Made by a program: the position numbers and the translations under genes. DNA of 64,000 nt from Anastatus disparis (taxonomy: Eukaryota; Arthropoda; Insecta; Hymenoptera; Eupelmidae). The stretch lies in contig JAFFSR010000347.1 in assembly GCA_017163975.1 (NCBI GenBank), positions 10,545,501 through 10,609,500 of the forward strand. The letters are read 5' to 3'. The notes under the pieces are model-generated. The model was not told where the DNA came from. It searched no databases and saw only the letters and a list, made by a program, of their open reading frames with translations. Shown one piece after another: positions 1-64,000 of this stretch (position 1 is its first letter; every line of letters starts with the position of its first letter).

Positions 1-428
1 ATATGGGCAAATCTTTAAAACTTTTAATGTACTAGTGGCGAGTCATTTTGCAGCTGCTACTGGGTTGCCGCATGATGCACAATATCTAAACTGGGTTCAT
101 ACATTTTGTGCAATCCTATGACTCTATTTCTAATGGATTTGATAAGTGTTCCACCAACGGCGCAGTAGATATTTCTATAAAACGTAAATTTTTATATATG
201 AAAAATTACATAATTTTATGTATGTAAAAATTTACGTTTTATAGAAATATCTACTGTGCCGTTGATGGCACACTTACCAAATCCATCAGAAATAGAATCA
301 CAGGAATGCCCAAAAGGTGTGAACCCAGTTTAGATAGTGTGCATCATGCGGCAACCCATTAGTAGTCGTAAAAAAACTTTTTAAAAGCATCACAAGAAAA
401 TTAAAAGTTTTGAAGATTTGCCCATATA
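1..428. repeat. Foldback (inverted repeat), possibly cut by the window edge
   Basis: The two halves are inverted copies around about position 212. The string ATGGGCAAATCTT at the left edge returns inverted just before 428, and GTTGCCGCATGATGCAC at about 64-80 returns inverted at about 340-356. The arms differ by some indels. It is a MITE-like foldback. No target duplication can be tested because the left end may lie outside the window. Confidence 0.75.
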
Positions 429-960
429 TGTCCTTACCAGGCGCTTGTAACTTTCTGGGCGTATGTGGATCGTGATGGCACCGATAGTACCATGTGGGAA
501 GGAATCTAGCAGGTCTCGGCTGATGAATCATGATCCTTGGATGATGAGTTCTGCTTTCCTCCGTAACATAAGCGATATTTCTTCAGGGGTCCAGGGTCAT
601 CGATATTAATCTTGGTTGACAATCCTTGCATCGTACTGGTCTGGATAAGCTGTGCGATGGTTAATACCTCTTTCGGTAATGATGGTAAAGAAGCGGCTGC
701 ATCCAGGAAATTCACGCTGATATTCTTCCGCTGATGAAGCTGGAGTTAGGGCTGAAGTTGGGGCTATTGAACTGTGGGCAGCTCGTTCTGAAGAAACGGC
801 CATAATCATCCAAGGCTTGTTGATTATTGCTTGGGCCAGTTGTATCGAGCCAAAGAGGCTGGCAACCCCCGATGCCAGTTTGCGAAGATCTCAGGGACTC
901 AGAAGAGCCGGCGAGCGCCCCATAAGGGGGAAAGATCACTGCGACATGTATTTATAACAT
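429..960. other. GC-richer block of unknown nature, possibly old coding DNA
   Basis: This block is clearly richer in G and C than its surroundings. On the minus strand it carries overlapping short open frames of about 67-75 codons (506-715, 606-809, 712-939) in different frames. None matches a family I recognise. It lies directly beside the foldback at 1-428. It could be a decayed transposon gene or an exon of a host gene. I see no start, stop or splice signals good enough to choose. Confidence 0.25.
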
Positions 961-1199
961 TAAGTTTATAATATTTATAACATTAAGTTATAAATAGTGA
1001 TCGCTCCGAACGTATACACAAAGTACCCGACCTTTGACTTATAGAGTAAGTAAGGTATTTTCCGACTGCTTGGTGATAGAACTTGAATTTAACGCGCATC
1101 CCTCTATCGACATAACTGAAAATCCAACATTTTGCCAAGTAATATTGTTGGAAGATTAAAGTAATATTCCTGTAACGTTCCACGCAATCTTTTAACATG

Positions 1200-1857
1200 G
1201 AAATTTTCTGGAATTCCTTATGAATTATTCCAATGAAATAATGATATAATCTTTCCCTGAAACATTTCGTGAAAAATTTCCTAAAGATTACTGAAATATT
1301 TCACTGAATATTTTAATATTCAACCCTTCATGGGTAACCTGGGTCATTAATAGAACAAGCCAAATTTTTAGGTCAAATATATCTGGAAATAAAAATCGTT
1401 ATAAACAATTTTGTTTACTAAATAAACTGTTGGATTATAAAGTAGATGCAAAAATGAATATTCCAGAATATTATAAGATTTTTTAACCGGGATTTTCACA
1501 GAGAAAACATCAACAGGACATTAATGACCCAGGTTACCATCTGTGTTCCTGAATATATGGTTACCCACGGAGGGTCAAAGTTTTTGGAAACCTTTTAAGA
1601 AAATATTTATAAAATTTTGTACAAATCTTCGATGTAATATTTCGTTGGAAGATTGCTCTAAACTTTCTGAAAAATATGTTGTGGAAGATTTTCAGAAGAT
1701 TTATGTAATATTTTATTGAACGATTTTAAAGTTTTTTTCAAACTTCTGTGGGAATATTCATAGGACCTTCCCAAAATTTCTTATAAAATATTTCGCTCGA
1801 AGATTGCTCTGATCTCTCTGTGAAATATTATGTGGAAAATTTCCGGAAGACTTATGT
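1200..1857. repeat. AT-rich stretch of degenerate short-word repeats
   Basis: The stretch is full of variants of GAAATATTTC and GGAAGATTTTC on both strands, in the style of the word-repeat foldbacks elsewhere in this window. Outer ends were not found. A smaller foldback (1323-1575) lies inside it. No gene is visible. Confidence 0.45.
1323..1575. mobile_element. Small foldback with ACCCT ends and a CA target duplication
   Basis: The left end reads ACCCTTCATGGGTAACC and the right end is its inverse with three mismatches. A second inverted block, GGTAACCTGGGTCATTAAT, follows inside. The dinucleotide CA flanks both ends (1321-1322 and 1576-1577). The end sequence and 2-bp duplication match the CCCT foldback group described under findings. 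A 2-bp duplication alone is weak proof. Confidence 0.5.
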
Positions 1858-2760
1858 GGCTGATTCCATTCAGATTCATGCAGGCCATCGTGGATCGAAT
1901 CTTTTTCTTAGCTGAAAACTATGTGCATATCGACGACCCGTAAAACGGATAAAAAAATGATAAATGGATGTATACAAAGTATCAATATAATATGCGAACA
2001 ATAATAATGAAATTCAAGCTGTACTACTTTTCGACTGTGGAATATAAGCGGTATTTTTCTTTTTTACTAAAATTTAATGTGAGGTATTTTTCGCCAATAA
2101 TTTTAAAAGTGCTAGTTTTCGTTTGGAAAATTAAAAACGGTAATAGTTTTTGTCCGGAAGTTTCGAAGTATTATTATTCGGCAAAAATGTTCAGGGTGTT
2201 ATTCTTCGTACGAGGCGTCGAAATATTCTTTGAAAAATTTAATAGGTATAAGGGTTAACAGCCGCACTTTTTCGCAAAAACTTTAACAATTTTTAAGGCA
2301 ATTTTAATATTTTCGAGCCATTTATAACATATCTTACATTCGATGTTTTCGCTCAATTTAGGCAAATCAGTTATATCATAAAATTCCATCATTTGACTGG
2401 CTAATTGAGAATTAAATGCATCATTCATTTGCTTTCTTTTGCGAATAGCATACGATTTTCGCATATTTACATTAACAGTTCCCGCATTTCAATAGGTGAA
2501 ATCTTCAAATTCAAATTATTTGTGATTTCGTTAAGCTCATACACTACAATCTCAATGTCATCGATTTTTTCTGAAGATTGTTGATTGCTTGAATTAGATA
2601 AAGAGGGTACCACATTCTTCACTTCTTTCAATAATAATCTATAAAATTCAGTGAAAACTTTATCTTCTCTAGATAGCAAAATCTTTGTATACAAGTGCTG
2701 CAAAACCTCTGTTATATGGCCCAATTTCTTAAATGGATTTTCAGAGGAATGGTACAAAGC
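1858..2760. mobile_element. Decayed second copy of the GGCTGATTCC transposon
   Basis: The terminus GGCTGATTCCATTCAGATTC starts at 1858 and matches the left end of the element at 33314. Further in (2255-2757, minus) is a degenerate piece of the same transposase. The opposite terminus was not found and the middle of the gene is missing, so this is a truncated, older copy. Confidence 0.7.
2255..2757 (-). pseudogene. N-terminal fragment of GGCTGATTCC-element transposase
   Basis: Two minus-strand frames, 2467-2757 and 2255-2464, resemble consecutive parts of the transposase at 34279-36347. Shared blocks include SREDKV and KWLENIKIAL, and RKRKQMNDAFNSQLAS here matches RKRKQINDAFDSQIAS there. The frames differ by one nucleotide, so a frameshift lies near 2465. 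The copy ends where the full gene continues with NFFKEKRLLS. Two cysteines of the CPSC motif in the other copy are replaced here. It is a clear pseudogene of a transposon gene. Confidence 0.8.
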
Positions 2761-2893
2761 TTTTATGTGACCATTGATGATGCTATCTTAAATAACTCAA
2801 AATCTTTTTTTTATTTAATCTCTTCTTATGTATTGCGGTGCGCTGTATGGCTAATGAGTACGCTTGGAGCATGACTTCGATATTTAGCGGCAA

Positions 2894-3499
2894 CCCTAGT
2901 AGAAATATAAAATGTGTATTACTGTTTGAAATAGTTTAAAATTATTTAAAACTATTTAAAAGTGTTTAAAACTGTTCAAGATAGTTTATGAGTGTGAAAT
3001 TTGGAACATTTAAAACAGTTATAAACAGTTTTGAACAATACAGAATAATTTAAAACTGAAGTGAACAATTTCTCGTATGTATTATATAAATTTTAATATA
3101 TATATATAAGAAAATTTTCACAAACGCAAAATTATGAAACACTGTTTGAAATTATTTTGAACTTTTTAAAAGTGTTTAAAAGTGTTTAAAAGTGTTTATA
3201 ATTGTTTAAAAGTGTCTATAACTGTTTAAAAGTGATTAAAACTGTTCAAAACTGTTCAAGTTAATAAAAAATAGTTTATATTGATTTAAAATTGTTTTGT
3301 AATATTTTGAATATTTAAAATAATTTATAACTTTCAAACATAAAAAATTCAAAATTATTAAACACTGTTTGAAATCATTTCGAACTTTTCAAAATTTTTA
3401 AAAATTGTGTTAAATGTCCCAAATTTCACACTTATAAACTGTTTGAATCAGTTTTGAACAGTTTCAAACATTTTTAAACATTTTGTATTTCCACTAGGG
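2894..3499. mobile_element. Word-repeat foldback, word GTTTAAA, CCCT ends, AA target duplication
   Basis: The ends read CCCTAGTAGAAATA and the inverse CCCTAGTGGAAATA. The dinucleotide AA flanks both sides (2892-2893, 3500-3501). The interior consists of dozens of variants of AACTGTTTAAAAGTGTTTAAA on both strands. No coding capacity is seen. Confidence 0.75.
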
Positions 3500-3501
3500 A
3501 A

Positions 3502-4249
3502 CATGCACCAAATATTTTTAAACAAAATTTCACTAGCAGGAGCGAAATTCAAACTTAATAAATGATTATATATTTTCTCTTTTCAAACATATTTTTAAAC
3601 TTAAAATTGTTATAAATTTTGTTCCAATTGACCAAAAAAGTTTACCGATTGCTTATTTTGAAATTTTTTGCAAACAATATATTCATAAATTAAACAGTGA
3701 TCGAATAGTGAAAGAGCGTAATTATTAAAAAAAGACCTGGTTTTGAAATTCTATAATTGAAAAAAATATAATAAAATTTAAAAAAACAAAAAAAATAACG
3801 AAAAATAGCATATTCTGACCCACCTTAAATTGTGGCTTTTGCCTTTTTGGCAATTAGATATAATGTTTGAGTTTTAACATAAGTTTTGAATGTAAGTGTC
3901 TTTAAATTGAAGTTGTGATTGGAATTTTAAAATATTTTAAAAAAATTTTCTTACTTCTGTTAAAAATATTTTATTTGTACTTGTACTGAACCTGAAGAAG
4001 AGCATAGTAATATATATTCTTCTTAATAATAATAAGCCGATTTTTCATATTTTGAAAACGGTTCTCAACTTAAACATTTTAAAAAAATGAGCAGCTGAGT
4101 TGTTACGTTTTTAAGTACGAAGCCGAGTTGTTGCGTTTTTATGCACAAAGCCAAGTTGTTGCGTTCTTACGCGCAAAGACAAATTGTCATGTTATTCCTC
4201 TCAGTCTATGACTTTATATAGGAAATAATTTATATACCGCATAGCACAC
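3502..4249. other. AT-rich DNA without recognisable features
   Basis: I see no gene or clear repeat boundary. A loosely repeated phrase of the type AGCCGAGTTGTTGCGTTTTTA occurs about three times at 4090-4190. Confidence 0.4.
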
Positions 4250-4602
4250 AAGTCTATAATACAAGTTTCTGGAGTGGCACACACTTCAATAAGGGCTTAA
4301 TTTACTCGTTTCTGTAAGTAGAATATGTAATTAAATTTTGGTATCGATTGAACAATCGTTGTTCACGGTACATAATTTTATACGTCAAAAATGATACTTT
4401 TTTCATATTTTTCTACGTGTGTTTCTTGAGCTATAAAAAAAGTAACGTACTTTCGATCCTTCTCAAATTTTTTGAACATAATGAAACGAGTAATTTAAGC
4501 CCTTATTGAAGTGTGTGCCACTCCAGAAACTTGTATTATAGACTTTTGAATTGTTGTGAAGATAATTTCTCAAAATTAAAAAGTTCCAGAGATATCCCTT
4601 TA
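4250..4602. repeat. Shorter relative of the foldback at 27481-28245
   Basis: It begins AGTCTATAATACAAGTTTCTG and ends with the inverse followed by TTCCAGAGATATCCC. Both blocks and most of the sequence between them recur in the arms of 27481-28245. This copy lacks the centre of that element and its outermost left end. Confidence 0.8.
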
Positions 4603-4845
4603 TCTAATTTTTATTCAAAGTTTATGAAAAAATAACAAGCCTATTTTAACAAAAATTATTCTATCAATATAGCTTTAGTGCATACAAGTCATTACGTTTG
4701 TTGAAATAATGAAATTAAAAAGACTTCCAGCAGTATAATATGATTTTATAAATTTATTCTATAGTTTATTTAGTTTACAAATTATTTTACAAAGTAAATA
4801 ATTTACATTGACGCATCAAACGCAAGAAAAATTTTTGACCTGATC

Positions 4846-4918
4846 GGGGTTTAAACTTATGATTTACAGATTACGAGGCATCAACGCTAGCTATTATGCT
4901 ACAGTCTGCCTAATACAT
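4846..4918 (-). repeat. tRNA-like sequence (degenerate)
   Basis: Read on the minus strand, it has a box-A-like TAGCATAATAGCTAG and a box-B-like AGTTTAAACCC about 35 bases later. It resembles three other tRNA-like sequences in this window. It does not fold convincingly as a functional tRNA, and it lies just before a 5S-like SINE, so it is read as a SINE head or tRNA pseudogene. Confidence 0.4.
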
Positions 4919-4924
4919 AGTCTG

Positions 4925-5882
4925 ATGACTAACCGGCACATTAGTGGGGTCACAGAGCTGCACCTCATCCGATCGACGAAGTTAAGAAACGCTGGACGCG
5001 GTCATTACTTGTACGGGTGACAGCTAATGCCTATGCAACTTCGACGATCAATTAGGTGAATTTTCGTTGTCAACAATGTGTACAGTAGGTAAGAGAAAAA
5101 TGTTCTCGGTGTTTACAAAATGTGACATCCCTAACAGCACAAAACGTTTCAAAAACGTTTTACAAACGTTTTCTGGTAAACTTATATACGTTTATAAATT
5201 TCGACAAAAATACGTATTTAAAACATTTTTAAAACGTTAAATATGTCCGCATATTTTAGATTCTCAAGAGTAATGTAACGTTTATGTAACGTTTAAGAAA
5301 CGTTTAGAAAACGTTTTCTCGGTGAAAAAATACGTTGGCTTAAATTTCCAAACGTTTCTAAAACGTTTTTTAAACGTTTTATTTTATCATTCAAAAAAAT
5401 TATTATATAGAGAAAAAATTTTTACCAAATAAAACGTTTTTTAAACGTTAAGGAAACGTTTGGATATTTGAGCTTGCGTAAATTTTCATCGAGAAAACGT
5501 TTTCTAAACGTTTCTTAAACGTTCCATAAACGTTGCATTACTCTTGAGAATCTAAAATATGCGGACATATTTTACGTTTTAAAAACGTTTTGAATATGTA
5601 TTTTTGTCGAAATTTACAAACGTATATAAGTTTACCGAAAAACATTTCAAAAACGTTTTTGAAACGTTTTTGTGTTGTTAGGGATAGACACCGGAGACAA
5701 TTTCGATTTCCGGGTGATGCGATAGCCTGTCGCAGCAACCTTCGGATTCTCGGCCTTAGGTAAAGATCTGGTTAAAAAGGTCCGCTAGGGAGGTTTACAT
5801 CATCGAATAGGGTTGGATCGAAAGGTATAGAAAAGAGGTTGAATGCACCTACTAGGCCAAAAGGCTGTAGGTGGATAAACTT
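4925..5882 (+). mobile_element. 5S-rRNA-like SINE, interrupted by a foldback
   Basis: Positions 4966-5030 resemble the internal promoter region of 5S rRNA: TCCGATCGACGAAGTTAAG, then GCGGTCATTACTTGTACGGGTGAC. The GC-richer tail appears to resume at 5684 and run to about 5882. The foldback 5129-5683 separates the two parts. It lacks the 5' third of 5S rRNA and carries several changes, so it is not a working 5S gene. Outer ends are approximate. Confidence 0.65.
5129..5683. mobile_element. Word-repeat foldback, word AACGTT, CCCT ends, AT target duplication
   Basis: The ends are CCCTAACAGCACAAAACG and the inverse of CCCTAACAACACAAAAACG. The dinucleotide AT is duplicated at 5127-5128 and 5684-5685. 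Nearly all of the 555 bp is built from variants of AAAACGTTT, a 6-bp palindrome with A/T flanks. It is inserted in the 5S-like SINE. No coding capacity. Confidence 0.85.
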
Positions 5883-6440
5883 AAGTACATACGTAATCTG
5901 ATAATTTTATATGCTCATACTTAATCGTCATAAACATAAATATTTTTATTTATATTCTTCCCAACATTTGTAAATTTGAATGAAACAGTTAATTTATAAT
6001 AAGTTATTACTAATAAATAAAAATAAATAAAGATCAGTATAATTATTTTTTTTTATTAAAAAATTGTTCATTGCATACCATTGGAAACTTTTCATAAAAA
6101 TAATATTTAGATAATCAACATAATTCTCAAAAATTTTATTTTTCTATAAAATAAATCTAATTTTCTTAATGCAAAAAGGCAGTTTTATATGATTTTTTAT
6201 AAAAAAAAATTAATTTCCTATATATATTTCTAAGTAATATAATTTTTCTTACATACAAAAATGATATTTATTGAGAAAATAAATTTTATTCTCTCGGTCA
6301 CGAATTTTGGTCAGCAAGGACAAATATTGCGTGAGACTAAGTTTTCGATATAAAACTTAAAAAAAATCTTTGAAAAAAGCTAGGTATGGTATAAAAAAAC
6401 TTGAAATTAATTTTTTAACAAAGGATAAAATATGTAAATA
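5883..6440. other. AT-rich DNA, nothing recognisable
   Basis: Low-complexity AT-rich sequence between the 5S-like SINE and the copia gag relic. No gene or repeat boundary is visible. The copia pol region expected downstream of gag is absent here. Confidence 0.4.
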
Positions 6441-6449
6441 AAAATTCAA

Positions 6450-7238
6450 ATTTTTTTGCCAGAAAAAAAGTTGTAACCACTTTTTTCTTTCTTGTCTTTG
6501 CTTGCGCTCAGGGCAATTTTTCACAACATGTCCTTCGCCTTTGCAGAAGAAACATTTAAATACTTTTGTGCTTTGATTTCCACGTTTATTTTGTCCTTTC
6601 TTATTAGCGTAAGAATTAACATGACATTTTTTCACCATTGTCACTGCAAGAGCCGTGGCTTCCTCCATTTCAAAGTTCAAATATGATTCTTCTTCGATCA
6701 ATCTTTCTTGTAAATATTCGAAAGTTTGTCGATCCCGTGCAACGCTGCTCCACGCTGATCTGAATTTTCTCAATTTTTGTGGTAGACTTGCTAAAATTTT
6801 CGACATCACCATTTCATCAGGAATATTTTCACCAAGATTGAGGAGTTGATGAGCAAGGTTTTGTAACTTGGCTATGTGCTTCATTACTGAATCGTTCGAG
6901 TCCATCCGGTATTCGTGAAAACGTTGGCTCAATAAAAGTTTGAGGGTATTTGACTTTTGCTTGTGCACTGTCGTCAACTTATCCCACATTTACTTCGCTA
7001 ACAAACACTCTAGCTGCTCGTACTCCATTGCTGATGGCATTAAAAACATTGCCTTAGCATTGTTCTTAACCCAGGCTTTAGCCTCGCTGCTTGCAGCATC
7101 GTTAGGTTTAACTCTATCTCCGGTAACTATGTCTAGCAAGTTATGCGACACCAACACGGCTTTTATTTGAAATTTCCATCCTTGGAAATTCTTTTCGTCA
7201 AACTTTGTAACATGACGCGTGGAAATTTCGCCCACCAT
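6450..7238 (-). pseudogene. Copia-type gag (nucleocapsid) remnant
   Basis: The minus-strand frame opens at 7238 (MVGEISTRHVTKFDEKNF), the usual start of copia-type Gag polyproteins with the FxGxNFxxWKFQ region. It continues in the same frame across one in-frame TAA (6990-6992, between LLAK and MWDKL) through the conserved QRF, LPxxL and FEYLQERLIEEE blocks. It reaches a CCHC zinc knuckle, C-x2-C-x4-H-x4-C (CFFCKGEGHVVKNC), at about residues 229-242 of the joined frame. Copia Gag-Pol normally continues into protease, integrase and reverse transcriptase. None of these follows, so the copy is truncated soon after the knuckle. Confidence 0.85.
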
Positions 7239-7303
7239 TTTCAGAAATTCGCGTGCTTCTTTGTTAACGAATTTTGACTTTTCAACTGTTCACTGTGGCG
7301 CTT

Positions 7304-7317
7304 CTGGGCCCATAACC
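7304..7317 (-). promoter_or_regulatory. Copia primer-binding site for initiator tRNA-Met
   Basis: On the minus strand this reads GGTTATGGGCCCAG. It is complementary to the anticodon stem-loop of initiator tRNA-Met, the internal primer used by copia-type elements. It lies 65 bases upstream of the gag start, in the right order and orientation. It marks the junction of a 5' LTR (to the right on the plus strand) with the internal region. Confidence 0.75.
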
Positions 7318-7620
7318 TATTAAGGTAATTAATTGCAGTGAATTGAAACAGTTATTTTAATTTAACAAAAGTCAAAGGTAATAAACATCAACAAGATAAT
7401 TTTTGTTTAATCTATAATTATGCAAGACTAAAAAATACAAATAGACACTTTGTCTGTTTAAAGAACGTCGCGGACAGTTCGCTCGGCCTCTTGTTTCTAA
7501 CTAACTATAAAAGTGAACTGCTCCTATCACTACGAGATGTCGTTTTACGGCTATACAGTATAATACGCGTGAATGTTTTTAGACGTTAGTGCATAACAAA
7601 AAATACCTCAACAGGAAGTT
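7318..7620 (-). repeat. Possible 5' LTR remnant of the copia element
   Basis: By position next to the primer-binding site this should be the 3' part of a 5' LTR. No second copy exists in the window, so the outer limit is a guess. The TG/CA termini are not evident. Confidence 0.3.
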
Positions 7621-8860
7621 GCTACGTAAACTTTCAGACGATAAGTTATTATTCAAAGCTAAAAATTTTTCTGGGAGGTATTTTGAGTTAATTACACATT
7701 TTAAACAATGAGATGTTTAAAAAATTCGTTAGTATGCGTGTTGAATTGCGGAATTTCTGTATTTATTATTACATTCATCAAAAATATCTCAAGAACGTGG
7801 AAAGAAAGTTTTCTAGATAAGTAGAATAGTTTTTTCACATGCCCCTCTTTACTTTATATTGTATACAACATATTTTCAATAGTATAGTTCTTTACGTTTC
7901 TTAAAAATTAATTTTTAATTTTTATTGATTGAATCTTTTTGTTTCCTACAATATTGGATTACTTTTATTGAATTAATTTTTTTGTAAGTAATTTAATATT
8001 TTATTTCCGATGATATGAGTTGCTGCATCTATTTGCAGCAAGGAGCTTTTTTAAGCTAAAAACTTTTAATATATAGAATGTTTAGAAAATTAATAATCAT
8101 GACTGCTGAATTGGAAAAATTAAATTTATGTATTTGCAATACATTAACTAAAGAGATTACCAGGAACTTGGAAAGCAAATTGTTTAGATAAGTAAAATCA
8201 TTTTTCCAAACATGGTGAGTGATTTTCGGAGCCTGTTTTGAGTGAGCTAAATACCACGTTCCCTCACTAGTAAGGAAATGTATATACCACAGTATTTTTC
8301 TCACTCGTCTTTTTTGTCACTCTAGCTACGTTTGAGTGACAAAATGACTCGTGAGTGAATGAACTATTTTGCTTACTAGTAGAGTAATGTACAATTTATC
8401 TTCAATTTTCATCTTAATTTTATATAGTTAGTAACCTATTATCTTCTAGTTCGATCCTAAATTTTGATTGTACTAACTTTGTGTTTTATTTTTTTTTTAC
8501 AGGATGTGGTTTGCTATGACCCTGGGGGCTTATTCAGTAATACCATAACGTCCAACGGCAAGCTTAACGCCGACAAGTGCATTTTTTTTTTTTAAGTTAA
8601 TCATATAAAGGATATTGTCCTCTATATAATTAACTTTTTTCATATGATGATATTAGATAGATTCTAGCCCGGTTTCCGTTTAATACATTACATCAGGCTA
8701 GCCCATCTGACACACCATACCGAAATCTTTGACTACCGATCGATGATCAGTTATTTTTGTGGCCAACAATCAACCGATACCCAATGACATCGGATTTTTT
8801 TTAAGAGTCGCGCGATATTATTAGCATATACACTAATTTTTCTTTTGAAAAAAAAGTCAG
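7621..8860. other. AT-rich DNA with a diverged direct repeat
   Basis: A block near 7740-7840 (GAACGTGGAAAGAAAGTTTTC, then AGATAAGTAGAATAG) recurs diverged at about 8165-8200. Short ACTCACTAG-like words occur at 8265-8385. No gene was recognised. Confidence 0.35.
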
Positions 8861-8867
8861 AGGTACC

Positions 8868-8938
8868 TGGCCAGGATTCAAACCCATGCCTACCGCGTTG
8901 GAGGCAAAAAATCTATCCGTTACGCCACCGCGCTCTCT
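8868..8938 (-). repeat. tRNA-like sequence, probable SINE head
   Basis: The minus strand shows a box-A-like TGGCGTAACGGATAG and a box-B-like GGTTTGAATCC about 35 bases downstream, embedded in a tRNA-sized unit. The T-loop arm is close to consensus, but the stems are imperfect and the sequence runs into repeats on both sides. A SINE head or tRNA pseudogene is more likely than a working tRNA. Confidence 0.5.
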
Positions 8939-8939
8939 C

Positions 8940-9290
8940 GCCGACTGTTAATTTACAATCTCTACAATCCGACTGCACATGTATACTATTTTTATTAATC
9001 CACTGAGCATGTTTATAACCTACAGAGACTTACTGCGCTTACGTTCTAGCCCTGCAGACCATTTGCGCAGCCTATAACTAGTAGAGAATTACTGCACATA
9101 ATTACAACCCCTGAAAGGGGATCTGAACGGACAGCACCACAACTCCTACAAACCGACTGCACATCCCTATATTGTATTGCTTCAACCTTCTGCACTTGGG
9201 TGAGCCCCCTCCAAATCTCTATCCATATGTTTATTATATAACAATCAATATCTTACAGTGATATCCTTGGAAGATCTCAAAGGCTATACT
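8940..9290. repeat. Dispersed repeat rich in ACTGCACAT words, copy 1
   Basis: It contains TTACTGCGCTTACGTTCTAG, GACCATTTGCGCAGCCTATA and GATATCCTTGGAAGATCTC in the same order as the copies at about 12840-13160 (same strand) and at 14020-14290 and 14805-15110 (opposite strand). No coding capacity. Confidence 0.7.
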
Positions 9291-9837
9291 AAAAAAAAAT
9301 AGAATCTAGAATCAATGAGAATCCGCTTGTCAATAGAAGATTTTCGTTTTGTTTTGAGGACGCTGGATCTCTCTATCCTTTTCTGATTGAAAAATATAGG
9401 TTTTTGGAAAAACTAGTGATTATTGATAGAAATTAAAAGCAGGCCGAACTATCTGTCTTTGTGTAATAAACATCATCCGTTGTAGTATGAAAAAAATAGT
9501 AGCTCCCGCTAGATATTAGTATAATAAGTAAATTCTGTAATAACAATCAAATTATTTTATTGCGTAGTTTTTGAATAATATGAGACCTACGAACAAACTA
9601 AAATATAACCTATCTTTTTTGGTAGGTCTCATATTATTCAAAAATTACGCAATAAAATAATTTGATTGTTATTACAAAATTTACTTATTATACTAATATC
9701 TAGCGGAGGCTACTATTGCTTTCTCATAGAGAAAGCATTGTATCGGTAAAAAAAATTTTTTTCTATTTTTTCATTAATTTGTACATATTTGAACTCAGTG
9801 AGTCGAAAAAAGTGGTTTCCAGAAAATGTCTGTATGT

Positions 9838-9864
9838 ATGTGTGTGTGTGTGTGTGTGTGTGTG
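9838..9864. repeat. TG microsatellite
   Basis: A run of GT dinucleotides preceded by GTATGTAT steps, just upstream of the ~165-bp tandem array. Confidence 0.9.
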
Positions 9865-9889
9865 GATGTATGAATTCAGTTAGTAAGCT

Positions 9890-11160
9890 GTATCTCGAGA
9901 ACTACTCGATGGATTTGCTTCTAATTTTGCATGGAATTTAGTTTTGTGATTAACTTGCTGGGAAGCTATTGATAATTTGGTTCTTCCACCTTAGTTTTCA
10001 TTTTAAAGTTTTTTTAAAAAATAAAAAAAAAATTCGATTTTTCGTTTTTTGGTTTTTTTTTTGTTTACTACTCGATGAATTTGCTTCAAAATTTGCATGG
10101 AATTTATTTCTGATTGCCCGGGTAAAATAAATTTTTAAAAACTGATTTTCTTAGCTCAGTTTTAATTTTAGAGCATTTTGAAATTTTTGAAAAAAATGTT
10201 TCTATTTATTAAGCCAATAAAATCTTAAAAACTACTCGATGGATTTACTTCAAATTTTCCATACAATTCAATTTTTTGATGAACTGGTGCGGAAGCTATT
10301 GGGAATTGGTTTTCTTAGCGCAGTTTTTTTTTAGAATCATTTTAAGAATTTTTAAAAAATTTTGATTTTTCATTTTTTTTGTATTTTACGTAAACTACTC
10401 GAAGAATTTGTTCGAAAATTTGTATGGAACTTAATTTCGACTGCCAAAAGTATAAACAATTTTGTAAACTAATTTTCTTAGCGCACTTTTAATTTTAGAG
10501 CATTTTTAACATTTTTAAAAAATTTTTATTTTTAATTTTTTTCTATTTTACGAAAACCATTTGATAGATTTGCTCCAAAATTTGTATGCAATTTATTCGC
10601 TACTGTCTGAAGAAAACAAGCTTTGGAAAATTAATTTTCTCAGTGCAGTTTTAATTTTAGAGCACTTTGAAAATTTTCAAAAAAATTTTTATTTTTCATT
10701 TATTTTCTATTTTGCGTAAACCATACTATAAATTTTCTCCAAAATTTTTATACAATTAATTCGCTGTTGTCTGAAAAACATAAGCTTTTGAAAACTAATT
10801 TTCTTAGCGTGGTTGCAATTTTAGAGAATTTTAAAGATTTAAAAAAAAAATTCGATTCTTTCTTTTCTTTTTTTTATTCTACGTAAAGTACTCGATAGAT
10901 TTGTTCTAAAAATTGCAGGGAAATTATTTGCGACTGCCAAAAGAAGGGAAATTTTCAAAAATTGATTTTCATAGCGTAGTTTTAATTTTAGAGAATTTTT
11001 AAAATTTTGAAAAAGAAATTTTGAAAAGAAAATGTTATTTATTTAACCAGTTAGATCTCGAAAATTACTCGATGGATTTGCTTCAAATTTTGTATACCAT
11101 CTATGTTTTTGTATAACTAGACGGGAAGCTATTGAAAATTGGTATTCATAGAGTAGTTTT
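9890..11160. repeat. Tandem array, about eight units of ~165 bp
   Basis: The phrase ACTACTCGATGGATTTGCTTC and variants recurs near 9900, 10070, 10230, 10390, 10560, 10730, 10890 and 11065. Each is followed by a TTTTCTTAGCGCAGTTTTA-type phrase and an AT-rich run. Units are diverged. The array is inside an insertion in the TTAA-type MITE. Confidence 0.8.
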
Positions 11161-11599
11161 TTTATAGAGCCATAAACATGAACTGTATTTATATATAAAT
11201 ATGATTGCATTTTATAAAGATTAGAAATTTTGTTGTCATCATTCTTTTTATTACTACATTATATCATTTTTCAATAGAACAAATTTTTTTGTATTACTTG
11301 ATGATTTAAAATAAATTATAAATGTTGAAAAAGCAAACAGCTAGCATATGTGTTCGAAATTTATAAAGCACAATATGAGTAAATATTAATGTTAGACAAT
11401 TTTTTAATATTAAAATCACATATAAATAAATATAAAAAAATTAATGAAACTCAAAGAACTCTATGAGAAAGCATTCCGCCAAAGCACTTGGCAGCGTTTT
11501 TTTTTTATGCTACAACGGATGGTGTTAATATAAATGATGAAAAATGCTATTAGACAAAGACAGATAGTTCGGCCCCCTGTTATGAGTTATCCGCAACTT

Positions 11600-11830
11600 G
11601 TACATTAAAAAGCAATATTTTTTCTGATTAGGACAAATAAATTTTGATGCTTTGTTTTCAAAAAAAGTTTGACATACTTACAAAATCATAAGTTAGGCTA
11701 GTGAATATGATGTTTAAGTATGTCAAACTGTTTTTCAAAATAAAGCAGCAAAATTAATTTGTCCTTATTAGAGAATATATTGCTTTTTACTATACAAGTT
11801 GCGGACAACTCTTAATTTCTATCAATAATT
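11600..11830. repeat. Inverted repeat within the outer TTAA foldback
   Basis: The arms read CAACTTGTACATTAAAAAGC at about 11602 and the inverse near 11810, with AAACAGTTTGACATACTTA-type sequence in the middle. It is a further short foldback, or the right arm of the outer element duplicated on itself. Confidence 0.5.
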
Positions 11831-11896
11831 ACTAATTTTTTCAAAAACGTACATTTTTCAATTAGAAAAGTATAGAGAGATCCAACGTCCTCTTAA

Positions 11897-12290
11897 CCCA
11901 TCGTCGAATTCCATTCAATTCAAGAGGGAAATCTATTTCAATGATATCTACTTCCTTCTAATAGATATTCTACTACCACCAAGCAGAAATATTTTTGAAG
12001 CAACTAAACTTTGAAAAAATTAAATCTTTATTCACCAAGAGGAAAACTAGTAAATCTAAGAATATATTTTATAAATTTAAAAATTCTATTTGAAATTAGT
12101 TAATTTGATTTTTTATTTAAAATTATTGATTATATATCTCTCTCACTACGTTAGCATTAACTTACATGTTCTTATTCATATGATTCAAGTAAAAAAAAAT
12201 TAATCGTTTTTAGGAAATTTATTATTACAATAATTAATAATATATACATAACATAATTTTTTTCATCAACAAATTGAATCTTATGCATTA
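11897..12290. other. AT-rich DNA, nothing recognisable
   Basis: No open frame of note and no repeat boundary was seen between the TTAA-type element and the long inverted repeat that follows. Confidence 0.4.
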
Positions 12291-12329
12291 TTTTACCGCT
12301 GTATAATTCTTTATAGCAGCATGTAACAT

Positions 12330-14740
12330 ATTCATTTTCCGTTTCTATCCAATGCGCATGAGCATGCTCATTAAAACCTAAACCTGCAAAATTTAAGCCC
12401 CAAAGCTTGCCACTGGGGCTCCAAAAATATCCAAAACGTGTTTTTTCTTACATAATTTTTACCGTGCACAATTTATTGCCGAATAATATAGAAATATGCA
12501 AATAGCTTTATAATTGTATTGAGAATTATCCAGATTTTTTGCATTTTTTTATCTTCTTCTAATTCCATATTTTAAATATATTTGAAGTGTTTCATCGTTC
12601 TTTTACGTATAAAGATAATATTTGGCTAAAACCAAAAACACGTTTATCTAACAAGTGATTAGAGATTTGAATGCTCTAGGACTTACAAATAAGTTTAATT
12701 ACACCTCATTGAGCCGTATAGACCTTGAAAATTAAAGAAACCACGAATTTTGCGGAGTTTTCCCGTTTCTTTTGGATCAAGTTTTGTAAAATTTTATCAA
12801 AAGCTGATGCGTTAATCGAACTCTTGCTAATTTACAATTTCTACGATCCAACTGCATATGTCTACTATTTTTATAAATCGACTACGCATGTTTATAACCT
12901 ACAGAGACTTACTGCGCTTACGTTCTAGCCCTGCAGACCATCTGCGCAGCCTATAACTAGTAAAGAATTACTGCACATAATGATAACCCCTAAAAGAAGT
13001 ACTGAATGTACAGCATCACAGCTCCTACAAATTTACTGCGTATCTCCATACATTGCTTTAAACTTCTGCACATGTGCAAGCCCCTTTCAAGTTCCCTTTG
13101 TTATGTTTATTATATTGCAATCGATATCCTATCGCGATATCCTTAGAAGACCTTGAATTCTACTGAATTTTTAAGCAAAATAATTCATCTATATTCCACT
13201 TTAATCTAGTTCTATGTAGAAATCAAGTTCTACTGTTTTAACAGAGTGCTACTTCATTATTTAACTTGTTTATTATGTTAGTTTTCGTCTCTCCATGGAA
13301 TTTTGGCATAAAATCTGACGTATTGTCACATGTTATTTTTTCTTTAGTGGATGTTCGTTTGTAGTATTTCATTAACACTGAAGAAAACTATGCTTCGTTA
13401 CTGGATCTTCTCGAGTAGATGGTGGCACAATCTTCCAACTGCTTTAAGAGTCAAAATGCATTACATACATGTAGTTAGTCGTGCCTTGACGCTGCAGCTT
13501 AACAGAATAAGATAGAGATAAGTGATCTTATGTACAGCTTATTCTCTTTTATTTCCATTCCCTCACGTTGTTCTTCTAGCCTGTAAAGAAATTAACGGTT
13601 ATTACTCGCTATTCAGAACGTATTCCAAAAGTCATACCTTCGCACCAACGTTGGTTCCTTAACTTCCAAATGTTTAGTTGTTTTGGAACGTTTAAAAACG
13701 AAAGCCTTAAATATTTTGATGAAAGCTGAAAAGATGCACATTTTTCGCACACCTTTTTTACATTTCGAAATATTCTGCAAAGTTTTGGAATGTGTCGTAA
13801 CGACTTTTCATAAAACCATACGTGCGTACGTATGGAATACATCCTCAACGCGATATTAACGTATATACATAGTTAAAGTAGACTGTATTAAATCCACGCG
13901 GTACCGCAAAGTAGCGTGTTAGGATCTTTAAATGCTAAAAAAAACAAGAATGTATTTCTTATATCTGTTCCTGCTCTTCCTGCTCTGCATAAGGTTAAAG
14001 CAACATATGGGGATACGCAGTAAATTTGAAGGAGCAGAATGTTGTACATTCAGTTCTTTCTTCAGGGGTTGTAATTATTTGCAGTAACTCTTTATTAGTT
14101 ATGGGCTGCGCTGGTGGTCTGCAGGGCTAGAACGTATGCGCAATAAATCTCTATAGGTTATAAACATGCTCAGTCGTTTATAACCTATAGAGAATAGTGA
14201 TCGAATAGTAATAGAATAGTTACCTTTAATGAAAATAGTATACATGTGCAGTCGGATTGTACAGATTGCAAATTAGCAAGAATTTGATTAACACATCGAC
14301 TTTTAATAAAGGTTTTACAAAGCTTGGTCCAAAAGAAACGGGAAAACTCCGCAAAATTCGTGGTTTCTTTAGTTTTCAGGGCCTATACGTCTCGATGAGG
14401 TGTAATTAAACTTATTCGTAAGTCCTAAAGCATTTAAATCTCTAATCACTTGGTAAATAAACGTGTTTTTGGTTGTAGCCAAATATTATCTTCATACGTA
14501 AAAGAATGATATGACACTTTAAATATATTTAAAATATGGAATTTCAAGGAGAAAAAAATGCAAACAATCTAAAAAAAATCTGGATGATTCTCAATACAAT
14601 TATAAAGCTATTTGCATATTTTCTGATTTTTCGGCTGTAAACTACGTACGGTAAAAATTATTTAAGAAAAAACACGTTTGCACATTTTTGGGGCCCTCGT
14701 GACAGCTTGGGGACTTAAATTATGCACAGAGGCATCTTTC
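12330..14740. repeat. Large inverted repeat with ~750-bp arms
   Basis: The left arm (about 12,400-13,150) and the right arm (about 14,020-14,710) are diverged inverted copies. Shared blocks include CCACGAATTTTGCGGAGTTTTCC, AAACACGTTTAT and the ACTGCACAT-word section. The centre (13,170-14,020) is unique and has no recognisable gene. It is the fullest version of the dispersed repeat also seen at 8940-9290 and 14,805-15,330. Confidence 0.7.
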
Positions 14741-14804
14741 AACATACTCTATTGGATACGCAAGGAGTCGTAAAGATCCCGGCTGGGGCCGATTCGGCCC
14801 CCTT

Positions 14805-15330
14805 ATCCCGCTATAGCTTTTGAGGTCTTCCAAAGATATCGCTGTAAGATATGGATAATAATATAATAAACATATGGATAGAGAGTTGGAGGGGGCTCAC
14901 CCAAGTGCAGAAGATTAAAGCAATACAATATGGGGATTCGCAGTCGGTTTGTAGGAGTTGTGGTGCTGTTAGTTCAGATCTCCTTTCAGGGGTTGTAATT
15001 ATGTGCAGTGATTCCCTACTAGTTATAGGCTGCGCAGATGGTCTGCAGGGCTTGTGGATACGCGCAGTAAGTCTCTACAGGCTATAAACGTGTGCAGTAT
15101 ATTCCTAGGGATAGTAAGCATGTGCAGTTGGATTGTAGAGATTGTTAATAAGCAGAGTTTTATTAATATATTGGCTTTTAATGAAGATTTTACAAAGCTT
15201 GGTCTAAAGAAAATGGGGAAACTTTGCAAAATCTGTGTTTTTTTGAGTTGTCAGGGCCTATACGGATCGCTAAAGGGTAATTTAACTAAGTTATAAGTCT
15301 CAAGGCATGAAAATCACAAATAACTTAGTA
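14805..15330. repeat. Dispersed repeat rich in ATGTGCAGT words, further copy
   Basis: It runs GAGGTCTTCCAAAGATATC, then GGGGTTGTAATTATGTGCAG, then CAGGGCCTATACGGATCG. This is the order of the 8940-9290 copy read on the other strand, extended into the arm of the 12,330-14,740 repeat. The open frames here (14851-15087, 15054-15296) are accidental. Confidence 0.65.
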
Positions 15331-16140
15331 TATAAACGTGTTTTTGAAGTTATGGTGATAAAAAACCATGGAGAAAACGCTGTCAAGTGCTTTGGTGTAA
15401 TGCATTCTCATAGAGCTCATTGAGTTAGTGTTTATTTTATTTTTATTTTTTAAATGTGACTTTAATGTAAAAAAAATTATTCATCGGCAATTTTTCCTAA
15501 TATCTGTTATATATGGCTGATTCCATTTCAAATCGAACAGCTTGTATACACTCAAGTCACCAATCACTGCACCGATAGAGTATGTTATTCTACTCTAGAA
15601 ATAAGGAGACACGTATTTTTTTTTTTTTTTTTGCTGAAATATCAAAATTGCATAAGATATGCACATTTGAAAATTGCTTACAAAAACTAAACGTTCAAAC
15701 TTAAATAGTTGACAATAACTTTAGAGGGCTATCGTTTTACCAATTTTCAATGAATTTTGGTAAACCTTTTTTGTTTTATTCTGTTTTGAGCCCTCTTCAA
15801 TTCAGGACAAGAAATTTAAAACTGACAGGGATATATGCATTTTACCCAAAAATGCACTTTTTATACGCATGCATTTTTCTCAAAAAGGAGATCTTTTTTG
15901 CTGAAAGTTTTTGGGCTGATAGAGGACCAAATTACATATCTAATGGTACCTGTTCAATCCCGTATTTTTTTGTTTGGAGCGAGAAAATAATTTACAAATT
16001 TTATTGTTGAAAGATGCTTGTATATACGTTTGGAAGTCTTAAGCAATCTACATCCAAACGTTGTTGCATGCTTCGCTCATCATTGGTATACATTTCTATG
16101 TAAGTATATACTATCAATAGTGATATATATTAGTTATATA

Positions 16141-16287
16141 CGCCATTTGAGAGTAAGAAGGATGAATACGGGGCGAGTTTGTTGCGAGAACAGTAGACAG
16201 TCGAGGGCGCGTGAATCATGACCGAGATTGACTGCTGTTCGAGCAACAAATTCGCCCCATATTCATCCTTCTTACTCCCAAATAGCG
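16141..16287. mobile_element. Hairpin MITE with TA target duplication
   Basis: The arms begin CGCCATTTGAGAGTAAGAAG and CGCTATTTGGGAGTAAGAAG on opposite strands and stay paired for about 60 bp. TA flanks both ends (16139-16140, 16288-16289). The core is GC-richer than the host element. Confidence 0.7.
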
Positions 16288-16797
16288 TAGATAATTTCAT
16301 GTCGTCGAAGCAGCTATGAGGGACTATACAATTATAAATGTACAAATTTGCAATCCAGCTGACCACGCATATCACGCAAATTTTATATTTAATGTTCTTT
16401 TTCACTCTCTTATTTTCACTATAATTATTATTTTTTTGTTATTTGTACTAATTTTCTTCATTATTTTCACTAATTTTTTTATAATTAATTAAATTTTTTT
16501 TTATTCCATATTTTTTTAAAATTGATTAAATAACAAAATTTCAAAAGAAAAAACAAAACACGCCGATTAAACTAACCAATTTTACGACTTTGGTGATCGC
16601 TTCATAGCTAATTACTACCTTATAATGCGAAGTATAGATGACTCCATCTGTCACCATGTGAGGTATGGAATTATCTATATTTCTTATGTAAAGTATAGCA
16701 AACTGAATATAGTTGTGCTACGAATTGAAATATATGTAACCTCAATACCCATTTGACTAGCTTTGCACATACAACACTGAGTATCTAGTACGACGAC

Positions 16798-16800
<3 letters not shown>

Positions 16801-16862
<62 letters not shown>
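16801..16862. repeat. TA microsatellite
   Basis: An uninterrupted run of about 30 TA dinucleotides. Confidence 0.95.
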
Positions 16863-16863
<1 letters not shown>

Positions 16864-17976
16864 GACGTTTCACGTCAACTCACCTGACAAAAAAATAGGA
16901 TTCGTCGAAAATCTGTGAAAATGTTCTATTTGATACCCAAAATATACAAAAAAAATTTTAGAGGTCCAGGTCAAAGGGGTCAGGATTTAAACGTGATGGA
17001 ATTTTTCGAATTTTCCAAATTTTTTGCTAAATAAATATTTTAATGAATTTTTTCCTCAAAAACTATCAATTTTTCGTTAAAACTTAATAGAATACTTTTT
17101 CTTGGAAATTAGATGTAGAATTCACCTGGATTTTTGCGAATTATAATATACTGATTTTTATGCTTACTTGATCGATTTAAACATACTATTTAGTATATCT
17201 AAAAATCGAGCAGGTTAAATTGGCTTTTGAAAGTCTTATTTTTTTTGTTTTTTTATGAGGAAAAAATATACGAAGCCTCCAATTGGGCAGCCTTCTCAAA
17301 GTTACTTAATTGTGCAAAAATGTCTGAAAAAATCGTTATTTTGGATCAATGATGAGATTCGTGATTTTTTTTCTGAAAAAGTATTGATTTTTGGGACAAA
17401 TGTATGAAAATGGTTTCAAACAGGTACCATTAGATAAGTAATTTGGTCCTCTATTAGACCAAAAAATTTCAGCAAAAAAAAAGATGGCCTTTTTGAGAAA
17501 AATGCATGTGCATTAAAAGTGCATTTTTGGTAAAATGCATGTGCATAAAAAGTACATTTTTGGTAAAATGCATATATCAGTCATTTTTTAGTTTTTTTTT
17601 TTAAATTTCTTGCATTAAATTGAAGAGGGTTCAAAACAGAATAAAACAAAAAAGGCTTACCAAAATTCATTGAAAATTGGTAAAACGATAACCCTCTAAA
17701 GTTATTGTCAACTATTTAAGTTTGAACGTTTAGTTTTTGAATGCAATTTTCAAATGTGCATATCTTATGCAATTTTGATATTTCAGCAAAAAAAAAAAAA
17801 AATACGCGTCTCTTTATTTCCAGAGTAGAATAACATACTCCATCGGTGCAGTGATTGGTGACTTGAGTGTATATAGGCTGTTCGATTTGAAATGGAATCA
17901 GCCATATAAGCTTACGAAATTGATCATATTATCTATCATAAAACGTAAAACTAAATATAATTATTCTTTTATTATA

Positions 17977-18371
17977 AAGGGTGGGCTAAAAGTACCGGAA
18001 CGGCGAAATAACTCTACGGGATTGTATTTTAGGAGAAAAAGCTTAAAACAAAAGATAGAGGATGTTTTCTTGGCTGTTCGACGGTGATCATGACCATGAA
18101 CTTGACCATGACCTTAAATGTCATTTCAAGGTCAAGTTAATTTCTTTAAATGGGAGCCCATAATTTTCATTTCCGAGGTGAAAATTATGGGTTCCCATTT
18201 AAAGAAATTAATTTGACCTTGAAAAGACATTCAAGGTTATGGTCAAGGTCATGGTCATTATCACCATCTAATAGCCAAGAAAATATCCTCTATCTTTTGT
18301 TTCAAGCTTTTTCTCCTAAAGTACAATCCCGCAGAGTTATTTCGCCGTTCCGGTACTTTTGGCCCACCCTG
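17977..18371. mobile_element. Tc1/mariner-like foldback with TA target duplication
   Basis: The whole element is an imperfect palindrome. The right end, read inwards, is CAGGGTGGGCCAAAAGTACC. The left end is the same with AAGGGTGGGCTAAAAGTACC. TA flanks both sides (17975-17976, 18372-18373). The centre holds GGTCAAGGTCATGGTCA-type direct repeats. The end sequence and TA target suggest Tc1/mariner, but no transposase is present. Confidence 0.8.
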
Positions 18372-18373
18372 TA

Positions 18374-19313
18374 TATAAAGTTTTTATTTAAAAAAAATCA
18401 ATAATATAACATCTATAAGGAATAATTATATTATTAATAGATAAATCTCAATCTTGAGCAATGAAGATTGTCCATTTACAATCTGATTCTGAAAAAAAAA
18501 TTTCTTTTGAAACCTATACCTATTTATTGAATTATAAGTATGAAAGTTTTTTTATCTAAAAAAGCCTTTGTTGAATTTTTAATTTTCAACAATTTTTTTC
18601 TTGATTCAAGTAAAAAAAATAACACACAATTCTAGTAAAAACATGCAATGTATATCATAGCTAAATCACAGCTGATAAAAAAAACAATAATCTAACATCA
18701 ATAATAATAATATAATATAAAAATGTATCTCAATCATAAGCAATGAAGATTGTCAAGTTATTATTTCAATCTTGAAGTAGCGCTTACACAGTCGTTATAA
18801 TATTTGAATAAATAACAAAAAAATCAATTAAACAATGACAGCGTATCCGGTCTATACTTGATATAAATTCTATGATATTTAGCATTTTAATCTTTCATCA
18901 GTGATCATAAATTTAGGGTCATATGCTGTAACTTGGATAACTGATGTTCAGTTTATGTTTTCTTAAGGCTCTGAAATATAAACTACACTAAGAAAACCAA
19001 TTTTCAATAGCTTCCGTACTAGTCAATTGAAAAAATTAATGATATGGGAAATTGGATGCAAATCCATCAAGTACTTTTCGAGATCTAACCAGGAGAGGCT
19101 ATGAGCTTCGGGTTACAGTTCTTGATGAAACCATTAGATATGTTTTGAGGTACCAAAATATGAGTAAGGCCAGAGCAATACGGTCTAACGCTTAAAAAAA
19201 CTGAAATTATAGACGTTTCTAGTTTTATTTTAAGAAAAATGTGAAAAAAAGCTCTTAATTGAAGTGTGAATAATTCAGTCTAGATATGTCTTTAATAAAT
19301 TAACAGGAACTAA
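18374..19313. other. AT-rich DNA with a short direct repeat
   Basis: A phrase of the form ATCTCAATC(N)5AGCAATGAAGATTGTC occurs at about 18445 and 18730. At 18826-18866 there is a diverged match to the terminus-like sequence at 30003-30050 (AACAAAAAA, then GACAGCG, then ATCCGG). No gene was recognised. Confidence 0.4.
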
Positions 19314-19484
19314 AATTAGAGTACAGAAAGCAAGCTTTAATTTTCCGTTTTCAGAATTAAGAAATAATAATTAGAACCAGAGATATGTTTGCTGCTTAAC
19401 TTTGAGCAAACATGTCTCTGGTTCTAATTATTATTTCTTAATTCTAAAAACGGAAAATTAAAGCTTGCTTTCTGTACTCTAATT
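19314..19484. mobile_element. Hairpin MITE
   Basis: The two arms, about 80 bp each, are almost perfect inverted copies beginning AATTAGAGTACAGAAAGC. The loop is only a few bases. No target duplication could be fixed because the flanks are A/T-rich. Confidence 0.8.
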
Positions 19485-19486
19485 AT

Positions 19487-20056
19487 TGTTTGAAAAGTCT
19501 AAAATATTATCATAAAACGAAAAATGCGGCGCGTGGTAGAACTGATGTAAGCATATGGGTATTTTTCCCAAGTGCGAAAGAGAAAGTAATATTAAAGAAT
19601 GACGTTTACCCTGGTGAAAAAAATCAGGTGACAAGTCACCTGATTTAACAGGTGATTTATCATGCCAAAATATCATGTATCGATTTTGTTGGGTTTTACA
19701 CGTTTTAAACCATGCTTAGTCAATTTAGAATAATTTTTGAAAAATTTTGAAATTTTTGAACTTAGAAATTTTTTTGTAAAATTAGTCAAAATTTTTTCAA
19801 AGACGAAATTATCTAAAAAATTTTCTAAGTTCAAAATTTTCCAAAATTTTCAAAAATTGTTCTAAATTGACTACGCATGGTTTAAAATGTGTAAAGACCA
19901 ACAAAATCGTTCCATGATGTTTTGGCATGATAAATCAATTGATAAATCAGATGATTTATCACCTGATTTTTTTTAATAGGTTACACATGCTCACGCCGGC
20001 TCTACTTCGCACTGCATTTTTTCGTTTTATAACAATAATTTAGACTTTTCAAACAA
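19487..20056. mobile_element. Foldback with TCACCTGA words
   Basis: The ends TTGTTTGAAAAGTCTAAA are inverted copies. Inside are several copies of TCACCTGATTTATCA and its inverse, then a central palindrome around GACTAAGCATGGTTTAAA-type sequence. It directly abuts the hairpin at 19314-19484. Confidence 0.7.
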
Positions 20057-21132
20057 GATTATCATCAATAATTATTCTACATATATATGGCTAGTGCCTT
20101 TGACAATATTAGAAGTATATTACTGTTTCGGTAAAATGTAAATCGCTGTGTAAAAAATATTTTATGTTTTTCTCTTACCTAACCGCAGCGCCGCCAAGCG
20201 GCAAATGGTTCCTACCTCCTCTTAAGAGAAGGCTTCATAAATACATTTGCAACTTATTTAACCAAAGTTATGCAAAATAATTTATTTTAAAATTCATAAA
20301 GCTATATCTTATCATGTTATAAACAAATAGGAAAAAAAGATTTACATAATTAACAAAAATCTTTACTATTACCCTGATAGCACAACTTTTTCAATTCTTG
20401 TGCAATTCTGCTGCAATTTCTCTGCCCGTCAGCAAAACTACAGCAGATCTTAACTAACATGCTTCCCATTTCAACTATATTTCTGCGCTAAGATGATTGC
20501 ATCAGGCTCTAAGCATCATAATTACGTTAGACTCACGCAAGCTTTAGTGCACTTACAAGAGGATTTCCAACTGCACTAGAACTTTCAGCAGAATTGCGAC
20601 GAAATTGCATTGGAGCACGTACGTGAGACACTGAGCAGCAGAAATAGATTAACTTGTGCAATTAAGCATGCTTAATCTAAACGATTTGATCACGAGCTCA
20701 GGCGTCAGAATTGCAGCAGTTCCGTGCATCACATCTTTAGCAGATAAATTGCAACATACTTGCGTCAGACTTGCAGCAGCTTTAATGCACTTACAAGAGG
20801 ATGTCCAACTGCACTGGAACTTTTAGCAGAATTGCGATGAAATTGCATTAGGGCACGTACGTCAGACACTGAGCAGCAGAATTAGATTGTCTTGTGCAAT
20901 TAAGCGTGCTTAATCTAAATAATTTGATCACGAGTTCGGGCCTCAGAATAGCAGCAGCTTCATGCATGGCATCTTTAGCAGATTAATCGCAACATACTTG
21001 CCTTTCATAAGTATACTGCAATTCTGCTGTAAGCATCCATGCATCACACGATGTTCCTGGCTGCACTTTGTCTGCTGTAAGTATACATCAATTCTGCTGC
21101 GAAGTGTCAGCTGCACGATGCCTTTCATAAGT

Positions 21133-23845
21133 TGCGATGTAGGAATTTCAATAAATTTAATATTCTATATCTTTTACATAAATATATTGAGTCTATTCGT
21201 GAGCCGATTCTCACAGGCAAAAACGGTGAATCAAAAGAATTTATTTGTGAAAAGGGCGCCAGATACACCACCAACTAGCTAGCAGTAAGCAGGAGTCTCA
21301 GGCTACCTTGGATCGGAAGATGGCTCTATTCGAGCAGAATTCTTGCCTAAAATGGGAGGTAGGAACACACACAAAAAAAAACTTTTATTTAACTTCAACT
21401 TCCACTTATATTAAAGAAATAAACTTATTTTACATTTGGTCATAATAAACCTTACTTAGAATTCTACCTATTCGCGCTCTCTTGTATCCCACACACAGAA
21501 AAATTTAGATTACACAAAAAAAAACTTTTTAAATTTACTTTCAGTCTATACAAAAAAAATTTTAAGTTTACTTAATGTCTTTATTTACTCGTCTCTTAGT
21601 AAACAAGAAAATGTTTAATTTAATTTATTCGAGAAAAATGAATTTACTATCTTAGAATTTAATTACGAAAATTGTTTCACCGTTTAGGCTCACTTCGCTT
21701 CTCTCTCTCTCACTCACAGCGCTCAATACATGCCCACGTTTTACTAAATGAACAGATTTCTTTTATTATCCAATACGTGATTACTAATAAAATAACGAAA
21801 TTAACTTATTGATATATGTTTTATATTTTAATTTAATTATTATTCACTCAACCGGTGAATAAACACGCTCAACCGGTCAAGATTCTCTTTTGATAATACG
21901 TGGCGACGTGGCACACACACTCCGGCACTCACGGTCTTATTTAAGTCAAATATAACAATTAAAAATTTTATTTTTATTTCACTTCGCTTAACAATTTTTA
22001 ATGAATTTTTGTTTAGTTATTTTCGGTCACGTTCAATCAACTTTTACAAACTTTTCAATTTCTATCACGCTTTTACGTTAATCACTTCAATTATATAATC
22101 AAATCTCGTGCACAAATAAAAGAAAAACCACTTCACTGACTTGAAAATCAACTGACGAGAGCCGTTGATTAACAAAAAATGTAAATTCTTATCGGGCGCA
22201 GCCCACTCACCACTGATGTACTTTAAGCTCCGTCTAGATCGATACGGTCGACGATGGTGCTCAAGATGGCTAGTTGAATATGGCTGGCGATAATGGCCGC
22301 TTGATCGCTAGTTTCTTTCAGGTCTTGGCGGTCGCTACCGGCGACGCTAATTGCTGCTTCAAACTCGTCTCCAGAGCCAGGACTTTCCTATTTCTCTACC
22401 TCTGTGACTCAGCTGTAGATCCTCTCAGGTCCAATAAGTTTTCTCCTGCCTGAATATGCACAGCGAAGAAAAAGAGTGACTCTTGGAAGTTGCGGCGAAT
22501 TACAAAAGGAGAAAGGCTTCGGTGCGACACGAGGACGACAACCAAATCACGTGCGACTCAGCGTAAAGACCAGCAGTGAATGCCTTCTTCTTAAAAGGCT
22601 ACTTCCTTCTTCTCCGCGTCTTCTTGTTATCTTCTGTCTTTATTTAATTAATTTTACTCCCAATCACTGCTCTTGAATTCTTTTCACAGGTTTTCATTCG
22701 TTCAACGTCATTTCCTTTTCACTACATACACATACGCTCAAGATGCGTATAACTTTCTGCTATAATTTGTTTAATTAACTTGCACGTTTATAAATTCACA
22801 CAAGTGTTAATTTAATTTTCTTTATACTAGTTAAAGCAATTTTTATTCTTTCTCTTCGTTAATATTTCATTCTCTTTATTTTCTTTTTATTTGTTGTCCT
22901 TTTCTGTCTTCTTATGCGCAGATTGTTCGTCACCGTCTACACATACTGATATTGCACATACATATACATACGTGTACGTATATGCACGGTATAGAGGCTC
23001 AGCTAAGAGAAAAAGATCGTGACGATCCCTCCTCTAACGCTCTCTTTCCATCTTTCTTGATTATCTCCTTTCTCTCTCTTCGCTTAATGCGCGAAAGATC
23101 GACGCGCCAGCACTTTCAATTCGTTCTGCCAGCTTGCGGATCTCCCCATCTCTCTTACTCCTTATCTATTTCTTATTCTTCTCTCTTGCACCTCATCTCC
23201 TTGAATCCGTGACTCCTAGCGCACGCGTGGTCGTTGCTAAATATTGGTGTATACTTAGTCGCTCAACTGGCTGCTACAGCATCACCGATGTTCACATCCA
23301 TTAGCTATCGATGTGTGTGTAATGGCCGCCGCGCGCGTCAGTTAAAAATCAAATCTTCGTCTTGTGATCTCGTAACAAAAAGAAATTAAGAGAACTATCT
23401 CGTCCTTTCTAATTAAAGAATCGATTTTCCGAAAATATTAGAAAATGAAGAGAAAACCATCCTATCAGCATATTTTCTTTGATAAAGATTATTTATGTTC
23501 GTTTTCGAAAACCTGAAAAACTTCAATCTAGGTTAGGTGACAATTTCGTTTTCAGGTTTTCAGAACAAGCATAAATTAATTCTTTCTCATCAAAGAAAAT
23601 ATTGCTTTTTTGATACAGATGCGGCTTTCTCTTCATTTTTTGCTAAAGTTAGTAGTTTTTGTAAAAAAATCATTTCTTTGATTAGAAAAGGACAGAGATA
23701 CGTGACCTCCTCTTAAGGGGATTAATAAAATTTAAAAAAAATCTCATATGAGTTTGGGCCCATGGGTGGTTGGTGGTTTGTGCCGACGGGAGAAAAATTT
23801 TATTTCGAAAATTTTTTATTGTTGCGTGGTCTTTTCTACGTCGCA
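21133..23845. mobile_element. Inserted element with TGCGA/TCGCA ends, AAGT target duplication
   Basis: It starts TGCGATGTAGGAA and ends with the inverse of TGCGACGTAGAAA. AAGT is duplicated at 21129-21132 and 23846-23849. The tandem unit it interrupts exists uninterrupted at 21001 (CATAAGTATACTGC), which acts as an empty-site control. TG...CA ends with a 4-bp duplication could mean an LTR element or a very long solo LTR; a DNA transposon is also possible. No protein was recognised in its GC-richer interior. It contains the MITE 23390-23712. Confidence 0.75.
23390..23712. mobile_element. TTAA-type MITE (GAG ends)
   Basis: Flanked by TTAA at 23386-23389 and 23713-23716. The ends start GAG and share CTGTCCTTTTCTAATC-type sequence with the MITEs at 32382 and 38062. 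The left terminus is a few bases shorter. The interior is palindromic around a GAAAACCTGAAAA centre. Confidence 0.7.
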
Positions 23846-24162
23846 AAGTATAGTGCGATTCTGCTGCAAGCATCCGTGCATCATACAATGTTCCTGGCTG
23901 CACTTTGTCTGCTGTAAGTATACATCAATTCTGTTGTGAAGTGTCTGCTACACGATGCCTTTCATAAGTATATTGCAATACTGCTGCAAGCATCCATGCA
24001 TTAAATGTTTCTCTAGACTTCACTTCGTCTGTCGTAAGTCTGCTGGACATCTGTTGCAAGTACCTGATGCAATGATCTGACTGCATAACTCTAAAAGATT
24101 TGGGTAGCATGTTATATAAGATCTGCGCACTGATACTTGCGTCAAATTGTGCTACCAGGGTA

Positions 24163-24568
24163 TAAAAAAATATGGTAAATCGATTATTACTAATGTCAAT
24201 TACGAATCTTAATAATATTGTCAAATCATAGATTAAAAACATAAAGAACTCTTAACTATTTCATGTAGTACAATGAGTATCATATATCATACATATAATA
24301 CAAGGGTCAATTACTTGAAATAAGTAACAAATTTTTAAGTCGGTAAATAAACTATTAATCAATAATCAAAATTATGACGTTGAAAAATAAGCATTTTTTT
24401 ATTGATTTCAACAAAATTTATTATTTTTATTATATTTGTACATCATAATATATTGTAAATATAAAAAGCTTAATTTGATTAATATAAAAAACAGTAACAG
24501 AAATGAAAGTAGTTAAACATTTAACTAAATATTTAAGATAATCATAGTACATATCAAAACTTATAGTA
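24163..24568. other. AT-rich DNA, nothing recognisable
   Basis: No gene or repeat boundary is visible between the GCAGCAG-word foldback and the next inverted repeat. Confidence 0.4.
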
Positions 24569-25208
24569 TTATTAGGATGATTAATGTGCAAGCTCAACCG
24601 CGAGAGGGCAGCAGCACGAGTAATATCTGTCATGGCGGCGTATATATATATATAGATATATATTATCATTTAGAATATATCTATGTATATGTTTAGTTGT
24701 CAATGTTTTCATTATAACCTTACGACTTTGTGACTCTAAACATTTTTTTAAATAAAAGATAAAGTGTAGTGTATAAAATTGTAAAAATAGTATAAAATTT
24801 AAATTTCCCAAAAATTAATAAAGAATTTTTTTTAAATTATTTAAACTACTCTGAAGCACAATGATTGATGCAAAGACCATCGTTAGTTTTCGGAGTAAAC
24901 GGTAACCTTCCTATTGCTTTAAACAATTTTTTACCGCACAGTAACATTTTTTGGGAATTTTAATTTCACACTATTTTTACAATTTAGTACACTACACTTC
25001 ATCTTTTATTTAAAAAAATTTTCGGAGTCACCAAATCGTAAGGTTATAATGAAAGCAATGTTCTGTAATCAAAACATTGACAACTAAACATATACATAGA
25101 TATATTCTAAATGATAATAATATATCTATATATATAAACCGCCATGACAGATACTGCTCGTACTGCTGCCCTCTCGCGGTTGAGCTTGCACATTAATCAT
25201 CCTAATAT
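24569..25208. mobile_element. Foldback with GC-rich ends
   Basis: The arms are inverted copies that start TATTAGGATGATTAATGTGC and continue through GCTCAACCGCGAGAGGGCAG for about 270 bp. The centre is AT-rich. Because the arms mirror each other, both give the same short open frame (LSRLSLHINHPN), which is a side effect and not a gene. Confidence 0.8.
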
Positions 25209-26532
25209 GATAATTATTATATTCAATATGGGAATTGCATATTATAATAGTCTTTTTTATGCAAATTTAAAACTTAACTCAATAATAGCCAAAAATATAA
25301 TTGATATTTTTTTTCATAGTTTTTTAAAAATATTTAAAAAATGCACAGTGCGGATGTGAATTATAATCGCTGTTCCAAACTATCGTTTAGTCGATGTTTT
25401 TCTTGAAACTTTGAATCAAGCACTAAATATAATTAATTTAAAAATTAATAACTTTACTGTAAGCATGTTAAAATATTAAAATTTAGTTTTTCAGTATATC
25501 TACCAGCAATTTTAATTAATCAATGACGGAAAATATTCATAAGACTATTCTACACTTTAGGTCTAAGCAGCGTGATGACATGGCTTTTATTTGTAAACTT
25601 ATTCGCGATTTGTTTACGTTCTCCTACTGATAACTAACCACAGTCTACCGTCAGAAATTCACAAAAAAAATTTAGATGAAAAGCGCTCATTTAAACTGTA
25701 TTATCTCTGGTTCTACTTGTCACACAAAAAAATCAAAAAAAGTAAATTAAAGTAAATGAAATTTTATTCTATTTGTATCCTCTTTTATAATATGTAAAAA
25801 TTTCAAATTAAATAAAAATTTTTTAATTGTATATTTTTCAATAATTACTAAAAAATTCAAACAGAAATGAAGAAAATTTTAAAAAATTAAAAATTCAACT
25901 CTGATGATTTTTTTTGTTCTGATGCTTCTTAATAAAGTTATAAGCAATTGAAACATCAAAAGTGAAAATTTTATTAACAATTACGTTTGACATATTATTA
26001 TATATATTATCATTATTTTCCTAGAAATAAATTTTAGTTTTTTGAAGAAATTTGAAATAATAATATTTGAATTAATCAAATAATTTTGATTTGAATTTGA
26101 TTATTTACATGCTTACAATATATACGATCACTTGTAACTTTATTGAAAAGTCTCGTAAGGGATAATACATCGGTAATGAATATTAAATTTTTGAAAATTC
26201 TTTCGGTTTTCGTTTGAATTTTTTCCTAATCATTAATTAAAAAAAAAAATAAAAAGTTAGTATTTTGTATCTAATTCAATATGATATTTGTTATGCAACT
26301 ATCAGAGACAATACTGTTTGAAGGAGCGCTATACATATATATTCATATAGCGCTCATACATACATAATACGCACATAATACAAACATACAGGAAGTTTTT
26401 AATAATTAACGCATTAGAATAAAAATCATTAGGTGGCCGTTAAAGATGTATCTGCGTATGAGTACGCGTTCTATACATACTAAACGCTTATGTGGTAACC
26501 CAATACCCAAACAGCATATACACAACGATTTG
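25209..26532. other. AT-rich DNA, nothing recognisable
   Basis: No supported gene, RNA or repeat boundary. A small palindrome, AGCGCTATACATATATATTCATATAGCGCT, lies near 26325. Confidence 0.4.
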
Positions 26533-26683
26533 TACACTGAGAAAAATGTCTGCATACAATTTACTACGAACATATATAAAATTACTATTTAATATAGTAA
26601 TGCTGTGACATACTCGCTTTGTAAGAAAAATTACTATTTTAGATAGTAAATTTTGATTGATCAGATAATATATAGAAAAAAAT

Positions 26684-27116
26684 ATACCAACGCATTGGCC
26701 GAGTGGTTTGGCGCGTGCCAGGCGATCTGCGAAGTTAAGCAGCATTGGCCGCGGTTAGTACTTGGATGGGTGACCGCTCCAAGGAACGCTGCGCGTCCAA
26801 TCTGGACTTGCCTTGTGTGGCAATCGCTTGGGCGTGCTGGCCACATGACAATGTGAGCGGGAGGTGTGGCAGATACGGTGTAGGTATCCTGATACAAGGA
26901 TTCCTAATACCGAATCTGCTATATACACCGACCCGTTCCGGAGAGGGTTTTCCCAGGTTTTATCCCACTGGGTTTGCTTATGGGTTTTCCCCTCTTCACG
27001 GGCATTACGGGCGAATGCGGAATGGGACGGGTAAAAAACAAAATTGGAAGTAAAAATAAAAGTGTGGGGTAATACTTTAAGATCGTAAAGATGAACTTGG
27101 AAACCACCAAATTTTT
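26684..27116 (+). mobile_element. 5S-rRNA-like SINE with 14-bp target duplication
   Basis: The 433-bp insert is flanked by ATATAGAAAAAAAT on both sides (26670-26683 and 27117-27130), as expected for LINE-mediated retrotransposition. Positions 26722-26796 match the internal promoter region of 5S rRNA: GCGAAGTTAAGCAGC, then GCGGTTAGTACTTGGATGGG. Just upstream, GGCCGAGTGGTTTGGCGC looks like a tRNA-Leu/Ser box A. The body contains GGGTTTTCCC repeats and the end is A-rich. It belongs to the 5S-derived SINE type and is probably transcribed by RNA polymerase III from its internal boxes. Confidence 0.9.
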
Positions 27117-27274
27117 ATATAGAAAAAAATTTTTTAGTCATTTTTTTTTATCTCGAATTATTTTTAATTTACTTATTATATGCGAAAAAATATTTTTAAT
27201 TTAAAAATTTTTTTTTTATTTATTAAATTAATTTAAATAATATTTGAAAGAAAACTCAGAAAAAAATCTTATTT

Positions 27275-27345
27275 TTGTTGGGATCAAACCGCCGATCGCG
27301 AAGACGTGAAGCTTGAACGTTACCGTCTGCGCCATGCTAATATGT
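27275..27345 (-). repeat. tRNA-like sequence
   Basis: On the minus strand a box A (TGGCGCAGACGGTAACG) and a box B (GGTTTGATCCC) are correctly spaced in a tRNA-sized unit. The acceptor stem is not convincing. It is read as a tRNA pseudogene or SINE head rather than a tRNA gene. Confidence 0.5.
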
Positions 27346-27480
27346 TACGCAATATACTTCGAATCTTCTTCATATGTTATAGAGGATACTTTAAATTTAG
27401 TTAAAAATTTTGAGGTCAAGTTTTCGAATTAAAAATCCGACGAATCGAATATACTACACAAAACAAACTTTTTACTATAT

Positions 27481-28245
27481 AGGGATATCTCTGGAACTTT
27501 TTAATTTTGAGAAATTGTCTTCACAACAATTCAAAAGTCTATAATACAAGTTTCTGGAGTGGCACACACTTCAATAAGGGCTTAAATTTTTCGTTTCTGT
27601 AAGTAGAGTATGTAATTAAATTTCGGTATCGATTGAACAATCGTTGTTCACGGTACATAATTTTATACGTCAAAAATGATACTTTTTTCATATTTTTCTA
27701 CGTGTGTTTCTTGAGCTATAAAAAAAGTAACGTACTTTCGATCCTTCTCAAATTTTTTGAGCATAATGAATATGGTAAAAAGAACAGTTTAAGCCTACCC
27801 TGGTACATGTGCCCCTCTTTAGGAAGCTGTTAGACTATTTTTAATGTTAGTGTAATTTTTAGGTGAAAATCATACTAACATTAAAAATAGTCTAACAACT
27901 TCCTAAAGAGGGGCACATGTACCAGGGTAGGCTTAAACTGTTCTTTTTTACCATATTCATTATGCTCAAAAAATTTGAGAAGGATCGAAAGTACGTTACT
28001 TTTTTTATAGCTCAAGAAACACACGTAGAAAAATATGAAAAAAGTATCATTTTTGACGTATAAAATTATGTACCGTGAACAACGATTGTTCAATCGATAC
28101 CGAAATTTAATTACATATTCTACTTACAGAAACGAAAAATTTAAGCCCTTATTGAAGTGTGTGCCACTCCAGAAACTTGTATTATAGACTTTTGAATTGT
28201 TGTGAAGACAATTTCTCAAAATTAAAAAGTTCCAGAGATATCCCT
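27481..28245. mobile_element. Near-perfect 765-bp palindrome
   Basis: The two arms of about 380 bp are almost identical inverted copies, from AGGGATATCTCTGGAACTTT outward. The flanking ATAT is repeated on both sides. The same short peptide frame appears in both arms on opposite strands (27633-27833 plus, 27881-28093 minus), which is a mirror effect. A shorter relative lies at 4250-4602. The high arm identity suggests a recent origin or arm correction. Confidence 0.85.
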
Positions 28246-28662
28246 ATATATATTCTAAGGACTTTATGCTTTTCGATTTTACATTATTATTTACTATCAG
28301 GGCGGTAAATTTTAGTATCTTTATAGATAAAATTAATAGGTTAATCAACAAAATTTACTAACTTATGCAGTAAAAATTATTCCTACAATTTTTACTATAT
28401 TATGTAGCAATTTTTATTGAATATCAATACTACTTTTTCATGTGTTTTCTAATAAAAAATATTACATACATAAGAATTATTTGTCGAAATGAAGTAATAT
28501 TTCTCATAGAACGAGTACGTCATAACGTTACTATATTATAGTAATTTTACATATTTTTGCAGTAAACTTTATCCAGACATTTTTCTCAGTGTACGTTGAT
28601 GTGCCGATGTGCCTTCTCTCTCCCCTCCTACACTTAGCTTGTGTAGTGCATATTCGTTTGGT

Positions 28663-28745
28663 ATACTCTCTCTCTCTCTTTCTCTAACTCAGGCTTGAAT
28701 ATGCATTGCTTGGTATAGTATTTAGTTTTCTCTCTCTCTCTCTCT
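28663..28745. repeat. TC-rich microsatellites
   Basis: Two CT runs, at about 28667-28683 and 28731-28744, beside the right end of the CACTG foldback. Confidence 0.85.
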
Positions 28746-28845
28746 TATTCTTATAACTTAGTTGTGTATGCGCGCACAGATAGGGTCACATGTACACAAC
28801 ACATATTAAAATGTAACGTGACGGTAACTTAGATTTTTATCCCCA

Positions 28846-29850
28846 GCAAATTTTCAAGGCGCGCCAAAAGAAGTATCGACTTCAATAATTCCAGTAAAAG
28901 CACACTTTTATCGGAAGATATTTAATAGTAAATTTAATTTACATTTTTGCTCACTCAGGCAAGATACATGTAAGAAATGTGATATTCATAAAATGCAAAT
29001 CGCTGATTCGTCATCAAAGGAAAATGAAATAAATAAAATTAATTTTGAACACGATTTACGAAAAGCAGAAAAAATAAGAACCTCGCTGAAACAAGATGAA
29101 GAAACTGCTCTAAGTAATGAAGGATATTACATATGTACAATCGATTTAAAAAAAGCATTACCTTTTCCAAAACTTACTGTTTCAGATGCTTATTATAATC
29201 GAAACATGTATTGTTATAATTTTGGTATTCCCGATGTTGCTCAAAAGAAAGGTTATTTTTACGTGTGGCATGAAACGATTGCTTATCGAGGTTCACAAGA
29301 AATTAGTTCTTGTTTAGAAAAACATTTTTTTTAAAATGCTAGAAAAATGAAAAAAATTACTATTTATAGTGATACGTGCACAGATCAAAATAGGAATATT
29401 AAAATGTCCTTAGTTCTCATGCATCTTACAAAACGGTGATATGGAAACAGAATATATTGAAGAAAAATTTTTATATTCTGGTCATTCTTTTTTACCCAAT
29501 GATAGAAATTTCGCCTGTGTAGAAAAAGCATCAAAATAAAAAATGATTTATGTAGCCCAAGGTTGGTATAACATTATGCAAACTTGTCGTCGTAAAAATC
29601 CATTTAGTGTAATTAATATAACAAAAAGTGATTTTTATTCTATTATTAAATTAGAAAAATTGATAACAAATCGTGAAAAGATGAAAGATAGGCAAACTTT
29701 TAATTGGTTACGTATACAATGGTTAGGTTATGATAAGAATCGACCGTTGGAAATTTTATACAAAGAAACTCTTGATGAAGAGATGCCATTTTCAGTAATT
29801 GATCTGAAAAAACGACAATGTGGTCGTCCATCGACTTTATGCGCTTTTTT
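28846..29850 (+). pseudogene. Transposase-like gene remnant (SDTC...QNRN type)
   Basis: The plus-strand coding run includes DTCKKCD, DLKKALPFPKLTVSDAYY, WHETIAYRGSQEI, ITIYSDTCTDQNRNIKMSL, GHSFLPNDRNF and WYNIMQTCRRKNPF. This order is known to me from uncharacterised transposase-like proteins scattered through invertebrate genomes. The D of YSDT is a candidate catalytic acidic residue (inference). It is broken by an in-frame TAA at about 29332, a one-base frameshift near 29438 and a TAA at about 29537, and ends in a GRPST block followed by a hairpin insertion. The reading frame is open upstream of the first ATG, so the true start lies further left. The superfamily is not assigned. Confidence 0.7.
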
Positions 29851-29852
29851 CT

Positions 29853-29930
29853 TTTTTGAGAAAAGTAAAGAACGCAAAAATATTATAAACATAACCTTTT
29901 ACTTTAGCGTTCTTTACTTTTCTCAAAATC
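29853..29930. mobile_element. Small hairpin at the end of the transposase remnant
   Basis: TTTTGAGAAAAGTAAAGAAC at the left pairs with its inverse at the right across about 30 bp. It truncates the coding run after GRPSTLC. The size is close to that of the 77-bp hairpin in the gypsy element, but the sequences are unrelated. Confidence 0.6.
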
Positions 29931-30646
29931 AATGTGGATAAATATTCATAATAATATCTATTGCGCTCAACCTTTACAGATACACCGATTAATACTTTGG
30001 TAAATAACAAAAAACTCAACCAGACAAGGACAGCGAATCCGGCCTGCTCTTAAATCGAAAATTCTCCAACTGTTGATTTTATTGTTTTTATGATATCTTG
30101 GGCATAAGAATATTTTCATAAAATTTTAAAAAATTCCTAGAGTGCTTTTTTATTAATCAAGGAAAACAATTTTTTCTTATAAGTTTATAAAATTATCAAT
30201 TTTTAACAAACGTATATATATTTATACTCTTCTAAAAAAATTATTCTAATATTAATAAATTTTTATAAATATATAACAAAAATGAGTAAATAAGCAGTTT
30301 TAGCATGGCTCTGCGATGTTATGTCTGCTTATTTTTTTTTCAGTGTACGATTGTCATTCAAACTGCAGTTCCTAGTTACTGGAATAAACGTAATTTTGTT
30401 CTCAATATAAAATAAACCTATTACATAATTCAATATATTTTTTAAAATTGTTGTAAGATATATTATGCTTTATCCAGCCGTATTTCATGACGTGGATCAT
30501 TATCATGAAAACTTCTTTGTTGACTATTGATCTTCGAGGCACTTGATTACTTAGAATTTCAGCTACTTCAAGTATTGTTTCACTTATATTTTCCAGATTG
30601 TTTGTTATCTAATTTAGTTTAAGATCACTTTTATCTCACTTTTGAT
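29931..30646. other. AT-rich DNA with terminus-like fragments
   Basis: 30003-30050 ends in GGCCTGCTCTTAA, which looks like the right end of a TTAA-type element whose left end was not found. 30288-30350 holds a small hairpin ending TTTCAGTGTA, which looks like the right end of a CACTG-type element. No gene was recognised. Confidence 0.4.
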
Positions 30647-31946
30647 CCTTACTGAAAATATTATATAAACTCTCATGTAAAATCTCATATGCGATCTCAT
30701 TTGCAATGTCATATGAGTTTTCAGTTCAAGAACTAATATGAGATTTTACATGAGATCTCATATATTTTCATTTTAAAAATTAAATAAAAATCAGATCTCA
30801 TATATATTTGTTGAATTTTTAAAATAAAATAAATATATATGAGATCTCATTGGCGATTTTATATGAAATCTCATAGGCAATTTCGTATGAGATCTTAAAT
30901 ATATTTTTTACCATTCAAACTCCAAAATCGCAATTTTGTTGCTCTTTCTTGGCTCTCATGGTCAAAAATATGGTTCGCAACTGATATAAAAAGGCTTTTT
31001 TACGAAACTCGTTACGACTCTCGCCTTCGACTCGGGCTGTAAACTTCTCGTTTAGTAAATAAAGCCTTTTCATACCCGTTACGAAATGTACTATTTTTTT
31101 CTTTTTAAAATTAAAAAATATATACAAAATTTCATTTGTAATCTCATATAAGTTTTTGTGCCAAAAACTCATATATATTTTAATTTAACGTCTGTTATGA
31201 ATAATTGTCCTTTAGGATAAAAAATGACTTATCACAGACCATATTCCTTTCTAAATTTATGCTCAATGGTCCGATTTTCAATATGGAAATCCTCTTCAGG
31301 AGCTAAAAACATTTATTTTTCTTAAATTACAAAAGTCTCAATCACAATCAATTTCATACATGGTTTTATATAATTTAAAAAAAAAATTATTTTCACCTAT
31401 TTACTTTAAAAATTACTATAATGTCATTTTTTCTCTTACAATTAATCAACAACCAAGACTTAATTTCAACAATTTTTGTCACATCATTTATATTCCTTCT
31501 ATCTCACTCAACTGTACAATAGATTTTCAAATCAAATTCACATAGTCACATTTATATACATCAAAACAATATCACAAACATAGATGTCACTTTAAACTTT
31601 TTGAAATAATGTTTCATAAGTTGTTGAAAATTCATTCAAATTTGTCATTTTATTTATCGCATTATTCCCCTGTTTCTTAATATAAATCATTTCAGTAAAT
31701 TTTCTTTTTTTTATTTCTTTCCTTATGTAAAATTTCCACTCTTTCCCAATCAATTTCATGACAAATGGTGAAAATTTTGAAGAATCTGGTTGAGAATTTT
31801 GTAATTTGAAAGAAAATAAATGTTTTGAGCTCCAGAAGAAGATTTTCATAAAGAAAATGGAAACGTTAAGCATAAATTTAGAAAGAAATACGGTCTGTGA
31901 TAAGTCATTTTTTATCCTAAAGAACTCATATATATTTTTAGTAAGG
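30647..31946. mobile_element. Word-repeat foldback, word CATATGAGATT, CCTTACTG ends, AT target duplication
   Basis: The ends CCTTACTGAAAATAT and the inverse of CCTTACTAAAAATAT are flanked by AT (30645-30646, 31947-31948). The arms are full of ATCTCATATGAGATTTTA words. A second inverted repeat, starting TTTAGGATAAAAAATGAC (about 31214-31923), fills the right half and seems to be a nested foldback. The minus-strand frames inside are accidental. Confidence 0.75.
31214..31923. mobile_element. Nested foldback with CTTTAGGATAAAAAATG ends
   Basis: The arms pair for about 60 bp (CTTATCACAGACC, then TTCTAAATTTATGC). The target duplication is unclear. The 138-codon minus-strand frame across it (31592-32008) shows no recognisable domain. 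Confidence 0.6.
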
Positions 31947-31948
31947 AT

Positions 31949-32377
31949 GTTTCTTTGATTGCTGTGATATTGTTTTTTTCCAATACTAACGATGATTGCA
32001 ATGTACATAAAAATATTTTGATTAGACTACACGGAAAAAGGTAAATACCATTAAAATCAATACTTAACATAGTATGTATTATTTCTGTGATGAAGAATTG
32101 AAAAAAAATGTGATAGTATAATTTTAATAAGTACCATACTTTAAATGTTAACTACTAATGTCAGTTTAACTATATTACGAACTGAGTATATGGATTTCTG
32201 CTACGCAGTACCTATATTTTCGGTACTACGATTGACATTTGACCTATATTTCGTAGTGATAAAATTTCGGTAATAATATTTCGCAGAGAATAATTTTTAA
32301 TGTCAATGGCACTGATTTTCCCATACTAGGATTAGAAGTTGATGATTATAAAATCATTTTTATAATATATAACCCTT
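31949..32377. other. AT-rich DNA with a possible CACGG element end
   Basis: TACACGGAAAAAGG at 32028 resembles the end of a CAC-type element preceded by TA. The interior has GTACCATA and TTAACATAG words. I could not find the opposite end. Confidence 0.3.
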
Positions 32378-32381
32378 TTAA

Positions 32382-32760
32382 GAGCAGGTCGTATATCTTA
32401 TCCTTTTTTACCCAGAAAATTCGTTTTCTGCAAAACCTAATAATTATAGCAAAAAATAAGAAGAAAGCCCCATCTTGTATAATAAAGAACAATATTTTCT
32501 TTTATGAGGAAAAATTATTTTTATCGCTTCGTTTTTAAGAAAACTTTAAAAAATTGAATTGCCCACCCTAACCTCTATTTTTTAAGTTTTTCAAGGTTTT
32601 CTTCGAAACAAATCGATAAAAATAATTTTTCCTCGTCGAAGAAAATATTGCTTTTTATGATACAAGATGGGGCTATCTCTTTATTTTTTGCTAGAATTAT
32701 TAGTTTTTACGAAAAAATTAATTCTTTGATTAGAAAAGGACAGAGATATACAACCTGATC
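32382..32760. mobile_element. TTAA-type MITE (GAGCAGGTCG ends)
   Basis: The left end GAGCAGGTCGTATATC follows TTAA (32378-32381). The right end is the inverse of GATCAGGTTGTATATC and is followed by TTAT, a mutated TTAA. The interior is palindromic and shares GGAAAAATTATTTTTATCG-type sequence in both arms. Confidence 0.7.
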
Positions 32761-32924
32761 TTATTGTATTAATAATCAATTTTGAACTTGACGAAATATC
32801 AGAGCTGCTGAAATCGATTTTTGCTTTTTTTATTTTATTGATATCTTTTTAAATAAATATAATGACTTGTTCGCACTGAAGCTATGTTAGTACAATCATT
32901 TTTGTTAAAATAAAAAATCATTAA

Positions 32925-33305
32925 GAAGGGGCCGAACTATCTGTCTTTATCTAATAGCGTTTTTCATCATTTATGTAAACACTATACGGTATAACAAGAA
33001 AAAAATAGCAGCCCACGCTAGATATTAGTATAATTAGTAAATTTTGTAATAACAACCAAATTTTTTACCGCATAGTTTTTGACTAATTAGAGACCTACTA
33101 GCAATCTAGAATCTAACCTATCTTTTTTTGGTAGGCTCTAATTATTCAAAAACTACGCAGTGAAAAAAATTTGGTTGTTATTACAAAATTTACTTACTAT
33201 ACTAATATCTAGCGGGGACTGCTATTTTTTTCTTGTTTGGCCGGATAGTGTTTACATAAATGATGAAAAACGCTATTAGACAAAGACAGATAGTTCGGCC
33301 CCTTC
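32925..33305. mobile_element. TTAA-type MITE (GAAGGGGCCG ends)
   Basis: TTAA flanks both ends (32921-32924, 33306-33309). The arms from GAAGGGGCCGAACTATCTG inward are inverted copies for most of the length. It is nearly the same as 59370-59735. It sits one base from the GGCTGATTCC element's target duplication. Confidence 0.9.
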
Positions 33306-34045
33306 TTAAAACTGGCTGATTCCATTCAGATTCATGCAGGCCGTCACTAATCGAATTTTTTTTTTCTTCTAAGTAATAAAAATACCTGCTATTATGTATA
33401 TAAAGATAAAATTTACCTCGTAAAACGCTCAAAAAAAATTTTTTTTTTTACTACAGTAATTCTAGTGTTGGATGTAAAAACGAAAATTCAAAAATTGAAA
33501 ATGAACCTCTACTTTTAAATGACTATAGCTCCGTCAATTTTCAACCTTTTTGAGCGTTCTTTTGACAAAAGTGTGCGGAATTTTGTCTAGTTTAAAATGC
33601 AATCTCGATTTTTGTAATACAATTTGATCTCACTGAGTTATTTACAAAAAACCGAAAAAAGCGATTTTTTTCAAACACGATTTTCTCAAAAACTATATTT
33701 TTTTTTTTTGAAATTTTTATATGATTTTAAACATAAAAAATACTAACTTTTAGGGGAGGTGAAAATATGCGATTTTGCCTTATTTTTTTTTAACAGATTT
33801 TTAAACGTTTTTTTTATATTTTCGATTTTAAAACATTCATACCATGGCGCATTGTACTATTTTTCCAACTTTACGTGTTCTTACAACTATTATCATTTTT
33901 TTATTTATTAATATATCGAAAATATCAACAATAATCTTTAAAATAAACCCCGAATCGAATATTTTGATCAATTAGAACCAAAGTTATGACGATTTAAAGT
34001 TTAAAAAAAAATGCTGAAACTTTAAATAAATATATTTACTTTGAA

Positions 34046-34138
34046 TATTGAATTTTGAATTTTGAATTTGACTTTTGAATTTTGAATTTTGAATTTTGAA
34101 TTTTGAATTTTGAATTTTGAATTTTGAATTTGAATTTT
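34046..34138. repeat. Minisatellite of TTTTGAAT units
   Basis: About eleven tandem 8-bp units with a few short units, located between the left arm and the transposase gene. The right arm has no equivalent. Confidence 0.9.
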
Positions 34139-34278
34139 AAAAAGGTGAGTTTTTTAAGTACTAAAATATATTATTTGGTCATTTTCAATAAACAAATAAT
34201 ATGCGATACAATTAAGAAAGAACACTAATGAATTGAGAACTAATGTGAATAAAAAAATCCGAATTTGAATAAAACCTT

Positions 34279-36347
34279 TCAATTTACTTCTTGCCACTCA
34301 TGTCTCGAAGTTTTAGCAGTGTAGATTTGGTTTCGTTCACTTTTCCAACAGTGAATCTTTTGAATACCTTTAATTTCTTCTGCATTTCCTAACCATTCCA
34401 TTTTTTTTTTGTCAGTTGAAAAACGTCTAACTCATTTTTGCGGATCACAAGAATGTTAATCGACGGAGTATATTTTGATACGTGAGTGGCGGAATTTTCA
34501 GCGTTTCTAATAAAATCTGCACTCTTCTTGGACAGATTATGCGTGGTAGGGTAATGTTTAACTAAACCACCAATACCGTCACAAGCGCCTTTACCATGAC
34601 CTGTTGCAGAAAAAAGCCATTTTCTGTTTACTTTTGAGTTTTGAAGCTCATAGAATTGATATCTATTTTTAAAATGACTGGCAGCTCCATCGGAAATGGT
34701 TATGATTTCATCAAGATCTTACGCAATATGTTTTTGTTTTAAGTTATCGATACTTAAATTTATAGCCATTAGGGCATATGACGAATCATGTTTAATATTG
34801 TCAGAGACGGTGACATAACTAACTGTTTTATCATTTCCAAAATAGCATAACGACGTAAATATTGATATTTGGTTTTTACTCCAATGATAGCTTTGAATTT
34901 CATTTTGAAGCAGAACTGTCCAATTTTCTGCAAAATCGACATAAATAACTAATTGGAAGTCATTATTTTTCGCTAAAAGTTTAACCTCTTTAATTGCTAT
35001 ACGTTGAATTTCTTTGACCAATTCATGAGCTCTTACGGTGAGAGCGCGCTCTCTTAACTCTATTAAGAAATTTTCAATTGTGCTAGTTTTATTGAGTTAA
35101 TTTGATTTTTCCCAAACACCATAAATTATTTCTTCATATAAATCTTCTTCTGTCAAAGAAATTACTTGTAAATCAATAGAATCTCCAATGGGACATTCTT
35201 TACATTCTCTTAGTACACATTTCATATCATCTTTTGAACAAAAAAGTGAAGAACATATTTTCAATTCCAAATCTGCTATGTCTTGTTTATTCTCTTTTTT
35301 ATAATTATTTAAAGCATCTAACATAAGTTTAAGATTCTCGCAGTAAACGCAAAGACACGAATCGGTGGGTGGATGTGGTATAACCCACTTCGGCCTTAAA
35401 GCGTAGAATGTTGATTTACCAATTTTTGTTTTCATTTCAGGATTTTTGTCTTTAAATAATTGATATATTTCTTTTATACTTCGCGTAAGAAAGCGTTTGA
35501 CTTTTGTAGTTTCTATACTATTTTCTTTGATAGATACTGTGTCGCTTTTATTCGCACTTTGACGAGAACAATTAAAATCATCGTTCAGATAATAATCCTT
35601 TACTTTCATTACAATTTAACTATCCAAAGAATGGCCACAATAGTTCTCAGACTGCTTGTAAATTTTTTTATTATTTACCAATGATCGTGCTTGATCAATC
35701 ATATAAATAGTTACATTTGGTAAAACTGATAATAAATAATCTTTGGAAATATCACTTGGTATAATACTCAACAATCGCTTTTCCTTAAAAAAATTTGAAC
35801 AATTATCTAATGCAATTTTAATATTCTCAAGCCATTTATCATTTGTTTTACATTCATTATTTTCATTCAATGTGGGCAAATCCGTTATATCGTAGACTTT
35901 CATCATTTTACTTGCTATTTGTGAATCAAATGCATCGTTTATTTGTTTTCTTTTTCGGAGAGCATAAGATTCTCGCATCTTGATATTGATACTTTGAGGC
36001 ATTTTAATTCGTGAAATGTTTAATTTCAAATTACTTGATGTCTCGTTGAGCTGTTCTACCACAGCCTCACTATGAATAAAATCTTCCGGAGATTGTTGAC
36101 TGCTTGAAGTCGATGAAATAGGCGCATTTTTCACTTTATCTAATAATATTTTGTAACACGAAGGGCATACTTTATCTTCTCTAGAGAAAGAAGTATTTGG
36201 ATACAAGCGCTTCAAAGACTCCGTTAGATCACCTAATTCTCTAAGCGGACTTTTGAAGCAATCATAAACAAATTTTTTGTGCCTTTCTTTTAAATCCTTG
36301 CACTTCATTTTAACAATCAGTGATGCCATTATTGATATTCTGTTCAA
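34279..36347 (-). pseudogene. Transposase of the GGCTGATTCC element (SDGAASHFKN type)
   Basis: A single minus-strand frame starts at 36347 (MNRISIMASLIV). It runs to about 34,400 across three in-frame TAA codons (35616-35618, 35097-35099, 34719-34721) with no frameshift. A one-base slip then lies in a run of ten A at 34401-34410; beyond it the other frame gives a plausible C-terminus ending in TGA at 34279-34281. Visible motifs in order are CPSC, RKRKQINDAF, RPKWVIPHPPTDSCLCVYC with further cysteines (CKECP), VIYVDFAENW, ISDGAASHFKN and ATGHGKGACDGIGG. Acidic residues in VDFAENW and SDGAAS are candidate DDE residues (inference). Similar proteins occur as uncharacterised transposon products in arthropods and cnidarians. 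A decayed relative lies at 2255-2757. Confidence 0.8.
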
Positions 36348-37424
36348 TGACAGATCGAAAAAAATAGTTTTTCTTAAACAATTTTATTTTTTATCTTCCT
36401 TTTTTTATATTTTTAAACGCGTCAAGTCATTGATGAGAATGCAAAGAACGGATCATCGCCACCTAGTAGTGACATGCGTCAACTCCCTACAAAATAAATT
36501 CAAATTCTAGGCGCGAAATTCAAGCTGATAAAAAAATTATATTCTTCAACAAAAAAAATTTTTATTATAATAATGTACCATAAAAAGAGGATAAATGGTT
36601 ATATATCCTTTCATCAAAATAACTTTTTTTTTAAATTAAAAAATTTATATCTTCAGATTTTAATAACGAAAATTGCGTTTTCTTAATGTAAATATCATAT
36701 TTGTTTAAAGTTTCAGCATTTTTTTTTAAACTTTAAATCGTCATAACTTTGGTTCTAATTGATCAAAATATTCGATCCGGGGTTTATTTTAAAGATTATT
36801 GTTGATATTTTTGATATATTAATAAATAAAAAAATGATAATAGTTGTAAGAACACGTCAAGTTGGGAAAATAGTACAATGCACCATGGTATCAATGTTTT
36901 AAAATCGAAAATATAAAAAAAACATTTAAAAATCTGTTAAAAAAAAATAAGGCAAAATCGCATATTTTCACCTACCCTAAAAGTTCGTATTTTTTATGTT
37001 TAAAATCATATAAAAATTTCAAAAAAAAAAAAATATATAGTTTATCAGAAAATCGTGTTTGAAAAAAATCGCTTTTTTCGGTTTTTCGTAAATAACTCAG
37101 TGAGATCAAATTGTATTGCAAAAATCGAGATTTTATTTTAAACTAGACAAAATTCCGCACACTTTCGTTAAAAGAACGCCCAAAAAGGTTAAAAATTGAC
37201 GGAGCTATAGTTATTTAAAAGTAGAGGTTCATTTTCAATTTTTGAATTTTCGTTTTTACATCCAATACTAGAATTGCTGTAGTAAAAAAAAAATTTTTTT
37301 TTGAGCGTTCTACGAGGTAAATTTTATCTTTATATACATAATACAAGGTATTTTTATTACTTAGAAGAAAAAAAAAAATTCGATCAGTGACGGCCTGCAT
37401 GAATCTGAATGGAATCAGCCAACT

Positions 37425-37996
37425 ATTAATTTTTTATAAACTTAAATTGCAAATTAGATCATGTTCGATAAACCTAATCTTAAAATACTATACATCAAGA
37501 GTTTATATATAACTTTGTTCACATCCCCCGGTGAGAAGTACATCGTTATTTGCAAAACGCACGTGTAAGAAATAAAGCATTATCGCCGGGGGAATATGCC
37601 TCGTAACCCTGCGCAGTAGGCTGTTTTAAAACAATTTCACGACCGTTAAGAATAGAGGAGGTTACGTCTATCCTTTTCTGTCCACCAGCCATAGGCATTA
37701 ACACTTACCCTCTCTCTCTCTTTATTATATATCAATTACAAAGGCAGCTAAAAATAAAGAGGATTATGTCTATCCTTCTTCATTTTCCGGTTACAACAAT
37801 AAGTATCTGTATCTTTTTTTTCTTATAATAATTTTAAACATTTTATTATTAAAATCTAACTTTTTTATTTGTGTGGGTTATAAATTGAAGTGAATTATAA
37901 AATGGGTAAAATATTAATAGATTATTTTAATAATTTATAATCAGTGGGAGAGGGGCAGAAAAGGATAAAGTATATTCGGTCGTGCGCAGCAGGCGA
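37425..37996. other. AT-rich DNA with decayed TTAA-type ends
   Basis: AGAGGAGGTTACGTCTATCC near 37655 and a weaker repeat at 37758 resemble the ends of the GAG-type TTAA MITEs. No complete element or gene was recognised. Confidence 0.4.
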
Positions 37997-38061
37997 CCCT
38001 GTTGAAAATAATGACGTTTTTCCAGTACGTCTTTGAAAGATGTCTTTGAAGACGTCTTTAA

Positions 38062-38450
38062 GAGGAGGCCGTATAGTTCTGTCCTTGTCTAATCTAAATT
38101 TTCGTTATTATGGCTAAATTAAATATTTTTATACAAAAGTAAGGACAGAGCCCAATAGATTTAAGGATGAGCAGACGATTCTATTCTATGAAAAAATATA
38201 AAATTTTCATTAGTTTTCAAGTGAAGTCTGAAACGGAAAAAGAGTTAAATTTGATTGAAGTGTTCAACTCTTTTTCCGTTTCAGACTTCACTCGAAAACT
38301 AATAAAAATTTTATATTTTTTCATAGAATAGAATCGTCTATTCATCCTTAAATCTATTGGGCTCTGCCCTTACTTTTGTATAAAAATATTTAGTTTACTA
38401 ATTATAACGAAAATTCAGATTAGACAAGAACAGAACTATACGGCCGCCTC
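38062..38450. mobile_element. TTAA-type MITE (GAGGAGGCCG ends)
   Basis: TTAA flanks both sides (38058-38061, 38451-38454). The arms begin GAGGAGGCCGTATAGTTCTG (right copy GAGGCGGCCG...) and pair nearly to the centre. It is inserted in a GACGTC-word arm. Confidence 0.9.
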
Positions 38451-39084
38451 TTAAAGACGTCTTTGGTCGTGTCTTAGATTGGAACAAAATAAGACGTCAT
38501 TTTTTTAATGTTCCGGAAATATAGTAACCAAATTACGTCTTTTTTATATGTAAAATAATTTCAAAGACGTCTTTTTCCAATAAATACTTATAGTAAATGA
38601 CGTAAATTTTCAAAAAAAATTTTTTTTTTTAAACGAATGACGTCATTCCTGTTGAAAATAATGACATCCTTCTAAGACGTCTTTGGTCGTGTCTTAGATT
38701 GGAACCAAAAAAGACGTCATTTTTCCAATGTTTAGAAAAGTTATTCAACAAATGACGTCTTTTTATTATTTCAATGACGTATTTTTTTAAATAAAAATGA
38801 CGTCTTTTCTTACGAATTTTTATACAAAAAATACGTCTTTGAAATTATAAAAAGACGTATTTTTATTGAAAAAAATACGTCTTTGAAAATATAAAAAGAC
38901 GTCATTTGTTAAATAGCTTTTCTAAACATTGGAAAAATGACGTCTTTTTTGTTCCAATTTCAGACACAACCAAAGACGTCTTCAAAAACGTCATTTTCTC
39001 CAAATTTAGGAAAAAATAACGTCATTTTTCATTAATTATGTCATTGAAAAATGACTTTACATGATAATCATTTTCCATTTAAAG

Positions 39085-39425
39085 GAAAAAACAAAAACGA
39101 GGTTAACCTCGTAGTTTCAACTCTTCGAAAAACGAAGAGCATTTGTGATTGAACTGAGAGCGTTCTGGCCCTATATATCTGCGTCTTTGAAATTTGTATA
39201 AGGGATCGCAAAACTTGAAAATCGCCACCTGGTGAGTTAAAATTAAATTGACGCAATCAACCATCAATTCGACTGTAAGTCACTAGGTGGCGATTTTCAA
39301 GTTTTGCGATCCCTTATACAAATTTCAAAGACGCAGATATATAGGGCCAGAACGCTCTCAGTTCAATCACAAATGCTCTTCGTTTTTCGAAGAGTTGAAA
39401 CTACGAGGTTAACCTCGTTTTTGTT
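39085..39425. repeat. Central hairpin core of the GACGTC foldback
   Basis: The arms of about 145 bp are near-perfect inverted copies, from GAGGTTAACCTCG outside to AATCGCCACCTGGTGA and CACTAGGTGGCGATTT inside. It does not contain the GACGTC word array. Related cores lie at 44,570-44,830 and 60,940-61,280. Confidence 0.85.
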
Positions 39426-40208
39426 TTTTCCTTTAAATGGAAAATGATTATCATGTAAAGTCATTTTTCAATGACATAATTAATGAAAAATGACGTTATT
39501 TTCTCCTAAATTTGGAGAAAATGACGTTTTTGAAGACGTCTTTGGTAGTGTCTGAAATTGGAACAAAAAAGACGTCATTTTTCCAATGTTTAGAACAGCT
39601 ATTTAACAAATAACGTCTTTTTACATTTTCAAAGACGTATTTTTTTTAATAATAATACGTCTTTTTATAATTTCGAAGGCGTATTTTTTAAATAAAAATT
39701 CGTAAGAAAAGACGTATTTTTTAAATAAAAATTCGTAAAAAAAGACGTTTTTTTTAAATAAAAATTCGTAAGAAAAGACGTCATTTTTATTAAAAAAAAA
39801 TACGTCATTGAAATAATAAAAAGACGTCATTTGTTGAATAACTTTTCTAAACATTGGAAAAATGACGTCTTTTTTGGTTCCAATCTAAGACACGATCAAA
39901 GATGTCTTCAAAGACGTCTTTCAAAGATGTCTTTCAAAGACGTCTTAGAAAGACGTCATTATTTTCAACAGGAAAGACGTCATTCGTTTTAAAAAAAGAA
40001 TTTTTTTTTGAAAATTTACGACTTTTACTATGAGTATTTATTGGAAAAATACGTCTTTGAAATTATTTTACTTATAAAAAAGGCGTAATTTGGTTACTAT
40101 ATTTCCGGAACATTAAAAAAATGGCGTCTTATTTTGTTCCAATCTAAGACACGACCAAAGACGTCTTCAAAGACGTACTGGAAAAATGTCATTATTTTCA
40201 ACAGGGGA

Positions 40209-40665
40209 TTCATCGCGATATTTCTATTTTAATGAGTTTTCATCAAAAATCAAATATTACGATGGGTAAGTTGGACGTATTTCTCACCCGGAATATGAAA
40301 AAATCGTATATTCATCTCGGGAGAGAAGTGGACTATGAAATGCTCGCGTATTTGCGTCTCGAGCAAAGCGAGAGACGCAATCTATACGCGAGCATATAAT
40401 AGTCCACTTCTTTCCCTAGGTTAATAATATACTATTTATGTATAGTATTTCGGTGGATTTCGTGAGTTGTCCGCACTCAATTTTAATCTTACGAATTTTT
40501 TTTATTGTAGCGAAAAAATTCATCTGCTCCTCCCTGTTTTAAAATAATTAACTTAAGTTAGAAATTGATTATTCGTAATTTAAATTTGTTAAATAATATA
40601 TAAATAATATAAATTTACCGACTGTTAAAAATTGTTATATAATTTAATGGTTTTTACGTTATGAT
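40209..40665. other. AT-rich DNA with a small hairpin
   Basis: A hairpin of GAAGTGGACTATGAAATGCTCGCGTA-type sequence lies at about 40325-40410. No gene was recognised. Confidence 0.45.
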
Positions 40666-41439
40666 GATCCTGTTGAGAATAAGTACGTACTTCAAGTATG
40701 TACTTTGAGTATGTACTTTACTTAAGTAAGTACTATTTTGGAACATTTCAGTAGGTACTTTTTTGAAAAGTATATACCCATACAGCATGAAAGGACTTTG
40801 AAAAGATTCTAAAAGGATTCATGAAAGGACTACAATCTTTCAGAAACATATCACTGAAAGGATTCTGAAATAATTCTATGTCCGAGGTATTATTCTTTTA
40901 AAAATAATACAAAAAAATATTTCATAAAGAATTCACAAGACATTTCAAAATCCTTTCAATGAAAGAATTCTGTAAGGCTCCATGAATTCTTTTGGTAATA
41001 ATTCGTAAATCTCTTCATACATCTTCCATTGAAAGGATTCTGTAAGAATGATATGAAATATTTTTAAAATATTTCATTGTATTATTTCTAAAAGGAATAT
41101 ACCCTGGACATAGAATTATTACAGAATCCTTTCGGTAAGGATCCATGAATTCTTTTGGTAATAATTCGTAAATCTTTTCATACATCTTCCATTGAAAGGA
41201 TGCTGTAAGAATGATATGAAATATTTTTAAAATATTTCATTGTATTATTTCTAAAAGGAATATACCCCGGACATAGAATCATTACAGAATCCTTTCAATT
41301 AAAGAATTCTGTAAGGATCCATGAATTCTTTTAGTAATAATGCATTAATCTTTTCATATATCTTTAGTTGAGAGACGTGTAAAAGTTGTAGAAACTTTAT
41401 TCTTTCCTGTATTATTTAAGAATCAATTTAGAATTAATA

Positions 41440-41490
<51 letters not shown>
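41440..41490. repeat. TA microsatellite
   Basis: A run of about 24 AT dinucleotides near the presumed middle of the foldback before the array expanded. Confidence 0.95.
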
Positions 41491-41492
<2 letters not shown>

Positions 41493-41744
41493 CATATATG
41501 ATAATATAATTATTTATAGGGTTCCGAATAGTTTTACAGCGGTTAAAATCGAAGTTATCATAACACAGACATCGCACGCATAACAATTTATAGTTTCCAT
41601 TTTAGATTCTTATTTTCCTTATATATGAAACGGGAAGCACTCTTACCGCTTGCGAGAGTAAGAGATACCACCATCAAGCGGATAAATTATAAACTAATCC
41701 CGAAAATATTTCTAAATGATTCTGTTATATTTCACGTTTTCTTT

Positions 41745-44030
41745 CAAAAAGTCCTTTCAAAGTCCTTTCAGTAAGGATTCATGTAATAACTTTTATTCTC
41801 GTCATGATAAGTTCTTTTATGAATTATTTCAAAAAGATTTCAAAATTATTTCATGTATGAATTCTTAAGACTTTACCAAAATATTGCATGTATTATTACA
41901 TGAATGCTTTTTGAAAGAATCTCTAAATGATTCGGAGAAAGAATACCTTAGATCATTCCGAAAATCTTTCTGAATTATTTTACGACTGGAACCTTCGAAA
42001 GAGTTCTGAGTTCTTTCTTGTTTCCTTTGAAGAAGTCTTTTCAAAGTCCTTTCAGTAAGGATTTATGTAATAACTTTTATTCTCATCATAAGTTATTTCA
42101 TGAAATATTTCAAAAAGATTTCAAAATTATTTCATGTAAGATTTTGTGCGACATTACCAAAACATTGCATGAATTATTACATGAATGCTTTTTGAAAGAA
42201 TCTTGAAATGATTTGGTGAAAGAATACCTTAGATCATCCGCATTTCTAAATTATTTTCTGAATTTAATCGTCGGAAGATTTCAGAGTTGTTTCTTGTTTC
42301 CTTTCAAGTAGTCTTTTCAAAGTCCTTTCAGTAAGGATTCATGTAATAACTTTTATTCTCATCATAAGCTATATCATGAAATATTTCAAAAAGATTTCAA
42401 AATTATTTCATGTAAGAATTCGTGCGACTTTATCAAAACATTGCATGAATTATTACATGAATGATTTTTAAAAGAATCTTGAAATGATTTGGTGAAAGAA
42501 TACCTTAGATCATCCCAAAAATCTTTCTAAATTATTTTCTGATTTTAATCATTAGAAGATTTCTGAGTTCCTTCTTGTTTCCTTTCAAGAAGTCCTTTCA
42601 AAGTCCTTTCAGCAAGGATTCATGTAATAACTTTTATCGTCATGATAAGTTCTTTCATGAATCATTTCAAAAAGATTTCAAAATTATTTCATGTATGATT
42701 TCTTAAGACTTTACCAAAATATTGCATGAATTATTACATGAATGCTTTTTGAAAGAATCTCGAAATGATTCGGTGATAGAATACCTTAGATTATTCTGAA
42801 AATCTTTCTAAATTATTTTACGACTGGAAACTTCGAAAGATTTTTGAGTTCTTTTTTGTTTCCTTTCAAGAAGTCTTACCAAAGTCCTTTCAGTAAGGAT
42901 TTATGTAATAACTTTTATTCTCATCATAAGTTATTTCATGAATTAATTCAAAAAAATTTTTAAATTATTTCATGTATGATTTCTTGAGACTTTACCAAAA
43001 TATTGCATGTATTATTTCATAAAAGCTTTTTGAATGAATCTTGAAATGATTCGGTGAAAGAATACCTTAGATCATTTCGAAAATCTTTCTAAATTTTTTT
43101 ATGATTAGAACTTTCGTAAGATTCCTGAGTTCTTTCTTCTTTTCTTTCAAGAAGTCTTTTCAAAGTACTTTCAATAAGGATTCATGTTATAACTTTTATT
43201 CTCATCATAAGTTATTTTATGAAATATTTCAAAAAGATTTCAAATTTATTTCATGTATGATTTCTTAAGACTTTACCAAATTATTGCATGAATTATTTCA
43301 TGAAAGCTTTTCGAATGAATCTTGAAATGATTCGGTGAAAGAATACCTTGGATCATTCCAAAAATCTTTCTGAATTATTTTACGACTGGAAACTTCGAAA
43401 GAGTTCTGAGTTCTTTCTTTTTTCCTTTCAAGAAGTTCTTTCAAAGTACTTTCAGCAAGGATTCATGTAATAACTTTTATCGTCATGATAAGTTCTTTCA
43501 TGAATCATTTCAAAAAGATTTCAAAATTATTTCATGTATGATTTCTTAAGACTTTACCAAAATATTGCATGAATTATTACATGAATGCTTTTTGAAAGAA
43601 TCTCGAAATGATTCGGTGATAGAATACCTTAGATTATTCTGAAAATCTTTCTAAATTATTTTACGACTGGAAACTTCGAAAGATTTTTGAGTTCTTTTTT
43701 GTTTCCTTTCAAGAAGTCTTACCAAAGTCCTTTCAGTAAGGATTTATGTAATAACTTTTATTCTCATCATAAGTTATTTCATGAATTGATTCAAAAAAAT
43801 TTTTAAATTATTTCATGAATGATTTCTTGAGACTTTACCAAAATATTGCATGAATTATTTCATGAAAGCTTTTTGAATGAATCTTGAAATGATTTGGTGA
43901 AAGAATACCTTAGATCATTTCGAAAATCTTTCTAAATTATTTTCTGACTTTAATCGTTGGAAGATTTCTGAGTTCTTTCTTGTTTCCTTTCAAGAAGTCC
44001 TTTCAAAGTCCTTTCAGTAAGGATTCATGT
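41745..44030. repeat. Tandem array, about eight units of ~281 bp
   Basis: AAAGTCCTTTCAGTAAGGATT recurs near 41757, 42040, 42320, 42600, 42881, 43161, 43442, 43722 and 44003, an even step of about 281 bp. Units 42,600-42,880 and 43,440-43,720 are almost identical, which suggests higher-order (multi-unit) duplication. Confidence 0.9.
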
Positions 44031-44569
44031 AATATTTCATGTCTTAACTTTCGTTTCCTTTTTGGTATTGTTTTTGTAAAGACTTTGTAATCCTCCTGTG
44101 TATTATTTCATAAATTCTTTTCAAAAGAATATAGTTATCTTTTTAAGTTTTTTTTAAATGCTTTCAACGTATTATTATTTGTAATATTTCATGAAATTAT
44201 TTCAAAATTTTTTCATGCTGTGTGGGTACTTTTATCAAAAATATGTACTTTTTAAGTATATTTTGATAAACAATATTTCTTAAAGTATGTACTTTATTAG
44301 AAAATATGTATTTTTTAAAGTAAATACTCATTAAAAACATTTTGGTAGGTACTTTTTAAAAGTATATACTTTTCAAAAAGCACGTACTAAAGTTTTCTAT
44401 ATAAGAACGTACTTTTATTAAAATAGAGTACATCCTTTTAAAAATATAAATTAAATTCTACAGAAAAGTCAGTAAAAGTTTTAGATTGATTTTATTTTAA
44501 ATAATTTCTCAAGTTAATAACTTGGTAATTATTTTGTTCCTAAAGAAAGATATAAATTAAGGTAAGCAT

Positions 44570-44830
44570 CGACTCTCCGCAGACCGAAGAGCTTGAGCGA
44601 ACAAACTCGAAATGTTATAACCTTATGTACCCGCATCACTGAAATTCGGGTAAGGAATCGCAGAATTAAGAAAAACGCCATCTAACAGTTAAAGAGAGAT
44701 TTACTAGTTGATTCCAATAATTTTTTCAGTACCTACGTTTTTAACTGTTAGGTGGCGTTTTTCTTAACTTTGCGATCCCTTATCCAAATTTCAGAGATGT
44801 AGATATGTAAGGCTATAATATTCCGTATTG
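44570..44830. repeat. Hairpin core related to that of the GACGTC foldback
   Basis: AGAAAAACGCCATCTAACAG and its inverse with TTAGGTGGCGTTTTTCTT form the stem. The right half (TTGCGATCCCTTATCCAAAT, then GTAGATATGTAAGGC) matches the core at 39,085-39,425 with substitutions. The surrounding arm words here are GTACTT, not GACGTC. Confidence 0.75.
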
Positions 44831-45334
44831 GTTTACAGTTGAAAATCAGTACATACTTCAATTACATACTTCGAGTATGTACAATTTGATTAGGTACGTA
44901 TTTTTTTGGAACATTTTAGTAAGTACTTGTTTATAACATCTTAATAAATACTTTTTTTGAAACATTTTAGTAGGTACTTTTTTGGATCATCTTAATAACA
45001 ACGAATATAGACGCTTATAGAAGCATACTTTTAAATGGGAATTTTCTGCCAAAAATGAGTTAGTTCTGTTACCCAGCTACTTGGGGACGCTACCAAATCT
45101 CATGTATTTTTATATCTATATATAGCACATTTTTCATATGTATAGATATACAAACAATGTTAAAGTGTTACCCAGGCTTTCGGACTGAAAATGTAACCCA
45201 GAAGAATCCTTCTATAAGTACTTTTTTGGAACATTTTAGTACGTACTTTTTTTAGAAAAGTATGCACTCTTCCAAAAGTAAATTTTAAAGTTAAAAAAAA
45301 AATTTACTCACTGTAGCTTAAGTATATACTTTTA

Positions 45335-45780
45335 TATGAAGGTACATTTGGCGGGAAGGATATTTTTCCGAATGTTAACCTTAAATGGCAACATCGCATA
45401 TTTTACCACAGACATAAGACGATTCCAAATAATAGAACAAATTTCACTTCATCGTTACTTATTAATTAATGACACAATTGTAGAAAACAAACAATATTAC
45501 TTTTTTTTCATGATCTGAATTACAATTTTATGAAATGAAATTTTTATTTCTCAATTCAATAATCATATACAATCTAATATTGTCAATTTAAATTATCTTT
45601 GTAATAAAATTTTAGTTGTTATCATTAATAACCTATATGAAAAAAACAAAATAATCATGATGTGAAACTTAATGCATGATTCGAAGTTCTCTTACGTCTG
45701 TGGTAAAATATGCAGCGCTGCCATTTGAAGTACACATTCAGAAAAATAGCCTTTCCGCCAAGTGTACATACTTCGTATAA
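45335..45780. repeat. Second hairpin core in the GTACTT foldback
   Basis: The arms pair GGCGGGAAGGATATTTTTC with its imperfect inverse and TTTTACCACAGACATAAGA with its inverse. The small plus-strand frame 45336-45518 is accidental. Confidence 0.6.
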
Positions 45781-45893
45781 AAAAGTATGTATCAAAATGT
45801 TTTAAAAATTATATACTTCTATAAAAGTAAGTACTTTTATTAAAATAGGGTAAATACTTTTCAAGAAAGTACTCACTTTTAAAATAAAAGTAC

Positions 45894-46278
45894 TGTTATG
45901 TTTTATATTTCTTTTGAAAAGTAATAGACCGTTAATTATTGTTCTAAGAAACAGGACAGTGGGATTATGCTTAGAAAATCACTCTCTTTATTTATTTAAA
46001 ATATGAAATAATAATTTATTGAAGTAAAGTAAACTATTAGAATTACAAAGAATAAATAAGATTACAAACTATTTTGCGTTTAAATAAAGGAATCTTAACG
46101 TCACTTAGACAAAATTAAAAACGTAAGTCAAAACGCAGCTAGCTGCCTAATCACACTCTCAGAACTCGTTCACGTCTGTTCTTATTTCACGCGTTTCGTC
46201 CTCTGACTCGTATCGTTAAGAGAATCTATATTTATACTAAAAGGAAATAGCGCCATCTATGATTTAGATTATATAACA
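45894..46278 (-). repeat. 3' LTR of the gypsy element
   Basis: 385 bp, TGTTA...TAACA ends. It carries AATAAATAAA on the minus strand as a likely poly(A) signal. It differs from the 5' LTR at two sites, near 45963-45966 (GTGGGATT here, GTAGGGTT there). Confidence 0.95.
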
Positions 46279-46290
46279 TTCGGCCTTCCT
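46279..46290 (-). promoter_or_regulatory. Polypurine tract of the gypsy element
   Basis: The minus strand reads AGGAAGGCCGAA directly before the 3' LTR. It is the expected position for plus-strand priming, though interrupted by two C bases. Confidence 0.5.
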
Positions 46291-46426
46291 GATATTGTTT
46301 GGTCCCCAAACATCAAAATTTTAAAACAGTAGTATAATAAAGTATTACATAATGCTAAAATTCACAGTTGTAAATTACATTTTAATTTCAAACAAAATCT
46401 TTTAAATAAACTGTTGGTCGAACATT

Positions 46427-49400
46427 TCACTTAGGTCGCTCGTTAACATTTAATGTCGCTTCTACGATTTTCCTATCACGCCTTTTGACAATAGTTTTTG
46501 ATTCAATAGAATTAGAATCACTTGAATCAGATTCGACCTGATCATCTTCTTCAGCTTCTTCCGTGTTTGAGCCAGTCCAAATTTTTAACTGACTAATGTG
46601 TGCTGTTGTAGAATATCCTCTATCACCTGATTCATTGAGTTTCTTTACACGGTAAGTATCGCTGGGTCCTACACCTACGATAGCTAGAGGTCCACCAAAA
46701 GCTGATTGTAATTTTGTTGAATGTCCAGTGGATATGGGATTTTTCTGCATAAAGTTAATATCTCCAACGTGTAGCTTTTCATGTAACCTTCTATTTTCAT
46801 CATAGCGTTGCTTATATTTCTCTTGCTCTGCTATTATTCGGTCTCTGATCTGAGACTGCACTTCACTTGGATGTGTGTAAGTTTAACAATTTTGAGTTAA
46901 TTTAAGTAGTTCTCCTTCTTCGAAGCGTGGTAAGTAACCTAATAAAGCTTCATAAGGGGGTTTACCTGTGGCTGTACTAATAGTTGAATTAATATCTCTT
47001 TCAATTCTTTTAATTTTAGCATCCCAATTTTGTTCGTTATTTTCTACTGAAATTTTCATTGCTGTTAACAAGGTTTGGTTCAATCGCTCAATTAATCCAT
47101 TGGCTTGAGGATGTCGACTAGAATTTAAAGTATAAGAAATTCCATGCTTTAAACAAAATTTTTGAAAATCATGACTAGTTAAACTAGATCCTCGATCAGA
47201 AACAATTCTTCCTGGAGCACCAAATCTAGATACAAAATCTTCAAACCCTTTTACAGTATGTAAAGCTTTTACACTCTTGACAGCATAAATAACAACAAAT
47301 TTTGTTAAATTATCGATAATTCCAAGTACATATTGATTTCCTTTTTTGGTCATTGGAAAAGGTCCTACGTGATCCGTATGAACTAAATCAAATGGACGTC
47401 GACCCGGAGGTATTGGATGTAATTCACCTTGGCCTGGTCCTGACTTTTTCTTCGCTAAAATACAACTTAAACAATTTTTAATATGAACGCGTACATATCT
47501 TCGTAATCGCGGAAAATAATAATACTGTTCAATACTTTACGCTGTCTTTTCGACTCCAAAATGACTTTTCAAATCATGGTAACGAATAACTAAAGATTTA
47601 CGCATAGCATTAGGAACCACGAATAATAATCTTTCTTTATCATCGCGTACTACACGTTTATACAATAATCCTTCTTGTGAAATAAAATTATTAACTTTAT
47701 TGGTTTCTATCTTATCGCGATCGTTTTCACTCTTTTGTGAAATATTTAAAATTTCTAAAATTGCAGGATCAGAACGCTGATAGACAAGTACTTCATCTTC
47801 ATTTGTATCTATAACTGTAATTAAATTATAATCTAATATTGTAAAAACTGCATCAGTTTCAATTGGAGCACGAGATAATGCATCGACATGTTGCATAGAT
47901 TCACCACTCTTATGTTTTATTTCTAAATCAAACTCTGCAATTTCGCTCATCCATCTCGATATCTGAGAATTTTTAGTTTTCCAAGCATTCATGTGAATCA
48001 AATTTTTACAGTCAGTATAAACAACAAATCTTAACCCTATAAGAAATGAACGTAGACGTTCTAACGCCCATGCTATAGCTAAAAGTTCGAGTCTGCCAGA
48101 ATGATATTTAGATTCAGCATCAGTCGTACAACGACTAATCGCATAAACTAATCGCAAAGCTTCACCTTCGTTATCGCTTTGAAGCATCATTGCACCTAAT
48201 CCTACAGCTGACGCATCTGTGTGGAGCTCTGTTTTATATGCTTTTGGATTATACAATTTTAATATAGGCTTCGAAACAAGTTTTGATTTGATTTCTTGAA
48301 ATGCATTGCTTTGCTCAGAAGTCCATTCAAATTTTATATCATTTTTCAAAAGTTTAGATATAGGTCTAACAATCATAGCAAATTTAGGTACAAATCTTCT
48401 AAAAAAGCTAGCTAAACCAAGAAATCGCCTCACTTCATGTTTATCTTTCGGACTAGGAAAGTCTTCAATGACAGAAATTTTCCTATTACCCGGTTTTATT
48501 ATTCCTTCTCCCAAAATATAACCTAAATATTCTATTTGACGCATGCCAAATTTACATTTTTCAAGATTTAATGTCAGACCAGCATCGCTTAAAAGTTTTA
48601 AAATATATTCTAAATTATTCATTAATGTATTCCATTCACTAGCATAAATACATATATCGTCAAAGAAGTTAAAAGCTAGTCCCTTTTTACGCGCAATACC
48701 TAATACAGAATCCATTAGTTTAGCAAAATACCGCGGAGCATTAGCCAAACCGAATATCACTCTCTCGAATCTACCTGTTTGAGTCTCTGTAATAAAGGCT
48801 GTTTTATCCTTCGCTTCGTCTGCTAGCGGCATTTGTAAATACCCCGATGCGAGATCTAACGTAATAAATAAACATGCACCGTTTAACTGCTCAAGTAAGT
48901 CATCAAAATTCGGTATAGGATAAGGTATAATTTTCGTTACACTGTTAAGCTTACGATAATCAACTACCATACGCGGGCTTCCACTTTTTCGTACAATAAA
49001 TGCCGGACTCGCATAACTTGAATCAGTATCTGTAACTCTGCCGTCCAAAGTATAAAAGTGGTTAACTACATTGGAATCCCATTGGAGTTAAGGTTTTCTT
49101 ACTTTGGACGGCAGAACTATACCCGCTTGTCTGTATTCATCAATAATTTTATTTAAATTGTCTCTATCGCGCGTATTTAATCTATAAGGTTTTGATTGAA
49201 CAATAGCGTCTTTATCAGTTTCTATATTCATATTTATTTTATCAGTAAGTCCTAAATCAGAAATATTTTTCGAAATACAATGTCTATATTTACTTAATAA
49301 TTTAACTAATTCATTCTTTTGTTCGTCATTTACATTTTTATCGACTATAACCTTATCGTTACTTACACATTCAGACCGTGCCTTAATTTCTTTCATTTCT

Positions 49401-51130
49401 TCAATAGCCTGAACAGATTCACAAATTTTGTCATTTATTTTTATTGAATGAGGTTTCGTATCGTAATTTATAACAGGTAATACTCTTTTATTGTTACTTA
49501 CAGCAACATTTATAAAATTAACTGAATTAGGTTCACATTCGACGTTTTCTAATGAACGCGCTTTGATAGTTGTCTTATTATTAAAATTACTTGTATCAAT
49601 ATTTGCAAAGATTAAATCATTACCGTAACGCGTATATGTAATATCCGATGCCTCCGTAAATGGCCTCCCTAAGATTATATCGTACTGTTGCGTAGTATCA
49701 GGTACTACTTTAAAAGAAACAACGCGTGGCTTTAAGTTATCGAACTGAACCGTTTCGTTTACTATCCCAAATGACTCGACTGTATTACTACCAAAACCTT
49801 GTAATATAGAGCGTGCGGATGTTATAACAAAGCCCTCACGAAGCACAGCAGTTGCCTTAATCGTACATATAGATGCACCCACGTCTATTTGTACTACAAA
49901 ACAGCTCGATCCTACTTTAATTTCACGTATAAATTTATCTCCTAACCTAGGCAAAGTTTCAGTGTTAACAACCTTAACTTCTTGTATTTTAACATTCGAA
50001 CTATTATCACTAGTGCACGATACATTATTTTTGTTATTACAACGCGAAGCTACATGACCCGGACGTTTACAAATATAACACGTAAATTCTTTCTTCGCTT
50101 GTGTACACTCACGAGACATATGTCCTCCTTGTCCGCAATTATAATATTTTAATGTACCAATCGTTCTGGCTTTCGCTGTATCTGTTGTAAATGTCTTCTG
50201 TGTAGCACGACCTGTAGCTCCTTCTTGTGTTGGTAAAGTTAAAGCAAGTGGCGCCATCTTTCTTTCTGCTAAACGCCATGAATTTATGTTGCTCGAATTT
50301 TTGTTGTTGAAATGCGTATCACTCGAAAATTTTTTTTGATTTCGTTGGTCGTAACTTCTTTCTCGTCGATCCTCATAAATTTTATCAACGCGTATTAGAT
50401 CTTGCAACATAGAATCTGTACTAGTATAGTCACGACCTACCATATAATGCGCCAAATCACGTGAGCATAAACCGGCTGCTACCTCATCGCGCACTTCATT
50501 TACCGTAAAATCTAAACCTTAACACAACCATATTTTATTCAGAAAATAATCTTGAATACTCTCTTGCGGTTTTTGTGTGCGAGCGGCCATTGCCTTCAAA
50601 ATTTCACTTCGTGTACGTACATAAGTAAATGTAGCATTAAGAGCCGTTTTAAAATTTTCAAACGTCGTAATCGAATTGCCTTTAGTCATAAGCCATTTCC
50701 AAGCGCCTCCTTGTAAGCGAGATTTTGCCATACTCAGCGCTACTGCATCACTCCATTGATACAATGTTACCATATTCTCAAGTTCTTTAAGCCATAAACG
50801 TGCCTTCTCTGGTCCTTCATTGCCATGAAATTCTCTTACAACATTATGAATATTCGCGAACGGAATATTCATAATGTTGTTCTGATTAACATCTTGATTT
50901 GCGTGTTGATGTCTTAATGTCTCACTTAAAGAACTAATGGCTTGTGCTAACAATATTTGACTTTCATCAGCAGTTCCCTGACCATTTTGAGAAAATCGCG
51001 CCTCGTTTGCACCATGTTGCCGTACTGTATTTTGCAATTCTTCTATCCGCGCTTCAAGCGTTGCTCGCTCCTCACGACGACGTTCCTTTTGTTTTTCGAT
51101 TTCCGCTTTCAATTTCTCTACTTCACTCAT
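46427..51130 (-). pseudogene. gag-pol: gag-pol polyprotein of the gypsy element, broken by in-frame TAA codons
   Basis: One minus-strand frame of 1,568 codons opens with MSEVEKLKAEIEKQKERR (coiled coil) and ends in TGA at 46427-46429, with no frameshift. It contains Gag, two CCHC knuckles (first one lacking its first Cys, YNCGQGGHMSREC; second intact, CYICKRPGHVASRC, about codons 351-364), protease (DVGAS instead of D-S/T-G, codon 416), reverse transcriptase with LDLASGY and FFDD in place of YLDD (codons 822-825), RNase H, and integrase with its zinc region and D-D35-E (SDRG at 1312, E at 1348). Premature TAA codons lie at 50519-50521 (gag), 49088-49090 (inside a 77-bp insertion), 47537-47539 (integrase zinc region) and 46883-46885. 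As it stands it cannot make a full polyprotein without readthrough. Confidence 0.93.
49038..49114. mobile_element. 77-bp foldback inserted in reverse transcriptase, AACT target duplication
   Basis: The ends are perfect 15-bp inverted repeats, CTGCCGTCCAAAGTA, and AACT is duplicated at 49034-49037 and 49115-49118. The interior also pairs, so the whole is one hairpin. Insert plus duplication is 81 bp, exactly 27 codons. It keeps the frame but introduces a TAA between QAGIV and RVTDTDSSYASP of reverse transcriptase. It is too small to be anything but non-autonomous. Confidence 0.9.
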
Positions 51131-51359
51131 TGTCTATATTTGAGTATTAACACAACTTCAATAAAAAAAATTTTTTTCGGTAACCAAAAGTTCTCTTATA
51201 AGTCCATCTCAATTTTGCATAACCGCCATTTACCTCCCCCCGTTTCTGAGAATACTATCGACAAAACTAAATTCTTCGGAACTAAAGTTTTTTTTTTTTT
51301 TTTGTTTAATTATTTATTTCACTTATCTATCACTTTTCTTTCACTAAATTAATACAACA

Positions 51360-51480
51360 CCTTTCTGTTTATATCTTAATCAAAACTTTTTCGTCTATAT
51401 TTTAATCAAAACTTTTCTGTCTATATCTTAATCAACACTTTTCTGTCTATATCTTAATCAACACTTTTCTGTCTATATCC
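51360..51480. repeat. Tandem ~28-bp repeats in the gypsy 5' leader
   Basis: Four to five units of the form CTGTCTATATCTTAATCAACACTTTT lie between the primer-binding site and gag. They could affect packaging or translation (inference). Confidence 0.85.
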
Positions 51481-51489
51481 CACTTCTGA
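51477..51489 (-). promoter_or_regulatory. Gypsy primer-binding site, tRNA-Leu, offset from the LTR
   Basis: The minus strand reads TCAGAAGTGGGAT. This is complementary to the 3' acceptor/T-arm part of eukaryotic tRNA-Leu as I remember it (...ATCCCACTTCTGA-CACCA). The match starts 6 bases from the LTR and does not cover the final CACCA. An offset or internal Leu primer is plausible for mdg3-like elements. Confidence 0.65.
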
Positions 51490-51495
51490 TTTATT

Positions 51496-51880
51496 TGTTA
51501 TGTTTTATATTTCTTTTGAAAAGTAATAGACCGTTAATTATTGTTCTAAGAAACAGGACAGTAGGGTTATGCTTAGAAAATCACTCTCTTTATTTATTTA
51601 AAATATGAAATAATAATTTATTGAAGTAAAGTAAACTATTAGAATTACAAAGAATAAATAAGATTACAAACTATTTTGCGTTTAAATAAAGGAATCTTAA
51701 CGTCACTTAGACAAAATTAAAAACGTAAGTCAAAACGCAGCTAGCTGCCTAATCACACTCTCAGAACTCGTTCACGTCTGTTCTTATTTCACGCGTTTCG
51801 TCCTCTGACTCGTATCGTTAAGAGAATCTATATTTATACTAAAAGGAAATAGCGCCATCTATGATTTAGATTATATAACA
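51496..51880 (-). repeat. 5' LTR of the gypsy element
   Basis: 385 bp with TGTTA...TAACA ends. On the minus strand a TATAAATATA box (51829-51838) lies about 43 bases inside the upstream end, a good candidate for the promoter. Confidence 0.95.
51829..51838 (-). promoter_or_regulatory. TATA box of the gypsy LTR promoter
   Basis: The minus strand reads TATAAATATA within U3 of the 5' LTR. The same box is in the 3' LTR at about 46227-46236. Confidence 0.6.
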
Positions 51881-53230
51881 GTACACATAGAAATGTTTTT
51901 AAAAAGTACATACTTTCAAAATAGTACGTATTGTCTAATAAAGTACATATTTAAAAAAATATTATTTATCGAAATATATTTGAAAAGTACATACTTTCGC
52001 CAAAAGTATCTACTAAAATGTTCGAGAATAGTTCGTATTTAAGTAAAGTATATAGTTGAAGTACATACTTAAAGTAAGTACTTAAAGTACGTACTTGAAG
52101 TACGTATTTATTTTCAACAGGGGAATTAGTTTTTATTGAAGTTTCATACTCAACAGCGCCGCAATAAGTATTACATAGGTACTATGTTAGCATAAGATAA
52201 TTTAGTACTGAAAAATTTGGTACCATACCAAATATTTCTTGGGACAAGTCGTGTTAAAAAATGTACTAATATAGGTCGTCTTAAAATATATACTGACAAG
52301 GAAGGGACCCCAGGTGTACCTCATCGAATTTGATCATTTTATGATATGTTGTAGTACTCGAGAAGATTTTAGACATGTGTTTTTCTTACGTGCTAACTCG
52401 TCGATTTAAGGAGTGAAAATCACCCCTGAAGTTTGCTCCCAAAAACGGGTTTTTCCTAATATCTCAATAACTATTTGGAGTTTTTAAATAAAACCAACGC
52501 CAAATTCTTTATTATAAAAAGATGTTACTATAGGCATTATTTTTATCCCGAAGGGTGTCAATCCCTATTTTTTTTAGGGGTAAATGTGCAATTTTTTGCT
52601 ATTTTTTCAATATAATATTGATCAAATCGGCTAGATTTGGTTAAAAATTGCACTACCATTAAGAAAATAAAAAATTAAAATAAACGTATTTCGAGATTCA
52701 CGAAGAAAAAATTTTTTTTCTTGATTGTTTCACCCTTGAGGTCATTTTTTAATTTTATCCAAAATTATATTCTTGAATTATTTTTAAATTTTTTAAATTT
52801 ATTTATAGATTTACACATTTATTGTATATTTTTTAATTTTTAATAAAACAACATTGAATATCGATGAAAATCATTTCATTTTACAATTAATTATTGCAGG
52901 TCTGAAATAAATTTAAATTTTTAACTCTTGTGTAATCAATTTTATTTCGAATACATTCTACAAACTTATAATATTACAATTATTTAGAACATGCAATTTA
53001 TGTGTAGTATATCGTAATTGAAAATTGCATTATTTCCTTAATTGTTATCAAGGATCATAAGTAGAACAATAATGATAATCATCAAAAAAGTGTTTCAAAC
53101 ATAAAGATTTTTTACACCATGAACATCGAACAATTGCGACATTAGAGCACCCTGTAATTTCACAAAGTATATTAGATTGTGATCTAAAAGCAAAATTTAC
53201 TGGATTTTCAAAATTTTCAGGGTGAACATC

Positions 53231-54573
53231 CGTGTAACCACTTTCCCGTATAGAAACTTCTTCTTAAATCTTACCAGAATCCGACTAGTTTTACTTGTTT
53301 CTACCTTGATTCTAGCAGGAAGAACTCGGTAGATCTTTGTAGGGATATGTCCCATTTTTTTCAGGATTCTAGCGAGTAAAACAGGTCGGATTCTGTAATA
53401 TTTATCTAGATATTATCTATTAAAAATAAAAAATTATCGAAATTTTATAAATCAATTGATTAAATAAATTATAAATGACTTAATAATAATATAAAACTTA
53501 AAAAAACGCATTAAAAATTTTCAACCTAACCGGGGCACGAACTCACGACCTATAGGATACGAGATATTGACGCTATCTATTACGCTACGCAACGCTTTTA
53601 TGAGATACGATAATTTCATATATATATATATAGTTTATTACTATAAAAATTTTTATGGTAATAAAATATGTATGAATTGAAATTAAACAAATAATTACAA
53701 CAAACAAATAAAGTACTCCAAAATTAATTTTTTTTCTGTAAAAAAATTAATTTTTTATGCAAGATTTTTTTTACATTTTTTATTTTTTGTACAAGATTAT
53801 TATATAAAAAAATTGATTTTTTTTACAAATAATTTTCTTACGAGTGAATAATTTTTTATTTAAAAAAAATTTAATTAAAATTTTTTATTTAAAAAAAATT
53901 TAATCAAATTATTAATTAGTAATTTAATTTTTTTTCAAAATAAATCTCATTGTCTTAATATAAAAATGTAATTTTATTTGATTTTTTATAAGAAAAATAA
54001 TTAACTAATTGATTTACTTCTGTGTTTGTTAATAATTTAATTTTCCTCTGAAAAAAATTATTCTCAATAAAGAAGTAATTGTGTATAAGAAAATTAAATT
54101 TATTAATTTTTCTATATTTGATGTTAGTGTAAATTTATAAAAAGCTTATTTATTTCTTTTTTAATAGGTTGATACTTTTTTTTCTCTTTATTTTTTTTTC
54201 ATAAAATTAGTATCGATTTAATTTAATCTTTCAATTATATAAATTTTCCGAAAAAAATTTGTTTAAAACATAACCTCTTAAGGTCTGTTAAAATATGATT
54301 AGTTTAAAGTTTGTAATACTGACTAGATACTAACCAGAAAGTCTAGGCTACTATAGCACTATCTGTTTTATTATCTTACTACTTCGAAAGCCTAGAAGAT
54401 CACGTCAGATTCAAGGCGGGAAATCGTGTGTATATTCTTTATATAGACAATTATAAGAGTAAGTCTAGGATACCTAGCACGATTCTGGCTTGATTTCCCT
54501 AAATTGGGAAAAATCTAGTAAATCTGACAGGATTTTACTATTAACTTGGGTTAAGGCAGAGAAATTTTTACAC
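53231..54573. mobile_element. Foldback rich in CTAGAATC words, nested in the transposase
   Basis: It separates two coding parts of the transposase. Both ends read CCGTGTAA inwards, though part of this may belong to the host gene on the left. The outer arms carry CAGAATCCGACTAG, GATTCTAGC and AGTCTAGG words. The middle is very AT-rich and includes a tRNA-like sequence. Exact ends are uncertain by about 10 bp. Confidence 0.55.
53525..53600 (-). repeat. tRNA-like sequence
   Basis: The minus strand has a box-A-like TAGCGTAATAGATAGCG and a box-B-like GAGTTCGTGCCCC. It is closest to the one at 4846-4918. Probable SINE head or tRNA pseudogene. Confidence 0.45.
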
Positions 54574-54632
54574 GGTTTGTACCATGAATATTTAAACAGA
54601 TTTATTTATCTCGGAGAAGATAGTTGATCGTG

Positions 54633-55445
54633 CACGGAGAAGGTTTTGCATCATAAGCGATGGTACGCTTTTAAAACCCCTACTGAAAAAAATCTTGTGG
54701 TAACCACATGACATACTATATGGTTTTCACATGGTTACCACATGTTTACCACATGGTTACCACATATTATTTTGACGGGGTGATCATGTGGTAACCATGT
54801 GGTGACCTATGTGAAAACTCATGTGAGTAAAAAAATAGTTAAAAAAATATGCAAAATTTATTATTTCACGTAATAAATACTCACCTGCTGTCAAAATCAG
54901 CAAACTAAAGAAAATTTTTATGAAAATATAAATATTATTGATTATTTTCATAAAAATTTTCTTTAGTTTGCTAATTTGACAGCAGGTGAGTATTTATTAC
55001 ATAAAATAATAAATTTTGCATATTTTTTTTAACTATTTTTTTCTTACTCACATGGTTTTCACATGATCACCACGTGGTTACCACATGGTTACCACATGAT
55101 CACCCCGTCAAAATAATATGTGGTAACCATGTGGTAAACATGTGGTAATCATGTGGTAACCATGTGAAAACCATATAGTATGTCATGTGGTTACCACAAG
55201 ATTTTTTTCAGTAGGGACGGGCCGAAAGGTGGCTCGCATTAACGATAAATATCGATGCGTGTCTAAACAAGCATGAAATTTTTCGATGTGGCGCCACCTC
55301 GCGCACTGTATTTCGACTTATGCACGAGAAAAAGTGATGCATGAATTATGAAATACGAAGCAGCATGCGTGATTTACGATGCAAAAGGCATCGCTTTTTC
55401 TAGTGCATCGCGCATCATGTTTGTTGAGGCAAAACTCTCTCGGTG
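54633..55445. mobile_element. CACGG-ended foldback with TG target duplication
   Basis: The ends CACGGAGAAGGTTTTGC and the inverse of CACCGAGAGAGTTTTGC are flanked by TG (54631-54632, 55446-55447). Removing it with one TG copy joins the transposase codons in frame (Q-S-L-V-H-D-Q-L), which confirms both ends. Its arms contain GCATGATGC words. It contains the foldback 54678-55216. Confidence 0.9.
54678..55216. mobile_element. Word-repeat foldback, word GTGGTAACCAC, CCCTACTG ends, AC target duplication
   Basis: The ends CCCTACTGAAAAAAATCTTG are inverted copies, flanked by AC (54676-54677, 55217-55218). Each arm holds about ten CATGTGGTAACCATGTG-type words followed by an AT-rich stem. The two arms are almost identical, indicating a young element. 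Confidence 0.9.
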
Positions 55446-57294
55446 TGCACTAAAGATTGAAGTTTAATGATATCATTTCTGAAATGAAGATTCAATTCTG
55501 CATTCATCAATATCACGCTGTCCGAAAAGTGTCTTACATAATTTTTCCAAACCCTAAATCCAAAAACATCTAGCAGTTGTATTTTGTCTGTGGTTCCTTT
55601 TGGAATTATTTTTAAAGTTATTTCTTTAATAGGTTTTATTTCTTCTATGGATGGAGAACAGAGTCCAGTCCATGAGTCTACCAAAAGTAAACTTGATAAA
55701 CCAACATTCAAAAAATATACTTGTTTGAGCCATATTTTAAAATGATCTAAAATCAGACGAATTTCAAATTTTAGTAATTTTTAATAGAATACAAATTCAA
55801 ACAAAAAAAATATCATTAATAATAACACAGGATGCCTTCTGAATTCAAAATAGTATCATAATTATTCGAATGCACCTAATATGAAATAATACCTGAAGTT
55901 AATTTTCCTGATTTAGAAGCTATTGCAAAATATGTTAGCTGGCCTGAACAACTCTTGTGATACAATTGGCCCAAATTCACCAGTTTTTTCTTTAAGAACG
56001 GTATAAAGAGGGGAAAGAAGTCTAACATCACCAGATATTGTTGGTTGTATTGTATAGCTATGAGTCATAGCAGCTACAGATTGCACCAAGCATTCTACTT
56101 GCCTTTCCTCTTCAATCGCTAATGTACGGCCAGAATGGACTTCTAATTGAAATCCACTTTGATCTGAATTATAAACATTTTCTATTTCTTTTTCTTTAAT
56201 AAGATTTTTCACTTCAATAAAATATTCATCAGCTTTTTTGTAAATAATCTGCTCCTTCTATTGTTTTTTTGGTAGTAAATTTATTAATTTTTCTTCCAAC
56301 AATTCTATGGGCTCTCTTAAAATTTTTCACCCAATGTTTTGACGCTTTGAAACAAAAATCTTCATGACCAATATCCTTTCGTGCTTGCAGGGCCCCTTTT
56401 TGTAAATCTATATCATAGATAATATGTCCAGCATCAACAGCAGCTTTGAAATTTTCTAACACAAATGAACAAATTCTAGCTATTTTTTCTCTATAAGTTC
56501 CGCCTTTATTTAAAGTTTTTGTCCAACGTTTTGATTGTGTTATTGATGTTACCTTTCAAAATCTATTTCGTACGGTTTTTAAATTTAAATTTCTATTAAC
56601 ACCACTCCTCCAAAACTCTACTGCTCTTGCTTTATAACCATGATCTAATTCTTCAACGTCTGATGTGCATTGCTGAAAACTTTCATCTGTAATACTGTCT
56701 CTTCCATCATCTTCTACAACCTGCATTTGAATATCTTTATAAGGTTCTGCAAAATCAAGAGTCTCATCCTCAACAACTTCCAATTCTTTAAATTCATGCA
56801 TAGAGTTTAATAAAATTTGTTTAATATGCTCTTTTAAATTTCTTTCGCACTGTGTTATTGAAGTTTCTTTCAGATTAAGTGCTTGAAATGTTATTAAAAG
56901 CAAATTTAACACGTTCATGGGATTTACCATCATTTTATTCTACTTTAAAGATTTAATACTGTAAAATGAAAAACTGTTCTTGTTGTTTTTATATTTACCA
57001 CGTTGAAGTACACTTTTAAACTCAAAGAAACATGAAGTAGAACTGACCAAAGTAATTCAAAATGCCGATTTCAATGCTTTCACAAGTTGCAGAATTACAA
57101 ATAAAAATAAATTTATCAAGAAGACTCACGGATAAATTTATCACAGATAACTATTATCAACAGGTCAATAGCATTATCATTAGCATATGATATATAGCAA
57201 GAACTATTATTAAATATTATTGAATATGTAGATTTACTTACTTAACTTAAAATGTATTTCAATAACATATCATTATACGTGTTTTAAAATTTTA

Positions 57295-57298
<4 letters not shown>

Positions 57299-57332
<34 letters not shown>
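57299..57332. repeat. TA microsatellite
   Basis: A run of TA dinucleotides between the transposase gene and the right arm of the pogo-type element. Confidence 0.9.
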
Positions 57333-57334
<2 letters not shown>

Positions 57335-58108
57335 TATATTTGGAAAATTTTAAAATACTAATAACTCCTATAATTTTTGTATAAGATTTCCTATAAGGTT
57401 TACGTATGAATGCACTCTTAATGAAGAATTCTCAAATATGTCATTGTTCAAAATTATCTAATCTTGTTAAAAACTGTCAGAATGATTTATAAATTAATAG
57501 TTAAAAATTATAGAATTTTAAAATAAATCATCAAAGAAACTCTACAAATAAATGGAAAAAAAATCAGGAAGTAAATGTTTTAATTTTATATCGCTTACCA
57601 AACATTTTGAAATTAAAAAATTATTTATGGATATAATTTTTTATTCAAGGATAAAATAAAAAAATAACCTCAAGGGTAAAACAATCAAGGAGAAAATTTT
57701 TTCTCCGTAAATCTCGAAACACGTCAACTTTAATTTTTTATTTTCTTGATGATAGTGGAATTTTTAACCAAATCTAGCCGATTTGATCAATTTCATATTG
57801 AATAGCGAAAAATTGCACATTTTCCCCTAAAAAATAGGGGTTGACACCCTTCGGGGTAAAAGTTATGCCTAAAGTAGCGTCTTTTTATAATAAAGAATTT
57901 GGCGTTGGTTTTATTTAAAAACTCCAAATAGTTTTAGAGATATTAGCAGAAACCTGTTTTTAAGGGCAAACTTCAGGGGTGATTTTCACCCCTTAAATCG
58001 ACGAGTTAACACGTAAGAAAAACACATGTCTAATATCTTCTCGAGTACTACAACATATCACAAATTGATGAAAATCGGTGAGGTATACCTGGGGACCCTT
58101 CCTTGTGA

Positions 58109-58984
58109 GTATCAACTAAAAAACGACTGGTAATGTTCTTTCTAGTACTGACTCAAGTAAGTACATTCTTTTTAGGTATTTTCCTTTCTCAGTGTAGAGA
58201 TATCTACAAAAGATTAAAATTTGTGCAATACTAAAAAAATTATCTTATCATCTGATATGATTTAATTTATAAAAATATTATTTTATCATGATTTCCGATT
58301 TATTTTTATACAAAATTATGTTTTCGTTAATTGAATCACTATAAAAAGAAAAAATATAAAATGTCATGTAAATAACTGATAATAACTGATATATAGCTGA
58401 TATATAAGTAATCATGTATGTACTAATTTTTTACAGCTTTGTAGCAGGATTTTTTCTAATATCAGATCCATTCAATTTTTCTTTCGATACATTCTCTGTA
58501 ACTGTTCAAATTTGAAAGAAAGTTTCTTGCAAAGTATTTCAATTGATCTTATTTACATTTTTTATAGATGTTAAAAATAGTATTATTTCTTTATTTTTCA
58601 CTCCTTTTACTTCATTTATTATGAACATCATCAGCTGACAAGGATTAGCACGTGTATCAATATCCAATAAAAAGCTCATTTCGGAAATTCTTAATCTGTT
58701 ACTGATTATGATTCTTCCACCTTGGGAACAAGTATTTTTTCATCATCAAATATTTTTTTTTGTCTTCTTCAAAATTGTCCAGTGATTCTTTTTGCAAATC
58801 AAGACTTGTTAAGTTTAAATCACTCGTGAATATGTTTTCGACAATGAATTGTATCCAATTTTCTGCAAACGTTTATTTTCACGTAATATTACCTTCTACC
58901 AATATACTGTAATGATAAAAAATCCAGATTAATGGAATGTGAAAGTAAATAAAATTATAGTTTTGAAGAATTTTGTACTCTTAA
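58109..58984. other. AT-rich DNA with one CACTG-type end
   Basis: TTTCTCAGTGTA at 58185-58196 looks like the right end of a CACTGAGAAAGG element followed by TA. Its left end was not found. The rest shows no gene or repeat boundary. Confidence 0.4.
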
Positions 58985-59365
58985 GGGGAATCCTCATAGA
59001 GTTCTACCTTATCTACATTTAAATTATGAATTTTAATAGAAATGTAACTATTCATGACTGAAATTCGTAGGAGAGGCACATTCTTAACATGCCGAAGAAT
59101 TTATTGCAACGTTAAAAGACAATATAAGGGTAAAAATAAAGGCGAAAACTGCTTAATACGATTAACTTTTCAATGTAGTTATGAATAATCGTATTATGCA
59201 GTTTTTATCTTCATTTTCACGTTATTCTGTCTTTGCAATAAATTCTTTATAATGTTAAGAATATGCTTTTTCTATGAATTTTAGTAAAAAATAGTTAAAT
59301 TTTTATTAAAATGCATAATTTAAATGTAGATAAGATAGATCTGTGTGCCGGTATGAGGACACCCC
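58985..59365. mobile_element. TTAA-flanked foldback (GGGG ends)
   Basis: The left end GGGGAATCCTCATAG and the right end, the inverse of GGGGTGTCCTCATAC, are flanked by TTAA (58981-58984, 59366-59369). The arms share CTTATCTACATTTAAATTAT. Its right TTAA is also the left TTAA of the neighbouring MITE. Confidence 0.75.
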
Positions 59366-59369
59366 TTAA

Positions 59370-59735
59370 GAAGGGGCCGAACTATCTGTCTTTGTCTAAT
59401 AGCGTTTTTCATCATTTATGTAAACACTATCCGGTATAACAAGAAAAAAATAGCAGCCCCTGCTAGATATTAGTATGATTAGTAAATTTTGTAATAACAA
59501 CCAAATTTTTTACCGCATAGTTTTTGACTAATTAGAGACCTACTAACAATATCATTTTTTGGTAGGTCTCTAATTAGTCAAAAACTATGCGGTAAAAAAT
59601 TTGGTTGTTATTACAAAATTTACTAATCATACTAATATCTAGCGGGGGCTGCTATTTTTTTCTTGTTATACTGGATAGTGTTTACATAAATGATGAAAAA
59701 CGCTATTAGACAAAGACAGATAGTTCGGCCCCTTC
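59370..59735. mobile_element. TTAA-type MITE (GAAGGGGCCG ends)
   Basis: TTAA flanks both ends (59366-59369, 59736-59739). The element is an almost perfect 366-bp palindrome, nearly the same as 32925-33305. The minus-strand frame 59632-59814 crosses its end and is accidental. Confidence 0.92.
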
Positions 59736-59739
59736 TTAA

Positions 59740-60680
59740 TATCAATTGTACACCCAAGGACAGGTGATTTTTTCCAAATATCTTGAAATACTTCAATAGA
59801 AACAAAGAAAACAATGGAATGGTCTAATGAAAATTTAAGATTTAAAACATTAAATAAAATTCGTTTTCCGTTGGGTGTACATGTTAATACATTTTTTCTT
59901 ATTGAATTGTTACTTTTATCCTGATTATCATTATACTGATAATATTCTTTTTTTTAAATTAAATAAATACAAAATTTGTCAAATTGTTTTATTATTAAGA
60001 GTATTAAGAAATATTTATTTTATTATTTAGAAGAGTACTATATTGTATGATTTTACTAGGAACTCTGTCGTTGTATGTTTGACAATGAATAACAATATTT
60101 TAAAATAAAAATTATCTACATTAGTTTTAAGAAAGACATCTACATTATTATGAAAAAAAAGAAATTTTCTATTATATCTTTTCTTAAAAAAGTATTTTAT
60201 TCAAACAATTTTATTGTATCTAAAAATTTTCAATTTTTACATAATAATATATTACCTCTTCTAAGGCTTCAATGTTTCTTCTTCATGCTCTACACCATCT
60301 AATTTCTTTTTTTAAAGTACACCACATCATATTTAATCCTTTGGCACTTAATTAAATCCGAACAAAGCTTGCGTTATTTTCCATTAATTTGTACTATACT
60401 CTGATCTAATTTTTTGTTCCTCTTTTTCTCTGACAATCAGATCTATAAAATAAAGTGAATTATAATGTAAGTAAAATGTGATTGCATTCAAGTCACAATA
60501 TAACTAATTAAAAAAAAATTATAAAATATTTAGCCTAAAGTTTCTGATGTCATTTTAAATTGATATTTTTATGTGCCTCGTGAATCACAATTTCAACTGA
60601 GTATGTCAAATTATTGTTAATTAGATTGGGAGAATTGAGAAGAAAAAGAATATAGAATGAGAGAAGCTTCTTTGTAAAAT
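59740..60680. other. AT-rich DNA, nothing recognisable
   Basis: A small inverted pair, TTGTACACCCAA and its inverse, lies at about 59747 and 59870. No gene was recognised. Confidence 0.4.
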
Positions 60681-60939
60681 ATTCAGCTGGAAAGAGGAAG
60701 TCTAGCTGGAATTTCTGCTGGTGCTCCAACTAAAACTTGTATTTTTAGAAAAGCTACAGTTACGATATTTAGCTGGATATCTGGTTGAATATTTAGCTTA
60801 GCACAAGTTGGATACCGAGCAGTATATATTTCTATTAAATTTAATGATATGTAGGTGTAATTTTATTATCACTATTAGATTATTTTTTTAAATTACAACT
60901 TTGCAAATTAATAAATTGATAATTATTTTGCTGTTAAAT

Positions 60940-61280
60940 GAAAGACCCAGAACCAGATAAACTTTATAGAGTCAACTCTTCCAAGAACAAAAAACTTATA
61001 CGATTGAACTCAGATAATTCTGACCGTATACATTTGAATCTTCGAAATTTGTATAAGGGGTAACAGAAGTTAGATAATTGCAACCTAGTGATTTCAAGTC
61101 AAACCGATGCACTCGATCATCAATAGCAAATTTAAAAAGTGGCGTTTGTCTAAGTACTGTCATTTCTTGTAGAATTTTCGAAGACACAGATATATGAGGC
61201 CCGAATACTCCCAGTTGTATCTTGAAAACTTTTCGTTTTTTGAAGAACTGATACTACAAGGTTTGTCTCATTTTCGGTTT
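60940..61280. repeat. Hairpin core related to those at 39,085 and 44,570
   Basis: Shared blocks in the same order include ATTGAACTCAGATAATTCTG, GAAATTTGTATAAGG, CACAGATATATGAGGCCC and CGTTTTTTGAAGAACTGA. Stem pairing is weaker here, so this is an older copy. Confidence 0.7.
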
Positions 61281-61484
61281 CTCCTTATAGAAAGTAACTA
61301 TTGGGATATAATTTAATAAAGTTACAATTTAGAAGAATATTCTGATGATAATAACGAAATAATAATATCTTGATATCCTCAACTGTAGTAGCAATACACA
61401 CATTTATGTAGTACCAACACAGTTTTTGAATAGTAAGAGCTACAGATATTTTTTGTGATGAATTATGGCAGGTTTGAATATCTA

Positions 61485-63332
61485 CCCTGGTAACACAATC
61501 TGTTGCAAGCTCGATTGCGCAGAACTTGCGTGGTCTGTTTCCACATTTTAATGCATATCTGCTGAAATTTAATTGCGACTGAAACGTGCGTCAGATTTGT
61601 AACAGATTGCCAATCGAAACGTGCGATTCTAAGATGAGAATAAACACGCAAACTTGCAGCAGAATCGAAGCAGTCTTTCGTAAGAATCTTGCAGCAGCAC
61701 TTTACCCCAGAATTACATAAGAATGACATAAGTTGAGCGCAATTATATGACGAGAATAAACACGCAAACTTGCAGCAGAATCGAAGCAGTCTTCCGTAAG
61801 AATCTTGCAGCAGCACTTTACCCCAGAATTACATAAATATGACAAAAGTTAATTGCAATTATATGACGAGAATAAACACGCAAATGTCAGCAGAATCAAA
61901 GCAGTTTTATGTGAGAATCTTGCAGCAGATTTGCGCTAAAATTACATCAGAAGGACAAAAGTTAAATGCAATCTTATCATAAGAATAATCATGTGAGCAT
62001 ACAGCTTACTTGAAGTTATCTCGCATAAGAATCTTGCGATAAAACTTTACTACAGAATTACGTATGAATGTAGAACCAAAATATTTATCATCTTTTACTG
62101 ATAGAAATTTATTTAAAACTTTTCTTAGATATTATAAAAATTTTTTATCTACGTTTATTATATTTTATAGTTGGCTTCAATGGTCTCCTCTCTTCTCCCC
62201 AATGTTTACATGTATATAATTTTATACTATAACATCAGTGCCCACCCCTTTGTGTATATATGTTGATTGTTTTTTGCGTTCCTTCTTTTTCTTTTAGCCA
62301 ATATGTGCCTATAGGTGTAGGCATCGGTAGTAGGAACACGTAAAGTTTAAAGAAATGCATTAAATGTATCGCAATTATAAATTATTATATTTTCATTAAA
62401 TTATAAATTATAATTTTTAAATTCAACATTTGCTTTCTTCAAATCTGTCAACAAGTCTTATGAACATGTTCTCGCAAGATTCTTATGCGAGATAACTTCA
62501 AGCTGCATGCTCACGTGATTATTCTTATGATAAGATTGTATTTAACTTTTGTCCTTCTGATGTAATTTTAGCGCTAATCTGCTGCAAGATTCTCACATAA
62601 AACTGCTTTGATTCTGCTGTACATTTGCGTGTTTATTCTCGTCATATAATTGCAATTAACTTTTGTCATATTTATGTAATTCTGGGGTAAAGTGCGGCTG
62701 CAAGATTCTTTCGGAAGACTGCTTCGATTCTGCTGCAAGTTTATGTGTTTATTTTCGTAACATAATTGCACTTAACTTGTGTCATTCTCGTGTAATTCTG
62801 GGGTAAAGTGCTGCTGCAAGATTCTTACGGAAGACTGCTTCGATTCTGCTGCAAGTTTGCATGTTTCTTCTCGTCATATAATTTCACTTAACTTTTGTCA
62901 TTCTTATGTAAATCTGAGATAAAGTACTGCTGCAAGTTTCTGATGCAAGACTGTTCCGATTCTGTTATATGCTTGTGTACTTATTATGATTCGCAGAACA
63001 GCACTTGACAATTTGCAATTCTTACGTAATTGTGCTGCAAAACTTTGTCGAAAATCATTTACTTAATTTGGTTGCTAGTGTCTTTAATAAGTTTTTTCCG
63101 CAAGTTTACTGCAAAATATCTTCAAGATTCTGCGCATTCTTTCCGTCCCGTAGATTGCACTTTCTCTCTGCCAGAAACATGCAATTCTGTTGCACTTATC
63201 TGCTGTAATTTCTTTTCATAAAAAACCCTATGAAATGCGGAAACAGACAGCACATGTTCTGCTGCAATTTTTTGATTTTCAAGAAAATTGCAGCAAAATT
63301 GCAACAAAATTGCGTTGACCATGTTACCAGGG
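61485..63332. mobile_element. Word-repeat foldback, word TTGCAGCAGAAT, CCCTGGTAAC ends, TA target duplication
   Basis: The ends CCCTGGTAACACAAT and the inverse of CCCTGGTAACATGG share nine bases, flanked by TA (61483-61484, 63333-63334). The left arm has tandem units of about 120-130 bp (CTTGCAGCAGAATCGAAGCAG), mirrored in the right arm. The centre near 62,400 is AT-rich. Ends and words match the element at 20372-24160. Confidence 0.85.
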
Positions 63333-63372
63333 TAGCTAGATGTTCAGCTGGATATCCAGTTGAGTATCCTAG

Positions 63373-64000
63373 CTGTCATGTTTCTGAAAACATTCCTTTT
63401 GTCTTTATTTTGGAAACATTATCTCTATACGTGAATGTAGATCCCTTCGAACTTAACATAAAAACAAATAGATATATATATGATTTCTTCACAGATTCAA
63501 ATATTTTAAGATCTAAATGGCTTCGAATCAAGAGTTTTTTTCAAATATATATTGAGATGTCAATGATAAATATTCTCTTTTTACTATTTAATGAATAACG
63601 ATAATTATTATTTAGAATCACTTATATTGTTCATTATTAATTATGATTATTATACTGCTCATCATTAATTAATTATTATACTACTATCCCTTAAAATCAA
63701 AGTATTTTAAATAAAAAAAAGTGGAAAAAATATGTTGAAGTGTTATTCACTCCTTTAATATAACTTAAATTAAAATAGTTGGAATGTCTACTTTATAAAT
63801 ACTAAGGCCAGTTCGACATTATTAAAAAATCTGCGATTTTTTCACTTAATTCAGCAAGCCTATGTATTCATTGTTCATTTTCTATTTTTGATAATTCTTT
63901 AAAATAATTGGCATATTTTTGTTTACTTTTAAGTTGTAAATACATCTAAATCTATCATAAATTACTATTTTTAAAATGCTAAAAATTAAGTTATATTCAT
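63373..64000. other. AT-rich DNA, nothing recognisable
   Basis: No supported gene, RNA or repeat boundary before the window ends. The 122-codon plus-strand frame 63230-63598 begins inside the foldback and shows no domain. Confidence 0.4.

Follow-up and report, generated by a model that had tools for sequence, protein, structure and literature searches.

Foldback elements with related ends and family-specific arm words in Anastatus disparis, and their probable place among animal CACTA transposons

Ten loci in one stretch of the Anastatus disparis genome (64,000 nucleotides of contig JAFFSR010000347.1, here called the window) were predicted to be foldback elements that share CCCT-like ends and 2-bp target duplications, with arms made from a palindromic word that changes from element to element. 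The locus raises the question of whether such sequences belong together, what mobilises them, and whether their plan is new. The group formed by the ten loci consists of transposable elements, not chance palindromes. It is very likely that the window foldback loci belong to the animal (TRC) branch of the CACTA/EnSpm superfamily as non-autonomous DNA transposons, mobilised by the mechanism proposed below.

Ends, duplications and arm words in the window

The features are as follows, in window coordinates and with no strand assigned to any of them.

1323..1575: doubtful short member; words GGTAACC/GGTTACC, ends ACCCT..., CA flanks; the CCCT register does not fit
2894..3499: non-autonomous CACTA-like element; ends CCCTAGTAGAAATA, word TTTAAA, AA duplication
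5129..5683: non-autonomous element; ends CCCTAACAGCACAA, word AACGTT (21 copies), AT duplication
19609..19981: element absent from the original prediction; ends CCCTGGTGAAAAAAATCAGG / ACCTATTAAAAAAAATCAGG, word CACCTG, TA flanks
20372..24160: non-autonomous element; ends CCCTGATAGCACAA / CCCTGGTAGCACAA, words GCAGCA/CAGCAG, TA duplication
26535..28591: element absent from the original prediction; ends CACTGAGAAAAATGTCTG, word TAGTAA, TA flanks
30647..31946: non-autonomous element; ends CCTTACTGAAAATAT, words ATGAGA/ATCTCA, AT duplication
37997..40206: non-autonomous element; ends CCCTGTTGAAAATAATGACGT, word GACGTC (22 copies), GA duplication
38647..39973: segment within the GACGTC element, with relic TCCTGTTGAAAATAA ends at its borders
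40668..52122: interrupted element; ends TCCTGTTGAGAATAA / CCCTGTTGAAAATAA, word GTAC, GA duplication
40777..44226: nested element; ends CCCATACAGCATGAA / CCCACACAGCATGAA, word TTCATGAA, TA duplication
54678..55216: non-autonomous element; ends CCCTACTGAAAAAAATC, word GTGGTAACCAC, AC duplication
61485..63332: non-autonomous element; ends CCCTGGTAACACAA / CCCTGGTAACATGG, words GCAGCA/TTGCAGC, TA duplication

The ends, the duplications and the family-specific arm repeats are direct observations. CCCT stands at both ends of six loci, CCCA at both ends of 40777-44226, CCTT at both ends of 30647-31946, and TCCT and CCCT at the two ends of 40668-52122; CCCT or CCCA is found at both ends of seven of the ten loci and at one end of an eighth. 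30647 (CCTT) and 1323 (ACCC) depart from a CCC start; 1323-1575 fits solely with ACCC first, and its membership is doubtful. Among 23 ends compared, with L083 and 30647 one base out of register, identity drops to background past base 15, and family-specific word repeats lie further in. A scan of the window for inverted ends revealed the two overlooked elements, 19609-19981 and 26535-28591, one of which has CACTG ends. A 5S-like stretch and a nested palindrome lie within 26535-28591. The 40668-52122 element is broken up by 40777-44226 and by Ty3/gypsy-like sequence.

All ten loci have identical 2-bp flanks, none has flanks that match over 3 to 6 bp, and shifting the boundaries by 1 to 4 bases leaves 0 to 2 of 10 matches; the chance of a 2-bp match, from the window dinucleotides, is 0.087. 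Because the ten loci had been chosen partly by their flanks, copies elsewhere in the genome are the fair test. Scans confined to the window carry little weight. They gave 37 inverted end pairs with equal flanks versus 30 in a displaced control, and CCCT was not an outstanding end word (equal flanks in 6 of 15 pairs, with several other words at higher rates). Both results would suit a reading in which chance and AT-rich composition brought together unrelated palindromes with accidental ends and flanks. However, that reading has a negligible probability and is already refuted, because genome copies have the same boundaries and insert-free sites exist.

The arm words are element-specific, though less uniformly palindromic than predicted. 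AACGTT, GACGTC and TTCATGAA (10 copies) each belong to a single element, as had been listed. Among the window loci GGTAACC is confined to 1323 and 54678, while TTTAAA is enriched in 2894 and GTAC in 40668, both also being present elsewhere. Two other listed words did not hold: CATATG has just 2 copies in 30647, where ATGAGA and ATCTCA are commoner, and an exact GCAGCAGAATTGC is found once in 20372 and not at all in 61485, two elements that have GCAGCA/TGCAGC words in common. Subterminal repeats in both orientations, a feature of the CACTA superfamily, are present. Perfect 8-bp palindromes clearly exceed shuffles in only 3 of 14 arm sets (5129, 37997 and 40777) and weakly in that of the L063 element described below. 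Per kb, the arms contain 7.35 strict 8-bp palindromes and the remainder of the window 3.19. The cores TTTAAA and GTAC are palindromic; 1323, 20372, 54678 and 61485 have words that occur in both orientations without being perfect palindromes. Ranked by Poisson z, the top tetramer was palindromic in 2 of 19 arm sets versus 56 of 200 control pieces and the top hexamer in 2 of 19 versus 14 of 200, but this measure works against palindromes, since every other word is counted on both strands. Where the original prediction envisaged arms growing by inward copying of a dimer-binding site, the change observed is that the GACGTC family has doubled a terminal stretch of about 220-270 bp together with its end; the relic ends bounding 38647-39973 are a sign of this doubling.

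Copies elsewhere in the genome

The DNA-query genome search covered two window families, and in both the copy boundaries coincide with the predicted ends. The 54678-55216 element has 40 scored places in the genome. Thirty loci were fetched, and three were dropped: the window copy (L001), L007, in which no end pair was found, and L014, which has the flanks of L008. The predicted 2-bp duplications of varied sequence, found at all ten window loci, recur in 22 of the 27 usable copies as TA, AT, TT, AC, GA, AA, GC, CA and TC. The 61485-63332 element has 13 other full-length copies of 98-100% identity, which stop within 9 bases of the element ends.

Searching the genome by end pattern also revealed 2-bp duplications, as expected from the original prediction, in 4 of 7 and 7 of 10 end pairs (together 11 of 17). 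Two of the 11 successes, L076/77 and L114/115, have one common target site, and in 3 of the 6 misses one end lies inside an outer GACGTC arm. The pattern CCCTNNTGAAAATAA occurs 3340 times in the genome versus 49 for the reversed pattern.

Transposase_21 genes and the CACTA assignment

At least 148 matches to Transposase_21 (tnp2), at least 147 of them over the cut-off, are present in the genome among the 150 of 245 candidates scored. One lies in an open 748-aa frame of a sister element, C14, whose inverted CCCTTACGAAAAA ends are 18.9 kb apart, with a CA duplication on both sides and arms 96.4% alike over 334 bp. Five copies of the repeat that flanks C14 are found without the insert, so that for this one element both insert-free target copies and a transposase gene inside are directly seen. 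C14 is the only transposase-bearing element with both ends read, its middle being unread. A second Transposase_21 gene, L063, is 56% identical in protein and is followed by a CTGCAG array ending in CCCTTACGAAAAA; its arm recurs in short paired elements. The two genes have the same 13-bp end and different words (CTGCAG; TATGCA).

Other candidate loci were less complete. On the L063 contig the two ends do not form a pair (their flanks are TA and AT), and a distant inverted arm there is not the partner of L063. For both L063 and L064 the opposite end is absent from the adjoining stretches; that of L064 was recovered by genome search. C209, another element whose ends are paired, is absent from the Transposase_21 list. 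Comparison of the near-identical transposase loci L040 and L041 revealed no ends, with 99.3-99.6% identity continuing past the ~12 kb read. No Transposase_21 gene was found between any window family's own ends, and no transposase gene combining a window family's ends and word. Of the 11 listed window ORFs, 5 were submitted to Pfam, which detected no transposase, and Rfam gave no hit in the window at gathering cut-offs. C14 is a transposase-bearing element of the same plan; its ends are not those of a window family.

CCC(T) ends and 2-bp duplications mark the animal TRC elements of the CACTA superfamily (PMC1636069). SmTRC1 and the Tribolium and Aedes elements share CCC ends and 2-bp flanking repeats with the elements here and have Transposase_21, which in this genome is seen between the ends of the sister element C14, and the Tribolium end CCCTAGTAGCAC resembles the window CCCTRRTAGCACAA ends, nearly equalling those of 5129, 20372 and 61485 (PMC1636069). 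The accessible part of that report describes one internal repeat motif in SmTRC1, versus the many word families here, and neither palindromic-word foldback arms nor a series of word families. Spongebob, or EnSpm-4N1_HM, of Hydra and insects likewise has CCC ends, a 2-bp duplication and a CACTA assignment; unlike the window elements, it ends in CCCAGCCAACATTGAC, and word arrays go unmentioned in the accessible text (PMC4298943). CMC (CACTA) MITEs of wasps and their polydnaviruses are also small, non-autonomous and flanked by 2-bp duplications, but have CAC ends, and the accessible text reports no autonomous partner and mentions no word arrays (PMC6004678).

Plant CACTA elements (En/Spm, Tam1, soybean Tgmt*) share with the window group a conserved TIR, non-autonomous derivatives, and direct and inverted subterminal motifs that vary between families, and have a tnp2 transposase, the class also present in this genome (PMC2613891). 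They differ in their CACTA ends and 3-bp duplication, a combination that the window loci lack, and in motifs that are longer (12-20 bp) and, in the accessible text, not termed palindromic (PMC2613891). The suggestion that the rule might be undescribed is not borne out. The kind is already known: animal CACTA (TRC) elements agree in their ends, in the length of their duplications and in their transposase, and a conserved TIR combined with variable subterminal repeats has been described for plant CACTA (PMC2613891). The plant pattern is here seen in an animal genome; the scale, the foldback arms and the presence of a palindromic core in roughly half the words are possibly new.

Of the two superfamilies named beforehand for comparison, CACTA (TRC) fits and ISL2EU does not. 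Mobilisation by ISL2EU or another PHIS group would account for the 2-bp length of the duplications, but ISL2EU duplications are AT only, its ends usually begin GG, and it carries a DDE/THAP transposase with a YqaJ protein (PMC4482050). The window elements have CCC ends and varied dinucleotides; ISL2EU was set aside on these features and is very improbable as the source. IS481EU was also considered, and its features do not fit. A separate superfamily with its own transposase, its ends resembling CACTA/TRC by convergence, would be consistent with the lack of a Transposase_21 gene between the window families' own ends and with the partial agreement between window ends and the two transposase-linked ends (CCCTTACGAAAAA differs within the first 15 bases). 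This seems quite unlikely, given that the CCC start, duplication length and architecture all equal those of C14 and that the ends of the AGCAC class agree with the TRC end of Tribolium.

A possible role for the arm words

Under the CACTA (TRC) assignment, Transposase_21 proteins supplied by rarer, larger relatives would mobilise the window families, cutting at the conserved ~15-bp end that begins CCC(T), and insertion would produce the 2-bp duplication. In plant En/Spm, TNPA or TNP1 binds the subterminal repeats. By analogy, a fast-changing DNA-binding function, in a second protein or part of the transposase, may read the word, and the many word copies in both orientations would help the two ends to meet. 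A protein that binds as a symmetric pair would be well matched to the palindromic core that roughly half the words have. The foldback arms would be binding-site arrays that became larger, in part at least, through doubling of terminal segments.

The words might instead be functionless, as satellite-like arrays expanded neutrally inside CACTA elements. Doubled terminal segments and the restriction of strict palindromes to some words are consistent with this, as is the fact that a separate word-binding protein is known for plant CACTA (PMC2613891) but not here. However, families that are otherwise dissimilar carry their words in both arms, beside the ends, and the subterminal repeats of plant CACTA are required in cis and serve as binding sites for TNPA-type proteins (PMC2613891), which makes neutral expansion rather unlikely.

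It can tentatively be proposed that a single transposase lineage recognises an address in two parts: an unchanging end of ~15 bp, at which it cuts, and an exchangeable, often self-complementary word. New families would switch the word and the matching DNA-binding module and keep the end. If so, one genome would host at least a dozen CACTA families insulated from one another, and the two 56%-identical transposases with the same CCCTTACGAAAAA end but CTGCAG versus TATGCA words would be a snapshot of a word switch.

The pace at which subterminal repeats co-evolve with the proteins that read them has been named an open question (PMC2613891). In this genome there are many CACTA-type families whose ends are related but whose words differ sharply and are easy to read, along with at least 147 transposase matches over cut-off, and the 61485-63332 family, with its near-identical full-length copies, adds to its value. 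Word class can be compared with transposase sequence, a test of repeat and protein co-evolution. The result also guards against declaring such foldback elements a new superfamily.

Boundaries and genome copies of the elements

Ten loci of the window had been predicted to share one plan, with 2-bp target duplications of varied sequence. Equal 2-bp flanks border all ten boundary pairs: CA (1323-1575), AA (2894-3499), AT (5129-5683), TA (20372-24160), AT (30647-31946), GA (37997-40206), GA (40668-52122), TA (40777-44226), AC (54678-55216) and TA (61485-63332). None of the ten has flank identity over three or more bases, and with boundaries shifted as a control only 0 to 2 of 10 flank pairs were equal. 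The common plan requires some amendment: 1323-1575 fits only when ACCC comes first, making its membership doubtful, and two elements were overlooked. These are listed with other elements of the window; "word" denotes a short motif repeated in the arms.

Further elements in the window
6357-6989: copia-type gag ORF
19609-19981: overlooked element, word CACCTG, TA flanks
26535-28591: overlooked element, CACTG ends, word TAGTAA, TA flanks
About 33313-37423: further inverted-repeat element, ends TGGCTGATTCCATTCAGATTCATGCAGG, two ORFs inside
Within 46427-51130, minus strand: Ty3/gypsy-type pieces

The copia-type and Ty3/gypsy-type sequences mark the window as eukaryotic. The ORFs of the 33313-37423 element (35097-35609 and 35616-36347, minus) have no Pfam match, and part of its TGGCTGATTCCATTCAGATTCATGCAGG end also occurs near 1856. 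Palindromes that are nearly perfect, have TTAAG(A)GG-like ends and in many cases sit inside other elements recur at 38061-38450, 32921-33309 and 59366-59739, and in two fetched genome stretches (L040:244-850 and L064:2080-2460); they are perhaps a foldback family targeting TTAA. Stretches at about 26690-27030 and 4930-5070, judged by eye to be 5S rRNA-like, had no Rfam match at the gathering cut-off and are perhaps 5S-derived SINEs.

Because the flanks had guided the choice of the ten loci and scans confined to the window (for end words, and for inverted ends with equal flanks) were unconvincing, genome copies were needed as proof. The 939-Mb assembly (399 contigs) gave DNA-query results for two window families. 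For 54678-55216, 40 matches were scored among 181 candidates; 30 loci were fetched, and 22 of the 27 usable, independent copies are flanked by 2-bp duplications, whose sequence varies between copies. The 61485-63332 query carried 100-bp flanks, the element occupying query positions 101-1948. Among 40 matches scored of 857 candidates are 13 other full-length copies with 98-100% identity, and matches start at 92-101 and stop at 1948-1954. Given this identity and these limits, the copies are recent and share the boundaries of the window element, as the original prediction required.

The pattern CCCTNNTGAAAATAA occurs at 3340 places in the genome, versus 49 for the reversed pattern. Of 17 plus/minus pattern pairs read, 11 have a 2-bp duplication, although two of these pairs occupy a single target site; three of the remaining six have one end within an outer GACGTC arm. 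The elements, with their CCC ends, have inserted with duplication of 2 bp.

Conserved ends, variable words and arm structure

Mean pairwise identity among 23 ends, two of them misregistered by one base, is 0.76 for bases 1-5, 0.42 for 6-10 and 0.58 for 11-15, and 0.26-0.32 per five-base block beyond base 15, up to base 60. Interior to the ends, each family repeats its own word. AACGTT, GACGTC and TTCATGAA are each confined to one window element, GGTAACC occurs in two, and TTTAAA and GTAC, though most frequent relative to expectation in their own element, are also present elsewhere in the window. Ends drawn by pattern alone revealed words beyond those first proposed, for example CTGTAG/CTGCAG, CCCATATGGG and CTTACG. 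Since ends are conserved, words are family-specific and new words accompany pattern-drawn ends, the proposed rule of one palindromic word per element holds in outline and extends to other families, although not every word is exclusive to its element or a perfect palindrome. A palindromic core is clear in AACGTT, GACGTC, TCATGA, TTTAAA, GTAC and CTGCAG; the remaining words recur in both orientations but fall short of perfect palindromes. A short element nested at L040:446-659 has TA flanks and CACTGTTAAAAA ends, which differ from the CCCT end by one base.

The 37997-40206 element contains two relic ends, at 38647 and 39973, that divide an outer from an inner arm; these arms are 79% alike over 123 columns. 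Same-strand doublets of CCCTNNTGAAAATAA ends, spaced 221-270 bp, number at least 13 among the places listed (counted by eye). These features suggest that arms may grow as terminal segments are doubled together with their ends.

Transposase_21 genes beside word arms

A genome search with the profile of Transposase_21 (tnp2), the CACTA transposase domain, gave at least 148 matches, 147 above the cut-off (150 scored among 245 candidates); the longest open frames reach 898 aa. The same model matched none of 14 control genomes. Among 120 listed of 213 relatives of one transposase of this genome, most lack a name, and those named are mostly from Hymenoptera, with some from thrips, mealybug and fish. 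The host is probably an insect, perhaps a hymenopteran. Stretches L040, L041, L042, L044 and neighbours are repeats 99.3-99.6% identical beyond the roughly 12 kb read, carrying two Transposase_21-like stretches in opposite orientations. Directly after another Transposase_21 gene, a foldback at L062:5952-8901 reaches the end of the stretch read; its arms, 250 to 553 bp long, are 100% complementary.

In stretch L064, one open frame of 748 aa matches Transposase_21 (E 2.8e-12) and DUF1258, and 3' of this frame lies a TATGCA-rich arm terminating in CCCTTACGAAAAA. In a genome search with this region, arm matches stop at the terminus (query 1479) twice and at 1482 once; the flank is another abundant repeat, 13 of whose matches begin at 1480. 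One arm match is inverted on the same contig, 18.9 kb leftward. The element so delimited on contig C14, read at 976504-976904 and 984500-995377 only, has left end CA|CCCTTACGAAAAAAAGG, right end CCTTTTTTTCGTAAGGG|CA and arms 96.4% alike over 334 bp. Five insert-free copies of the flanking repeat are uninterrupted at its site, with CA once in four and AA in one. This sister element carries a tnp2-type transposase gene between CCC ends; no transposase gene was found that has the ends and word of any family in the window. A second paired-end element (contig C209, about 82627-104628) has TA at both sides and is absent among the Transposase_21 matches listed (150 scored of 245).

A second transposase gene, in L063, encodes 732 aa and shares 56% identity with the L064 gene; after it comes an array that has 44 CTGCAG in 2061 bp and also terminates in CCCTTACGAAAAA. 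This arm recurs in the genome in short, paired elements roughly 1.4 kb long, and one that was read has AT at both sides. Counted by eye, 11 arm matches have their first base at the terminus itself (query 145) and 8 extend 11 bases beyond it (134), while the flanking repeat gives 8 matches that end at 144. An inverted arm 60 kb off on the same contig was rejected as its partner because the flanks differ (TA vs AT).

Relationship to known CACTA transposons

The original prediction knew of no described family with this organization. Much of it is already in print: DeMarco et al. 2006 (PMC1636069) give Transposase_21, CCC ends and 2-bp flanking repeats for animal CACTA (TRC) elements, and PMC2613891 describes conserved terminal inverted repeats with variable subterminal repeats in plant CACTA. 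The Tribolium TRC terminal inverted repeat, printed in the former as CCCTAGTAGCACCGAATATTTGTAAAA, starts much like the window ends CCCTAACAGCACAA (5129), CCCTGATAGCACAA (20372) and CCCTGGTAACACAA (61485). In the accessible portions of the open-licence literature, Repbase excluded, no animal CACTA element is described with palindromic-word arrays as foldback arms.

The elements of the window are very probably non-autonomous animal CACTA (TRC) transposons moved by the Transposase_21 of larger relatives, a conclusion held less firmly because no window family is tied directly to a transposase gene. The window families would be mobilized by a transposase of this class. By analogy with plant CACTA, as presented in PMC2613891, the transposase may read the conserved end, and a putative DNA-binding protein that co-varies with the word may read the variable word.
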